From Pomacea canaliculata (lineage: Eukaryota > Mollusca > Gastropoda > Architaenioglossa > Ampullariidae), in NCBI RefSeq assembly GCF_003073045.1, contig NC_037591.1:41801883-41865882 (forward strand): 64,000 nucleotides of DNA. Reading direction: 5' to 3'. Position 1 is the stretch's first letter. The number at the start of each line of letters is the position of its first letter. Under the pieces are notes generated by a model. That model saw only the letters and a list, made by a program, of their open reading frames with translations. It had not been told where the DNA came from and ran no database searches. This document shows, one piece after another, positions 1 through 64,000 of this stretch. Both the position numbers and the translations under genes were made by a program.

Positions 1-5
1 TTCAG

Positions 6-583
6 ACTATAACAAGTCAGTCACAACAAAAACAGTTCAACTGTGCTTAAATAAAGAGGTCCAGACCCAGATCTCAGCTCCAATCCTGAAAGGTAATGGC
101 CACTTTTTAGTTCTTTTCTCTATTACACATCTCTTTTATCTAAAATTGGCATGAATTCCACAAACAGTGCCAGATATTTTCTTCTTATAAGGATATTCAA
201 GGCAAAAATATGTGCAGTTTTAAACACTTAGATAAAAAATAATTTTATATGGCTTTGTAAAATTTTTATGTGGATAAATTTTTTCATAATGAAATTAAAA
301 AGAACGAAATTGTGTCTATAAATGTCTGCTAGGTGTGATCCTGATATTGATATGGGAGGAGTCAGAAATGAAAATGACACCTCAGAGTGGAATAATTCAG
401 CAGTCGAGGAGCACCAGTAAACAAAATTTATATTGCAGTTACTAACAAACAGTCAGTACTGATAGTTTATATCAGAAACATGCTAGCACAAGAATTTAAG
501 CTGATATTTAGCTATAAAAATGATTTATGTTTTAACTATGATTTTAGTCTCGATATTGTCTCTAGGAATTCTCAGAAAGATGA
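6..583 (+). CDS. possible last three exons of a plus-strand gene (partial, 5' end outside window)
   Basis: Three blocks bounded by splice-like sites join with consistent phases. Block one is 6-92, after TTCAG and before GTAATG; only one frame is open, 28 codons, ending in phase 1. Block two is 333-416, after CTAG and before GTAAAC; it is 84 nt, so it preserves phase. Block three starts at 576 after TTCTCAG and reaches TGA at 581-583. The resulting tail is short and hydrophilic at its end (SRST then KR and stop). An AATAAA lies near 976. I do not recognise the product, and block two is open in a second frame, so the exon joining is inference. It could equally be chance open frame in AT-rich DNA. 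Confidence 0.25.
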
Positions 584-2090
584 ACTGGGCACAATCCCTT
601 CCTGGAAAGAAAATTTATCATTCACGAAAAGAAGTTGGAGCTGCTGAGTGTCTGCAGGCAGTGTAGCAACCCCTCTATCACAACTATAGATGAGAATGTC
701 ACATAGAAGTCAAATTTATAACCATATGCAAGATGGCTCCTGGCCATCATACTCCTGGGACATCCACAGCCACACTCTTTAGGCTTCCTAAATGTTCACC
801 TTTGACAAGTACACAAACACACATGTGTCTCAAATTGTCCATTTGGTTTATTGGAATTTATAACTGTGCAAGAATTAAGAAAATTATGACAAAATACATT
901 GTTGAAACTGTTTTAAATGCTTACAGAGCAATCAAATGAAAAATTCACATGCAGTGAATATATATAACTTGAGGAAATAAAAAGATTAAGCCACATGTCT
1001 GTGTATATTATGTGAAAGAAAGAAATCAGTTCTCACACAGTTTTCCTGCATTATTATTAGTTTGTAAGAAAATAAAGAATGAAAGGTAAATTCAGCACCA
1101 AGTATTTCAGAAATGATGTTTGTAAAATAAAAATGCCAAGATGCATGCAAGATTTGTTTGGACATAAAGATAAAGTGTGTCCCATACCTGAGTTTGAACA
1201 AATAAAAGAAATTAATGTTAACAAAGGAAGATTTTATTTTACAATTCATGTCAGATACATGAAAGTATTTTATGCATCTGATATGAAGTGTGTCCAATAA
1301 CTGGATTGGATAAATGTAACAATTTCATGATGTATAGGAACATTTTCTCGACAATTCACTTTTAAGCTTTTACTCTACATTTTTTATGCTTCAACATTTG
1401 TTGTGGCCATTCCTCACAATGCTCACAAATGCACCAGTCTGAAACTGTGATAAATGAATCTATGTAATACACATTTAAACAACAAACATATAAAGTTAAA
1501 AGCACAGGCAAACTAACATATAAAGCAAACGTCTCTGCTTGAATTCTATCCATCGTTGTTATAAGTAAGTCATTAGTGTAATTATTCAAACTATATCCCC
1601 CAAAAAAGGCTGCAAATAGTATTTATATTAAAGTCTGTTTAAAATATTTAAATACAGATATTTCAAACTATTAATTTTTAAACTGTCCTTAGGAAAGTTC
1701 ACTTAAACCTAAAATTATCATATACAATGTGAATATTCCGGTGTGTGTGAGGAAATAATTAGCATACCAAATGTAATTTTATTTTTAAATACACTACGAA
1801 GTGAATTCTTCAACAACAATGCCCAGTGTAAAGAGTTTAAGTGCATTATGTTTATTTAAAGTGCTTGAAGGTAAAGCATGCGTTCACTTTCTGTTCCCGT
1901 GCACACAGTATGACTTACTTCTATAGTCCTACGTACCTGCTTTGTGCTTCGACTGCTGCAACATTTTCCTCGTCCTCGAGGATGTGCAGTCGATTGTGAG
2001 CTGATGCAAGTGGTTCAAATTGGTAAAATTGAACATTATCATGGCCATCTCGATAGTTAATGACTTTGGAGATCACAAATCCAACTAAGA
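584..2090. other. AT-rich DNA without a recognisable gene
   Basis: Short open frames occur on both strands here (for example 1079-1300 on the plus strand and its antisense), but none shows a familiar motif, a paralogue elsewhere in the window or clear splice sites. It may include the 3' untranslated region of the candidate gene ending at 583. Confidence 0.4.
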
Positions 2091-2094
2091 GACA

Positions 2095-2285
2095 CACCGA
2101 TCACTATCCTAGCAATGACCACAGACACTTCCTGTCGTTTGTTGACGTCACAAAAGACTCGTCTGCTTGACTCATCTCGGAAGATATCGTGGCTACCGGC
2201 GGAAGACACAAGGGTCGATTTCACTGGATTTTTTCGATTTTATGAACATCGGCAACCGACATAGTGCTAATAAGTGGTAATTAAG
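2095..2285. promoter_or_regulatory. CRE-containing promoter-like block, copy 1
   Basis: This block contains TGACGTCA at about 2143-2150 and ends in a conserved stretch, CAACCGACATAGTGC. It is clearly related to 40835-41015, where the CRE is present twice in a short tandem duplication and a TATAAA precedes the conserved end. The two copies are about 38 kb apart. The shared CREs suggest a promoter or a dispersed repeat that carries one; no coding exon could be attached to either copy. Confidence 0.4.
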
Positions 2286-2789
2286 TGAGAAACGAATCCT
2301 TTATTTCTCCTGTATTGCTCTCGTGCTCTGTACTAGTAACTAAATATAGTTTTGAAACGTTTGACCGTCGCCACAGCCTTATCACTACCCTTTAGTATCC
2401 CTTTAAGTTATACGCCATTGTTTTGTTATGTGATTATATTTTGAAGTCATGCTAACATTATTAAATATTTTTAACGTAATGCTGTCAATTACACTTATTA
2501 ATTATATATTTATATAGTGGTGGTGACTATAGTCTTACCTGCAGCAAAGGCGGAATAGAGTCTTTCGTTGAAAATGATGGTCGAAATCATTTTCCACTGT
2601 TATGTTCGCTCGACGGAATCGAAAACGATGAAACAAATCGACGTCATACATTTCAAATGGATTTGATGGATCGCTGAAGTAGTGAAAAATCTGTATCTGT
2701 CAATGGTATACGCAGGGCAACTCAGTAAACAACACGATCAAGCGCCACTGTTACTACGAAAGCCGCCGTACGGTCATGCGTAAGCAGCG

Positions 2790-2960
2790 TGTCGCGGCTA
2801 AGCAAGGAGTTAAGCCTGGGGGGACAGTCTCAAATTTAAGACTAAGACGCTTGCTTAGCGAGTGAGATCGGCCCATTTGCACCGCGCTTAGCAGGCGTCT
2901 TAGGTTAAGACAGCGTGCTTGGCTTAACTGCGGTCTTAACTCGAGTTAAGACCGCCTATG
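2790..2960. repeat. palindrome-rich MITE-like block
   Basis: The block is built of CTTAAG, CTTAGC and TTAAGAC words in both orientations. It includes a perfect 26-bp palindrome at 2930-2955 whose left half is GCGGTCTTAACTC. Such blocks are typical of foldback or MITE ends. I could not define terminal repeats or a target duplication, so the family is open. Confidence 0.45.
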
Positions 2961-3039
2961 CACCGGAGCCTAGGTCCCTGAAAGAAGCCCATGACCAGAC
3001 AGTGCGGGGTGGGGGCTTAAGAACGACCGATGGCTGCTG

Positions 3040-3953
3040 CTAATGACATGTTTATCGGACATATTTGAGAAGCTGAACGTTGTGAATACGTCTCTGCAAG
3101 GGAAAGACACCACCATATTACAAACAACTGACAAGATGAATGCTTTCGTCCGAAAAATTTCGTTGTGGTGCGCAAAAGATACGCCAAGAAAATATTTTGA
3201 TATTGTTTCCGTGCTTGTGTAAGTGCAAGGCTGACAACTTGAATCTTGATCAGGTGAAGAAGGGTAATTATTGCCCATCTAAATGGACTGCAAGAAAGGT
3301 TTCAGCATTACTTCGCTGAAACTGATGTGACTAAATACGATTGGATTCGTAATCCATTTCTGGCTGATCCTAGCACAAGCGGGTTGTCCACGGAAGAAGA
3401 AGAGCAGCTCATCGACCTTTAGAGTGATCAATCCCTGAAAATGGTCTTCCAAACAACACCAGTGCCAACATTCTGGATTAGCGTCAACGGTGCTTTCTGA
3501 GAAAGCAATGAAAGTTCTAACATTTTCAACTTCGTATGTGTGTGAGCAAGGATTTTCAGCATTGGCAGCACTGAAGTCGAAATACAGAAATCGTGTGGAC
3601 GCAGAGTCTGAGCTGCGGCAATAGCAGTGGGTACGAACATCGCACACAGTTCGCTTCTCTATGCAACAGCAAGCAGGCTCAACCTTCTCATTAATCAAAG
3701 AGAGTGTCCAATAAAATTAATAAAATAATATTATTAGCACCGCAGAATTTTGCTTTAGTAAAATTTCATTAACAGTTATACTTTTTGCAGATACGAACTT
3801 TGTTCTTCCGTTGTTGATTTTCCTCGACGCGGCGTTCGAGGTTAGCTAAGGCTCTCCCGCTCTTCCACCGACCTAGCTGGCTAAGGGGGGTCGCGGACGT
3901 ACCGGTGTTCGTCAGGGGGGGGGGCGTCACAAGTAAAAGGTTGAGAACCGCTG
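3040..3953 (+). mobile_element. decayed hAT transposon (ZBED5/FAM200-like transposase relic, 3' end)
   Basis: In three frames broken by stops the plus strand keeps pieces typical of the ZBED5/FAM200/SCAND3 group of hAT transposases: LSDIFEKLNVVNTSLQGK near 3055-3110, a TKYDWIRNPF block near 3332-3361, and near 3500-3600 the C-terminal dimerisation region with TSYVCEQGFSAL and KSKYRNR. The right end carries a terminal repeat that reads CAGCGGTTCTCAACC on the minus strand and stops at 3953, followed by CTCTACAC. That octamer and what follows match the ordinary array sequence at 9056 and 43856, so the element inserted into an array unit. No matching left end was found; the element is probably 5'-truncated or its left end was replaced. 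It encodes no intact protein. Confidence 0.75.
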
Positions 3954-5406
3954 CTCTACACTGTATTTTATTGCAATAATTAATAATCAATCGCGCTCCT
4001 GACATGAATAGTTAGGTCACGTGATGTTCCTCTATAAACCTTTCTCAGTGATGAGATTGTAGTATATTGTATATTATATTTATGATGAAGTGTGCCTATT
4101 AACACACCAGCCTCATGTGCCTACAAGCGAGGGGCCTGTGTTCGCCAAGAATTTTGTTCGCGACAGTCAAAACTCAGTAAGGGGAGTGTACTGCTGCTGT
4201 CAGAGCATTTTTCTGCGTAGTTGTTCCCCTTTGACTATTACAAGCGACTGTAGGAGTAATTTTTTTTATTTTTTATTTGCGACGTATGTCCGCTACGAAA
4301 GAGGCTGAGTAGTTTCTGTGTATAACTTGTTTGACTCTGTGTTGCTGCCCCTGACTAGACTAGTTACAAGAGTGGAATTTCTTCACCTGAGTTTTGTTTT
4401 TGAGTTTCTAATTGTTTGAATCTTTTTGTTTCTCTAAGTCTTTTTAAAGTTTTTATGAGGTTTTTTTTCTTTCTTAATACAGTTAAAATGGCAGAATGTA
4501 ATTAATAAGTTGAGATATATAAATATATAAAAACTAATCGATTGGTAAAGATTGATAAAAAAAATTTATGAAGAGGTTTTGTTCTGAATTTGTGACTCAA
4601 ATAAAGCCGTTGTTGTGCATATTAAGCTTGTCTCGTCCTATTTTTTCTTCATTTCGTTCAATCCTATTGTCTTTGTCATTTAATTTTTATTGTATTCATG
4701 CATCCATGTTGGAGATTACGATAGTGAAGTCAAGAAATCATTTGCTAAAGATCCTTGGTTCAAATTTCCCATTAGAACCCTTTTCTTAACTTTGGTAGGT
4801 CTGGCCAATGGCAGTTTTCTGCGGGTACTCCTGCTTCATCTTCCCTTCCTTTCATCTAAATGAAGGCACTTTCCCCACGAAGACAGACAGTGTGTTTGCT
4901 TTCACACCAGCATCACCTCCCTGTCACAGATGGTCCTCCAGTTAGGGGTTTAGCATTCAGTGAATTCTTCTAAGAGAAATCACGATAGTTTTACCTGAGG
5001 ACACCTTTAATTTTAATTTTGTTTTTACCTAAAGTACTTGCCAAATGGTCTGTCACTCCACTTTACCAGTATCTTGCAGGCTATAATTCCAAATAGAGTT
5101 TTTGTTCTCAATATTTTAATAACTATCTTTAACCTTCATCTTTTAGCTTTGAACGATTACTGTTGTTCAGGTGATGAGAGTGAGGTGGTGGGGGGGGGGG
5201 TGTGACTGGAAAGGCGGAACTTGAATTCAGTCAAACGTGACTGGCTGATGACACTGTGGTGTTATGTTCTGTCATACAACCAGCCTCTCAAACAAGTATT
5301 TGAGATTTATGTTCTGCAGTTTCCCGTGCTGAGTAATTTTGCATTTTGTCAGGCACATAGATATTAGTGACAAAAGTCACACAAGACCAGTTTGCTTTTA
5401 CTGAAG
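3954..5406. repeat. remnant array unit 0 (upstream flank only)
   Basis: From CTCTACAC onward this is the same sequence that lies upstream of genes 1, 2, 6 and 7, running on into the 3' flank of gene 1. The exon-bearing left part of this unit is gone, replaced by the hAT relic and unrelated DNA. It marks the old edge of the tandem array. Confidence 0.7.
4018..4605 (+). other. plus-strand E-box/TATA to AATAAA module, unit 0
   Basis: CACGTG at 4018-4023 is followed by TATAAA at 4033-4038 and, about 565 bp later, by AATAAA at 4600-4605. The same order and spacing recur at 9118-9695 and 16913-17491. The E-box/TATA pair alone also recurs at 26288, 34122, 43918 and 50927. This could be a short plus-strand, possibly noncoding, transcription unit running towards the peptide gene of the next unit. 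The short open frames inside it look unconstrained. Transcription is inference. Confidence 0.35.
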
Positions 5407-5418
5407 TTTATTTTATTG

Positions 5419-8107
5419 TTAAATTTCTTGAACAAACACAGCAATAGAGAAATACAGAGAAAGCCTTGAAATGAATGGAAATACAATAAATTTTGAGAAA
5501 CCTTTGAACTCGATTATCTTATACTCGTGCGATGACTTCCTATGATTCGTTGACATCCCAGAATCGGACAGTAGGCAGACGCACCCTGTTGTTGTTACTA
5601 TTTGGTTACATCCAGCATCCAATACTCATTGGTAGCAGGTGTCATTAGTCCGTTTGTATTCTGAGAAGGTCCGTCCATCTACCTTCTGGCATTAGAACAA
5701 AATGCAAAACATTTGGTGTAATTGTCATTCAAAGTGTGACATTTGCACTAAGTTCTAATATAAACATAACTATTTAAGTCATGTCAACAAATAGTTACCG
5801 ATTTCTCACGATTGCAACTTAAAAGATTAAATGCTAAAAACAATTAAGAAAATCGTTTAAAAATAAAGGTTTAGTGGAAGTAATATTTTCTACAAAATGT
5901 TTGTTATGTCTTAATATTCTCAGGTCAGAAGATGTTTGACAGTAAATTTAATAGTTTAATTGTTGCACCTGTTTATTTGTGTGTGTGTGTTTGCTTGTTT
6001 GTTTGTTTGGTTGGTTGGTTTGTTGTTGTTTATTCTTCACCACATCAGTAGAAGGCAATGCGTTATGGCTAGTGTTCTTTAGAAAGAAAAGTATGAAATA
6101 CATGTTATTACTCTATGCTATGAAAATAAAAGAAAGTGCTGATTTTTATTAGTTCTCGGTGCATTTGTTAAGGTTTGGACACCTTCGTCCTGCTGGGCTC
6201 TGTCACCTATAAACTACTATTGCACCAGTTCTTTCGCCTGCTTCTACTTTTTTTATTTGTGTACTGCGATGAAGGTGTCCACATTGACACTACATTATGA
6301 GTCAGAAATGTTCTCAAGGTCTCTCGGGTTGGACTCTTTAAATAACTAGGTAAACCATACTAGTACAACATACTAGCTACTCAAATCTTAATACATTCCT
6401 TTTCTTAATCCTTTATATATTTTTCCTCCGATATATTTATTAATATTCAAAAAAATTCGCACACCAATTCGTAATGTTACCTTTGTGTAAAGTACATGTT
6501 ACGTCGCTTGCAGACACGTTTAGCGTTTGCTGCAAAATTATTAAAAATCACTGGCAATCAAAGTCAGGGGCATGATACAGACAACGTTTTGAGTATCATT
6601 TTTCGTCAAGTTATCATTATTTCTTTATCTTTTATGTCAAGCATTGAAAGTACGTGTGTTTAAATTATAAGACTACAGCAAGTGGTGATACAGATGTACA
6701 TGTTACAGACACTAGAAACCACCAGCTGTGGCAAGAAAGTGTGAGTTAGGTTAAGGTGAGGTGTTAGGCTATGGTGACAAGAAGACACGTCAGCAAGTGT
6801 GTCACCAAACTTACTTTTGACGTCTTGAACACACACGTCATCTTGGAAGCAACAAGGAGACACGTCACATGGATAGCCGGTTTTGACGCACTAAAACCAA
6901 ACCAAACACATCATTAGTTGAAGTCGGTGATGAAGACATTAAAGTGTTGGACGGATGAGAGCTACACCCTGTCTAGAGGATTGCTTGTCTGGAACAAACT
7001 CTAAAGTGTTTTACTATTGTTGTAACAACCTTCATGATTTCTCTTGATTAATTTTGTCTTTTTATGTCACTCGTGTTGAAATTGTAATGTCCTGTAAGGA
7101 CACTGTCCTTCGTGCTAATAATAAACTAGAATCTTAACGATGCACATGTTGAACCACAAGGTGCATACACTAGGTCACAGTGAAGAAGATCAGATGTGCT
7201 GACATCCAAGGATCTGTACCTGCCATAAGAGAGTCACATCATTCTACAAGTTAAATACTGGAGATGCTTAAAGTGGAGGATTTCATGTTGCATCTTGCAC
7301 TTAAAAATACGGTGACTGGTGCCAAACTGACCTTCTAGTCTCAGTGTAAGGTTTTACCAAATACTAACACAAACTTAGGATGTCTCCTAGTTCCTAGATG
7401 TCCACAAGCTGTCTTTCAAATGCGGTGCTTTTCTTCTATTTGACAGATGAAATGTCCTTGTCAGCTTCAGAGGATTTATGACCTCAGTAACATTATACAC
7501 GTTCTCAATTTCTTTCTCAGTTCACTGCCCGCTGCAAGCGAGGCTCTGGATTTCTCGCGGTCTTCACTGTAGGGAGGATGTTGGACATGAAGCTGGCCAC
7601 AATGGCTAACACCACATTCGTGTGGCATCTTCGTGTTTTAGCGACATCAGGCTTTTACACCAGACATCAGCAGCGATAACAATCATTGTCTTCACATCAC
7701 TCTCCTGCTTCAAAGGTCCTCCACCACTGCGCATGCGTGTCAGATTCTCCTAGTCGCCCACCGGAAGATGAAGTATTCCGTGCAAAGCATTTTGTATTAC
7801 ACGATTATGTATACTTTCTTTTTTCAAACATTGAAACCTTTATTGAAATGCTTTCTACAGGGTCTGAGTAAGAAGGCATAACAACATTAGAGTATTTAAT
7901 ATACTTTGTAAAGCCTGTTGCTGTATCTTAATAACTGTAGTAGCAATTACAAAGTATCATAATATCTAGCTATCAAGAACCTTCTAGAAATGTTCTTACA
8001 GATTGAGCCAGACGGTGATGATGGTGATGGTGAATGTGTCTCGCTTCCAGGCTTATGAAAAGCAGCAACAAGATGACAGCTAGGTACAACCGTCTTTGTT
8101 TAGTCAT
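5419..8107 (-). CDS. secreted His-rich/ICK-like peptide precursor, gene 1
   Basis: Exon 1 (8107-8000, 36 codons) starts MTKQRRLYLAVILLLLF, a clear signal peptide, and continues with HIHHHHHHRLAQS up to a GTAAGA donor (phase 0). Exon 2 (6890-6815) follows a TTTTAG acceptor, opens directly on Cys and has C-x6-C-x4-CC-x5-C, ending in phase 1 at GTAAGT. Exon 3 (5585-5419) follows AACAACAACAG and starts with C-V-C in frame. Here the final Cys codon of other copies is a Phe codon and the stop is lost, so the frame reads 18 further codons to a TAA next to AATAAA at 5407-5417. Total about 116 residues with 7 cysteines. The product should be secreted; the cysteine pattern resembles inhibitor cystine knots, but whether it is a toxin, defence or signalling peptide cannot be told. 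The altered C-terminus may be tolerated or may mark early decay. Direct joining of exon 1 to exon 2 is inferred from matching phases. Confidence 0.68.
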
Positions 8108-8495
8108 CGTGATTTGTAGACCGCTTTGTTTAAGATAAAAAAAAAACCAATACATTATTTTCATCCAGTCAGCACTCATCAGTGTTTAATAAGGTGTTGA
8201 AAATATGGAAACGAACTTTTAGCTAGTATGCAAAACTGTTGTTCCGTCAAATCTTTAATGAAAAGGAAGTTTCAAAGTACAAAAGGATAAAATATATCTG
8301 TAAATAACTAATCCTAATAATACTAGTACCATTACACTCACATACAACGAGTTAAGCAAGAAACACACACAACTGTGCTTTTGTCTACTTGCGTTTAAAG
8401 CCAGTAACGGCGATGTTAACCTCGACAGACGTCGTCGTTAGGCTGTCGCTGTCTGTAGTGAGGGGAAGACAACTGTTAGAAACGACGTCGCTAAT

Positions 8496-8507
8496 CACGT
8501 GACGTCA
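8496..8507. promoter_or_regulatory. composite E-box/CRE upstream of gene 1
   Basis: CACGTGACGTCA combines a palindromic E-box and a full palindromic CRE sharing bases, 390 bp upstream of the ATG. It lies in a block ending GCGCGAAGCTCA that is conserved before all the genes. It would suit bHLH-zip and CREB/ATF factors; binding is inference. Confidence 0.5.
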
Positions 8508-9117
8508 GCGCGAAGCTCAGTTATCTTTGGTTGTCGACGTGGCGGTTATTAAAGAATAAATGTTTAAAAGAAGTTTTAGGTCTAGTATGTCTCTTTTTTG
8601 AAATTGTAATAGAGCTTTAACATGCTTATTGTGTTTAAACTTCATTAACGAAGGTGACTTTGTCAGTGAGTACAGACACTAAGCTGCTGTGATTCAGACA
8701 ATGAATTGATTCAAGAAACTACATTATTTATTGTATTTATTAACAATGTTGAATACACGTACTCACGAAAGTTTTGATTCTTTTAAGTAAATCTATAAGA
8801 TGCTATTTAGCGTCTTCTTATCCAAGTAGAAGGAATGTAAATGTGTGGGAAAGACCATAACGGGTCTTGGTAAGATTCAAACGGTTGAATCCGTACTGAC
8901 AACTACAATTACTATTTTACCATTCGGATTCTTCCAAATATATTTACTTTACTCTGTTTACTTGAAACTTTGCCAGTGGACCATACTGTTACTGACAAAC
9001 TATCAATTAGTACAAGAAACACTTAATATAAGCCGCACTCACTCAAAACAAATCTCTACACTGTATTTTATTGCAATAATTATGTGTCAATCGCGCTCCT
9101 GACATGAATAGTTAGGT

Positions 9118-9695
9118 CACGTGATGTTCCTCTATAAACCTTTCTCAGTGATGAGAATGTAGTATATTGTATATTATATTTATGATGTAGTGAGCTAGTT
9201 AACACACCATCCTCATGTGCCTATAAGCGAGGGGCCTGTGTTGGCCAACAATTCCGTTCACGACAGTCAGAACTCAGTAAGGGGAGTGTACTGCTGCTGT
9301 CAGAGCATTTATCTGCGTAGTTGTTCCCCTTTGACTATTACAAGCGACTGTGACATTATTTTTTTTTTTTTTATTTGCGATGTATGTCTGCTACGAAAGA
9401 GGCTGAGTAGAAAGTTTCTGTGTATAACTTGTTTGACTCTGTGTTGCTGCCCCTGACTAGACTAGTTACAAGAGTGGAATTTCTTCACCTGAGTTTTGTT
9501 TTTGAGTTTCTAATTGTTTGAATCTTTTTGTTTCTCTAAGTCTTTTTAGAGTTTTTATGAGGTTTTTTTTTTTTCTTAATACAGTTAAAACGGCGGAATG
9601 TAATTAATATATATAAATATATATAAACAAAGTAATCTATTGATAAAGACTGTTTTTATAAGGATGTTTTGTTGTGAATTTGTGACCCAAATAAA
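9118..9695 (+). other. plus-strand E-box/TATA to AATAAA module, unit 1
   Basis: CACGTG 9118-9123, TATAAA 9133-9138 and AATAAA 9690-9695, same geometry as at 4018. Sequence between them is closely related to the other copies but with frame-breaking indels, which argues against a conserved protein. Confidence 0.35.
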
Positions 9696-10006
9696 GCCGT
9701 TGTTGTGCATATTAAGCGTGTCTCGTACTATTTTACTTCATTTCGTTCAATCCTATTGTCTTTCTCATTTTATTTATGCATCCTTTATAGAAGCCAAATA
9801 ACATCTGCTTATCTTAATAATAAATTTAATATTATATTGTCCACTGCAGACTAAATACACCCAACTGATGACATGGGGACATTGAAGATGCGTGAATGTA
9901 TTATCCAAGAGAGGAGACAATATGGAGATTAGGTGCTCGAGGGTAAAACATCATATTTTAAATATAATGTGGTATGTTCTTAACTTGTTTATCTATTATC
10001 GTAGAA

Positions 10007-10203
10007 CAGGGGTGGGCAATTAATTTTCTCAAGGGGCCGCATGAGAAGTTGGGATAGTTTTAGAGGGCCGGACTAATATAATTAACTCAATTGTACCCAA
10101 TACTTTATATATAGTATATATACTGGAGGGCGGGCCAGCGGGCGGGCCGGTCAGAGACAGGAGGCGGCCGATCCGGCCCGCGGGCCGGCGTTTGCCCAGG
10201 TCT
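10007..10203. mobile_element. hAT-type MITE with 8-bp target duplication, unit 1 copy
   Basis: The ends are CAGGGGTGGGCAATTAA at the left and, on the minus strand, an end containing ACCTGGGCAAACGCC, with GC-rich CGGCCCGCGGGCCGG near the right. TCGTAGAA flanks both sides (9999-10006 and 10204-10211). The paralogous sequence at 44469-44476 has a single TCGTAGAA and no insert, a perfect empty site. No coding capacity. Confidence 0.85.
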
Positions 10204-10784
10204 TCGTAGAACATCTGACAGTAGGTATAACACAATGTACACAAGTAAATATACAATCCACATTGCGTGTTTACCACTAGATTGAAGCTTTATAGAAGGA
10301 ATTAAAAAATGCTAACTAAAATATTTCTTTTTAAGAGAAAAATAAGCTTTTTTAATGTTCAAAGAAACACAGGGACAGGCTTCACTAAGTGTTGTTTAAA
10401 GATACTTTTCGTGATTAGCTTGTTGGACCTCCCTTGTTTATCTTGAGTTCCACTTTTTATAGTGTGACAGTATGTTAATAATAATAATAATAAATATTTT
10501 GATTCAGTTTTATCTGGCCCACATCAACATCAACTGCTGTTGGTTACATACATATTAATATGTGGTAGCTTTATATAAACATAAATTCTTTGTATTAAGG
10601 GTTTATAGTATATAGTCAAATAATAATAATCAGACATTTATATCTATATCTCATGTGATGCACATGGCCACACAGATCTCCTTTACAAACATTGTTTTTA
10701 AGTAAAGGACAACTCTATTGACGTTTCTACTCTCTAGGTTCTTACATATGTAATTTTCAATTTTCAAGATGCCATTTGGTCCAT

Positions 10785-11025
10785 GTCCATGTGCTCTGCC
10801 AGCAGACAGCAGACCTCTCCATAGTCGCCCTGCGATGGACTCCAGACGGCCGAAGAAAACGAGGCCGCCCAAAGGAAACTTGGAGAAGAACAGTGGAAAG
10901 GGAGATGAAAGGAAAGGGCTGGACATGGGGTCACATGGAGCTGGTTTCAGCCGATTGACATCGGTGGCGGACTGTGATTGAGGCCTTGTGTGCAACCTGA
11001 TGCACTAAGAGAATTAACTAACTAA
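10785..11025 (+). mobile_element. 5'-truncated non-LTR retrotransposon end (RTE/CR1-like ORF2 C-terminus), unit 1 copy
   Basis: The plus frame ending near 10990 encodes a tail with GRRKRGRPKETWRRTVE, GWTWG and, after a stop, HRWRT...EALCAT. This is the typical C-terminus of an endonuclease/reverse-transcriptase polyprotein of the RTE-like type. The 3' end carries an AACTAACTAA repeat. ATTTGGTCCAT at 10774-10784 is repeated with one change at 11026-11036, marking the target duplication. The unit 1 copy has a stop that the unit 2 copy lacks. Confidence 0.8.
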
Positions 11026-11394
11026 ATGTGGTCCATATCAACATCTTATATTTTATCCTACATGCATATTAACAGTGGGTGGTCAACATTTCAGTTGGGG
11101 TTTCAGCTAGATAATAAACAGTATAAAGACATTTAATGCTAAGTAATTATATGTACATTGACATTATGTCCTTATTTTCAGACATTCTGTTTTATAGAGG
11201 GCATTATTCATAGCTACTTTTTCCCTTAAGGTTCTTACACAAAAGGTCAACCTTAAAGGATGATGGGAATTTCTGGTAATAAAGTGGGGTATATCTCTTC
11301 CTTAGAATTGTATATTTAGGGTATATTAACAAAAAATGGTATCGGTCTTCCAGACATTGACTGTCATTCTGCTACTCGTGTGGTTGGTAGTTTG

Positions 11395-11545
11395 TTGGTG
11401 GTACAATGAACGATGCGGCGTTAAAGGTAGAATAGGTGATTTCTCGGCATGTGTTTAATTGTTGGGGTGTTGGGAGACCACACTCTTCTTTCTGAACCCT
11501 TTACGGAATCTGGTACCCAAGTCCAACAACTGGGTGCTTACAGAG
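11395..11545. repeat. dispersed repeat, copy a
   Basis: The segment that includes TTGTTGGGGTGTTGGGAGAC and CTTTACGGAATCTGG recurs in direct orientation at about 19193-19345 and inverted, interrupted by about 40 bp, at 27292-27490. Its identity is unknown. Confidence 0.55.
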
Positions 11546-13275
11546 CCGATTCGATACCCGTGTGTCGATGCTCACTTATATCATCTACCCTGGTTGGAGC
11601 CATTGGGAGTAAAGATAGCTCTTGAGCTTTCAATGCCATGGCGAACAGCAAGCAGACGACAGCTTGATATAGTTGGATTTCTGCTGTCATCGTGATTCGA
11701 ATTGTTTTGGAAATCTTAAGAAAACAGTGCTACATCATTTTAATGTTGTCAATAGATATACAGGTTAATGCAGTTCTGCGATGTGTCAGAAGGAGGTTTT
11801 TACAAAAATCTGGTAAACACTGTACGAACCTTACACTCAACTGCAGATTTTCTGACATTGTAATTGCGGCGGGAACGCTTGTTTGGGTTAGCGGGTACGT
11901 ACTGCTGACGGCGTTTAGTCTCTTTGTTTAGTGGAAAATTCTAATTGTGAACTTCCATCCTCTTCACTGAAACAACAAAGAGGAACGGACTGATTTGGCG
12001 CTAAGCTAAGGTATATGGTGTTCGCGAGGGTCAGTCAGTCCGGCTTCATAGTTATATTGTATGACATTTTCTTCAAAGGATTACGGACGATTACTTAATT
12101 TGTCATATGAGCGATTAAAAGAGAAACGAAACAAATAAAACTAAATAATCCTAATGCTGTTATTAAAAAAAGTCTAGGCACTTCAAAAGAAGTTGTACGT
12201 GGTAAAGCTATGACTGTGCGTCTAAATAGACACAAAACAACGAAAAAAAATCCAAACTATAGTTTTCTATCGACTTGCGAGTAAAGTCTTCTATATTTTA
12301 CCTCCACAGACATCTTTAACTCAATGGTCACGTGATGCCAACAAAAATGTTTTATTTTCGAGCTGCAGACGTGGTGGTTACTGAAAGATAAAAGTTCACA
12401 ACACGTAACAGAAGTTAAAGGACTATATGGGATGCAATATTTATCTTTTGACAAGGTTAAGCTGTATGGAAGATGCTATCTACCCCTTGGACGCTTGTCA
12501 TCTTTTCAAAAAATCTTTCTCCATACACAAAATTCGTGAAAAGTTATTGGTATTCATGCATCCATGTTGGAGATTACGGTAGGGAAGTGAAGAAATCATT
12601 TGCTAAAGATCCTTGTTCAAATTTCCCATTAGAACCCTTTTCTTAATTTTGGTAGGTCTGGCCAATGGCAGTTTCTGCAGGTACTCCTGCTTCATCTTCC
12701 CTTCCCCACAAAAGACAAACAGTGTGCTTGCTATCACACCAGCCTCAGCTCCCTGTCACAGATGGTCCTCCAGTTAGGGGGTTTAGCATTCAGTGAATTC
12801 TTCTAAGAGAATCACGATAGTTTTACATGAGGACACCTTTAATTTTAATTTTGTTTTTACCTAAAGTACTTGCCAAATGGTCTATCACTCAACTTTAACA
12901 GTATATTGCAGGCGATAATTCCAAATAGAGTTTTTAAAAACTATCTTTAACCTTCGTCTTTTAGCTTTGTACGATTACTGTTGCTCAGGTGATGAGAGTG
13001 AAGGGGTGGGGGTGTGACTGGAAAGGCGGAACTTGAATTCAGTCAAACGTGACTGGCTGATGACACTGTGGTGTTATTTTCTGTCATTCAACCAGCCTCT
13101 CAAACAAGTATTTGAGAATTATGTATGTCTTTCCTTGCTGAGTAATTTTGTATTTTGTCAGACACATAGACATCAGTCACAAAAGTCACACAAGACCAGT
13201 TTGCTTTTAGTGGAATTTATTTTATTGTTGAATTTCTTGAACAAACACAGCAATAGAGAAACACAGAGAAAGCCT

Positions 13276-15903
13276 TTAAATGCATGGAAATACAATAAAT
13301 TTAGATACAACTTTGAACTCGGTGATCTTATACTCGTTCGATGACTTCCTATTATTAGTTGACATCACAGAATCGGACAGTAGGCAGACGCACCCTGTTG
13401 TTGTTACTGTTGGGTACATCCAGCATCCAATACTCATTGGTAGCAGGTGAAATTAGTCCGTTTGTATTCTCAGAAGGTCCGTCCATCTACCCTCTGGCGT
13501 GAGAACAAAATGCAAAACATTTGGTGTAATTGTCATTCAAAGTGTGACATTTGCACTAATTTCTAATATAAACATAACTATTTAAGTCATGTCAACAAAT
13601 AGTTACCGATTTCTCACGATTACAACTTAAAAGTTTTAATGCTGTAAACAACTCAGAAAATCGTTTAAAAATAAAGTTGAGTGGAAGTAATATTTTCTAC
13701 AAAATGTTTGTAATGTCTTAATATTCTCAGGTCAGGAGATGTCACTCAGTAAATTTAATAGTTTAATTGTTGCACCTGTTTATTTGTGTGTTTGTGTGTT
13801 TGCTTGTTTGTTTGTTTGTTTTTTTTTTTGGCTGGTGGGTTTGTTTTTTTTTTTCACCACATCAGTGGAAGGCAATGCGTTATGGCTAGTGTTCTTTAGA
13901 AAGAAAAGTATGAGATACATGGTCTTACTCGAGGCTATGAAAATAAAAGAAAGTGCTGATTTTTATCAGTTTTCAGTGCATTCGTTAAGGTTTGGACACC
14001 TTCGTGCTGCTGGGCTCTGTCACCTATAAACTACTATTGGACCAGTTCTTTCGCCTGCTTCTACTTTTTTTATTTGTGTACTGCGATGAAGGTGTCAACA
14101 TTGACACTACATTATGAGTCAGAAATGTTTTCAAGGTCTCTCGGGCTGGACTCTTGAAATAACTAGGTAAACCATAATAGTACAACATACTAGCTACTCA
14201 AATCTTAATACATTCCTTTTCTTAATCCTTTATATATTATTCCTCCGATATATTTATTAATATTCAAAAAAAATTCGCACACAAATTCGTAATGTTACCT
14301 TGGTTTAGAGTAAATGTTACGTCGCTTGCAGACACGTTTAGCGCTTGCTGCAAAATTATGAAAAATCACTGGCAATCAAAGTCAGGGGCATCATACCGAC
14401 AACGTTTTGACTCTCATTGTTCGTCAAGTTATCATTATTTCTTTATCTTTTATATCAAGCCTTGAAAGTAGGCGTGTTTAAAATATAAGACTACAGCGAG
14501 TGGTGATACAGGTGTACATGTTACAGACACTAGAAACCACCAGCTGTGGCAAGAAAGTGCGAGTTAGGTGTAAGGTGAGGTGTTTAGCTATGGTGACAAG
14601 AAGACACGTCAGCAAGTGTGTCACCAAACATACTGAGGTCTGGAGTACACACGTCATCTTGGAAGCAACAAGGAGACACGTCACATGGGTAGCCGGTTTT
14701 GACGCACTGAAACCGAACCAAACACATCATTAGTTGACGTCGGTGATGAAGACATTAAAGTGTTGCACGGATGAGAGCTACACCCTGCCTAGAGGATTGC
14801 TTGTCTGGAAAAGACTCTATGGTGTTGTACTCTTATTGTAACAACTTTCATGATTTCTCTTGATTAATTTTGTCTTTTTACGTCACTCGTGTTGAAATTG
14901 TAATGTCCTGTAAGGAAACTGTCCTTCGTGCTAATAATAAACTAGAATCTTAACGATGCACATGTTAAACCACAATGTGCATACACTAGCTCACAGTGAA
15001 GAAGATCAGATGTGCTGACATCCAAGGATCTGTATCTTCCATAAGAGAGTCACATCATCCTACAAGTGAGATACTAGAGCTGCTGAAAGTTTAGAATTTC
15101 AAAACTTAAAAATATGGGTGACTGGTCCCCAAACTGACCTTCTAGTCTCAGTGTAAGGTTTTACCAAATACTAACACAAACTTAGGATGTCTCCTAGTTC
15201 CTAGTTCCTAGATGTCCACAAGTTGTCTTTCAAATGCGGTGCTTTTCTTCTATTTGTCAGCTTCAGAGGATTTATGACCTCAGTAACATTATACACGTTC
15301 TCAATTTCTTTCTCAGTTCACTGCCCGCTGCAAGCGAGGCTCTGGATTTCTCGCGGTCTTCACTGTAGGGAGGATGTTTGACATGAAGCTGGCAACAATG
15401 GCTAACACCACATTCGTGTGGCATCTTCGTGTTTTAGCGACATCAGGCTTTTACACCAGACATCAGCAGCGATAACAATCATTGTCTTCACATCACTTTC
15501 CTGCTTCAAAGGTCCTCCACCACTGCGCATGCGTGTCAGATTCTCCTAGTCGCCCACCGGAAGATGAAGTATTCCGTTCAAAGCATTTTGTATTACACGA
15601 TTATGTATACTTTCTTTTTTCAAACATTGAAACCTATATTGAAATGCTTTCTACAGGGTCTGAGTAAGAAGGCATAACAACATTAGAGTATTTAATATAC
15701 TTTGTAAAGCCTGTTGCTGTATCTTAATAACTGTAGTAGCAATTACAAAGTATCATAATATCTAGCTATCAAGAACCTTCTAGAAATGTTCTTACTGATT
15801 GAGCCAGACGGTGATGATGGTGATGGTGAATGTGTCTCGCTTCCAGGCTTATGAAAAGCAGCAACAAGATGACAGCTAGGTACAACCGTCTTTGTTTAGT
15901 CAT
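13276..15903 (-). CDS. secreted His-rich/ICK-like peptide precursor, gene 2
   Basis: Exon 1 is 15903-15796 (36 codons, same signal peptide and H-I-H6 run as gene 1), exon 2 is 14706-14634, exon 3 is 13394-13276. Exon 2 is three bases shorter than in gene 1: the loop after the fifth Cys reads TPDL, and the donor is GTATGT instead of GTAAGT. Exon 3 gives C-V-C, then a 33-residue spacer, then P-C-I and TAA, so the predicted mature part has 8 cysteines, C-x6-C-x4-CC-x5-C-x5-C-x-C-x33-C. Total about 99 residues. Two AATAAA signals overlap at 13216-13226. The intron between exons 2 and 3 lacks about 760 bp found in genes 3, 5 and 7, a deletion shared with gene 1. Complete and probably functional; role unknown. 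Confidence 0.75.
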
Positions 15904-16289
15904 CGTGATTTGTAGACCGCTTTGTTTAAGATAAAAAAAACCAATACATTATTTTCATCCAGTCAGCACTCATCAGTGTTTAATAAGGTGTTGAAAATAT
16001 GGAAACGAACTTTTACCTAGTATGCAAAACTGTTGTTCCGTCAAATCTTTAATGAAAAGGAAGTTTCAAAGTACAAAAATATAAAATATATCTGTAAATA
16101 ACTAATCCTAATAATACTAGTACCATTACACTCACATACAACGAGTTAAGCAAGAAACACACACAACTGTGCTTTTGTCTACTTGCGTTTAAAGTCAGTA
16201 ACAGCGATGTTAACCTCGACAGACGTCGTCGTTAGGTTCTCATTGTCTGTAGTGAGGGGAAGACAACTGTTAGAAACGACGTCGCTAAT

Positions 16290-16301
16290 CACGTGACGTC
16301 A
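16290..16301. promoter_or_regulatory. composite E-box/CRE upstream of gene 2
   Basis: An exact CACGTGACGTCA, 387 bp upstream of the start codon at 15903. Confidence 0.5.
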
Positions 16302-16912
16302 GCGCGAAGCTCAGTTATCTTGCGTTGTCGACGTTGCGGTTATTAAAGAATAAAGGTTTAAAAGAAGTTTTAGGTCTAGTATGTCTCTTTTTTGCAATTT
16401 TAATACTACTTTAACATTATTATTGTGTTTAAACTTCATTAACGACGGTGACTTTGTCAGTGAGTACACAGACTAAGCTACTCTGATTCAGACAATGAAT
16501 TGATTAAAGAAACTGCATTATTTATTGTATTTATTAACAATGTTGAATACACGTGCTCACGAAAGTTTTGATTCTTTTAAGTAAATCTATAAGATGCTAT
16601 TTAGCCCCTTCTTGTACCAGTAGAAGGATAAATAAATGTGTGGGAAAGACCATAACGGGGCCTGGTAAAATTTAAACGGTTGAATCCGTACTGACAACTA
16701 CAAATACTGTTTTATTATTCGGATTCTTACAAATATATTTACTTCACACTGTTTACTTGAAACATTACCAGTGGACCATACTGGTACTGAAAAACTATTT
16801 CTTAGTACAAGAAACACATAATATAGGCCGCACTCACTCAAAACAAATCTCTACACTGTATTTCATTGCAATAATTAATAATCAATCGTGCTCCTGACAT
16901 GAATAGTTAGGT

Positions 16913-17491
16913 CACGTGATGTCCCTCTATAAACCTTTCTCAGTGATGAGATTGTAGTATACTCTATATTATATTTATGGTGAAGTATGCTAGTTAACAC
17001 ACCATCCTCATGTGCTTACAAGCGAGTGGCCTGTCTTGGCCAAGAATTTCGTTCACGACAGTCAGAACTCAGTAAGGGGAGTGTACTGCTGCTGTCTGAG
17101 CATTTATCTGCGTAGTTGTTCCCCTTTGACTATAACAAGCGACTGTAGGAGTAATTTTTTTTTTTTTTATTTGCGATGTATGTCCGATACGAAAGAGGCT
17201 GAGTAGTTTCTGTGTATAACTTGTTTGACTCTGTGTTGCTGCCCCTGACTAGACTTGTTACAAGAGTGGAATTTCTTCACCTGAGTTTTGTTTTTGAGTT
17301 TCTAATTGTTTGAATCTTTTTGTTTCTCTAAGTCTTTTTAGAGTTTTTATGAGGTTTTTTTTCTTAATACAGTTAAAACGGCGGAATGTAATTAATATGT
17401 TGCGATATATAAATATATATAAACAAAGTAATCTATTGATAAAGACTGTTTTTATAAGGATGTTTTGTTGTGAATTTGTGACCCAAATAAA
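16913..17491 (+). other. plus-strand E-box/TATA to AATAAA module, unit 2
   Basis: CACGTG 16913-16918, TATAAA 16928-16933, AATAAA 17486-17491. Confidence 0.35.
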
Positions 17492-17802
17492 GCCGTTGTT
17501 GTGCATATTAAGCGTGTCTCGTCCTATTTTACTTCATTTCGTTCAATCCTATTGTCTTTCTCATTTTATTTATGCATCCTTTATAGAAGCCAAATAACAT
17601 CTGCTTATCTTAATAATAAATTTAATATTATATTGTCCACTGCAGACTAAATACACCCAACTGATGACATGGGGACATTGAAGATGCGTGAATGTATTAT
17701 CCAAGAGAGGAGACAATATGGAGATTAGGTGCTCGAGGGTAAAACATCATATTTTAAATATAATGTGGTATGTTCTTAACTTGTTTATCTATTATCGTAG
17801 AA

Positions 17803-18002
17803 CAGGGGTGGGCAATTAATTTTCTCAAGGGGCCGCATGAGAAGTTGGGATAGTTTTAGAGGGCCGGACTAATATAATTAACTCAGTTGTACCCAATACT
17901 TTATATATAGTATATATACTGGAGGGCGGGCCAGCGGGCGGGCCGGTCAGAGACAGGAGGCGGGCCGGATCCGGCCCGCGGGCCGGCGTTTGCCCAGGTC
18001 TG
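17803..18002. mobile_element. hAT-type MITE, unit 2 copy
   Basis: Same insertion site and target duplication (TCGTAGAA at 17795-17802 and 18003-18010) as the element at 10007. This copy keeps the better right end, CAGACCTGGGCAAACGCC on the minus strand. It was inherited by duplication, not inserted anew. Confidence 0.85.
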
Positions 18003-18578
18003 TCGTAGAACATCTGACAGTAGGTATAACACAATGTACACAAGTAAATATACAATCCACATTGCGTGTTTACCACTAGATTGAAGCTTTATAGAAGGAA
18101 TTAAAAAATGCTAACTAAAATATTTCTTTTTAAGAGAAAAATAAGCTTTTTTAATGTTCAAAGAAACACAGGGACAGGCTTCACTAAGAGATACTTTTCG
18201 TGATTAGCTTGTTTGACCTCCCTTGTTTATCTTGAGTTCCACTTTTTATAGTGTGACAGTATGTTAATAATAATAATAAATATTTTGATTCAGTTTTATG
18301 AGGCTATCTGGCCCACATCAACATCAACTGCTGTTGGTTACATACATATTAATATTGGGTAGCTTTATATAAACATACATTCTTTGTATTAAGGGTTTAT
18401 AGTATATAGTCAAATAATAATAATCAGACATTTATATCTATACCTCATGTGATGCACATGGCCACACAGATCTCCTTTACAAACATTGTTTTTAAGTAAA
18501 GGACAACTCTATTGACGTTTCTACTCTCTAGGTTCTTACATATGTAATTTTCAATTTTCAAGATGCCATTTGGTCCAT

Positions 18579-18819
18579 GTTCATGTGCTCTGCCAGCAGA
18601 CAGCAGACCTCTCCACAGTCGCCCTGCGATGGACTCCAGACGGCCGAAGAAAACGAGGCCGCCCAAAGGAAACTTGGAGAAGAACAGTGGAAAGGGAGAT
18701 GAAAGGAAAGGGCTGGACATGGGGTCACCTAGAGCGGGTTTCAGCCGATCGACATCGGTGGCGGACTCTGGTTGAGGCCTTGTGTGCAACCTGATGCACT
18801 AAGAGAATGAACTAACTAA
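18579..18819 (+). mobile_element. 5'-truncated non-LTR retrotransposon end, unit 2 copy
   Basis: Perfect 11-bp target duplication ATTTGGTCCAT at 18568-18578 and 18820-18830. The reading frame is open to the natural end (RHRWRTLVEALCAT then stop), so this copy is closer to the source element than the one at 10785. Confidence 0.85.
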
Positions 18820-19712
18820 ATTTGGTCCATATCAACATCTTATATTGTATCCTACATGCATATTAACAGTGGGTGGTCAACATTTCAGCTGTGTTTGGGG
18901 TTTCAGCTAGATAATAAACAGTATAAGGACATTCAATGCTTAGTAATTATATGTACATTGACATTATGTCCTTATTTTCAGACATTCTGTTTTATAGAGG
19001 GCATTATTCATAGCTACTTTTTCCCTTAAGGTTCTTACACAAAAGGTCAACCTTAAAGGATGATGGGAATTTCTGGTAATAGAGTGGGGTATATCTCTTC
19101 CGTAGAATTGTATATTTAGGGTGTATTAACAAAAAATGGTATCGGTCTTCCAGACTTTGACTGTCATTCTGCTACTCGGTGTGGTGGTAGTTTGTTGGTG
19201 GTACAATGAGCGATGGCGGCGTTAAAGGTAGAATAGGTGATTTCTCGGCATGTGTTTAATTGTTGGGGTGTTGGGAGACCACACTCTTCTTCCTGAACCC
19301 TTTACGGAATCTGGTACCCAAGTCCAACAACTGGGTGTTTACAGAGCCGATTCGATACCCGTGTGTCGATGCTTACTTATATCATCTACTCTGGTTGGAG
19401 CCATTGGGAGTAAAGATAGCTCTTGAGCTTTCAATGCCATGGCGAACAGCAAGCAGACGACAGCTTGATATAGTCGGATTTCTGCTGTCATCGTGGTTCG
19501 AATTGTTTTGGAAATCTTAAGAAAACATTGCTACATCATTTTAATGTTGTCAATAGATATACAGGTTAATGCAGTTCTGCGATATGTCAGAAGGAGGTTT
19601 TTACAAAAATCTGGTAAACTCTGTACGAACCTTACACTCAACTGCAGATTTTCTGACAATATTGTAATTGCGGCGGGAGCGCTTGTTTGGGTTAGCGGGT
19701 ACGTACTGCTGA

Positions 19713-20378
19713 CATCGCTTAGTCCCGCCACCCCGCATCCCCTTCCAACCCACGCGTGGTCGCGTGAGACAGACAGCAACAGCGGGTGACGTAGTACCCA
19801 AACGCTCGCACCTGTTTTTTCGGCCCCGGACCTGTCCCGCTGGGTATGGAGGTAGACCTTAGAGACTGAGTTACAGAAGTACCTTAGTGCCGCAATGCAC
19901 TCTGGTCCGCTGGAAATAGCGGCTCGTGGCACTCATTCTCTTTCCCAACCCCAGGGAGTTAGGTGCTAGAGTTTGATAGGCTAGGTAGGTAGGTTAGGAT
20001 AGATATAGTAGTTGTATGTGTAAATTGTGTACATAAATCTATGTCTTTGAACATTAAGTACCTGTGCGAGCTTGTTAGGGCCAACGAGTGCTAGTGTGTC
20101 GTACCCGTGTCCTCGTCGTGTGAATGAGGTGAACGGGTATCACTAGTGCGAGAGAGATTTGTGTGCTGTCCATGAAGTCGTGACACAGCAGCAGAGAAAG
20201 AACAAGCGTGAAGGTCCGTAGGAATTGATGCACCGATTGAAAAGACACTTTAGTGTGAGAGCAAGTAAATCAGGGTCTTTAGTGGACTCCAAGGTCGCCT
20301 AGGTTCGGGTGCATGGTTGTAAGGATACGTTAAAAAAAAAAAAAAACGCACCCGACTAACGAAAGCATGTGAACTCCC
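19713..20378. mobile_element. unclassified insertion specific to unit 2
   Basis: Unit 1 passes from CTGCTGAC to TTGTGAACTTCC with only about 35 bp between them, whereas here 0.67 kb of GC-richer sequence intervenes. It ends near an A run (20334-20346) and a GGGTGC/GCACCC hairpin. Its base composition differs from the flanks. Solo LTR, SINE or degraded 5' untranslated region of a retroelement are all possible; no clean terminal repeats or target duplication were found. Confidence 0.5.
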
Positions 20379-21716
20379 TTGTGAACTTCCGTCCTCTTCA
20401 CTGAAACAACAAAGAGGAACGGACTGATTTGGCGCTAAGCTAAGGTATAGCTTGTTAGCGAGGGTCAGTCAGTCCGGCTTCATAGTTATATTGTATGACA
20501 TTTTCTTCAAAGGATTACGGACGATTACTTAATTTGTCATATGAGCGATTAAAAGAGAAACGAAACAAATAAAACTAAATAATCCTAATGCTGTTATTTA
20601 AAAAAAGTCTAGGCACTTCAAAAGAAGTGTACGTGGTAAAGCTATGACTGTGCGTCTAAATAGACACAAACAACGAAAAAAAATCCAACTATAGTTTTCT
20701 ATCGACTTGCGAGTAAAGTCTTCTATATTTACCTCCACAGACATCTTTAACTCAATGGTCACGTGATGCCAACAAAAATGTTTTATTTTCGAGCTGCAGA
20801 CGTGGTGGTTACTGAAAGATAAAAGTTCACAACACGTAACAGAAGTTAAAGGACTATATTGGGATGCAATATTTATCTTTTGACAAGGTTAAGCTGTATG
20901 GAAGATGCTATCTACCCCTTGACGCTTGTCATCTTTTCGAAAAAATCTTTCTCCATACACAAAATTCGTGAAAAGTTATTGGTATTCATGCATCCATGTT
21001 GGAGATTACGGTAGGGAAGTGAAGAAATCATTTGCTAAAGATCCTTGGTTCAAATTTCCCATTAGAACCCTTTTCTTAATTTTGGTAGGTCTGGCCAATG
21101 GCAGTTTTCTCCAGGTACTCCTGCTTCATCTTCCCTTCCCCCACAAAGACAAACAGTGTCCTTGCTATCACACCAGCCTCAGCTCCCTGTCACAGATGGT
21201 CCTCCAGTTAGGGGTTTAGCATTCAGTGAATTCTTCTAAGAGAAATCACGATAGTTTTACATGAGGACACCTTTAATTTTAATTTTGATTTTACCTAAAG
21301 TACTTGCCAAATGGTCTATCACTAAACTTTAACAGTATATTGCAGGCGATAATTCCAAATAGAGTTTTTAAAAACTATCTTTAACCTTCGTCTTTTAGCT
21401 TTGTACGATTACTGTTGCTCAGGTGATGAGAGTGAAGGGGTGGGGGTGTGACTGGAAAGGTGGAACTTGAATTCAGTCAAACGTGACTGGCTGATGACAC
21501 TGTGGTGTTATGTTCTGTCATACAACCAGCCTCTCAAACAAGTATTTGAGATTTATGATCTGCAGTATGCTTTCCCGTGCTTAGTAATTTTGTATTTTGT
21601 CAGACACACAGACATTAGTGACAAAAGTCACACAAGACCAGTTTACTTTTAGTGGAATTTATTTTATTGTTGAATTTCTTGAACAAACACAGCAATAGAG
21701 AAACACAGACAAACCT

Positions 21717-24700
21717 CTAAATGCATGCAAATACAATAAATTTAGATACAACTTTGAACTCGGTGATCTTATACTCGTGCGATGACTTCCTATTATTAGT
21801 TGACATCACAGAATCGGACAGTAGGCAGACGCACCCTGTTGTTGTTACTATTGGCTACATCCAGCATCCAATACTCATTGGTAGCAGGTGACATTAGTCC
21901 GTTTGTATTCTGAGAAGGTCCGTCCATCTACCCGCTGGCGTGAGAACAAAATGCAAAACATTTGGTGTAATTGTCATTAAAAGTGTGACATTTGCACTAA
22001 GTTCTAATATAAACATAACTATTTAAGTCATGTCAACAAATAGTTACCGATTTCTCACGATTACAAACTTAAAAGTTTTAATGCTGTAAACAACTCAGAA
22101 AATCGTTTAAAAATAAAGGTTGAGTGGAAGTAATATTTTCTACAAAATGTTTGTAATGTCTTAATATTCTCAGGTCAGGAGGTGTCTCTCAGTAAATTTA
22201 ATAGTTTAATTGTTTCACCTGTTTATTTGTGTGTTTGTGTGTTTGCTTGCTTGTTTGTTTGTTTTTTTTTTTGGCTGGTGGGTTTGTTTGTTTTTTTCAC
22301 CACATCAGAGGAAGGCAATGCGTTATGGCTAGTGTTCTTAAGAAAGAAAAGTATGAGATACACGTTATTACTCGAGGCTATGAAAATAAAAGAAAGTGCT
22401 GATTTTTATCAGTTTTCAGTGCAGTTGTTAAGGTTTGGACACCTTAATTCGTGCTGCAGGGCTCTGTCACCTATAAACTACTATTGCACCAGTTCTTTCG
22501 CCTGCTTCTACTTTTTTTTATTTGTGTACTGCGATGAAGGCGTCAACATTGACACTACATTATGAGTCAGAAATGTTCTCAAGGTCTCTAGGGCTGGACT
22601 TTTGAAAGAACTAGGTAAACCATACTAGTACAACATACTAGCTACTCAAATCTTAATACATTCCTTTTTTTAATCCTTTATATATTTTTCTTCCGATATA
22701 TTTATTAATATTCAAAAAAATTCGCACACAAATTCGTAATGTTACCTTCGTAAAATCTTCGTAAGTGAAAATTGCTTGCAGACACGTTTAGCGCTTGCTG
22801 CAAAATTATTAAAAAATCACTGGCAGTCAAAGTCAGAATGCATGTTGATGTCAGTTAGATGTTTACTATCTGTACATGCCAGTACCACAACCATCATCAC
22901 CTTAAAAACAAACCTGAGAACTGTCAGGTCAGTGGCTTATCTGTGTACATGTCTAGAGGTGTTGGATGGCTGCAACATGTAACAACGGTTTCCACAGTGA
23001 CTGAGGTGAGCCGCAGCGTGCAATGGTAGGTCAGCTCACTCTTGCTTACTTTCACCAGCCACCTCCTTCCTTTCCTGGCCTCCCTCCACAATCGTTGATA
23101 GTGTGTGGTCAGTCACGTGGTGTGTGGTCAGTCACGTGGTGTGTGGTCAGTCACGTGGTGTGTGGTCAGTCACGTGGTGTGTGGTCAGTCACATGATTTG
23201 TGGTCAGTCACATGGAAAACTTAAACGAAAAGAAGAGCCATCGGGGAGGTGATTGTGATTATTGATAGTTACGATCACATGTTGTAGACTAGAAGTCAGA
23301 GCACAGACATATGTTGTGTCTTTATTTCTGTGTTAGCAAGCAATAAAATGTCCTTCCCCCAGGAGAATAGAATGAATACTACTATGAAGGTTGGAACCTG
23401 AAAACAAAGCCAGTTCAGCAGGTTTTTTGTCTATTGTCGCTGTTGTTACAATTTGCAAATGCTTTGGTTGTACATGGTGACTGCCAGTTATTCAAGCTAT
23501 AATCCCATGTTTTCCGTGTAATGAAATTACATTTCAAATTCCGTTAATGTGCTTCTCTAAAACCATCCAAATACACAATCACATCAATAGGGGCATCATA
23601 CAGACAACGTTTTGACTCTCATTTTTCGTCAAGTTATCATTATTTCTTTATCTTTTATGTCAAGACTTGAAAGTAGGCGTGTTTAAAGTATAAGACTACA
23701 GCAAGTGGTGATACAGGTGAAAATGTTACAGACACTAGAAACCACCAGTTGTGCCAAGAAAGTGTGAGTTAGGTGTAAGGTGAGGTGTTAGGATATGGTG
23801 ACAAGAAGACACGTCAGCAAGTGTGTCACCAAACTTACTTTTGACGTCTGGAAAACACAAGTCATCTCGGGAGCAACAAGGAGACACGTCACATGGGTAG
23901 CCGGTTTTGACGCACTGAAACCGAACCAAACACATCATTAGTTGAAGTCGGTGATCAAGACATTAAAGTGTTGGACGGATGAGAGCTACACCCTGCCTAG
24001 AGGATTGCTTGTCTGGAACAGACTCTAAAGTGTTTCACTATTGTTGTAACAACCTTCATTATTTCTCTTGATTAATTTTGACTTTTTATATCACTCGTGT
24101 TGAAATTGTAATGTCCTGTAAGGAAACTGTCCTTCGTCCTTAATAATAAAGTAAAATCTTAACGATGCACATGTTGAACCACAATGTGCATACACTAGGT
24201 CACAGAGAAGAAGATCAGATGTGCTGACATCCAAGGATCTGTACCTGCCACAAGGGACTCACATCATCCTACAAGTTAAATACTGGAGCTGCTGAAAGTT
24301 TAGAATTTCATGTTGCATCTTGCACTTAAAAATATGGGCGACTGACATTCTAGTCTCAGTGTAAGGTTTTACCAAATACTAACACAAACTTAGGATGTCT
24401 CCTAGTTCCTAGATGTCCACAAGCTGTCTTTCAAATGCGGTGCTTTTCTTCTATTTGTCAGCTTCAGAAGATTTATGACCTCAGTAACATTATACACGTT
24501 CTCAATTTCTTTCTCAGTTCACTGCCCGCTGCAAGCGAGGCTCTGGATTTCTCGCGGTCTTCACTGTAGGGAGGATGTTTGACATGAAGCTGGCCACAAT
24601 GGCTAACACCACATTCTTGTGGCATCTTCGTGTTTTAGCGACACCAGGCTTTTACACCAGACATCAGCAGCGATAGCAATCAGTGTCCTTCACATCACTC

Positions 24701-25110
24701 TCTTGCTTGTAAGGTCCTCCACTACTGCGCATGCGTGCATATCTTCCCAGTCGCCCACCGGATGATGAAGTATTTTGTGCAAAACATTTTGTATTACACG
24801 ATTATGTATACTTTCTTACTTCGAACATTGAAACCTTTATTGAAATGATTTCTACAGGGTCTGAGTAAGAAGGCATAACAACATTAGAGTATTTAATATA
24901 CTTTGTAAAGCCTGTTGCTGTATCTTAATAACTTTAGTAGCAATTACAGAGTATCATGATATCTAGCTATCAAGAACCTTCTAGAAATGTGCTTACTGAT
25001 GGACTTTGAGCCAGACGGTGATGATGGTGATGGTGAATGTGTCTCGCTTCCAGTGCTATGAAAAGCAGCAACAAGACGACAGCTAGGTACAACCGTGATT
25101 GTTTAGTCAT
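21717..25110 (-). CDS. secreted His-rich/ICK-like peptide precursor, gene 3
   Basis: Exon 1 25110-24997 (38 codons; two extra codons, PS, before the donor), exon 2 23914-23839 with GTAAGT donor, exon 3 21835-21717 ending A-C-I and TAG. The exon 2 loop between Cys 4 and Cys 5 reads SRDDL and the tail FPDVK. Total about 102 residues, 8 cysteines. AATAAA is at 21658-21668. Intron 2 contains the 19-bp minisatellite at 23101-23214 that genes 1 and 2 have lost. All splice sites are canonical and the frame is intact; probably functional. The final Cys is separated from the knot by a long polar spacer, so pairing is unclear. Confidence 0.76.
23101..23214. repeat. 19-bp minisatellite in intron 2 of gene 3 (6 copies)
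   Basis: Unit GTGTGTGGTCAGTCACGTG; four copies keep the CACGTG E-box and the last two read CACATG. Copy number differs between genes: 2 in gene 4, 4 in gene 5, 8 in gene 7, 4 in gene 8, none in genes 1 and 2. Confidence 0.9.
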
Positions 25111-25496
25111 CGTGATTGTAGACCGCTTGTTTAAGATAAAAAAAATCACATTACATTATTTTCATCCAGTCACCACTCATCAGTGTTAAATAAGGTGTTG
25201 AAAATATGGAAACGAACTTTTAGCTAGTATGCAAAACTGTTGTTCCGTCAAATCTTCAATGAAAAGGAAGTTTCAAAGTACAAAAATATAAAATATATCT
25301 GTAAATAAATAATCCTAATAACACTAGTACCATTACACTCACATACAACGAGTTAAGCAAGAAACACACACAACTGTGCTTTTGTCTACTTGCGTTTAAA
25401 GCCAGTAACAGCGATGTTCACCTCGACAGACGTCGTCGTTAGGTTGTCACTGTCTGTGGTGTGGGGAAGACAACTGTTTAAATAGAAGTCGCTAAT

Positions 25497-25508
25497 CACG
25501 TGACGTCA
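25497..25508. promoter_or_regulatory. composite E-box/CRE upstream of gene 3
   Basis: Exact CACGTGACGTCA, 387 bp before the ATG. Confidence 0.5.
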
Positions 25509-25941
25509 GCGCGAAGCTCAGTTATCTTGCGTTGTCGACGTGGCGGTTATTAAAGAATAAATGTTTGAAATAAGTTATAGGACTAGTATGTCTCCTATTT
25601 GCAATTTTAACACTACTAATACTACTGTAACATGCTAAATTATATTTTAATTTCATTAAGAAATGTCACTTTGTCAGTGAGTACAGACACTAAGCTGCTG
25701 TGATTCAGACAATGTTCTCCTTTAATTGATTCAAGAAACTACATTATTTATTGTATTTATTATTAATGTTGAATACACGTGCTCACGAAACTTTTGATTC
25801 TTTTAAGTAAATCTATAAGATGCTATTTAGCCCCTTCTTGTACCAGTAGAAGGATAAATAAATGTGTGGGAAAGACCATAACGGGCCCTGGTATGATTCA
25901 CACAGTTGAATCCGTACTGACAACTACAAATACTGTTTTAG

Positions 25942-26093
25942 CAGTGTTGTCCATAGGAATGGGAATCCCATGGAAAACGTCCCATGGGGTGGGATGGGAT
26001 GGGATGGGATGGGATGGGATGGGATGGGATGTGAAGGCATAAATTGCCATGGGATAGAATGGGATAGAAAAATATGTCCCATGGACAACCCTG
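25942..26093. mobile_element. hAT-like MITE with internal (GGGAT)n array, gene 3 copy
   Basis: Ends are CAGTGTTGTCCATAGG and, on the minus strand, CAGGGTTGTCCATGGG. The 8-bp target duplication is TGTTTTAG (25934-25941 and 26094-26101); the unfilled site is present once at 43711-43718. The interior is a pentanucleotide array of GGGAT, eight units at about 25991-26030, flanked by CCATGG-rich arms. Confidence 0.88.
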
Positions 26094-26817
26094 TGTTTTA
26101 GCATTCGGATTCTTAAAATTGTATTTACTTCACATTGTTGTTACTTGAGTCTTTACCAGTGGACCATACTGGTGCTGACAAAGTAAAAAAAGTACTTAGA
26201 AAACTTAGTACAAGAAACAGTTAATAGAAGCCGCACTTACAACAAATCTTTACACTGTAATCGTTCTTCTGACATGAATAGTTAGGTCACGTGATGTTCT
26301 CTATAAACCTTTCACAGCGATGAGAGTGTAGTATATTGTATATTATATTTATGATGAAGTATGCCTATTAACACTCCATCCCATGTCCCTACAAGCGAGG
26401 GGCCTGTGTTGGCCAAGATTTCTGTTCACGACTGTCAGAACTCAGTAAGGGGAGTGTACTGCTGCTGAAAGAGCATTTATCTGCGTAGTTGTTCCCCTTT
26501 GGTGGTGCTACTGAGAAAGAACTGCGAGTCAAAGTTTGTTAGTACAATATTTAATGTACTACCTTTATTATCTCAAGGAACAGAGAATCAAGTTTCAGTC
26601 ACCAACACGAAGCCCACTCATACATGTATTTCTAAGGAGCAGTCCACATCCCTGAGCTGAGCCATATACCCAGACAGCATCCTCTTGAAAGTTGCAATAT
26701 GACAACATGCAGGCTCCAGGCAGACACTTCCAAGGTTTATTCAGGCCTCTGAAATCACTGTCTCAAAACGACAACAACTTCTGAGAAGGCACACAAACCA
26801 CAGCCTCTTCCTCGACT

Positions 26818-27202
26818 GAAAATAAATAACTAAATAAATAAATAAATAAATTCCTGCTATTTCTAATAATTGCCAAAGGGAAATAATACATTTTGGTCAG
26901 GTGCTCATTCCCGTCAGCTGGGTTCACTTGGGTAAGGGAGCTGCGCTACACGGGTCTCGAACCTGCGTTCCTTTAAACCCTCTAACTCAGTGGTTCTTAA
27001 CCTTGTTTGAGGTACCGAACCCACCAGTTTCATATGGACATTCACCGAACCCTTCTTTAGTGTCATCACGAATTGCGGGTGTGTCTTGACCTCCGTGGCA
27101 GACGTTCTGCCGATCCCCTGAGGCCATCTCACAGAACCCCTAGGGTTCGATCGAACCCCGGTTAAGAACCACTGCTCGAACTACCAGCCAATCCGCCTCC
27201 CC
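26818..27202 (-). mobile_element. tRNA-derived SINE, split by a nested hAT MITE
   Basis: Read on the minus strand from 27202, the sequence has a tRNA-like head: an A-box-like GGATTGGCTGGTAGTTCGAG (27175-27194) and, beyond the nested insertion, a perfect B box GGTTCGAGACC (26963-26953). A TTTA-repeat tail lies at about 26818-26852. The head is interrupted at 26988-27174 by another element. Boundaries towards the tail are approximate. Confidence 0.65.
26988..27174. mobile_element. hAT MITE (Charlie-like ends) nested in the SINE
   Basis: The left end reads CAGTGGTTCTTAACC and the right end is its exact inverse, followed by CTCGAACT; CTCTAACT precedes the left end, an 8-bp target duplication with one mismatch. 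The termini match the family of the hAT relic ending at 3953. Confidence 0.88.
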
Positions 27203-27291
27203 TCTGTTGTTCATGTAGGAAGAGGATGCAGTTAATCACGTTTCTCTGTTACATCACTTTAAAGAAAAATATGTGGTTCTTCTAATTTTAT

Positions 27292-27490
27292 GAACACCCA
27301 GTTGTTGGAAATGGGTACCTGATTCCGTAAAGGGTTGAGAAAGGAGAATGTTATGTGCTTGTTTTTACAGGAAAGGTGGCTCCGAAAAAAGTGTGGTCTC
27401 CCAAAACCCAACACCCCAACAACTACACACATGCTAAAGACGACACCTTCTACCTTTAACGTCGCCATCGCTCCTTGCACCACCACCGTT
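27292..27490 (-). repeat. dispersed repeat, inverted copy
   Basis: Reverse complement of the repeat at 11395 and 19193, split by about 40 bp of unrelated sequence near 27350-27390. It sits just downstream of the gene 4 poly(A) site. Confidence 0.55.
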
Positions 27491-27561
27491 GTTCTACAAT
27501 ATACTTTCCAATTCTGAGGAAGTTTGTATTTTGTCAGACACATACACATTAATAACAAAAG

Positions 27562-30500
27562 TCACAGAAGCACAGTTTGCTTTAAATGGAATTTATTTTT
27601 TCCTTTAATTTCTTGAACGAACAGAACACTCGAGAAATACAGTGAAAATCGCTCAATGCATAAATTTAAAGTCACCTTTGAACTCGGTGACCTTACACTC
27701 GTGCGATTCGTTAACATCCCAGAATCGGACAGTAGGCAGACGCAACCTGTTGTTGTTGTTACTATTTGGGTACATCAAGCATCCAATGGTCAGTTGTAGC
27801 ATTGACATTATTCACTTGTTATTCTGTCGACATCACCGTGGACTATTTGCCGATTCTTGGCCCTGTTGGTTTGAGAGCAAAATGCAAGACTTTAGGTGTA
27901 GTTGTTATTCAAAGTATCGTCAAAGATATAGTTTAGATGACAAGAAGTGCTTTCATTTGCAATAGTTTCTAAACCAAACATAACTACTTATGTATTCAAC
28001 ATATAGTTACCCATTATTCACGATCGCAGTGTCAAAGGGTCATTTCTGTAAATAGTACCGAGAATTGTTAATAACCAAAGGTTGAGTAGAAGTAATATTT
28101 TCTACACCACAGTTGTAATATCCTACTATCCCGAGGTCATACAACAAATATTACAGAGTCACTCCTGGGCATCGGAATTATGAAATTATGAAAATTATTA
28201 TTACTATTTTATATATATATTATATATATAATAGCACTAATATATATATTTATTTTTTATTTATTTTATTTATATATATTATATATATAATAGCACTAAT
28301 ATATTATATTATTACTATTTTTATTTTAGACAGGGACAGGTTTCTCATTCAATGGAATAGTTTCATCCTTGCATCAGTTTGCTTGTTTATTTGTTTACAG
28401 CACACCTTTGGCAGGCAACGTCTTTTGTGTGTATAGTAAGTGTACGTTGTGAAGTCGAGCATGATAGATAAAAGTTGAGTTCTCGATGAAAAAAAAAAAA
28501 GAAAGAAGGAGATACGTCTTATATGTTTTCAGTGTAATTGCTAAGGTTTGGACAGATTCGTGCTGCTGGACCTGTGACCTGTAATCAACAATTGGACCAA
28601 CCAACGGGACACAAGACCCACCACTGACCGTGTTCTCGGATTACATGGGCAACCACACAATAGAATGTGTCAGTGCCATGTACAAGACTTCAGATATTAC
28701 CAGACAATCGGCAACTAGAGGGCAGCAGCTGTACCCACCCACAACAGACGAGATTGTACCAGTTCTTTTACCTGCTTCTACTTTTTCTGCTCCCACCAAT
28801 GAAGGCGTCCTCATTGACACTACATTATGAGTCAGACTCATGTTGCCAAGGTCTCTCTGGCTGGAATTTTGAAATAACTAGGTAAATCTTAGTGCTACAT
28901 ACTTAATCCTTATATCTGAATACTCTCCTTTTATTATATACATATCCCAAAAAATTAATTGTTTTTATATACGAACATTCACGGAAAGAGGTCTAAATGT
29001 TACCTGTATTTACTTTCAAGGGATGTAGATAGCAGCGAGGAAAGCTTTCTCCTGCAAAATTAAAATTAAAAAATCACTGGTGTACAAAGTTAGAAAGCAT
29101 GTTGATGTGAGTTAGATGTCCACTATCTGTACATGCTCGCACCACAATATTTATCACCTTAAAAACAAAAGTGAGAACTGTCAGGTCAGTGGCTTATCTG
29201 TGTACATGTCTAGAGGTGTTGGATGGCTGCAACATGTAACAACGGTTTCCACAGTGGCTGAGGTGAGCCGCAGCGTGCAATGGTAGGTCAGCTCACTCTT
29301 GCTTACTTTCACCAGCCACCTCCTTCCTTTCCTGGCCTCCCTCCACAATCGTTTATAGTGTGTGGTCAGTCACGTGGTGTGTGGTCAGTCACATGGCAAA
29401 ACGTTTATGAAGTTTTGACAGAAGGGGAGTCATCAGGGAGGTGATTGTGACTATTGATAGTCACATGTTGCAGACTAGACGTCAGAGCAGTTTTTGCAGG
29501 AATTTAGTCTCGTATGTTGGGTCCTTATTTCTGTGTCAGCAGGCAGAGGTCATGTCTTTCCCCCTAAGACTAGAACGGGTATTACTATGAAGGTTGGTAT
29601 TTGGAAAAAAGCTTGTTAAGCAGGTTTTGCTAGTGTCGCAGTTGTTACAGTTTGCAGATGCTATGGTTGTACATGGCGACTCCCAGTTATTCGAAGCTAT
29701 AATCCCACGGGGATGTTTTATGTTTAATGTGCTTGTCTAAAACCATCCAGGAGACGATGATCTGTGTCTCTAGAGTCTAGAGTCACGTCGGTAATGAAAA
29801 GTGAGAGGACTATGGCGGATACACAATCACATAAATAGGGGCATCATACAGACACAGACAATAGACAGTGAGGGACATTTCAGTGTAAAATGATTGACAG
29901 TAGACCTGCTGTAAGACCTAAGATATTTGTGACAAATTCTACAAACTTATACTTCCTTGAATGTCCCAAATATGTAACTTTTGTTCTCTTTTTATTGTTT
30001 TTTTTTCCTTAAAGTAATTTTGTCTATATTTTTTGGTAAAGCTGTTATTAATTCTTTGTCTCTCATGTTAAGCCTTGAAAGTACACATGTTAAAAATGTA
30101 TGACTATAGTTTTTTTCCGATGCGGGTGTACAGACACCAGAGCCAACAGCTGTGACGTGAAAGAGCGAGTTAGATGGAAGGTAAGGTGTTAAGCTATGGT
30201 GACAAGAGGAGACATCACCAAGTGTGTCACCAAACTTACCATGTCGATAAGTGCATTCGTCAGACAGATCGCAGCAACTACCAGATTCATGACAATCTTC
30301 GTCGGACTCGCTGCACTGAAACCGAACCAAACACTTGATCAAAAGAGCGTTATAACTAGCAACAAAACACGTCATCAGACCGTCATAACTAGCAACAAAA
30401 CACGTCATCAGACCGTCATAACTAGCAACAAAACACGTCATCAGACCGTCATAACTTGCAGGAAGCCTTTGCCAAGGTTTTCTAGTCTGACTGTAACGGA

Positions 30501-32974
30501 TAAGTACTTAGTAGAGGGGGTTATGAGGGAAGATCGACAACCGTGGTTGATCTGATCTAGGGTAGTGGGCTGGAAGTTGTTTGCCCTTGAGCAAATGACG
30601 TAAATTGTGATGTCAAAATATGGTGACGAAAAAGATAGAGGAAAATAACGTTAGAGAAAAAAAAAAAAAAACTGTGGGCAGAGAGCAGACGGCGGAACAG
30701 AAGTTGGAGCTGGTGGATTTTTCTCTGGACTTTCTCGCTACTGCTGCGACAGCGGAATAAGTATTACCGGGGAAGTAATACCGTGGGTAAACTACAGGTG
30801 GATGTACTTCACAGGTCGTGAGTCACTGTAGTCCGTGTCCGCACCGTGGGGGAGCTCTGTGGCTTGGGCATCCCGCAGTACAGTTTTTTGGTGGGGCCAA
30901 GAAACCACACACTGGCGTAAGCGAGAAAACAACGGTCCCAGAACAGAAAACTTGGTGCAAGACTGGTGCACCGACCTCCATCTGTCGCCTGGAAGGGACA
31001 GTTCCAAACAGCCTGAGAGTAAGCGCCGGTGGAGGAAAGGTTTCCTCCCGGCCTTCAGCTAATCTAACATCATCCTGCCAAACACCTAGGAGGCGGCCGC
31101 ATGTGCAAGTCCGTGACGTTCTGCTTGTAAACTGTCGGTATCGTAAAAACAATTTATTTTTAATAATAAATAGACTTCGTGGAAAGAAGATTAGTGGGAC
31201 TAATTAGAATAGAGGACTTGGGAGGGTCTCAAAGACTTTAATATAAAAAGGTTAATGTTTCATCAAAAACGAACATTTTTATACGATAATACAGTGGATA
31301 TTAACATTGGTAATTCATCAAGAAAGGACAGCTCCGGAGACAGCGGAATACTTCATCAGTGACAATATTTATGGGAATCAATTTTATTGTTAACTTTAAT
31401 AGTACGTTGGATGAATGATAATATATTGGTAATATATCTTGTGTGGCGAATGAAGGAGTGAATCTATGATTGTTGATACTTTGCCTTTGTTTCATTTAAA
31501 ATTGTGTTTGAATTGAATAATTATTCGTGCCTCTAAGAAGGTACGCCCACCCTCAAGCGATCAGAATATTTTGGTTTGTGGAAAGAATGCGCGTGTCCGC
31601 GGACGGTCCGTGACACTGACGTTCTTCCTTCCTACTTGTCTTGGGCGGTCCGGTGGCTCTAGTGTTAGCGCCTGTCACTGACAGTGAGAGTTGTCTGTCC
31701 CTTGGTCACATCTCTACAACACCGTGACGTCAGTGATAGACTGTGTGCCAGCAAATTCTGAACATCTGTCCATCTTACTCCCTTCTTACTTCCTCCATTG
31801 GGAATTTTCTCACCTGTACTTCACGCTTGTGAAAGTCCACTCACGCGCCAATGGTATGATTGCCGGTAACCTCATCTCTCACTTGACCCACAATTGAGTC
31901 CATTGGCCGGTACGCTTCCAAGTTCTATATTGACCATTATACCTTTACTATGTCCGGTGTGTACAAATCTTCTTAAGTCTTATCAGGACGCTGTGTTTGT
32001 ATAATTCTCTATATTAACAATTAAAACATTTTCCGAAACTGACCTTCTAGTCACACTGTAAGGTTTTACTAATACTAACACAAACTTAGGATGTCCACAA
32101 GTTGTCTATCAAAGGCTGTGATTTTCTTCTATTTGACAGATGGAATGTCCTTGCCAGCTTCAGAGGATTTATGCCCTCAGTAACATTATACTCAATCTCA
32201 ATATGAAAATGTTCTTCTTAGTTTAAAATGTTGATATGAAGAGTAAGTTACACACCAGTAACAGTGGGATAATAGTGGTCACGGATGAATGACAAAGCAA
32301 ACATGTTGAGTGAAAGTTGGGATGTTTCTCCGGATACTGCGGTTTGGGATCACATTTTTCTGTCCATGTACTTATTTCTCAGTTCACTGCCCGCTGCAAG
32401 CGAGGCTCTGGATTTCTCGCGGTCTTCACTGTAGGGAGGATGTTGGACATGAAGCTGGCCACAATGGCTAACACCACATTCTTGTGGCATCTTCGTGTTT
32501 TAGCGACACCAGGCTTTTACACCAGACATCAGCAGCGATAGCAATCAGTGTCCTTCTCACATTCTCCTGCTTCTAAGGTCCACCACCACTGCGCATGCGT
32601 GTCAGATTCTCCCAGTCGCCCACCGGAAGATAAAGTATTCCGTCGAAACATTTTGTGCTTTACGATTATGTATACTTTCTTACTTCGAACATTGAAACCT
32701 TTATTTAAATGATTTCTACAGGGTCTGAGTAAGAAGGCATAACAACATTAGAGTATTTAATATACTTTGTAAAGCCTGTTGCTGTATCTTAATAACTGTA
32801 GTAGCAATTACAGAGTATCCTGATATCTAGCTATCAAGAACCTTCTAGAAATATTCTTACTGATGGACTTTGAGCCAGACGGTGATGATGGTGATGGTGA
32901 ATGTGTCTCGCTTCCAGTGTTATGAAAAGCAGCAACAAGATGACAGCTAGGTACAACTGTGTTTGTTTAGTCAT
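27562..32974 (-). CDS. secreted His-rich/ICK-like peptide precursor, gene 4 (divergent exon 2)
   Basis: Exon 1 32974-32861 (38 codons), exon 2 30315-30240, exon 3 27746-27562. Exon 2 shares little with its paralogues except the cysteines: loops are SESDED, HESGS, DLSDE and TYRH, strongly acidic where the other copies carry K, T, P and V, and spacing is C-x6-C-x5-CC-x5-C. The adjoining intron is close to that of gene 1. In exon 3 two deletions of 13 and 11 bases cancel, so the last Cys is reached again after 25 instead of 33 residues, but the stop after C-I is lost and the frame continues to TGA at 27564-27562. An AATAAA at 27592-27597 lies before that stop, so the transcript may be cut before the stop codon. 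About 124 residues nominally. Intron 1 is enlarged by unrelated DNA. May be a diversified or a failing gene. Confidence 0.6.
28188..28330. repeat. AT-rich simple repeat in intron 2 of gene 4
   Basis: Runs of TATATA and TTTATT with a duplicated ATAATAGCACTAATATAT motif; no coding signal. Confidence 0.85.
29358..29395. repeat. 19-bp minisatellite, gene 4 intron 2 (2 copies)
   Basis: Same unit as at 23101; one copy with CACGTG, one with CACATG. Confidence 0.85.
30353..30457. repeat. 33-bp minisatellite next to exon 2 of gene 4
   Basis: Three near-identical 33-bp units beginning ATAACTAGCAACAAAACACG plus a partial fourth, just upstream of exon 2 in gene direction. The length is a multiple of three and the minus frame runs unbroken through the array and exon 2, but the splice acceptor GGTTTCAG lies between them. 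Confidence 0.9.
30460..32035. other. gene 4-specific insertion in intron 1
   Basis: Sequence absent from the other units: an A run near 30658-30671, a GC-richer part (30680-31130) with overlapping open frames on both strands that I do not recognise, and at about 31645-31700 a tRNA-like stretch TGGCTCTAGTGTTAGCGCC resembling the A box of a SINE head, without a clear B box. Homology to other units resumes at about 32036. Confidence 0.45.
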
Positions 32975-33363
32975 CGTGATTGGTAGACCGCTTGTTTTAA
33001 GATAAAAAAAAATCACATTACATTATTTTCATCCAGTCACCACTCATCTGTGTTAAATAAGGTGTTGAAAATATGGAAACGAACTTTTAGCTAGTATGCA
33101 AAACTGTTGTTCCGTCAAATCTTCAATGAAACGGAAGTTTCAAAGTACAAAAATATAAAATATATCTGTAAATAAATAATCCTAATAACACTAGTACCAT
33201 TACACTCACATACAACGAGTTAAGCAAGAAACATACACAACTGTGTTTTTGTCTACTTGCGTTTAAAGCCAGTAACGGCGATGTTAACCTCGACAGACGT
33301 CGTCGTTAGGTTGTCACTGTCTGTAGTGTGGGGAAGACAACTGTTTAAATAGACGTCGCTAAT

Positions 33364-33375
33364 CACGTGACGTCA
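33364..33375. promoter_or_regulatory. composite E-box/CRE upstream of gene 4
   Basis: Exact CACGTGACGTCA, 390 bp before the ATG; the promoter is preserved although the coding part is altered. Confidence 0.5.
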
Positions 33376-33807
33376 GCGCGAAGCTCAATTATCTTGCGTT
33401 GTCGACGTGGCGGTTATTAAAGAATAAATGTTTGAAATAAGTTATAGGACTAGTATGTCTCCTATTTGCAATTTTAATACTACTAATACTACTGTAACAT
33501 GCTAAATTATATTTTAATTTCATTAAGAAATGTCACTTTGTCAGTGAGTACAGACACTAAGCTGCTGTGATTCAGCAAATGTTCTCCTTTAATTGATTCA
33601 AGAAACTACATTATTTATTGTATTTATTAACAATGTTGAATACACGTGCTCACGAAACTTTTGATTCTTTTAAGTAAATCTATAAGATGCTATTTAGCCC
33701 CTTCTTGTACCAGTAGAAGGATAAATAAATGTGTGGGAAAGACCATAACGGCCCTGGTATGATTCACACAGTTAAATCCGTACTGAAAACTACAAATACT
33801 GTTTTAG

Positions 33808-33930
33808 CAGTGTTGTCCATAGGAATGGGAATCCCATGGAAAACGTCCCATGGGATGGGATGGGATGGGACAGGCATAAATTGCCATGGAATGGGATGGG
33901 ATAGAAAAATATGTCCCATGGACAACCCTG
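33808..33930. mobile_element. hAT-like MITE with short (GGGAT)n array, gene 4 copy
   Basis: Same insertion as at 25942 (TGTTTTAG at 33800-33807 and 33931-33938), but with only about three GGGAT units, so the internal array changed length after the duplication. Confidence 0.88.
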
Positions 33931-34495
33931 TGTTTTAGCATTCGGATTCTTAAAATTGTATTTACTTCACATTGTTGTTACTTGAGTCTTTACCAGTGGA
34001 CCATACTGGTGCTGGACAACTAATAGTACTGTTAGAAAAACTTAGTACAGAACACTTAATAGAAGCCGCACTCACACAAATCTTTACACTGTAATCGTTC
34101 TCCTGACATGAATAGTTAGGTCACGTGATGTTCCTCTATAAACCTTTCTCAGCGATGAGATTGTAGTATATTGTATATTATATTTATGATGAAGTGTGCC
34201 TATTAACACTCCATCCCATGACCCTACAAGCGAGGGGCCTGTGTTGGCCAAGATTTCTGTTCACGACTGTCAGAACTCAGTAAGGGGAGTGTACTGCTGC
34301 TGAAAGAGCATTTATCTGCGTAATTGTTCCCCTTTGGTGGTGCTACTGAGAAAGAACTGCGAGTCAAAGTTTGTTAGTACAATTCAATGTACTAACCTTT
34401 ATTATCTAAAGGAACAGAGAACAAGTTTCAGTCACCAACAGAAGCCCACTCATACACGTATTTCTAAGGAGCAGTCCACATCCCTGAGCTCAAAT

Positions 34496-34811
34496 TAATA
34501 AAAATTTTAGTTGTCTCAAATAAAATTTTAACTGCCATAAACTCTCAAACTATCAAGGTTTTATTGCTAAATTTTCCATCAGGCCGCCATGTGGACAAAA
34601 GTCGTTGATATTTTAAGCGATATCAAATAGATGATGTTTGTTGTAGAGTGTAAAAGCACGACATTGAACTGTTGCTGTACAGACGCTGGTGACATCGAAG
34701 ATAATTAACAGGATGTTTGTATAGCGGGAGATTTGGTCAGGCTCTCCACGCTAACATTATCAGACCTTGACAGACCAGCAACTAATAGACTGAGAGTCAG
34801 AAATAATGAAT

Positions 34812-34878
<67 letters not shown>

Positions 34879-36280
34879 AACACACACTTCCTAAACGTGG
34901 GCAACAGAAGACTACAGTGAGAATTAAGTTGCTTGAATTCCTGTCCTTTCTTTTTCTTTTAAAAATCCGTTATGTAGACAGGTGGTACAACTGACGATAG
35001 GAATTTTTTTTTTTTGTCTCTCTCTCTTTCTCGTTTAAACTACTGCTATGAAGATGGGAACGACTATCTTCATATCTCTCTCCCTCTGCCTCTCATTTTA
35101 AATATCTGCTATAAAGTCAGCTGCTACCATTACAGGTGGTAGCGGTTATCGTTATATGACTTCTAGAAAGTCAGTTGGGTACCATTAAATAGAGGAACGA
35201 CAATTGCATTTAAAACGTCTATCTTTATATCCATCCATTTCGATTTTAACAATTAACTGCTGTAACGACAGCTGGTATCGTCAAAGAAGAGAACAAAGTC
35301 CTGTATTCATCTCTTCCATTTCGCTTTCTCGTTCGTCTTCTCAACTACAATAAAATTTAGGTTTTCGTTGACTTAGGTTATCGTCGATTTTTCCACGAAA
35401 ATGTGACCTTTCTCGCTGCTTAATTATGCAAAACAAAGGGAATTATATACAGGCAGACATGAATAAGAATATATGTGTACGTATCTGTGTCTTAGGTTTA
35501 AGAGTGAAGAGAGGGGCAAAGAAATCACCTCCCAAACTTTTCAGTTGATAACATGTGTTTATATATTTTGAATTATTTGATTTCATATTTAGTTATCTAA
35601 TTTGCATTAAAGGGCTACAAAAAGGAAAAAACAAGTGAGTGAGGAAAGAAATTACCTTTTAATGTATGAACTCTTACAAACTGACCAATGGAGGTGTGTG
35701 TGTCCATGTAAGGGATATTGCACAGGAGATATACAGTCATGCATGTGAATATAAGTATATTTTCAATATCTCAATATAATTAAAAGTGTGAAGAAAAATA
35801 ACAGATTCTTAAATCCTAAGCTTCAGAAACTGATGACACTTTGAAAAACATGAACTAGTTGGAGATTACGGTACTGAAGTGAAGAAATCAATTGCAAAAG
35901 CTTCATCACTGTAGTGAGAGATCCTTGGTTCAAATTTCCTATCCGAACCCTTTTTATTAATTTTGGTAGGACTAAACATTGTGAATTTTCTGCACGTAAA
36001 ACCATCATTAACATTCATCTCTTTGTAACTTTGTACGATTACTGTTGCTCAGGTAATAAGAGTGAGGAGGTGAGGGGTCTGACTGGAAAGGCGGAACTTG
36101 AATTCAGTCAAACGTGACTGGCTGATGACACTGTGGTGTTATGTTCTGTCATACAACCAGCCTTTCAAACATGTATTTGATAATTATGTTCTGCAGTATG
36201 CTTTACCGAGCTGAGTAATTTTGTATTTTGTCAGACACATAGACAAAAGTGACAAAAGGCACACAAGACCAGTTTGCTTT
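34496..36280. other. intergenic region upstream of gene 4 and 3' flank of gene 5
   Basis: Array homology stops near 34495. A perfect (CA)n tract at 34814-34877 and about 1 kb of AT-rich DNA with no recognisable gene follow; homology to the 3' flank of the other genes resumes near 35858. The CA tract yields only repeat-encoded open frames. Confidence 0.6.
34814..34877. repeat. (CA)n microsatellite
   Basis: Uninterrupted CA dinucleotide run of about 64 bp. Confidence 0.97.
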
Positions 36281-36348
36281 TTCAGGATTTTATTTTCTCT
36301 TTGAATTTCTTGAACAAACAGAGCAATAGAGAAATACAGAGAAAACAT

Positions 36349-39300
36349 TTAAATGCATTGAAATACATTAAATTTCGAGAAACCTTTGAACTCGGTGATC
36401 TTATACTCGTGCGATGACTTCCTATTATTCATTAACATCCCAGAATCGGACAGTAGGCAGACGCACCCTGTTGTTGTTACTATTGGGTACATCTAGCATC
36501 CAATACTCATTGGTAGCAGGTGACATTAGTCCGTTTGTATTCTGAGAAGGTCCGTCCATCTACCTTCTGGGGTGAGAACAAAATGCAAAACATTTGGTGT
36601 AATTGTCATTCAAAGTGTGACATTTGCACTAAGTTCTAATAAAAACATAACTAGTTAAGTCTTGTCAACAAATAGTTACCGATTTCTCACGATTACAACT
36701 TAAAAGTTTTAATGCTGAAAACAACTCAGAAAATCGTTTAAGAATAAAGGTTGAGTGGAAGAATATTTTCTACAAAATAATTGTAATGTCTTAATATTCT
36801 CAGGTCAGGAGATGTCTCTCAGTAAATTTAATAGTTTAATTGTTTCACCTGTTTATTTGTGTGTGTGTGTTTGCTTGTTTGGTTGTTTGGCTGGTTGGTT
36901 TGTTCTTGTTTATTTTTCACCACATCAGTGGAAGGTAATGCGTTGTGGCTAGTGTTCCTTAGAAAGAAAAGTATGAGATACATGTTATTACTCTATGCTA
37001 TGAAAATTAAAAAAAGTGCTGATTTTTATCAGTTTTCAGTGCATTTGTTAAGGTTTAGACACCTTCGTGCTGCTGGGCTCTGTCACCTATAAACGACTAT
37101 TGGACGAGTTCTTTCGCCTGCTTCTACTTTTTTTTATTTGTGTACTGCAATGAAGGTGTCAACATTGACACTACATTATGAGTCAGAAATGTTCTCAAGG
37201 TCTCTAGGGCTGGACTTTTGAAATAACTAGGTAAAGCATACTAGTACAACATACTAGCTACTCAAATCTTAATACATTCCTTTTCTTAATACTTTATATA
37301 TTTTCTTCCGATATATTTATTAATATTCACAAAAATTCGCACACAAATTCGTAATGTTACCTTGGTGTAATCTTCATGGAACGCTGCTTGCAGACACGTT
37401 TAGCTTTTGCTGCAAAATTATTAAAAAATTACTGGCAGTCAAAGTCAGAAAGCATATTGATGTGAGTTAGATGTCCACTATCTGTACATGCCAGGACAAC
37501 AACCATCATCACCATAAAAACAAAACTGAGAACTGTCAGGTCAGTGGCTTATCTGTGTACATGTCTAGAGGTGTTGGATGGCTGCAACATGTAACAACGG
37601 TTTCCACAGTGACTGAGGTGAGCCGCAGCGTGCAATGGTAGGTCAGCTCACTCTTGCTTACTTTCACCAGCCACCTCCTTCCTTTCCTGGCCTCCCTCCA
37701 CAATCGTTTATAGTGTGTGGTCAGTCACGTGGTGTGTGGTCAGTCACGTGGTGTGTGGTCAGTCACGTAGTGTGTGGTCAGTCACATGCAAAATTAAATC
37801 GAAAAGAAGAGCCATCGGGGAGGTGATTGTGACTATTGATAGTTACGATCACATGTTGTAGACTAGAAGTCAGAGCACAGACATATGTTGTGTCCTTATT
37901 TCTGTGTTAGCAAGCAATAAAATGTCCTTCCCCCAGGAGAATAGAATGAATACTACTATGAAGGTTGGAACCTGGAAACAAAGCCTGTTCAGCAGGTTTT
38001 TTTCTTTTGTCGCTGTTGTTACAATTTGCAAATGCTTTGGTTGTACATGGTGACTGCCAGTTATTCAAGCTATAATCCCATGTTTTCCGTGTAATGAAAT
38101 TACATTTCAAATTCCGTTTAATGTGCTTCTCTTAAACCATCCAGATGCACAATCACATGAATAGGGGCATCATACAGACAACGTTTTGACTCTCATTTTT
38201 CGTCAAGTTATCATTATTTCTTTATCTTTTATGTCAAGACTTGAAAGTAGGCGTGTTTAAAATATAAGACTACAGCGAGTGGTGATACAGGTGAAAATGT
38301 TACAGACACTAGAAACCACCAGGTGTGGCAAGAAAGTGTGAGTTAGGTGTAAGGTGAGGTGTTAGGCTATGGTGACAAGAAGACACGTCAGCATGTGTGT
38401 CACCAAACTTACTTTTGACGTCGTCAGCTAAAGCACACACGTCATCTCGGAAGCAACAAGGAGACACGTCACATGGGTAGCCGGTTTTGACGCACTGAAA
38501 CCGAACCAAACACATCATTAGTTGAAGTCGGTGATGAAGACATTAAAGTGTTGGACGGATGAGAGCTACACCCTGTCTAGAAGATTGCTTGTCTGGAACA
38601 GACTCTATGGTGTTTTACTCTTATTGTAACAACTTTCATGATTTCTCTTGATTAATTTTGTCTTTTTATATCACTCGTGTTGAAATTGTCATGTCCTGTA
38701 AGGAACCTGTCCTTCGTCCTAATAATAAACTAAAATCTTAACGATGCACATGTTGAACCACAATGTGCATACACTAGGTCACAGTGAAGAAGATCAGATG
38801 TGCTGACATCCAAGGATCTGTACCTGCCATAAGAGAGTCACATCATCCTACAAGTTAAATACTGGAGCTGCTGAAAGTTTAGAATTTCATGTTGCATCTT
38901 GCACTTAAAAATATGGGCGACTGGTGCTAAACTGACCTTCTAGTCTCAGTGTAAGGTTTTACCAAATACTAACACAAACTTAGGATGTCTCCTAGTTGCT
39001 AGATGTCCACTAGTTGTCTGTCAATGGCTGTGGTTTTCTTCTATTTGACAGATGAAATGTCCTTGTCAGCTTCAGAGGATTTATGACCTCAGTAACATTA
39101 TACACGTTCTCAATTTGAAAATGTTCTTCTTAAATGTTAATGTGAAGAGTAAATTATACTTCAGTAATATGTGGATAATGGTGGTCACGGAGAGTGACAA
39201 AGCATACATGTTGAGGGACAGTTGCGTGGCCGTTGTGATGTTTCTCCGGTTACTGCGGTTTGGGATCAGACGTTACGTTCCATATACTTATTTCTCAGTT

Positions 39301-39653
39301 CACTGCCGCTGCAAGCGAGGCTCTGGATTTTTCGCGGTATTGACTGTAGGGAGGATGTTTGACATGAAGCTGGCCACAATGGCTAACTTTTTTAAAATGA
39401 TTTCTGCAGAGACTGCTTAAGAAGACATAAAAACATTAGAGTATTTAATATACTCTGTAAAGCCTGTTCCTGTATCTTAATAACTGTTGTAGCAATTACA
39501 GAGTCTCATCATATCTAACTATCAAGAACCTACTAGAAATGTCCTTACTGATGGAAATTGACGGAGATGGTGATGGTGGATGTTTCTTGCTTCCAGTGTT
39601 ATGAAAAGCAGCAAGCAGACGACAACTAGGTACAACCGTGTTTGCTTAGTCAT
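36349..39653 (-). CDS. secreted His-rich/ICK-like peptide precursor, gene 5
   Basis: Exon 1 39653-39549 (35 codons), exon 2 38494-38413, exon 3 36467-36349. The His run is shortest here, N-I-H4, and the following residues are LRQFPS instead of RLAQS. The signal peptide carries an extra Cys (VVVCLLLF), as in gene 7. Exon 2 keeps C-x6-C-x4-CC-x5-C and has a longer tail after the fifth Cys (ALADDVK), giving an eight-residue loop before C-V-C. Exon 3 ends Q-C-I and TAA; AATAAA is at 36289-36294. About 101 residues, 8 cysteines outside the signal peptide. Intact frame and canonical splice sites; probably functional. Confidence 0.75.
37713..37788. repeat. 19-bp minisatellite, gene 5 intron 2 (4 copies)
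   Basis: Two copies with CACGTG, one CACGTA, one CACATG. Confidence 0.88.
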
Positions 39654-40113
39654 CGTGATTGATAGACCACTTGGTTTAAGATCTCTTCAGAAAAAATAAT
39701 CACATTACATTATTTTAATCTTATCAGTACTAATCAACGTTAAATAAGGTGTGGAAAATGTGGAAAAGAACTTTTACCTAGTATGGAAAACATTTGTTCA
39801 GTCAAATATTCAGTGAAACGGAGGATTCAAAGTACAAAGGATAAAATATATCAGTCAATAAATAAGCCTAATAATACTAGTCTTGACAAAACTGTTAGCC
39901 ACATCATAAGAAGTGTAAGCAGTGGGATTATTTATGTGCTAGTGCATCACGACACTCACATACAACGAGTTAAGCAAGAAACACACACAACTGTGCTTTT
40001 GTCTACTTGCGTTTAAAGCCAGTAACGGCGATGTTAACCTCGACAGATTTCGTCGTTAGGTTGTCGCTGTCTGTAGTGTGGGGAAGACAACTGTTTAAAT
40101 AGACGTCGCTAGT

Positions 40114-40125
40114 CACGTGACGTCA
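40114..40125. promoter_or_regulatory. composite E-box/CRE upstream of gene 5
   Basis: Exact CACGTGACGTCA, 461 bp before the ATG. Confidence 0.5.
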
Positions 40126-41356
40126 GCGCGAAGCTCAGTCATCTTCCGTTGTCGACGTGGCTGTTATTAAAGAATAAAGTTTTAACAGAAGTTAAAGGAC
40201 TAGTAGGGTGCAATATCTATCTACAGACTTAGCTAAGAGCGGTGTATGATTCATGATGAATACACTACTTTTGTTTTTTAATCTTTTGCCTACAAACCTC
40301 ACAATCACAATAAAATGTCAAAATGTAGAGTTCTAACTTTGGACGTGGCCTTCACACCTTTAATGTCTTTCTTTGCAATCCTGACTCAGTCTTGTCATCC
40401 TCTTTCTGTGCCAGGTGATGTTCGAGTTCGTGTGTTTCGAGAATGAAAGCGGGGACTGTTGACACATATTTTATTTAATAAAGTATTTCAGCCCTAGTAG
40501 TCCTTTGAATAACAACGTATAAAAGAAATTCTTCAGAGTAAAGAGTAGGATTCACTTGAATCTCGTCTCTGTTCGCGTTTGTTCATATGGGAAAAGTTGA
40601 AGGTTTTGTAGCATGATGTGTTTAAGAAGAGAAATGACATAGGACTCTTTCGTTTACTTAGACGAAGTCTCGTTCTCCGTCACGTGACCTTATGACATGT
40701 GACCAAGACTGCTTACCAAGTGAAACAGACTGTTTTCTATAATTTTTAAAACTATGCTTTGAAAAGTTCACTTTAAAACATGAATGAACTCACGTGACAC
40801 CACCGATGACGACGTGAAATCTTCACAAAGACCTCAGACACTTCCTGTACGTCACTGACTGACGTCACACCCAGACTGACGTCACACCCAGACTCGTGTG
40901 CTTGACCATTTCGGGAAGCTATGGCGGTTACTCGGCGGAAGGACACAACGGTCGATTTCACTGGAGTTTTTTCGTTTTTTATAAACACCGGCAACCGACA
41001 TAGTGCTAATAAGTGGTTTAGTAAAAGATTCTAACTATTCATTTACTAGTTGTGATAATAGTTTGGGGTATTTTCGTTATTTCCAAACCCACTGGAAGAT
41101 CGTCTATGGTGAAAGAAGGAAGGCGTGCATGTCGTAAGGGAGGTGGGTGAAGTTGTAACCATCCACCGGCAGCAGGAGGCAGCAGCAGTGTTCTCGTTGC
41201 TGCTGAGGATAAAGTGTAATTTTAGATATTAAAGAAACAAAACCAACAGAGATGGAGAGAAAATATAAGAGAATATACAAAATCAAAGAGGCACAAGAAG
41301 GCCTCTTCCTCTCTTTATTATTCTTCACAAAATGATCTTCCCTCTAGTCCAGTGGC
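40126..41356. other. intergenic region between genes 5 and 6
   Basis: The part from about 40190 to 40500 is shared with the upstream regions of genes 6 (42915 on) and 8 (56690 on) and defines a second class of upstream sequence. The rest is unique apart from the CRE block at 40835. No gene is supported; the open frames at 40773-40994 and 41104-41328 (minus) lack recognisable motifs. Confidence 0.5.
40835..41015. promoter_or_regulatory. CRE-containing promoter-like block, copy 2
   Basis: Two TGACGTCA sites in a 17-bp tandem duplication (ACTGACGTCACACCCAG, about 40857-40890), then TATAAA at about 40980 and the conserved CAACCGACATAGTGC. Paralogue of 2095-2285, where only one CRE is present. 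Confidence 0.4.
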
Positions 41357-41592
41357 ACTTAATATGCACAACAACGGCTTTATTTGAGTCACAAATTCCG
41401 AACAAAACCTCTATAAAATTTTTTTATCAATCTTTACCAATCGATTAGTTTTTATATATTTATATATCTCAACTTATTAATTACATTCTGACATTTTAAC
41501 TGTATTAAGAGAAAAAAAAGCAACTCATAAAAACTTTAAAAAGACTTAGAGAAACAAAAAGATTCAAACAATTAGAAACTCAAAAACAAAAC
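41357..41592 (-). repeat. inverted fragment of the intergenic module
   Basis: Reverse complement of about 4392-4632, including its AATAAA. It abuts directly the 3' side of exon 2 of gene 6, where intron 2 should be, so it marks an inversion or template-switch breakpoint that removed exon 3 of that gene. Confidence 0.8.
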
Positions 41593-41620
41593 ACGTCAGC
41601 AAGTGTGTCACCAAACTTAC

Positions 41621-42447
41621 TTTTGACGTCGTGAGCAACAGCGCATACGTCTTCTCGGAAGACACGTCACATGGATAGCCGGTTTTGACGCACTGAAACC
41701 GAACCAAACACATCATTAGTTGAAGTCGGTGATGAAGACATTAAAGTGTTGGACGGATTAGAGCGCAACTCTGCCTAGAGGATTGCTTGTCTGGAAAAGA
41801 CTCTAGGGTGTTTTGCACTTATTGTAACAACCTTCTTTCAATTTCTTTCTCAGTTCACTGCCCGCTGCAAGCGAGGCTCTGGATTTCTCGCGGTCTTCAC
41901 TGTAGGGAGGATGTTGGACATGAAGCTGGCCACAATGGCTAACACCACATTCTTGTGGCATCTTCGTGTTTTAGCGACACCAGACTTTTACACCAGACAT
42001 CAGCAGCGATAGCAATCAGTGTCCTTCACATCACTCTCCTGCTTGTAAGGTCCTTCACCACTGCGCATACGTGTCATATCTTCCCAGTCGCCCACCGGAA
42101 GATGAAGTATTTTGTGCAAAACATTTTGTATTACACGATTATGTATACTTTCTTACTTCGAACATTGAAACCTTTATTTAAATGATTTCTACAGGGTCTG
42201 AGTAAGAAGGCATAACAACATTAGAGTATTTAATATACTTTGTAAAGCCTGTTGCTGTATCTTAATAACTATAGTATCAATTACAGAGTATCATTATATT
42301 TAGCTATCAAGAACCTTCTAGAAATGTCCTTACTGATGGACTTTGAGCCAGACGGAGATGATGGTGATGGTGAATGTGTCTCGCTTCCAGTGTTATGAAA
42401 AGCAGCAACAAGACGACAGCTAGGTACAACCGTGATTGTTCAGTCAT
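41621..42447 (-). pseudogene. His-rich/ICK-like peptide gene 6, truncated pseudogene
   Basis: Exon 1 (42447-42334, 38 codons) is intact, with MTEQ instead of MTKQ and H-I-H5-L. Exon 2 (41692-41621) keeps acceptor and donor but has a 10-base deletion that removes both central cysteines and shifts the frame. Intron 2 beyond about 41593 and the whole of exon 3 are missing, replaced by an inverted fragment of intergenic sequence. Intron 1 is also much shorter (about 640 bp). With the damaged promoter motif this copy cannot make the normal peptide. Confidence 0.85.
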
Positions 42448-42836
42448 CGTGATTGATAGACCGCTTGGTTTAAGATTAAAAAAAATCACATTACATTATT
42501 TTCATCCAGTCAGCACTCATCAATGTTAAATAAGGTTTTGAAAATATGGAAACGAACTTTTACCTTGTATGCAAAACTGTTGTTCAGTCAAATCTTCACT
42601 AAAAAGGAAGATTCAAAGTACAAAAATATAAAATATATCAGTAAATAAATAATCCTAATAATACTAGTACCATTACACTCACATACAACGAGTTAAGCAA
42701 GAAACACACACAACTGTGCTTTTGTCTACTTGCGTTTAAAGCCAGTAACGGCGATGTTAACCTCGACAGACGTCGTCGTTAGGTTGTCACTGTCTGTGGT
42801 GTGGGGAAGACAACGGTTAGTACCGACGTCGATAAT

Positions 42837-42848
42837 CACGTGTTGTCA
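42837..42848. promoter_or_regulatory. decayed E-box/CRE upstream of pseudogene 6
   Basis: Reads CACGTGTTGTCA: the E-box remains, the CRE has lost its CG centre. Confidence 0.5.
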
Positions 42849-42849
42849 G

Positions 42850-44880
42850 CGCGAAGCTCAGTCATCTTCCGTTGTCGACGTGGCGGTTATCAAAGAATCA
42901 AGGTTTAACAGAAGTTAAAGGACTGGTAGTGTGCAATATCTATCTATAGACTTAGCTAAGAGCGGTGTTTGATTCATGATGAATACACTATACTCTTCTC
43001 CCTGATGAATATACTACTTTTATTTTTTAATAATTTTCCTAAAAATATCGATCTTTAAAAAAGTCAAAATGTACAGGTCAGTTGTACTCGTAATTACCAG
43101 AAGTTCCGAGTTGTAACTCTGGCCGTGGCCTTCACACCGTTAATGTGTTTCTGTACAATCCTGACTTTAGTCTTGTCATCCTCTTTCTGTGCTGGTTGAA
43201 GTTTGAATTTTTGTGTGTCGAGAATGAAAGAGGGGACTGTTGGCACATATTTTAGTGAATAAAGTAATTTCGCGCACCAGTAGTCCTTTAAATAGCTACT
43301 TATTACTGAAATTTGTCAGATTGTGTCCCCGTGTCTTCTGTTTTCTATTACAATTTTTACATCCCTAATCAACTCTTTTATTTCCAATTTTAATTTTACT
43401 GGATAGACATACTTGATTCTATTTAAACCTTATTATGGAATGCGACTTTCTCAGTGAGTTTAGACACTAACCTGCTGTGATTCAGATTATGCTTGCCTAG
43501 TAATTTATTTTAAAAAAGCTATATTATTAATTGTATTTATTAACAAATTTGAATACACGTACTCACGAAACTACTGAGTTTATTAAGTCCGTAGGATGCT
43601 ATTTAGTCACTTCTTGGTGCCAATAGAAGGATAAATAAATGTGTAGGAAAGATCATAACGGGGCCTGGTAAGATTCCAACGGTTGAATCCGTACTGACAA
43701 CTACAAATACTGTTTTAGCATTCGGATTCTTACAAATGTATTTACTTCACTCTGTTGATACTTGAAACTTTACCAGTGGACCATACTGGGACTGACAAAC
43801 TATTTCTTAGTACAAGAAACACTTAATAGAAGCCGCAGTCACACAAAACAAATCTCTACACTGTATTTTATTGCAATAATTAATAATCAATCGTGCTCCT
43901 GACATGAATAGTTAGGTCACGTGATGTTCCTCTATAAACCTTTCTCAGTGATGAGATTGTAGTATATTGTATAGTATATTTATGATGAAGTATGCTAGTA
44001 ACACACCAGCCTATGTCCCTACAAGCGAGTCTTGGCCAACAATTCCGTTCACAACAGTCAGAACTCAGTAAGGGGAGTGTACTGCTGCTGTCAGAGTATT
44101 TATCTGCGTAGTTGTTCCCCTTTGACTGTAACAAGCGACTGTGACAGTAATCCTTTTTGAGAGGCTGAGTTGTTTCTGTGTGTGTCTTGTTTGACTCTGT
44201 GGTGCTACCCCTGACCAGACTTGTTAGAAGAGTGGAATGTCTTCACTTGAGAACCTGTTGTCTCAAACACTTTTGTTTTTGATTTTGTAATTGTTTGCAT
44301 CTTTTTGTGTCTCTAAGTCTTTTTAACGTTCTTAGGAGTTTTTTTTCGCATAATACTACTAAAATGGCAGAATGTAATTAATAAGTTGGGATATATAAAT
44401 ATATAGAAAAACGTAAAACATCAGATTTTATATATGATATGGTATATTCTTTACTAGTTATTCTACTGTCGTAGAACATCTGACAATACGGATAATAGAA
44501 TGCACACAAGTAAACATACAATCCACCTTGTGTGTTTACCACAAGAGTGAAGTTTTAAAAAAGGAATTAAAAAATGCTGACTAAAATATTTGTTATCAGA
44601 AAAAATGAGCTTTTTTAATGTTCAAAGAATCAGACGGACAGGCTTCACTTAGCGGTGTTTAAAGATATTTTTCCTGATTAGTTTCCATAGCCTATTTAGG
44701 TTTATACAATGTCAAAATATAAAATAATGTGGACATTTGTGTCTTGCAGACAACAGAGAAAAAAACGCCTTTCAAGTCCTTGCATGGGAGAGAAATTGAA
44801 ACAGGCGCTTTCCTTGAAAATTATACACACAGAAAAGAGAGAGAGTCCGGGCATACAGAATACACACACAGAATAACGCA

Positions 44881-44955
<75 letters not shown>

Positions 44956-46360
44956 ACTCACACACACTCACACACACTCACACACTCACACACACTCACA
45001 CACACTCACATACACTCACACACACTCACACACACTCATAAACTGACCCACTTACACACACACTCACACACACACAAGAGAGAGGACGAGTACATACACA
45101 GCCGCTCTAACAATCAAACAAAGTAAAAAGAATATAAAGAGAGTGTTGAGGAAGAGAGTAAAGAGAGATGACTAGTGTGTGCAACACAAAGTTGCTAATT
45201 TTTCTCCATCTTCTGCAGTGAAAGACTCAAACGCCAACAACCTGCTTCCTGTGGAACAAGTTCCTTGTGCTGCAACACTTGCTTTGAGACATTTGAAGAG
45301 GTCAGTAGACAGATTGCTTGGCTTCCCTTGTTTATCTTGAGTTCCACTTTTTATAGTGTGACACTATGTTGATATCTGGTGTGTGTTTAGTTTGACATTT
45401 TAGCACTATCTAACGGTAAATGGTTTCTATAAAGTATCCATAGGCTATACAACAGTCTACTTGTTTTATTTACCAACATCTAAGAGGAATGGTTCACGGT
45501 AATCAGCAATGATCGACGTGGTAGTTTCTTTACATGATGACAATAGAGGTTGACATTAATCGTTTGCTCTTACATGATTTCGAATGATGACTGGGTATTT
45601 TGTGTTTCTTGACACAGATGCTATTTAAATATATTTTAAACACTGTAAAGGAAGTGTACGTGGTACAGCGATGGCTAAGTGGACATGGACACAAACAAAG
45701 GAGAAAAAAACCCAGACATGTATTTTTCTTTCGACTTGCGCCAAATGACTTCGATATTTACCTCGAAAGAGACTTTAGGTCACCTGCTCTCCTTCTGAGG
45801 TGTCGAGAGCCTAATTATAAAAAAAAGACGCCACTGGTCACGTGATACCAACAAATTTACAGCAATTTGTTGTGTTTGTTATCACACCAGCCTTAGCTCC
45901 TTGTCAAGGATGTTCCTCCAGTTAGCACTTTAGCAGTCAGTGAACGCTTCTAACAGAAATCACGATAGTTTTACCTGAGGACACCTTTAATATTAATTTC
46001 TTTTTACCTCAACTGCTTGCCAAAGTATATTGCAGGCTATAATTCCAAATAGAGTTTTGGTCCTCAATATTTTACTAAACCATCATTAACATTCATCTTT
46101 TAGCTTTGAACGATTTCTGTTGCTCAGGTGATAAGAGTGAGGAGGTGGGGGGGGGTGTGACTGGAAAGGCGGAACTTGAATTCAGTCAAACGTGACTGGC
46201 TGATGACACTGTGGTGTTATGTTCTGTCATACAACCAGCCTCTCAAACAAATTTTTGAGATTTATGTTCTGCAGTATGTCTTTCTCGTTCTGAGTAATTT
46301 TGAATTTTGTCAGACACACAGACATTAGTCACAAAAGTCACACAAGACCAGTTTGCTGTT
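42850..46360. other. intergenic region between genes 6 and 7
   Basis: Contains the E-box/TATA pair (43918-43938), empty sites for the MITEs found in other units (43711-43718 and 44469-44476), a long CA-rich microsatellite and, from about 45640, sequence like that at 12190 and 20630. No protein gene is seen. The open frame at 44729-45046 is mostly CA-repeat translation. Confidence 0.55.
44882..45075. repeat. (CA)n and (CACACT)n compound microsatellite
   Basis: Pure CA to about 44948, then CACACT/CACACACT variants to about 45075. Confidence 0.95.
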
Positions 46361-46427
46361 AGTGGAATTTATTTTATTGTTGAATTTCTTGAACAAACAC
46401 AGCAATTGAGAAATACAGAAAAATTCT

Positions 46428-49400
46428 TTAAATGCATGAAAATACAATAAATTTAGAGACACCCTTGAAATCAGTGATCTTATACTCGTGCGATGACTTC
46501 CTATTATTAGTTGACATCCCAGAATCGGACAGTAGGCAGACGCACCCTGTTGTTGTTACTATTGGGTACATCCAGCATCCAATACTCATTGGTAGCAGGT
46601 GACATTAGTCCGTTTGTATTCTGAGAAGGTCCGTCCATCTACCTTCTGGCGTGAGAACAAAATGCAAAACATTTGGTGTAATTGTCATTCAAAGTGTGAC
46701 ATTTGCACTAAGTTCTAATATAAACATAACTAGTTAAGTCTTGTCAACAAATAGTTACCGATTTCTCACGATTACAACTTAAAAGTTTTAATGCTGTAAA
46801 CAACTCAGAAAATCGTTTAAAAATAAAGGTTGAGTGGAAGTAATATTTTCTACAAAATGTTTGTAATGTCTTAATGTTCTCAGGTCAGTTGATGTCTCTC
46901 AGTAAATTTAATAGTTTAATTGTTGCACCTGTTTATTTGTGTGTGTGTGTTTGCTTGTTTGTTTGTTTGGCTGGTTGGTTTGTTGTGGGTTTTTTTCACC
47001 ACATCAGTGGAAGGCAATGCGTTGTGGCTAGTGTTCCTTAGAAAGAAAAGTATGAGATACATGTTATTACTCGAGGCTATGAAAATAAAAGAAAGTGCTG
47101 ATTTTTATCAGTTTTCAGTGCATTTGTTAAGGTTTAGACACCTTCGTGCTGATGGGCTCTGTCACCTATAAACGACTATTGCACCAGTTCTTTCGCCTGC
47201 TTCTACTTTGTTTATTTGTGTACTGCGATGAAGGCGTCAACATTGACACTACATTATGAGTCAGAAATGTTCTCAAGGTCTCTCGGGCTGGACTTTTGAA
47301 AGAACTAGGTAAACCATACTAGTACAACATACTAGCTACTCAAATCTTAATACATTCCTTTTCTTAATCGTTTATATATTTTTCTTACGATATATTTATT
47401 AATATTCACAAAAATTCGCACACAAATTCGTAATGTTACCTTGGTGTAATCTTCATGGAACGTCGCTTGCAGACACGTTTAGCTTTTGCTGCAAAATTAT
47501 TAAAAAAATCACTGGCAGTCAAAGTAAGAAAGTATGTTGATGTGAGTTAGATGTCAACTATCTGCTCATGCTCGCACCACAATATTTAGCATCTTAAAAA
47601 AAAATAAAAAGTGTCAGGTCAGTGGCTTATCTGTGTACATGACTAGAGGTGTTGGATGGCTGCAACATGTAACAACGGTTTCCACAGTGACTGAGGTGAG
47701 CCGCAGCGTGCAATGGTAGGTCAGCTCACTCTTGCTTACTTTCACCAGCCACCTCCTTCCTTTCCTGGCCTCCCTCCACAATCGTTGATAGTGTGTGGTC
47801 AGTCACGTGGTGTGTGGTCAGTCACGTGGTGTGTGGTCAGTCACGTGGTGTGTGGTCAGTCAAATGGTGTGTGGTCAGTCACGTGGTGTGTGGTCAGTCA
47901 CGTGGTGTGTGGTCAGTCACGTGGTTTGTGGTCAGTCACATGGAAAACTAAAACGAAAAGAAGAGCCATCGGGGAGGTGATTATTGACTATTGATAGTTA
48001 CGATCACATGTTGTAGACTAGAAGTCAGAGCACAGACATATGTTGTGTCTTTATTTCTGTGTTAGTAGAATGAATACTACTATGAAGGTTGGAACCTGGA
48101 AACAAAGCCTGTTCAGCAGGTTTTTTTCTATTGTCGCTGTTGTTACAATTTGAAAATGCTTTGGTTGTACATGGTGACTGCCAGTTATTCCAAGCTAAAA
48201 GCCATGGGGATGTTTTCCGTTTAATGAAATTACCGTGTGCGGACGTTTTGCCGACCGGAGTCGGACGTTTCGCCGCATTATGAGAAATGTGTGAGCAAAC
48301 GGTTCACATGAGGAGGGATAATGAGAGAGATAGTTCCCTGATACATTGATACAGTGGCGAGAGAAATGTGTGAGCTAAGGGGCGTCCCACACTTGACTTC
48401 GGCTAAAGGTCCCGCGTGAAATGCCGAATGAAGTGCCCCGCGCCGAAACGTCCGTGTACCGAAATTACATTTCAAATTCCGTTTAATGTGTTTCTCTAAA
48501 ACCATCCAGATGCACAATCACATCAATAGGGGCATGATACAGACAACGTTTTGACTCTCATTTTTCGTCAAGTTATCATTATTTCTTTATCTTTTATGTC
48601 AAGACTTGAAAGTAGGCGTGTTTAAAATATAAGACTACAGCGAGTGGTGATACAGGTGAAAATGTTACAGACACCAGAAGGCATACAGGTGTGACAAGAA
48701 AGTGAGTCAGGTGTAAGGTGAGGTGTTACGCTATGGTGACAAGAAGACACGTCAGCAAGTGTGTCACAAACTTACTTTTGACGTCGTGAGCAACAGCACA
48801 CACGTCATCTTGGAAGCAACAAGGAGACACGTCACATGGGTAGCCGGTTTTGACGCACTGAAACCGAACCAAACACATCATTAGTTGACGTCGGTGATGA
48901 AGACATTAAAGTGTTGGACGGATTAGAGCTACACCCTGCCTAGAGGATTGCTTGTCTGGAACAGACTCTAAAGTGTTTTACTATTGTTGTAACAACCTTC
49001 ATGATTTCTCTTGATTAATTTTGTCTTTTTATGTCACTCGTGTTGAAATTGTAATGTCCTGTAAGGACACTGTCCTTCGTCCTAATAATAAACTAATAAA
49101 CTAAAATCTTAACGATGCACACGTTGAACCACAATGTGCATACACAGATGTGCTGACATCCAAGGATCTGTACCTGCCATAAGAGAGTCACATCATCCTG
49201 CAAGTGAGATACTAGAGATGCTGAAAGTTTAGAATTTCATGTTGCATCTTGCGCTTAAAAATATGGGTGACTGGTGCTAAACTGACCTTCTAGTCTCAGT
49301 GTAAGGTTTTACCAAATACTAACACAAACTTAGGATGTCTCCTAGTTCCTAGATGTCCACAAGTTGTCTTTCAATGGCTGTGGTTTTCTTCTATTTGACA

Positions 49401-49995
49401 GATGGAATGTCCTTGTCAGCTTCAGAGGATTTATGACCTCAGTAACATTATACACGTTTGAAAATGCTCTTCTTAAATGTTAATTTGAAGAGTAAATTAT
49501 ACTTCAGTAATATGTGGATAATGGTGGTCACGGATGAGTCACAAAGCATACATGTTGAGGGAAAGTTGCGTGGCTGTTGGGATGTTACTCCGGTTACTGC
49601 GGTTTGGGATCAGAAATTGTTTTCCATGGACTTCTTTCTCTGTTCACTGCCCGCTGCAAGCAAAGCTGTGGATTTCTCGATGTCTTTACTGTAGGGATGA
49701 TGTTTGACATGAAGCTGACCTCAATGGCTAACCTTTTTCCAATGATTTCTACAGAGACTGCTTAAGAAGATATAACATTAGATTATTTAATATACTTTGT
49801 AAAGACTGTTGCTGTATCTTAATAACTATAGTAGCAACTAAGGAATCTCATTATATCTAGTTATCAAGAACCTTCTAGAAATGTCCTTACTGATTGAGCC
49901 AGACGGTGATGGTGATGGTGGATGTGTCTCGCTTCCAGTGTTATGAAAAGCAGCAAACAGACGACAGCTAGGTACAACCGTGTTTGTTTAGTCAT
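46428..49995 (-). CDS. secreted His-rich/ICK-like peptide precursor, gene 7
   Basis: Exon 1 49995-49891 (35 codons, H-I-H5), exon 2 48857-48776, exon 3 46546-46428 ending S-C-I and TAA; AATAAA at 46368-46378. The loop after the fifth Cys is AVAHDVK, eight residues before C-V-C with the split codon, as in gene 5. About 101 residues, 8 cysteines outside the signal peptide. The extra signal-peptide Cys and equal exon lengths link it to gene 5, whereas its upstream region resembles that of genes 1 and 2, which suggests recombination between units. Intron 2 holds a MITE and the largest minisatellite. Intact and probably functional. Confidence 0.75.
47791..47942. repeat. 19-bp minisatellite, gene 7 intron 2 (8 copies)
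   Basis: The longest version: six copies with CACGTG, one CAAATG, one CACATG. Confidence 0.9.
48234..48460. mobile_element. MITE with GGACGTTTCGGCG-type ends in gene 7 intron 2
   Basis: Ends GTGTGCGGACGTTTTGCCG and, on the minus strand, GTACACGGACGTTTCGGCG. Target duplication GAAATTAC at 48226-48233 and 48461-48468; single unfilled copies are at 23523-23530 (gene 3) and 38096-38103 (gene 5). Insertion is therefore recent and specific to this unit. No coding capacity; superfamily undetermined, although the 8-bp duplication suggests hAT. Confidence 0.85.
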
Positions 49996-50392
49996 CGTGA
50001 TTGGTAGACCGCTTGGTTTAAGATCTCTTTAGAAAAAGTAATCACATTACATTATTTTCATCTTATCAGTACTATCAACGTTAAATAAGGTATGGAAAAT
50101 GTGGAAAAGAACTTTTACCTAGTATGGAAAACTGTTGTTGAGTCAAAATCTTCAGTGAAACGTAGGGTTCAAAGTACAAAAATATAAAATATATCTGTAA
50201 ATAAATAATCCTAATAATACTAGTACCATTACACTCACATACAACTAGTTATACAAGAAACACACACAACTGTGCTTTTGTCTACTTGCGTTTAAAGTCA
50301 GTAACGGCGATGTTAACCTCGACAGACGTCGTCATTAGATTCTCACTGTCTGTAGTGTGGGGAAGACAACTGTTAGAAACGACGTCGCTAAT

Positions 50393-50404
50393 CACGTGAC
50401 GTCG
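50393..50404. promoter_or_regulatory. E-box/CRE upstream of gene 7 (one change)
   Basis: CACGTGACGTCG: E-box intact, last base of the CRE changed. Confidence 0.45.
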
Positions 50405-51203
50405 GCGCGAAGCTCAGTTATCTTGCGTTGTTGATGTGGCGGTTACTAAAGAATAAAGGTTTAAAAGAAGTTTTAGGTCTAGTATGTCTCTTTTTTTGCA
50501 ATTTTAATACTGCTTTAACATGCTTATTGTGTTTAAACTTCATTAACGAAGGTGACTTTGTCAGTGAGTACAGACACTAAGCTGCTGTGATTCAGACAAT
50601 GAATTGATTCAAGAAACTACATTATTTATTGTATTTAACATTAACAATGTTGAATACACGTGCTCACGAAAGTTTTAATTCTTTTAAGACCATAACGGGT
50701 CCTGGTAAGATTCAAACGGTTGAATCCGTACTGACAACTACAAATACTATTTTACCATTCGGATTCTTACAAATGTATTTACTTCACCCTTTTGATACTT
50801 GAATCTTTACCAATGGACCATACTGGTACTGAAAAACTATCACTTAGTACAAGAAACACTTAATAGAAGCCGCACTGACAACAAATATTTACACTGTAAT
50901 CGTGCTACTGACATGAATAGTTAGGTCACGTGATGTTCCTCTATAAACCTTTCTCAGTGATGAGATTGTAGTATATTGTATGTTATATTTATGATGAAGT
51001 ATGCCTATTAACACACCAGCCCATGTCCCTACAAGGGAGGGGCCTGTGTTGGCCAAGAATTCGGCACACGACAGTCAGAACTCAGTAAGGGGAGTGTACT
51101 GCTGCTGTCAGAGCATTTATCTGCGTAATTGTTCCCCTTTGACTATAACAACCTACTGTGAGAGTAATTCTTTTTTGTTTAGTATGTTTTCCATTTGAAA
51201 AAG

Positions 51204-51513
51204 AGGCAGAAACATTGCGTAACGATTGCTCGAGATCTTGTTTGCAATCCCGGCATCCTTTTTCTTGATGGAGCAACATCTACTCTACACTCAGAGCGTG
51301 AAAAGATTGTGCAGATTGCAGTGGACTAGGTGTATATTGTTTACTGTATTGTCTATCTGTGTCAGTCTGTTTGTCTGTCTTTTTATTTGTCTGTCAACCA
51401 TTCAGAATGCAGATGTGATCTTTGTGCTGGAGAATGGTAAGGTTTTGGAGCAAAGAACTCACCAGGAGCTGGTGGAAAAACATGGCGCTCACGCAGTCTT
51501 TGTCAGCAATTAG
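51204..51513 (+). pseudogene. ABCB (MDR/P-glycoprotein type) transporter C-terminal fragment
   Basis: Two open blocks match the end of an ABCB nucleotide-binding domain. 51204-51326 encodes QKHCVTIARDLV and LFLDGATSTLHSEREKIVQ, the region after the signature motif through Walker B and D-loop, and ends in TAG at 51327. 51391-51513 encodes LSTIQNADVIFVLENGKVLE and a natural-looking C-terminus with stop. The residues normally between them, including the H-loop His, are absent, and the Walker B catalytic Glu is Gly. Real ABCB proteins are about 1,200-1,300 residues, so this is a duplicated, decayed tail. It begins exactly where homology of the gene 7 upstream region ends (about 51172). Confidence 0.85.
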
Positions 51514-51514
51514 A

Positions 51515-52750
51515 GTATACGGTAGTGACGCGTAAGTTGTTTGAAGAATACATTCCATTTACTCAACTTTTAAAACATTATTTAACTAAAGCCACTTAGA
51601 TAATAATCGGAGAAAGTCTTTCAAATAATAGACTAATAGACTGGAGAAATAGCAGAGGATCATGAAACCGATCAAGTAGAAAGGATATTAGTCTGGTTTA
51701 TACATTGGGAATGTAAGTTGCAGTAGTGGCCAGAAAAAATTGAAATCAAAGATTTTGAAATTCATATTTATGTCTGTCTCAGGAAGTATGTATATTATTG
51801 TAGATGAAAGTACGAATGACAAGTATGCCTGGTGTGTGTGTGTGTTTGTGAATGAGAAAGTGAGACAGAGTGTTACAGAACAAAGGAAACAATACTTTAG
51901 TATGTTTTACACTTTTGTAAGTGCATTTTATATGGGGATGCTTAGGACACTTGGCAAGCACAGCGATGTCATAAATGATATTTTACTACACATTGTTTAT
52001 TTTTTGGCTTCAAAACCAAAACGGGTAAAGCGTGATGCTGTGTGTAGTGTTCCCACTGTTGATGTTCACTCCTTGCCAGTTTATTATATACTTGTAGATC
52101 AATGAATTTCTTACAGTCAACATAGAAGGGTACTAAAAATATAAATAGTGGAAAATCCTGATGTTGGTCTTATACGGTAGATACTACTCGTGATGGGTAA
52201 GCCTCTTATGTTTTTTTTCAGGGGGTAGGTATGGTATTGTCATGGAGAATTTTGGGAATTAAAGAAGCATGTGAACTTCACCTAAAAAAAAAGAAAAGTA
52301 AAAGAAAGGAATTCACAACTAACTTAACAAGATCTGACTGTGAAGACAAACGTTATTTGTTTCAAGAACGCGAGATTGTACGAGGTAACCATACCAATGA
52401 TAAATAATCTAGAATTCGATTTCGCGAATACTTTTTTGTTTTTGCTTTTTTTTTCTTTGTTTTTTAGGAACTGTCTTAAAACTCTCCCTGTTGAGTTTGA
52501 ACGATTCGCTGGGACGCGATGAGAGTGACGGGTGGGTCAGGCTGGGTTGTGGTAGGCGAATCCAATCAGTCACTGACTGGCTAATGAGACTGTGTTGTTG
52601 TTTTCTGTGTCTACAGGAGTTTGTCATTCAACCAGCAATACAAGAAAAACTTGAATTTTTTTTTTTAATGTTCCACAACATGCTTCCCAATTTTGAGAAA
52701 GTTTGTATTTTGTCACACACATACACATTAATGACAAAAGTCGCAGAAAA
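51515..52750. other. unique region and 3' flank of gene 8
   Basis: Holds an open frame of 121 codons at 51740-52105 (plus) with IIVDESTND in it. This faintly recalls the DES/DET motif of hAT-like transposases but is too weak to assign. From about 52480 the sequence is a diverged form of the array 3' flank. Confidence 0.3.
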
Positions 52751-52890
52751 ACAGTTTGCTTTCAATGGAATTTAATATTTTCTTTAATTCTTTGAACGTA
52801 CAGAACACTTGATAAATACAGTGAAAATCCCTCAATGCATACATTTGCAGACACCTTTGAACTCGGTGATCTTTATACTCGTGCGATTCG

Positions 52891-55800
52891 TTAACATCCC
52901 AAACTCGGACAGTAGGCAGACCACCCTGTTGTTGTTACTATTTGGGTACATCGAGCATCCCATGCTAGTTTCCTTCAGGCGACATCATTCACTTGTTATT
53001 CTGTCAATGTCGCGGAGGCTGTTGGTTTGAGAGCAAAATTATTTATATATTCAACATATTGTTACCGATTATTTACGATCGCAATTTAAAAGTGTCATTG
53101 CTGTAATCGTTATCAAACAAATGTTAAGTACAAGCCAACGGGACACAAGACCCACCACTGACCGTGTTCTGGGATCACATGGGCAACAACACAATAGAAT
53201 GTGCCAGTGCCATGTACAAGACTTCAGATAGTACCAGACAATCGGCAACTAGAGGGCAGCAGTTGTACCCACCCACAACAGACGAGATTGTTTTCAGTTC
53301 TTTCGCCTGCTTCGATATATATATATATTTTTTTATTTGGTTAAGCTGGTGAAGGCGTCCACATTGACACTACATTATGAGTCAGACACATGTTCTCAAG
53401 GTCTCTCTGGCTAAACTTTTAACTAGGTAACCCATACTAATACAACATACTAGCTACTAAAATCTTAATACATTTCTTTTATTATCACTTTATATATTTT
53501 TGTCCCGGATATACTTATTAATATTAACAAAAATGCGCAGAGAAAAAATCTAATGTTACCTCTATTAGTTGTTAATCAAACATCACTTGCAGACGCGTTG
53601 TGGGTTTGCTGTAAAATTTAAAAAAATCACTGGCAATCAAAGTCAGAAAGCATGTTGATGCGAGTTAGATGTCCACTATCTGTACATGCAGCACCACAAC
53701 CATTAGCACTTTACAAATAAAACTGAGAACTGTCAGGTCAGTGGCCTATCTGTGTACATGTCTAGAGGTGTTGATGGCTGCAACATGTAACAACGGTTTC
53801 CACAGTGGCTGAGGTGAGCCGCAGCGTGCAATGGTAGGTCAGCTCACTCTTGCTTACTTTCACCAGCCACCTCCTTCCTTTCCTGGCCTCCCTCCACAAT
53901 CGTTTATAGTGTGTGGTCAGTCACGTGGTGTGGTCAGTCACGTGGTGTGTGGTCAGTCACGTGGTGTGTGGTCAGTCTCATGGTTAAAACTAAAACGTTT
54001 ATGTAAGTTTGGGCAAAAGAGGAGGAGGTGATTGTGACTATTGATAGATACCGATCACATGTTGCAGACTAGAAGTCAGAGAAGTTTTCGCAGGAATTTG
54101 GCCACGTATGTTGTGTCCTTACTTCTGTCAGCAGGCAAAGAACAAGTCTTTCACCCGTAGACCAGAACGAATACTACTATGAAGGTTGCTACTTGGAAAC
54201 AAAGCCTGTTAAGCAGGTTTTTTCTATTGTCGGTTTTGTTATAATTTACAACTAATATGGCTGTAAATGGTGACTGCCAGTTATTCAAAGCTATAATCAC
54301 ATGGGAATGTTTTCCGTTTAATGTGCTTGTCTAAAACCATCCAGGAGACGAGGATCTGTGTCTCTACAATGTCTAGAGTTGTGTCGGAGATAAAGAGCGA
54401 GAGGACTATGGCGGATACACAATCACATAAATAGGGGCATCATACAGACACAGACAATAGACAGTGAGGTACATTTCAGTGTAAAACGATGCAAAATAAA
54501 CCTGCTGTAAGATTGAAGATATTTGCGTGTATTCTACAAACTTATACTTGTCACAAACATTAAAATTTTGTGTTGTTTTAATTGTTGTTGTTTTGTCTCA
54601 AGTTATCATTATTTCTTTTTCTTTTCTGTCAAGCCGTGAAAGTACGCGTGTTTAAAATATAAGACTACAGCGACTGGTGATACAGATGTACATGTTACAG
54701 ACACCAGGTGTGACAAGAAAGTGGGAGTTAGGTGTCAGGTGAGGTGTTCAGCTATCGTGACACGAAGAGACATCAGTAAGTGTGTATCCAAACTTACACA
54801 TAGATGTAACATAGTCGCACTTGTCGCTGACTTTGCAACAAGGAATGTTGTTACACGGAGCGAAGGTCCTGGCGCACTGAAACCGAACCAAAGACATCAT
54901 TAGTTGAAGTCGGTGATGAAGACGAATGAGAGCACAATCTCGCCTAGCGGAACAGACTCTATGGTGTTTTTACGATTCTTGTAACAACCTTCATGATTTA
55001 TCTTGATTAATACTTTTTTTCTATATCACTCGTGTTGAAATTGTCATGTCCACCAAGGAAAATGTTCTTCTTCCTAATAATAAACAAAAATCTTAACAAT
55101 GCACATGTAAAACCACAATGTACATACACCAGCTCACAGTGAAGATCTCATGTGCTGACATCCAAGGATCTGTACCTGCCATAAGGGAGTCACATCATCC
55201 TACAAGTGAAATACTGGAGCTGCTTAAAGTGGAGGATTTCATGTTGCATCTTGCACTCAAAAATACGGGTGACTGGTGCCAAACTAACCTTCTAGTCACA
55301 CTGTAAGGTTTTACATAATACTAACACAAAATTGGGATGTCCACTAGTTGTCTATCAAAGTCTGTTGTTTTCTTCTATTTGACAGATTGAATGTCCTTGC
55401 CAGCTTCAGTGGATTTTATGCCCTCAGTAACATTATACACAATCTCAATTTGTAAATGTTCTTCTTAGTTCAAAATGTTGATATGAAGATGAAGTTACAC
55501 ACCAGTAACAGTGGGATAATAGTGGTCACGGATGAGTGACAAAGCAAACATGTTGAGTAAAAGTTGGGATGTTTCTCCGGATACTGCGGTTTGGGATCAG
55601 ACTTTGCTTTTCATGTACTTATTTCTCAGTTCACTGCCCGCTGCAAGCGAGGCTCTGGATTTCTCGCGGTCTTCACTGTAGGGAGGATGTTGGACATGAG
55701 CTGGCAGAAGCAATGGCTACACACATTCTTGTGGCATCTTCGTGTTTCAGCGACACCAGGCCTTTTACACCAGACATCAGCAGCGATAGCAATCAGTGTC

Positions 55801-56214
55801 CTTCACATCACTCTCCTGCTTCTAAGATCTTCCACCACTGCGCATGCGTGTCAGATTCTCCCAGTTGCCCACCGTACTCAGTGCAAAACATTTTGTATTT
55901 TACGATTATGTATACTTTCTGACTTCGAAGTTTGAAAACTTTTTTGAAATGATTTCTACAGAGACTGCTTAAGAAGGCATAACAACATTAGAGTATTTAA
56001 TATACTTTGTAAAGCCTGTTGCTGTATCTTAATAACTGTAGTAGAAACTACAGAGTATCATCATATCTGGCTATCAAGAACCTTCTAGAAATGTTCTTAC
56101 TGATCGACTTTGAGCCAGACGGTGATGATGGTGATGGTGAATATGTCTCGCTTCCAGTGTTATGAAAAGCAGCAACAAGACGACAGCTAGGTACAACTGT
56201 GTTTGTTTAGTCAT
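52891..56214 (-). CDS. secreted His-rich/ICK-like peptide precursor, gene 8 (divergent, shortened)
   Basis: Exon 1 56214-56101 (38 codons, H-I-H6, RS before the donor), exon 2 54876-54798, exon 3 52925-52891. Exon 2 is the second highly divergent version: loops ARTFAP, NNIP, KVSDK and DYVTSM around C-x6-C-x4-CC-x5-C. Exon 3 has a one-base deletion near its start, so C-V-C is lost and the frame instead gives C-P-S-L-G-C and TAA. About 75 residues, 7 cysteines. This short ending may be a working variant: the same C-x4-C words exist out of frame in several other copies. Or it may be a frameshift in a dying gene. Its E-box is also mutated. It is the outermost copy of the array. Confidence 0.5.
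53909..53982. repeat. 19-bp minisatellite, gene 8 intron 2 (4 copies)
   Basis: One unit is shortened by two bases; the last reads CTCATG instead of CACGTG. Confidence 0.88.
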
Positions 56215-56609
56215 CGTGATTGGTAGACCGCTTGGTTTGAGATCTCTTTAGAAAAAAAATCACATTACATTATTTTCATCTTATCAGTACTATCAACGTT
56301 AAATAAGGTGTTGAAAATATGGAAAAGAACTTTTACCTAGTATGGAAAACAGTTGTTGAGTCAAATCTTCAGTGAAACTTACTGTTGAAAGTACAAAAGG
56401 ATAAAATATATCAGTAAATAAATAATCCTAATAATACTAGTACCATTACACTCACATACAACGAGTTAAGCAAGAAACACACACAACTGTGCTTTTGTCT
56501 ACTTGCGTTTAAAGCCAGTAACGGCGATGTTAACCTCGACAGACGTCGTCGTTAGGTTGTCACTGTCTGTAGTGTGGGGAAGATAACTGGGAAAAACGAA
56601 GTCACTAGT

Positions 56610-56621
56610 CACATGACGTCA
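56610..56621. promoter_or_regulatory. CRE upstream of gene 8 (E-box lost)
   Basis: Reads CACATGACGTCA: CRE intact, E-box mutated, opposite to pseudogene 6. Confidence 0.45.
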
Positions 56622-56899
56622 GCACGAAGCTCAATTATCTTCCGTTGTCGACGTGGCGGTTATTAAAGAATAAAGGTTTAACAGAAGTTAAAAGACTAGT
56701 AGGGTGCAATATGTATCTATTGACTTAGCTAAGAGCGGTGTATGATACTCTTCTCCCTGATGAATATACTACTTTTGTTTTTTAATCATTGGCCTACACA
56801 CGGCACACTCTTTAAAAAGGTCAAAATCTAGGGGTTTGTTGTAGTCGTAATTACCAGATGGTGTGAGTTCAAATTCTGGCCTTATGTCACTTGCACTCT

Positions 56900-59800
56900 A
56901 CAGTGCCTTTCAGACCAGGAAGACAATTAAATAAAAAAGACAACAATTTAAATTTTAAAATAAATATAATTTGAAGTAAAAGAAAGCACAAAACAAAACC
57001 AGATTTCCCAACCCACAGTCTGAACACTTCCACTGTCACCTAACATCTAATGTTCCTTCCGACTATTCAACTCTCCACAATGTTACCAGTTGAAAATGAC
57101 ACCAAGTCTCTACTTTAATATAACACAAAGTTTCCACTTCTAGGTAACACAAATATATCCACTTGAAAGTAACACAAAGTTTCCACTGACACCGATGTTC
57201 TTCTTGAATTTATTTCTAATTCAGCTCTGGTTGCTGAACCCCAGGCGTTTACGATGAATAAGCGAAGAACAAAAAACAAAAGAGAAAAACACAAAAACCT
57301 GGAGAGCAAAAAATAACGAGTCTTTAAACAAAATGGCAATTTCAACTTTAACTATATTTAACCATATTCATAAAATATACACAAATATATCACACTCATC
57401 GAACACAGAAATTTCCCCATTCTTCAAACCCAAACGCAGACTCACCGAAAAGCAACAGAAAGGCCCACTCACCTAAACGGATTCAATGTTACACTACGCT
57501 ACAAATCTGGTCAGGATGTGCCCAGTCCAGTCAGGACTAACTTCCAAGTCTGTTCAGGACTTGTTACATAACAATACAAATCTGTTCGGGCTTTGTACCC
57601 AGGACTACAACACCAAGACCCGGTTGCATTGCTCGGGCGTAGCTAGTCCCCTGCTAGTCCCGACTAAACCCCCTTATACCCGACTAGCTAGTCTCCTCAC
57701 TTACGCCGGTTGCACTGCTCTGGACTAGACTCGCGACTAGCCACGTCCGAACTAGTAACTACGGACTAAGGGTTTTACAAAAACCTTCACGGGTTTCCAC
57801 CGCGAAACGAAATTTTCACGCGGGAGATCACTCTAATCTCGAAAATGTCAGATGCTAAAGTGAAAGACAAATTAAAAAATAAAACGTCTATGGATTAATA
57901 GTGACAGTCGCTGCAAATCAGACGTTGCTCTTGTCAAAATTTCGAACGGACTGCAACTGAAAGAAGCAGCGGAAAGATGTGGTGAGGACGGTGTGTGCCC
58001 AGTCGTCGGCAGAACGATCAATGCATGAGGTAAATAAACTGTTTTGAAGTTTTTTGCATGTAAACAACCACAAAACTAATGCATAAAAATATTTTTTCTT
58101 TTGGATAGGTGGAATCAATTTGGAAAATAAAGTATCGCTCTGGCTGACAGGTTGCTATTTGTTATTTTCAGGCAATGAAGAAATGCTCCGCGAGTGATAA
58201 ACAATGTCCACAATGTAAAGCGGCCCTGTACAAAATGAAGTCCACAACCTCAGATTGCAGAGTAGATTGATGCAATCCTAAATTATGTTTGGGTTGCATA
58301 ATCATGATATGTTTCAATAACATGTTACTCTCAGCTCTTGTTATTTAGTTCCTCTTTGTTTTCTGTATTTGAATTTATTCTTTGTTAGTACTGTTGTGTA
58401 TTCTTTTATAGTTCATATGTTGTTTGTTTTCCTGTTCCTTGCATGTTGTCCATGTTTTGTTCTTGTTCTTAAGAGCTAAGAACAAGCTCCTTAGGAGGGT
58501 ATGTGCTTTACAAATTTTGCATTTATCATTATTAATCCAAGTTTCAATGGCGTTGAACACATCAGTTACTAAAAAATATTTAAACTCTCTGTTAATTGAT
58601 CATTCTTGTCTATTTATAGCCAGTCTCTTGAATCATGGCAGTTTTTTAAACAACATTAATAGTTCTTAAATATTAATGTAATTTTTATTTTACTTTATAT
58701 TGAAACTTTATATTGAAACTTTATAGTTGAAACTTACTAGCTGTAGTTCTTTTTTGTGTTGATTCAGTTAACTTTTCAGTCTTAAGTCCTCATGGCTGAA
58801 TGTGTATTAGATCATGTCACTGTTAGCATTCATGTATTGGTTGATGAATTGAGTGCAACATGTATGTCTGTTATGCTGCATGGTACCAACATTCTAACAT
58901 GTTAACATGCACATATTTTATGAGGAAAAAAAAAAAGAAAGTGCAAGAATCCTAAATCCTTGTCTTGAAAAGGAGCTGACAGACGTTGTATATATAAAAT
59001 TTTGTTTGTTTGTTTTTTTGCAATCATTAAAAGTAAATTCTGCCGTACACTATGTATTAGTTTTCATTCTGGTCAGCAGCAAGCGAGAAATGTCATGTTA
59101 CTGCTCTCTCCCCTATTGAAATGAGCTCAGGACTATTCAATAGCAGTTCAAGTGGTCCTCTCTACTTTATTCAGGTGATAATGAAAATTGTTCAGTTGAA
59201 AAGGTGAATCCAGGTACAAACATAATTGTAGTTCATGTGTATCTGTTTTTTGCATATTATGTATTATAAATGAAATATTTGTCAGTACGCAATCTTGTAA
59301 TTGCCATCTCAGACATGTCCCACAGTTTTTTAACCTAGAGGACCAGTGAACCACTTTAGATCCCTCCAACATGAGTAACCATGTCAGGAGCTAGTGCTCC
59401 TGTCGGCATACTTCTAGGGGTCATCAAGACAAGAATGCCACTTGACCATGGCAAAGTGGTGGTCCAACAGAGGGGAAAAAAACATGTGCACACTAAAATC
59501 TATAGTATACACCTGTAAACGCTAAGAACTACAGTATATACATGTAGGCTCCAAAACCTACAATGTGTGCATACTGAGCCACACAGATATTTAAAACTAA
59601 GACAAAACTATTTTCATTGAAAAAATCTCTTTTACTGTAAAAAAAAATATTATACAAAGAGAAAACTGCTTGAATTATCTGGCTTCATACAAATTTAAAT
59701 CACTTTCTAGAAGCACATCTTTTTCCAGTTGGTACCCTCTTCATTGTAAGCCCTCATAGGGAGAGTGTCACAAGAATCACACGACTTCCATCATCTGGTC

Positions 59801-60582
59801 CCTGCTGCAACACTTGTGGAAATGAAAGTCCCTCTGTGCTGCAACATTCCAGAATCAGGGAAACATACACTGTATTAGTAATAATGAGTGAGGGTGGTGA
59901 CCATACAAGAAAATCATGTTCCAGTAAGGAACATTTGAAGCTGTTCCTGGGTAAAATAACTAGGTGTTGTGTTTAGTTTAAAGCTCCCACTGTTTGGGGA
60001 TGTTCACCATCCAAAATCATCAACACTTTTGTTTCTACCTTTCATGGTGATGGGACTTTTGATCTCCACACATCCCTTCCCACAGTAATCACACCTTCCT
60101 ATACCATTAATCAAATATATTATTTAAAACTAGTCCTGTGTCGCATATTTGAAACTCTTTATGAACTTTCACCAGGACATCTTTATACAAAAGCTTTTAA
60201 AATTACTGACAAGGCTGGCTGGTCTACATGCATGACAAACACTGTGCATGTTTGAGGCTGTTATTCATCCAGCCTTCATCTTAAACCTCTATGAGGACTT
60301 ATGCTGATCACAAGTTTTGCTTAATCTGATGAAAAAGACATGTCTTAATTTTAACTTTGAAATTCTGCATACAAATAAATTGTACTTCACCATCAAATAT
60401 TAAAGCTGTAGGAGAAGGATCTGTGAATAAGGGACTCTTGCTTTGTTCTTGCACTTAAGGCTTGTTGACCTCCATAAAGTTCAACATCATGATTATCATC
60501 ATGCTCATCATACAGAATGCATACTATACTTGTGCAATACTATGCATGCCATGATGATAACTATAGCTCTCTTTGGACTGTA
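56900..60582. other. right flank of the array, no recognisable gene
   Basis: A short imperfect tandem (TAACACAAAGTTTCCACT and variants) lies at about 57118-57188. 57619-57760 is rich in CTAG/GACTAG words with CCGGTTGCA..TGCTC repeated at 57709, suggesting the end of a DNA transposon. Short open frames near 57848-58030 and 58424-58669 have no recognisable motif. Near 59500-59580 a loose repeat of CTACAGTATATACATG type occurs. Confidence 0.4.
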
Positions 60583-60590
60583 CCTGCAAA

Positions 60591-63500
60591 CAGGCCCGGT
60601 TCTACCTATTAGGCGAACTAGGCAATCGCCTAGGGCGCAGCGACCGAGGGGGGCGGAAAAAATGGCTGCCTTTTTTTTTTTTTTAAATGAATAATTTAGG
60701 GGAAAATGTCATTTTCACAAATGATATTAGCAGGACACTTTTCCTCTGCTTGTAGACTGACCACCACGCTAGTTTCTCAGTACATGTATGACAGGAAAAC
60801 CCCACTATCGCATTATCCCAGGGCGCACCTGCAGTGACCAGCTAACCAGCAGGGAAGTAGAGGGCGGGAGAGGGGCGGGGTTGGTGGAAGGCACCTTTTC
60901 CTCTGCTTGTAGGTTGACTTCACCACCGAGTTTCTCAGTTCATGTAGTGATGTAGTACAGGAAAACCCATTATTACAGGGCGCACTTGAAGTGACCAGCT
61001 AACCAGCGGGGAAGAAGAGGGCGGAGAATAGACAGCGGAGGGGCGGGTTGGTGGATGGGGCTTGGTCAGTGCGGACCCCTACGATGGAGTGGACCGCATT
61101 CCACTAATACCAAGCTCACCTTTCTTTCCTCTATCTTACTATTGAAGAGGTTCCACACTTATGCATTGAAAACACTGCAGCTGAGATCAGGGACAACAAC
61201 ACTGACTTGAGTTTGCTACGCGAGTTTCTCTTTGGTTATGACAACAGTTTTATGCTCAATATTGTTTACACTTACGAACTTTTAACCCGAAGGAACTTAC
61301 CTAATGTCACCAACGCGTTCTTAGTTAATAAGAGTATTAAAGTCTTTAGCAGACAAACATCAAGGTAGAGCCATTTGAAGTTTATAGCATATCTATTTAC
61401 TGACACTGATGGCCTATAGTCTTGTACTTACTGTTGTGACTCATGGTCGTGAATATTTAACTTTCTTATTAATTATTAAATTTCTGTTCGTTTGGTGTAG
61501 TACGCTTAATTTAGTTGTTAATTTGTAATGTTTATTTTTATTATCTAAGAGTGCATCTGTTTGTCTACAGTTTGAATGGCTAGCTTGTTGTTATGCTCTA
61601 TTGACAGAATATTTGAAATTGGTTATTAAGAGATAATGCGTACTAAAACCTACAGTGTGTATACTTCTCTTGTTTTCACCTAACCCTATGCTGGACACCA
61701 CGCAGTGTTGATCACTGGACTGTGTGGGGAACTGCCCTGACACCATGATTTACAACTTTGCATTGTTAGTGTCTAGAAGACTCTCTCTCATTGCCCGCCC
61801 ACCTGTGAGGTGTGACCATGGTGTGACTTTGGATGGGAACAAAGTAGCTGCTATCAGGGTGGTCTAGATGCTGGAAGCTGTGATAGCTTGAGTTTTAGAC
61901 CACACAGCAAACTAAGACCAGAGCAAGGTGCTACACATTTCTTGTCTCCATCAGTGTGCACTCCATAAAACCTTTTACACGAGTGTTTGAAATCCCCTAC
62001 TCATAAGTGTAGGTCTGATTTGGGAGGCATGCAATATCCATGTGTGTATGATGCATGCCTGCAATTGAAAAACAGACGTATCTTTTCTTGACAAAAAGTA
62101 GTTCTTACTTATAAGTTATTAATCAAATCTGACGGAAAATTCTCGAAAAAGATTTAATTTTAGTAAGCCATTCTTTGACACTTCTGGGTTCTAATGCCTC
62201 TGGTCGTAATGAGTTCTTGTAGAAAACCAATTTTCTACTATTTTTAAGCAGCAAACATGTAGTCAGTTCGCTTTTACTTGTTAGTTTGTCTGTGAGGTGA
62301 GAAAGAAGAGAACCATTGAAAGCACTTGCCGATGGAGGTGCTATAGGTGGACAGGCCCACAGGTAGCGATAAATCTGTCACAGTTAATGACCAGTCGGAT
62401 CAGACTATAGAAGACTGGACAAAGAAGTTGGTGCGATGTTACTTGATAGTTGTCCGATGTTACTTGATAGTTGTCCGTGAGATGAGAAAGAGAGATGAGA
62501 GAAAGATTGAAAGGACCTAAGTGGGGTGGTGGAGAAGGGTAGAGATAAATCTCTACCACTTTAAAGAAAGTCAGATCACATTACCAGGGCTGGACAGCCA
62601 GAGACTGGGGAAGAGGTAGTTGTAACTTTGAACTTAAAACCCACTGGACGATGTGAAAACCTTTTCTGAGCGGCTGCAGACATCTCGTGCTGCTGTTTGA
62701 ACTGACTTTGTAATCGTCTGTTTGGGTGCTTGGAGCTATCATCCTTCCACAGCTGAGTCAGTAAAGGTTGTGAACTGCATTTAGCCGTGCAAGACTGAAC
62801 AGTGCTACTGTCCTACAGCCACTTCATGAGAGTTTGTACAGATAAGTTCGCATGAATTTTATACACTGTGACATAGCTGTAGATATTTTATTAACACGAT
62901 TTATGTCTTTCTTTACATTAATTTCATTTCCTTATTTCTTTTAGTGCTTATTTTGATTGGGTGGATGCAACGGGTTGCGATATCGGTGGTGTAACTTTTT
63001 GCAAAACTTTTCGTTGCACTAACGGGCCCGTGACAGTCTGGTGGTCTTTAGCACATCACAAGCGAGTTGAGTTCTGAGACAGACCGCCGCAATCATTACT
63101 GGTGATATTTCAGCCTAGCTTTCTTGTTTGAACTGCGTCCATTGAAGACAGATTTAAACAGATTCAGGAGCACAGTGCATTATTTGGATTTCTTTATGAT
63201 ATCCAAAGCATTTCTGAAAAACCAAGGAAGGACATTCTACTATCTTGCGAGGTCTTGGCAAAGGCACTAAAGCACAGAGACAGCAAAGACATTGACGCGG
63301 AGGAACTCTGTTCTGAATTACAGGTTGTGGCTAGAAGACTTCCCAAACCTAAAATGAACCCTAAAGAAGTCTTAATATTCATTATCCAACATAAGCTATT
63401 TGATATTGTGCCGAATGTTGTAGTGTCTCTCAGAATTTTATTGACCCTTCCAATTTCTGTTGCCAGTGCAGAACGAAGTTTCTCAAAATTAAAATTAATT

Positions 63501-63782
63501 AAAAACTATATGAGATCAACAATGTTGCAAGAGAGACTGACTGGGCTGGCCACCATATCTATTGAGCATGACTTGGCAAATGCACTCAATCTGAAGGAAC
63601 TGATAACTCGTTTTGCACAACAAAAAACAAGGAAAGTGAGGTTTTAAGCATCAATTTCATGACCAGGACTAAATAAATTGCAAAACAAATGATATAACAT
63701 GGTTCACTTTTTGTGAGGGGGGGGGGGGGGGCGCACAATTTTTCTTTCGCCTAGGGCGCAACACAGCCTAGCGCCGGCCCTG
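60591..63782 (+). mobile_element. hAT transposon, 3.2 kb, both ends present, decayed transposase
   Basis: The left end is CAGGCCCGGTTCTACC and continues with GGCGAACTAGGCAATCGCC; the right end read on the minus strand is CAGGGCCGGCGCTAGG and also contains GCCCTAGGCG. An exact 8-bp target duplication CCTGCAAA flanks it (60583-60590 and 63783-63790), diagnostic of hAT. Near the left end a 158-bp block is tandemly duplicated (about 60737-61062). Most of the interior has no open frame; the C-terminal transposase part is at 63132-63647. Confidence 0.93.
63132..63647 (+). pseudogene. hAT transposase C-terminal part (ZMYM1/ZNF862-like dimerisation domain)
   Basis: The frame is open from after a TGA at 63129-63131 to TAA at 63645-63647 without an obvious start codon. 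It opens with SIEDRFKQIQEHSALFGFL. The C-terminal half has the hAT dimerisation signature: LLTLPISVASAERSFSKLKL, KNYMRSTMLQERL and SIEHDLA. This is the type found in ZMYM1-like and ZNF862-like domesticated and transposon proteins, which are usually well over 500 residues. The N-terminal BED/DDE part is not recognisable upstream, so this is a truncated relic, about 170 codons, followed by AATAAA near 63673. Confidence 0.88.
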
Positions 63783-63790
63783 CCTGCAAA

Positions 63791-64000
63791 TAGGCAAAAA
63801 GGAATCATATATTCTGCATCTTTAGACAAATGACATGGGCACACAACAACTGCTAAACCTAGAAAATGATAGTAACCAAATTAATAACAAAACTGAACAG
63901 TATACGTGAGAAAAAGCTTAGATGTAGGTGCATAAATATATGTTAATTTATTTCTTTAGGGGAAACATGGTTTGAAAGGTGTGCATGTGTTATACATGCA
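63791..64000. other. flank of the hAT element
   Basis: AT-rich sequence with no feature I can support. Confidence 0.4.

Follow-up and report, generated by a model that had tools for sequence, protein, structure and literature searches.

A stretch of 64,000 nucleotides on a chromosome-scale contig of Pomacea canaliculata, the golden apple snail (C2:41801883-41865882, hereafter the window), raises the question of what is encoded by the short exons that recur on its minus strand, and by which process some of them have diverged so far. The original prediction read them as a tandem array of eight three-exon genes for secreted, His-rich, knot-like peptides. The family is real and larger than first described, and its third exon has been corrected. 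The pattern that it displays, with the active part far more variable than the surrounding DNA, is best known from the venoms of cone snails.

Organization of the array

Eight copies of exon 1, all on the minus strand and each encoding MT(K/E)Q...LEAR with a histidine stretch, were confirmed in the window. Numbered g1 to g8, they are found at positions 8000-8107 (g1, signal peptide and HIHHHHHH tail), 15796-15903 (g2), 24997-25110 (g3), 32861-32974 (g4), 39549-39653 (g5, NIHHHH tail), 42334-42447 (g6, a broken copy), 49891-50026 (g7) and 56101-56214 (g8); the first coding base is the higher coordinate, except in g7, where the conserved ATG is at 49995. The eight copies of exon 2 are also where they had been placed, on the same strand, with the higher coordinate as first base: 6815-6890 (g1, cysteines 1-5), 14634-14706 (g2), 23839-23914 (g3), 30240-30315 (g4, strongly diverged and acidic), 38413-38494 (g5), 41621-41692 (g6), 48776-48857 (g7) and 54798-54876 (g8, strongly diverged between conserved flanks).

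The C-x6-C-x4/5-CC-x5-C motif ascribed to exon 2 is present in seven of the eight window copies and missing from g6, while the natural H-I-H6 segment is exact in five, g7 having H-I-H5, g6 H-I-H5-L and g5 N-I-H4. Because the shortening of exon 2 in g6 is not a multiple of three bases, the cysteine frame of this copy is broken, and homology searches of the window found neither the corrected exon 3 nor the distal exon (both described below) downstream of it. The other seven copies look intact, all with three coding exons and six cysteines.

The figure of eight genes is an underestimate, as the window covers only part of the array. Profile searches of both strands of 224 kb around the window returned 30 exon-1, 24 exon-2 and 27 exon-3 matches. 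A protein search of the whole genome scored at least 40 places; among the matches listed, 31 had E <=0.0045, all of them on C2, 30 within 41717488-41927380 and one, an outlying copy about 0.5 Mb from the array, at 41192553. A scan with a short start-codon pattern gave no information, matching 1202 times on the forward and 1187 times on the reverse strand.

Three coding exons and six cysteines were found in 17 copies in the 224 kb, including the seven of the window; the remaining 13 of the 30 exon-1 matches are solo, frame-broken, atypical or four-cysteine copies. The 17 were chosen for completeness; the divergence counts given below are drawn from them and leave out g6 as well as 12 further copies of exon 1 that are incomplete or atypical. 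The five-cysteine pattern is kept in 20 of the 24 exon-2 matches, the exceptions being g6, a degenerate copy (41932195) and two copies with only four cysteines at C2:41898539 (L044) and 41910012 (L045). The latter have an exon 2 of the form C-x4-C-x11-C (spacing counted by eye) and seem to represent a side branch with four cysteines within the six-cysteine family. Copies that have three exons but only four cysteines number at least two.

Some further elements were observed. Two exon-1-like stretches on the minus strand of the window (11610-11744 and 19411-19545) belong to another subfamily, MTAEI.LYQAVVCLLFAMALKAQE..., devoid of a His tract, and the exon-2 profile search gave no partner exon for either; a third stretch of this subfamily, at C2:41786335, is frame-broken. 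An ORF on the plus strand (63255-63644) encodes a hAT transposase dimerisation domain (Dimer_Tnp_hAT, E 7.5e-11). The second introns of g3 (about 23082-23273) and g7 (about 47772-48001) contain 19-bp tandem repeats, and that of g5 (about 37675-37828) contains a related sequence.

Revision of the gene model

Searches of protein databases (5.8 billion proteins, family alignments included, candidates being required to share 5-residue words) returned a sole relative, the NCBI protein for g7, 'uncharacterized protein LOC112556240 isoform X2 [Pomacea canaliculata]' (P0001). The C-terminus of P0001 reads ...DVK-TKAKRVCKRRSMKITPR, and its last part is encoded at window positions 47488-47440, by an exon that sits between the predicted exons 2 and 3 of g7 and has the acceptor TTTTGCAG and the donor GTAACA. 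Homologues of this corrected exon 3, 48-52 nt long and supplying the sixth cysteine, are present in seven of the eight window copies, g7 included, at 6481-6529 (g1, cysteine 6 and a basic tail), 14299-14347 (g2, 49 nt), 22746-22797 (g3), 29004-29051 (g4, strongly diverged, carrying cysteine 6), 37361-37409 (g5), 47440-47488 (g7) and 53560-53608 (g8, with an in-frame stop ahead of the donor), all on the minus strand. P0001 also uses an upstream exon at about 50340-50287 (minus strand, donor AA|GTAGAC), whose in-frame ATG was seen in g7 and in none of the other seven window copies; the conserved start MTKQ opens a sequence that, judged by inspection, looks like a typical signal.

The exon originally taken as the third is best read as a terminal and mostly untranslated exon 4. 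It is found on the minus strand at 5395-5585 (g1, AATAAA near 5417), 13200-13394 (g2), 21640-21835 (g3), 27555-27746 (g4), 36275-36467 (g5), 46355-46546 (g7) and 52735-52925 (g8, untranslated if the corrected model holds), the higher coordinate marking the acceptor and the 3' ends being approximate. Of the 12 copies examined, eight have an AATAAA no more than 260 nt further on. With respect to the exon-3 donor (set by inspection in copy E), the stop codon lies before it in six of the 17 copies (H, P, J, g8, E and A) and overlaps it in eight, and the frame runs past it in three (I, B and g4). Because stop positions vary in this way, some copies would leave exon 4 untranslated, whereas in others it may contribute residues.

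It is very improbable that the true product is instead the one first proposed, with the distal exon coding (CVCLLSDSG...). This exon does recur through the array with a conserved acceptor (27 matches, some partial), and the frame through it is open in all seven window copies, so that an isoform without the corrected exon 3 might exist; in that case the cysteine domain and the sequence continuing it would have seven cysteines in g8 and g1 and eight in g2, g3, g4, g5 and g7. However, P0001 uses the intermediate exon and not the distal one, the corrected exon 3 shares the hypervariability of exon 2 while the distal exon has diverged about as much as the sequence on either side of it, the distal exon of g8 is read in another frame than in the remaining six copies, and the six early stops mentioned above precede it. 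The argument advanced for the three-exon model, that exon lengths with their intron phases add up to multiples of three, is circular, because coding lengths counted up to the first in-frame stop always total a multiple of three.

Features of the predicted peptides

The corrected product consists of a predicted signal peptide, a usually His-rich tail and a C-x6-C-x4/5-CC-x5-C-xn-C domain, an arrangement that resembles the inhibitor cystine knot framework. The case for a knot-like family is improved by the correction, because exon 3 adds the sixth cysteine while the five of exon 2 are so widely kept. The proposal of a secreted, often His-rich, knot-like tandem family is supported, although it was wrong or incomplete as to its third exon, the number of copies and the argument from phase. 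The six cysteines are in the knottin order C-C-CC-C-C in the 17 copies, which had been selected as complete. The number of histidines after residue 22 is at least four in 13 of these 17 and ranges from 1 to 15, the tail being nearly gone in copies H, D and I. The copy at C2:41734952 (L052) has the highest count, 15.

A structure predicted with low confidence has one beta hairpin in the cysteine domain; a fold search gave no significant match, and the weak matches were mostly to knot peptides. HMM searches on the spliced products, which had been suggested as a check, gave weak matches to knot toxins and, in the 13 members scanned, no conotoxin Pfam family at E <=0.001, Toxin_19 being the only one listed (E 0.063, one member). 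The spider knot toxins (atracotoxins, psalmotoxin 1 and Dc1a; Pfam Cys_Knot_tox and Omega-toxin) have a similar cysteine order, and profile, sequence and structure matches to them are all weak or not significant. For Cys_Knot_tox (PF17486), g4 with the originally predicted exon scored 21.9 bits, under the gathering threshold of 27 bits, and with the corrected models one of 13 members matched (E 0.0049). The likeness to spider toxins is probably one of independent origin. Asteropsin G, one of the asteropsins, which are sponge peptides, shares the C-x6-C-x4-CC segment (profile E 0.031, with 15 residues aligned, not significant).

Divergence between copies

Change between copies is concentrated in the exons that code for the cysteine domain. 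When g1 is compared with g8, the difference is 45% in exon 2 against 11% in its 40-nt flanks, and 37% in exon 3 against 17% in its 40-nt flanks. A first control with noncoding windows failed to separate the exons, as each pair had windows at least as diverged as the exons (for g1 and g8, 163 of 2198 in the case of exon 2). We ascribe this to intron stretches that do not align, and a flank condition was adopted, by which the windows compared had flanks at most 15% diverged, or up to the exon's own flank value if larger. Applied to the two exons of 11 copy pairs, 22 tests in all, this control gave not one noncoding window as diverged as the exon.

Over 12 lineages (66 pairs), the mean difference was 0.10 in the signal, 0.34 in the rest of exon 1 and 0.09 in the 100 nt that follow it; 0.46 in exon 2, with 0.33 before and 0.28 after; and 0.59 in exon 3, with 0.31 before. 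Exon 2 was more diverged than both its flanks in 41 of the 66 pairs. The mean difference in exon 4 was 0.164, with 0.181 before and 0.201 after (55 pairs, 11 lineages).

Pairs in which both 100-nt flanks are at most 20% diverged number 40 of 136, namely 14 within a clade with CVKTGYPC and 26 others; copy pairs share copies, so that pair counts are not independent and are given without P value. In the 26 pairs, the first, second and third positions of the non-cysteine codons of exon 2 differ by 53, 56 and 51%, as compared with 10% in the flanks, while silent differences at unchanged residues are 4 of 46 (fourfold) and 5 of 38 (twofold). In the CVKTGYPC clade the second position differs by 13%, against 5% in the flanks, and none of 113 fourfold sites has changed silently. 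The pattern fits and supports diversifying selection on amino acids. The pooled NG86 pN/pS of 0.83 (1.04 without cysteines; 16 copies, copy H being unmatched by the pattern used for this count and present in all later ones) counts against it. Third bases in changed codons are elevated as well, which also allows for replacement of codons in blocks, or for old exons lying within introns that gene conversion has homogenised.

Two other ideas were tried and dropped. Hypermutation of synonymous sites, suggested by an NG86 pS of 0.56, was abandoned because silent change at unchanged fourfold residues equals the flank rate. The other was a conservation of cysteine codons as described for conotoxins, according to the part of the source cited (PMC3823881). 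In our 12 lineages the codons agree in 363 of 396 cases for cysteine, 76 of 96 for twofold residues and 121 of 198 for four- and sixfold residues; the 26 close-flank pairs run the opposite way, with 29 of 130 cysteine codons differing versus 9 of 84 for other unchanged residues.

Discussion

Our preferred reading of the locus, to which as a whole we assign a probability of about 0.68, is that of a diversifying array of secreted knottin-like peptides, with a knot fold, growth by duplication, diversifying selection, and use as a toxin-like or defensive repertoire. In an intact gene, exon 1 would encode a 22-residue signal and a short, usually His-rich tail, exon 2 cysteines 1-5, exon 3 cysteine 6 and a variable tail, and the terminal exon 4 would remain mostly untranslated; g7 would carry an extra upstream exon. 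The array, its exons, the cysteine framework and the confinement of divergence to exons are observed directly, whereas secretion, fold, target and tissue are inferred. The peptide would be secreted and lose its signal after Ala22, and the framework, together with the weak structural matches, suggests an inhibitor cystine knot with C1-C4, C2-C5 and C3-C6 pairing. The array would have grown by duplication, inversion and loss, with the outer parts of the genes presumably kept alike by gene conversion and the knot loops changed fast through diversifying selection. A repertoire of toxin-like or defensive ligands is the most likely use, though an unproven one that we hold at somewhat under even odds. 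Each set of loops would then fit a different external molecule, for example a channel, a receptor or an enzyme belonging to a predator, parasite or microbe, and the His tail may contribute binding that depends on metal or pH.

The closest parallel is with conotoxins of framework VI/VII (O-type), which, in the parts of the papers cited, share with the snail array secreted precursors, a shared signal, the C-C-CC-C-C order, variable mature peptides and multigene arrays (PMC4278219, PMC8152183, PMC10561478). The cited passages describe superfamilies defined by the shared signal, with diverse mature peptides (PMC4278219), mature-toxin exons more diverged than the rest (PMC10561478), and mostly three exons, the third generally holding the mature domain (PMC8152183). 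Unlike these precursors, the snail array has a short His-rich tail instead of a propeptide, and its knot spans two exons. Because of the latter, and because no sequence relation was found, membership is withheld: the array seems organised like the conotoxin superfamilies, yet we do not claim that its products are conotoxins. A preprint, as far as the portion cited goes, reports that a different P. canaliculata protein is structurally similar to two-finger conotoxins (PMC12236594), and in the titles and abstract openings of the literature matches listed there was no account of a knottin-like array family in Pomacea.

P. canaliculata is not known to be venomous or to have a venom gland. That such a snail has independently evolved a conotoxin-like arsenal of His-tailed, possibly metal-binding knot peptides, through exon-confined diversification (perhaps by replacement of blocks of codons) and gene conversion elsewhere, is a bolder form of the preferred reading, and a doubtful one.

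A role in host defence, in which the His tail would bind zinc or copper or confer pH-dependent membrane activity and the knot would provide a scaffold that is stable in mucus, blood or egg fluid, appears rather unlikely. The histidine counts reported above speak for it, as do the cationic C-terminal tails of several copies (e.g. g1, g7 and P), and tachystatin B, an antimicrobial knot peptide of horseshoe crabs, is among the weak structural matches, though absent from the sequence matches. However, the charge of the core ranges over the 17 copies from -7 (g4) to +6 (P), which makes a shared cationic antimicrobial chemistry less likely, and four of them (I, g4, D and E) are net negative even with both tails; in this the array differs from tachystatin B, its charge not being conserved. 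Considering also the near loss of the His tail in copies H, D and I, neither cationicity nor histidine is a conserved feature of the family.

Reproductive peptides (seminal, egg-coat or pheromone-like), diversified by sexual conflict or mate recognition, are an unlikely alternative: rapid change confined to exons, and turnover of copies, would be expected of reproductive proteins as well, but no sequence feature suggests expression in reproductive tissue, and it is from peptides of defence or directed at channels that knot frameworks are more familiar. That the array is mostly a relic, or repetitive DNA without function, is hardly credible despite the 13 exon-1 matches outside the complete copies and the single family protein in the database, because decay would not keep five cysteines in register, together with splice sites, in 20 of 24 exon-2 matches while the residues between them change.

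With regard to the preferred reading, a diversifying array of knottin-like peptides, the significance of the locus is twofold. The variability of mature exons has been studied mainly in venomous snails. Its origin in conotoxins is called unresolved in the cited part of PMC10561478, and a compact array in a distantly related snail that is easy to keep, where exons can be set against introns, could separate selection, block substitution and gene conversion outside the context of venom. The array also adds a peptide family, with one protein found in the database and possibly with natural His tags, to what is known of a major invasive species.
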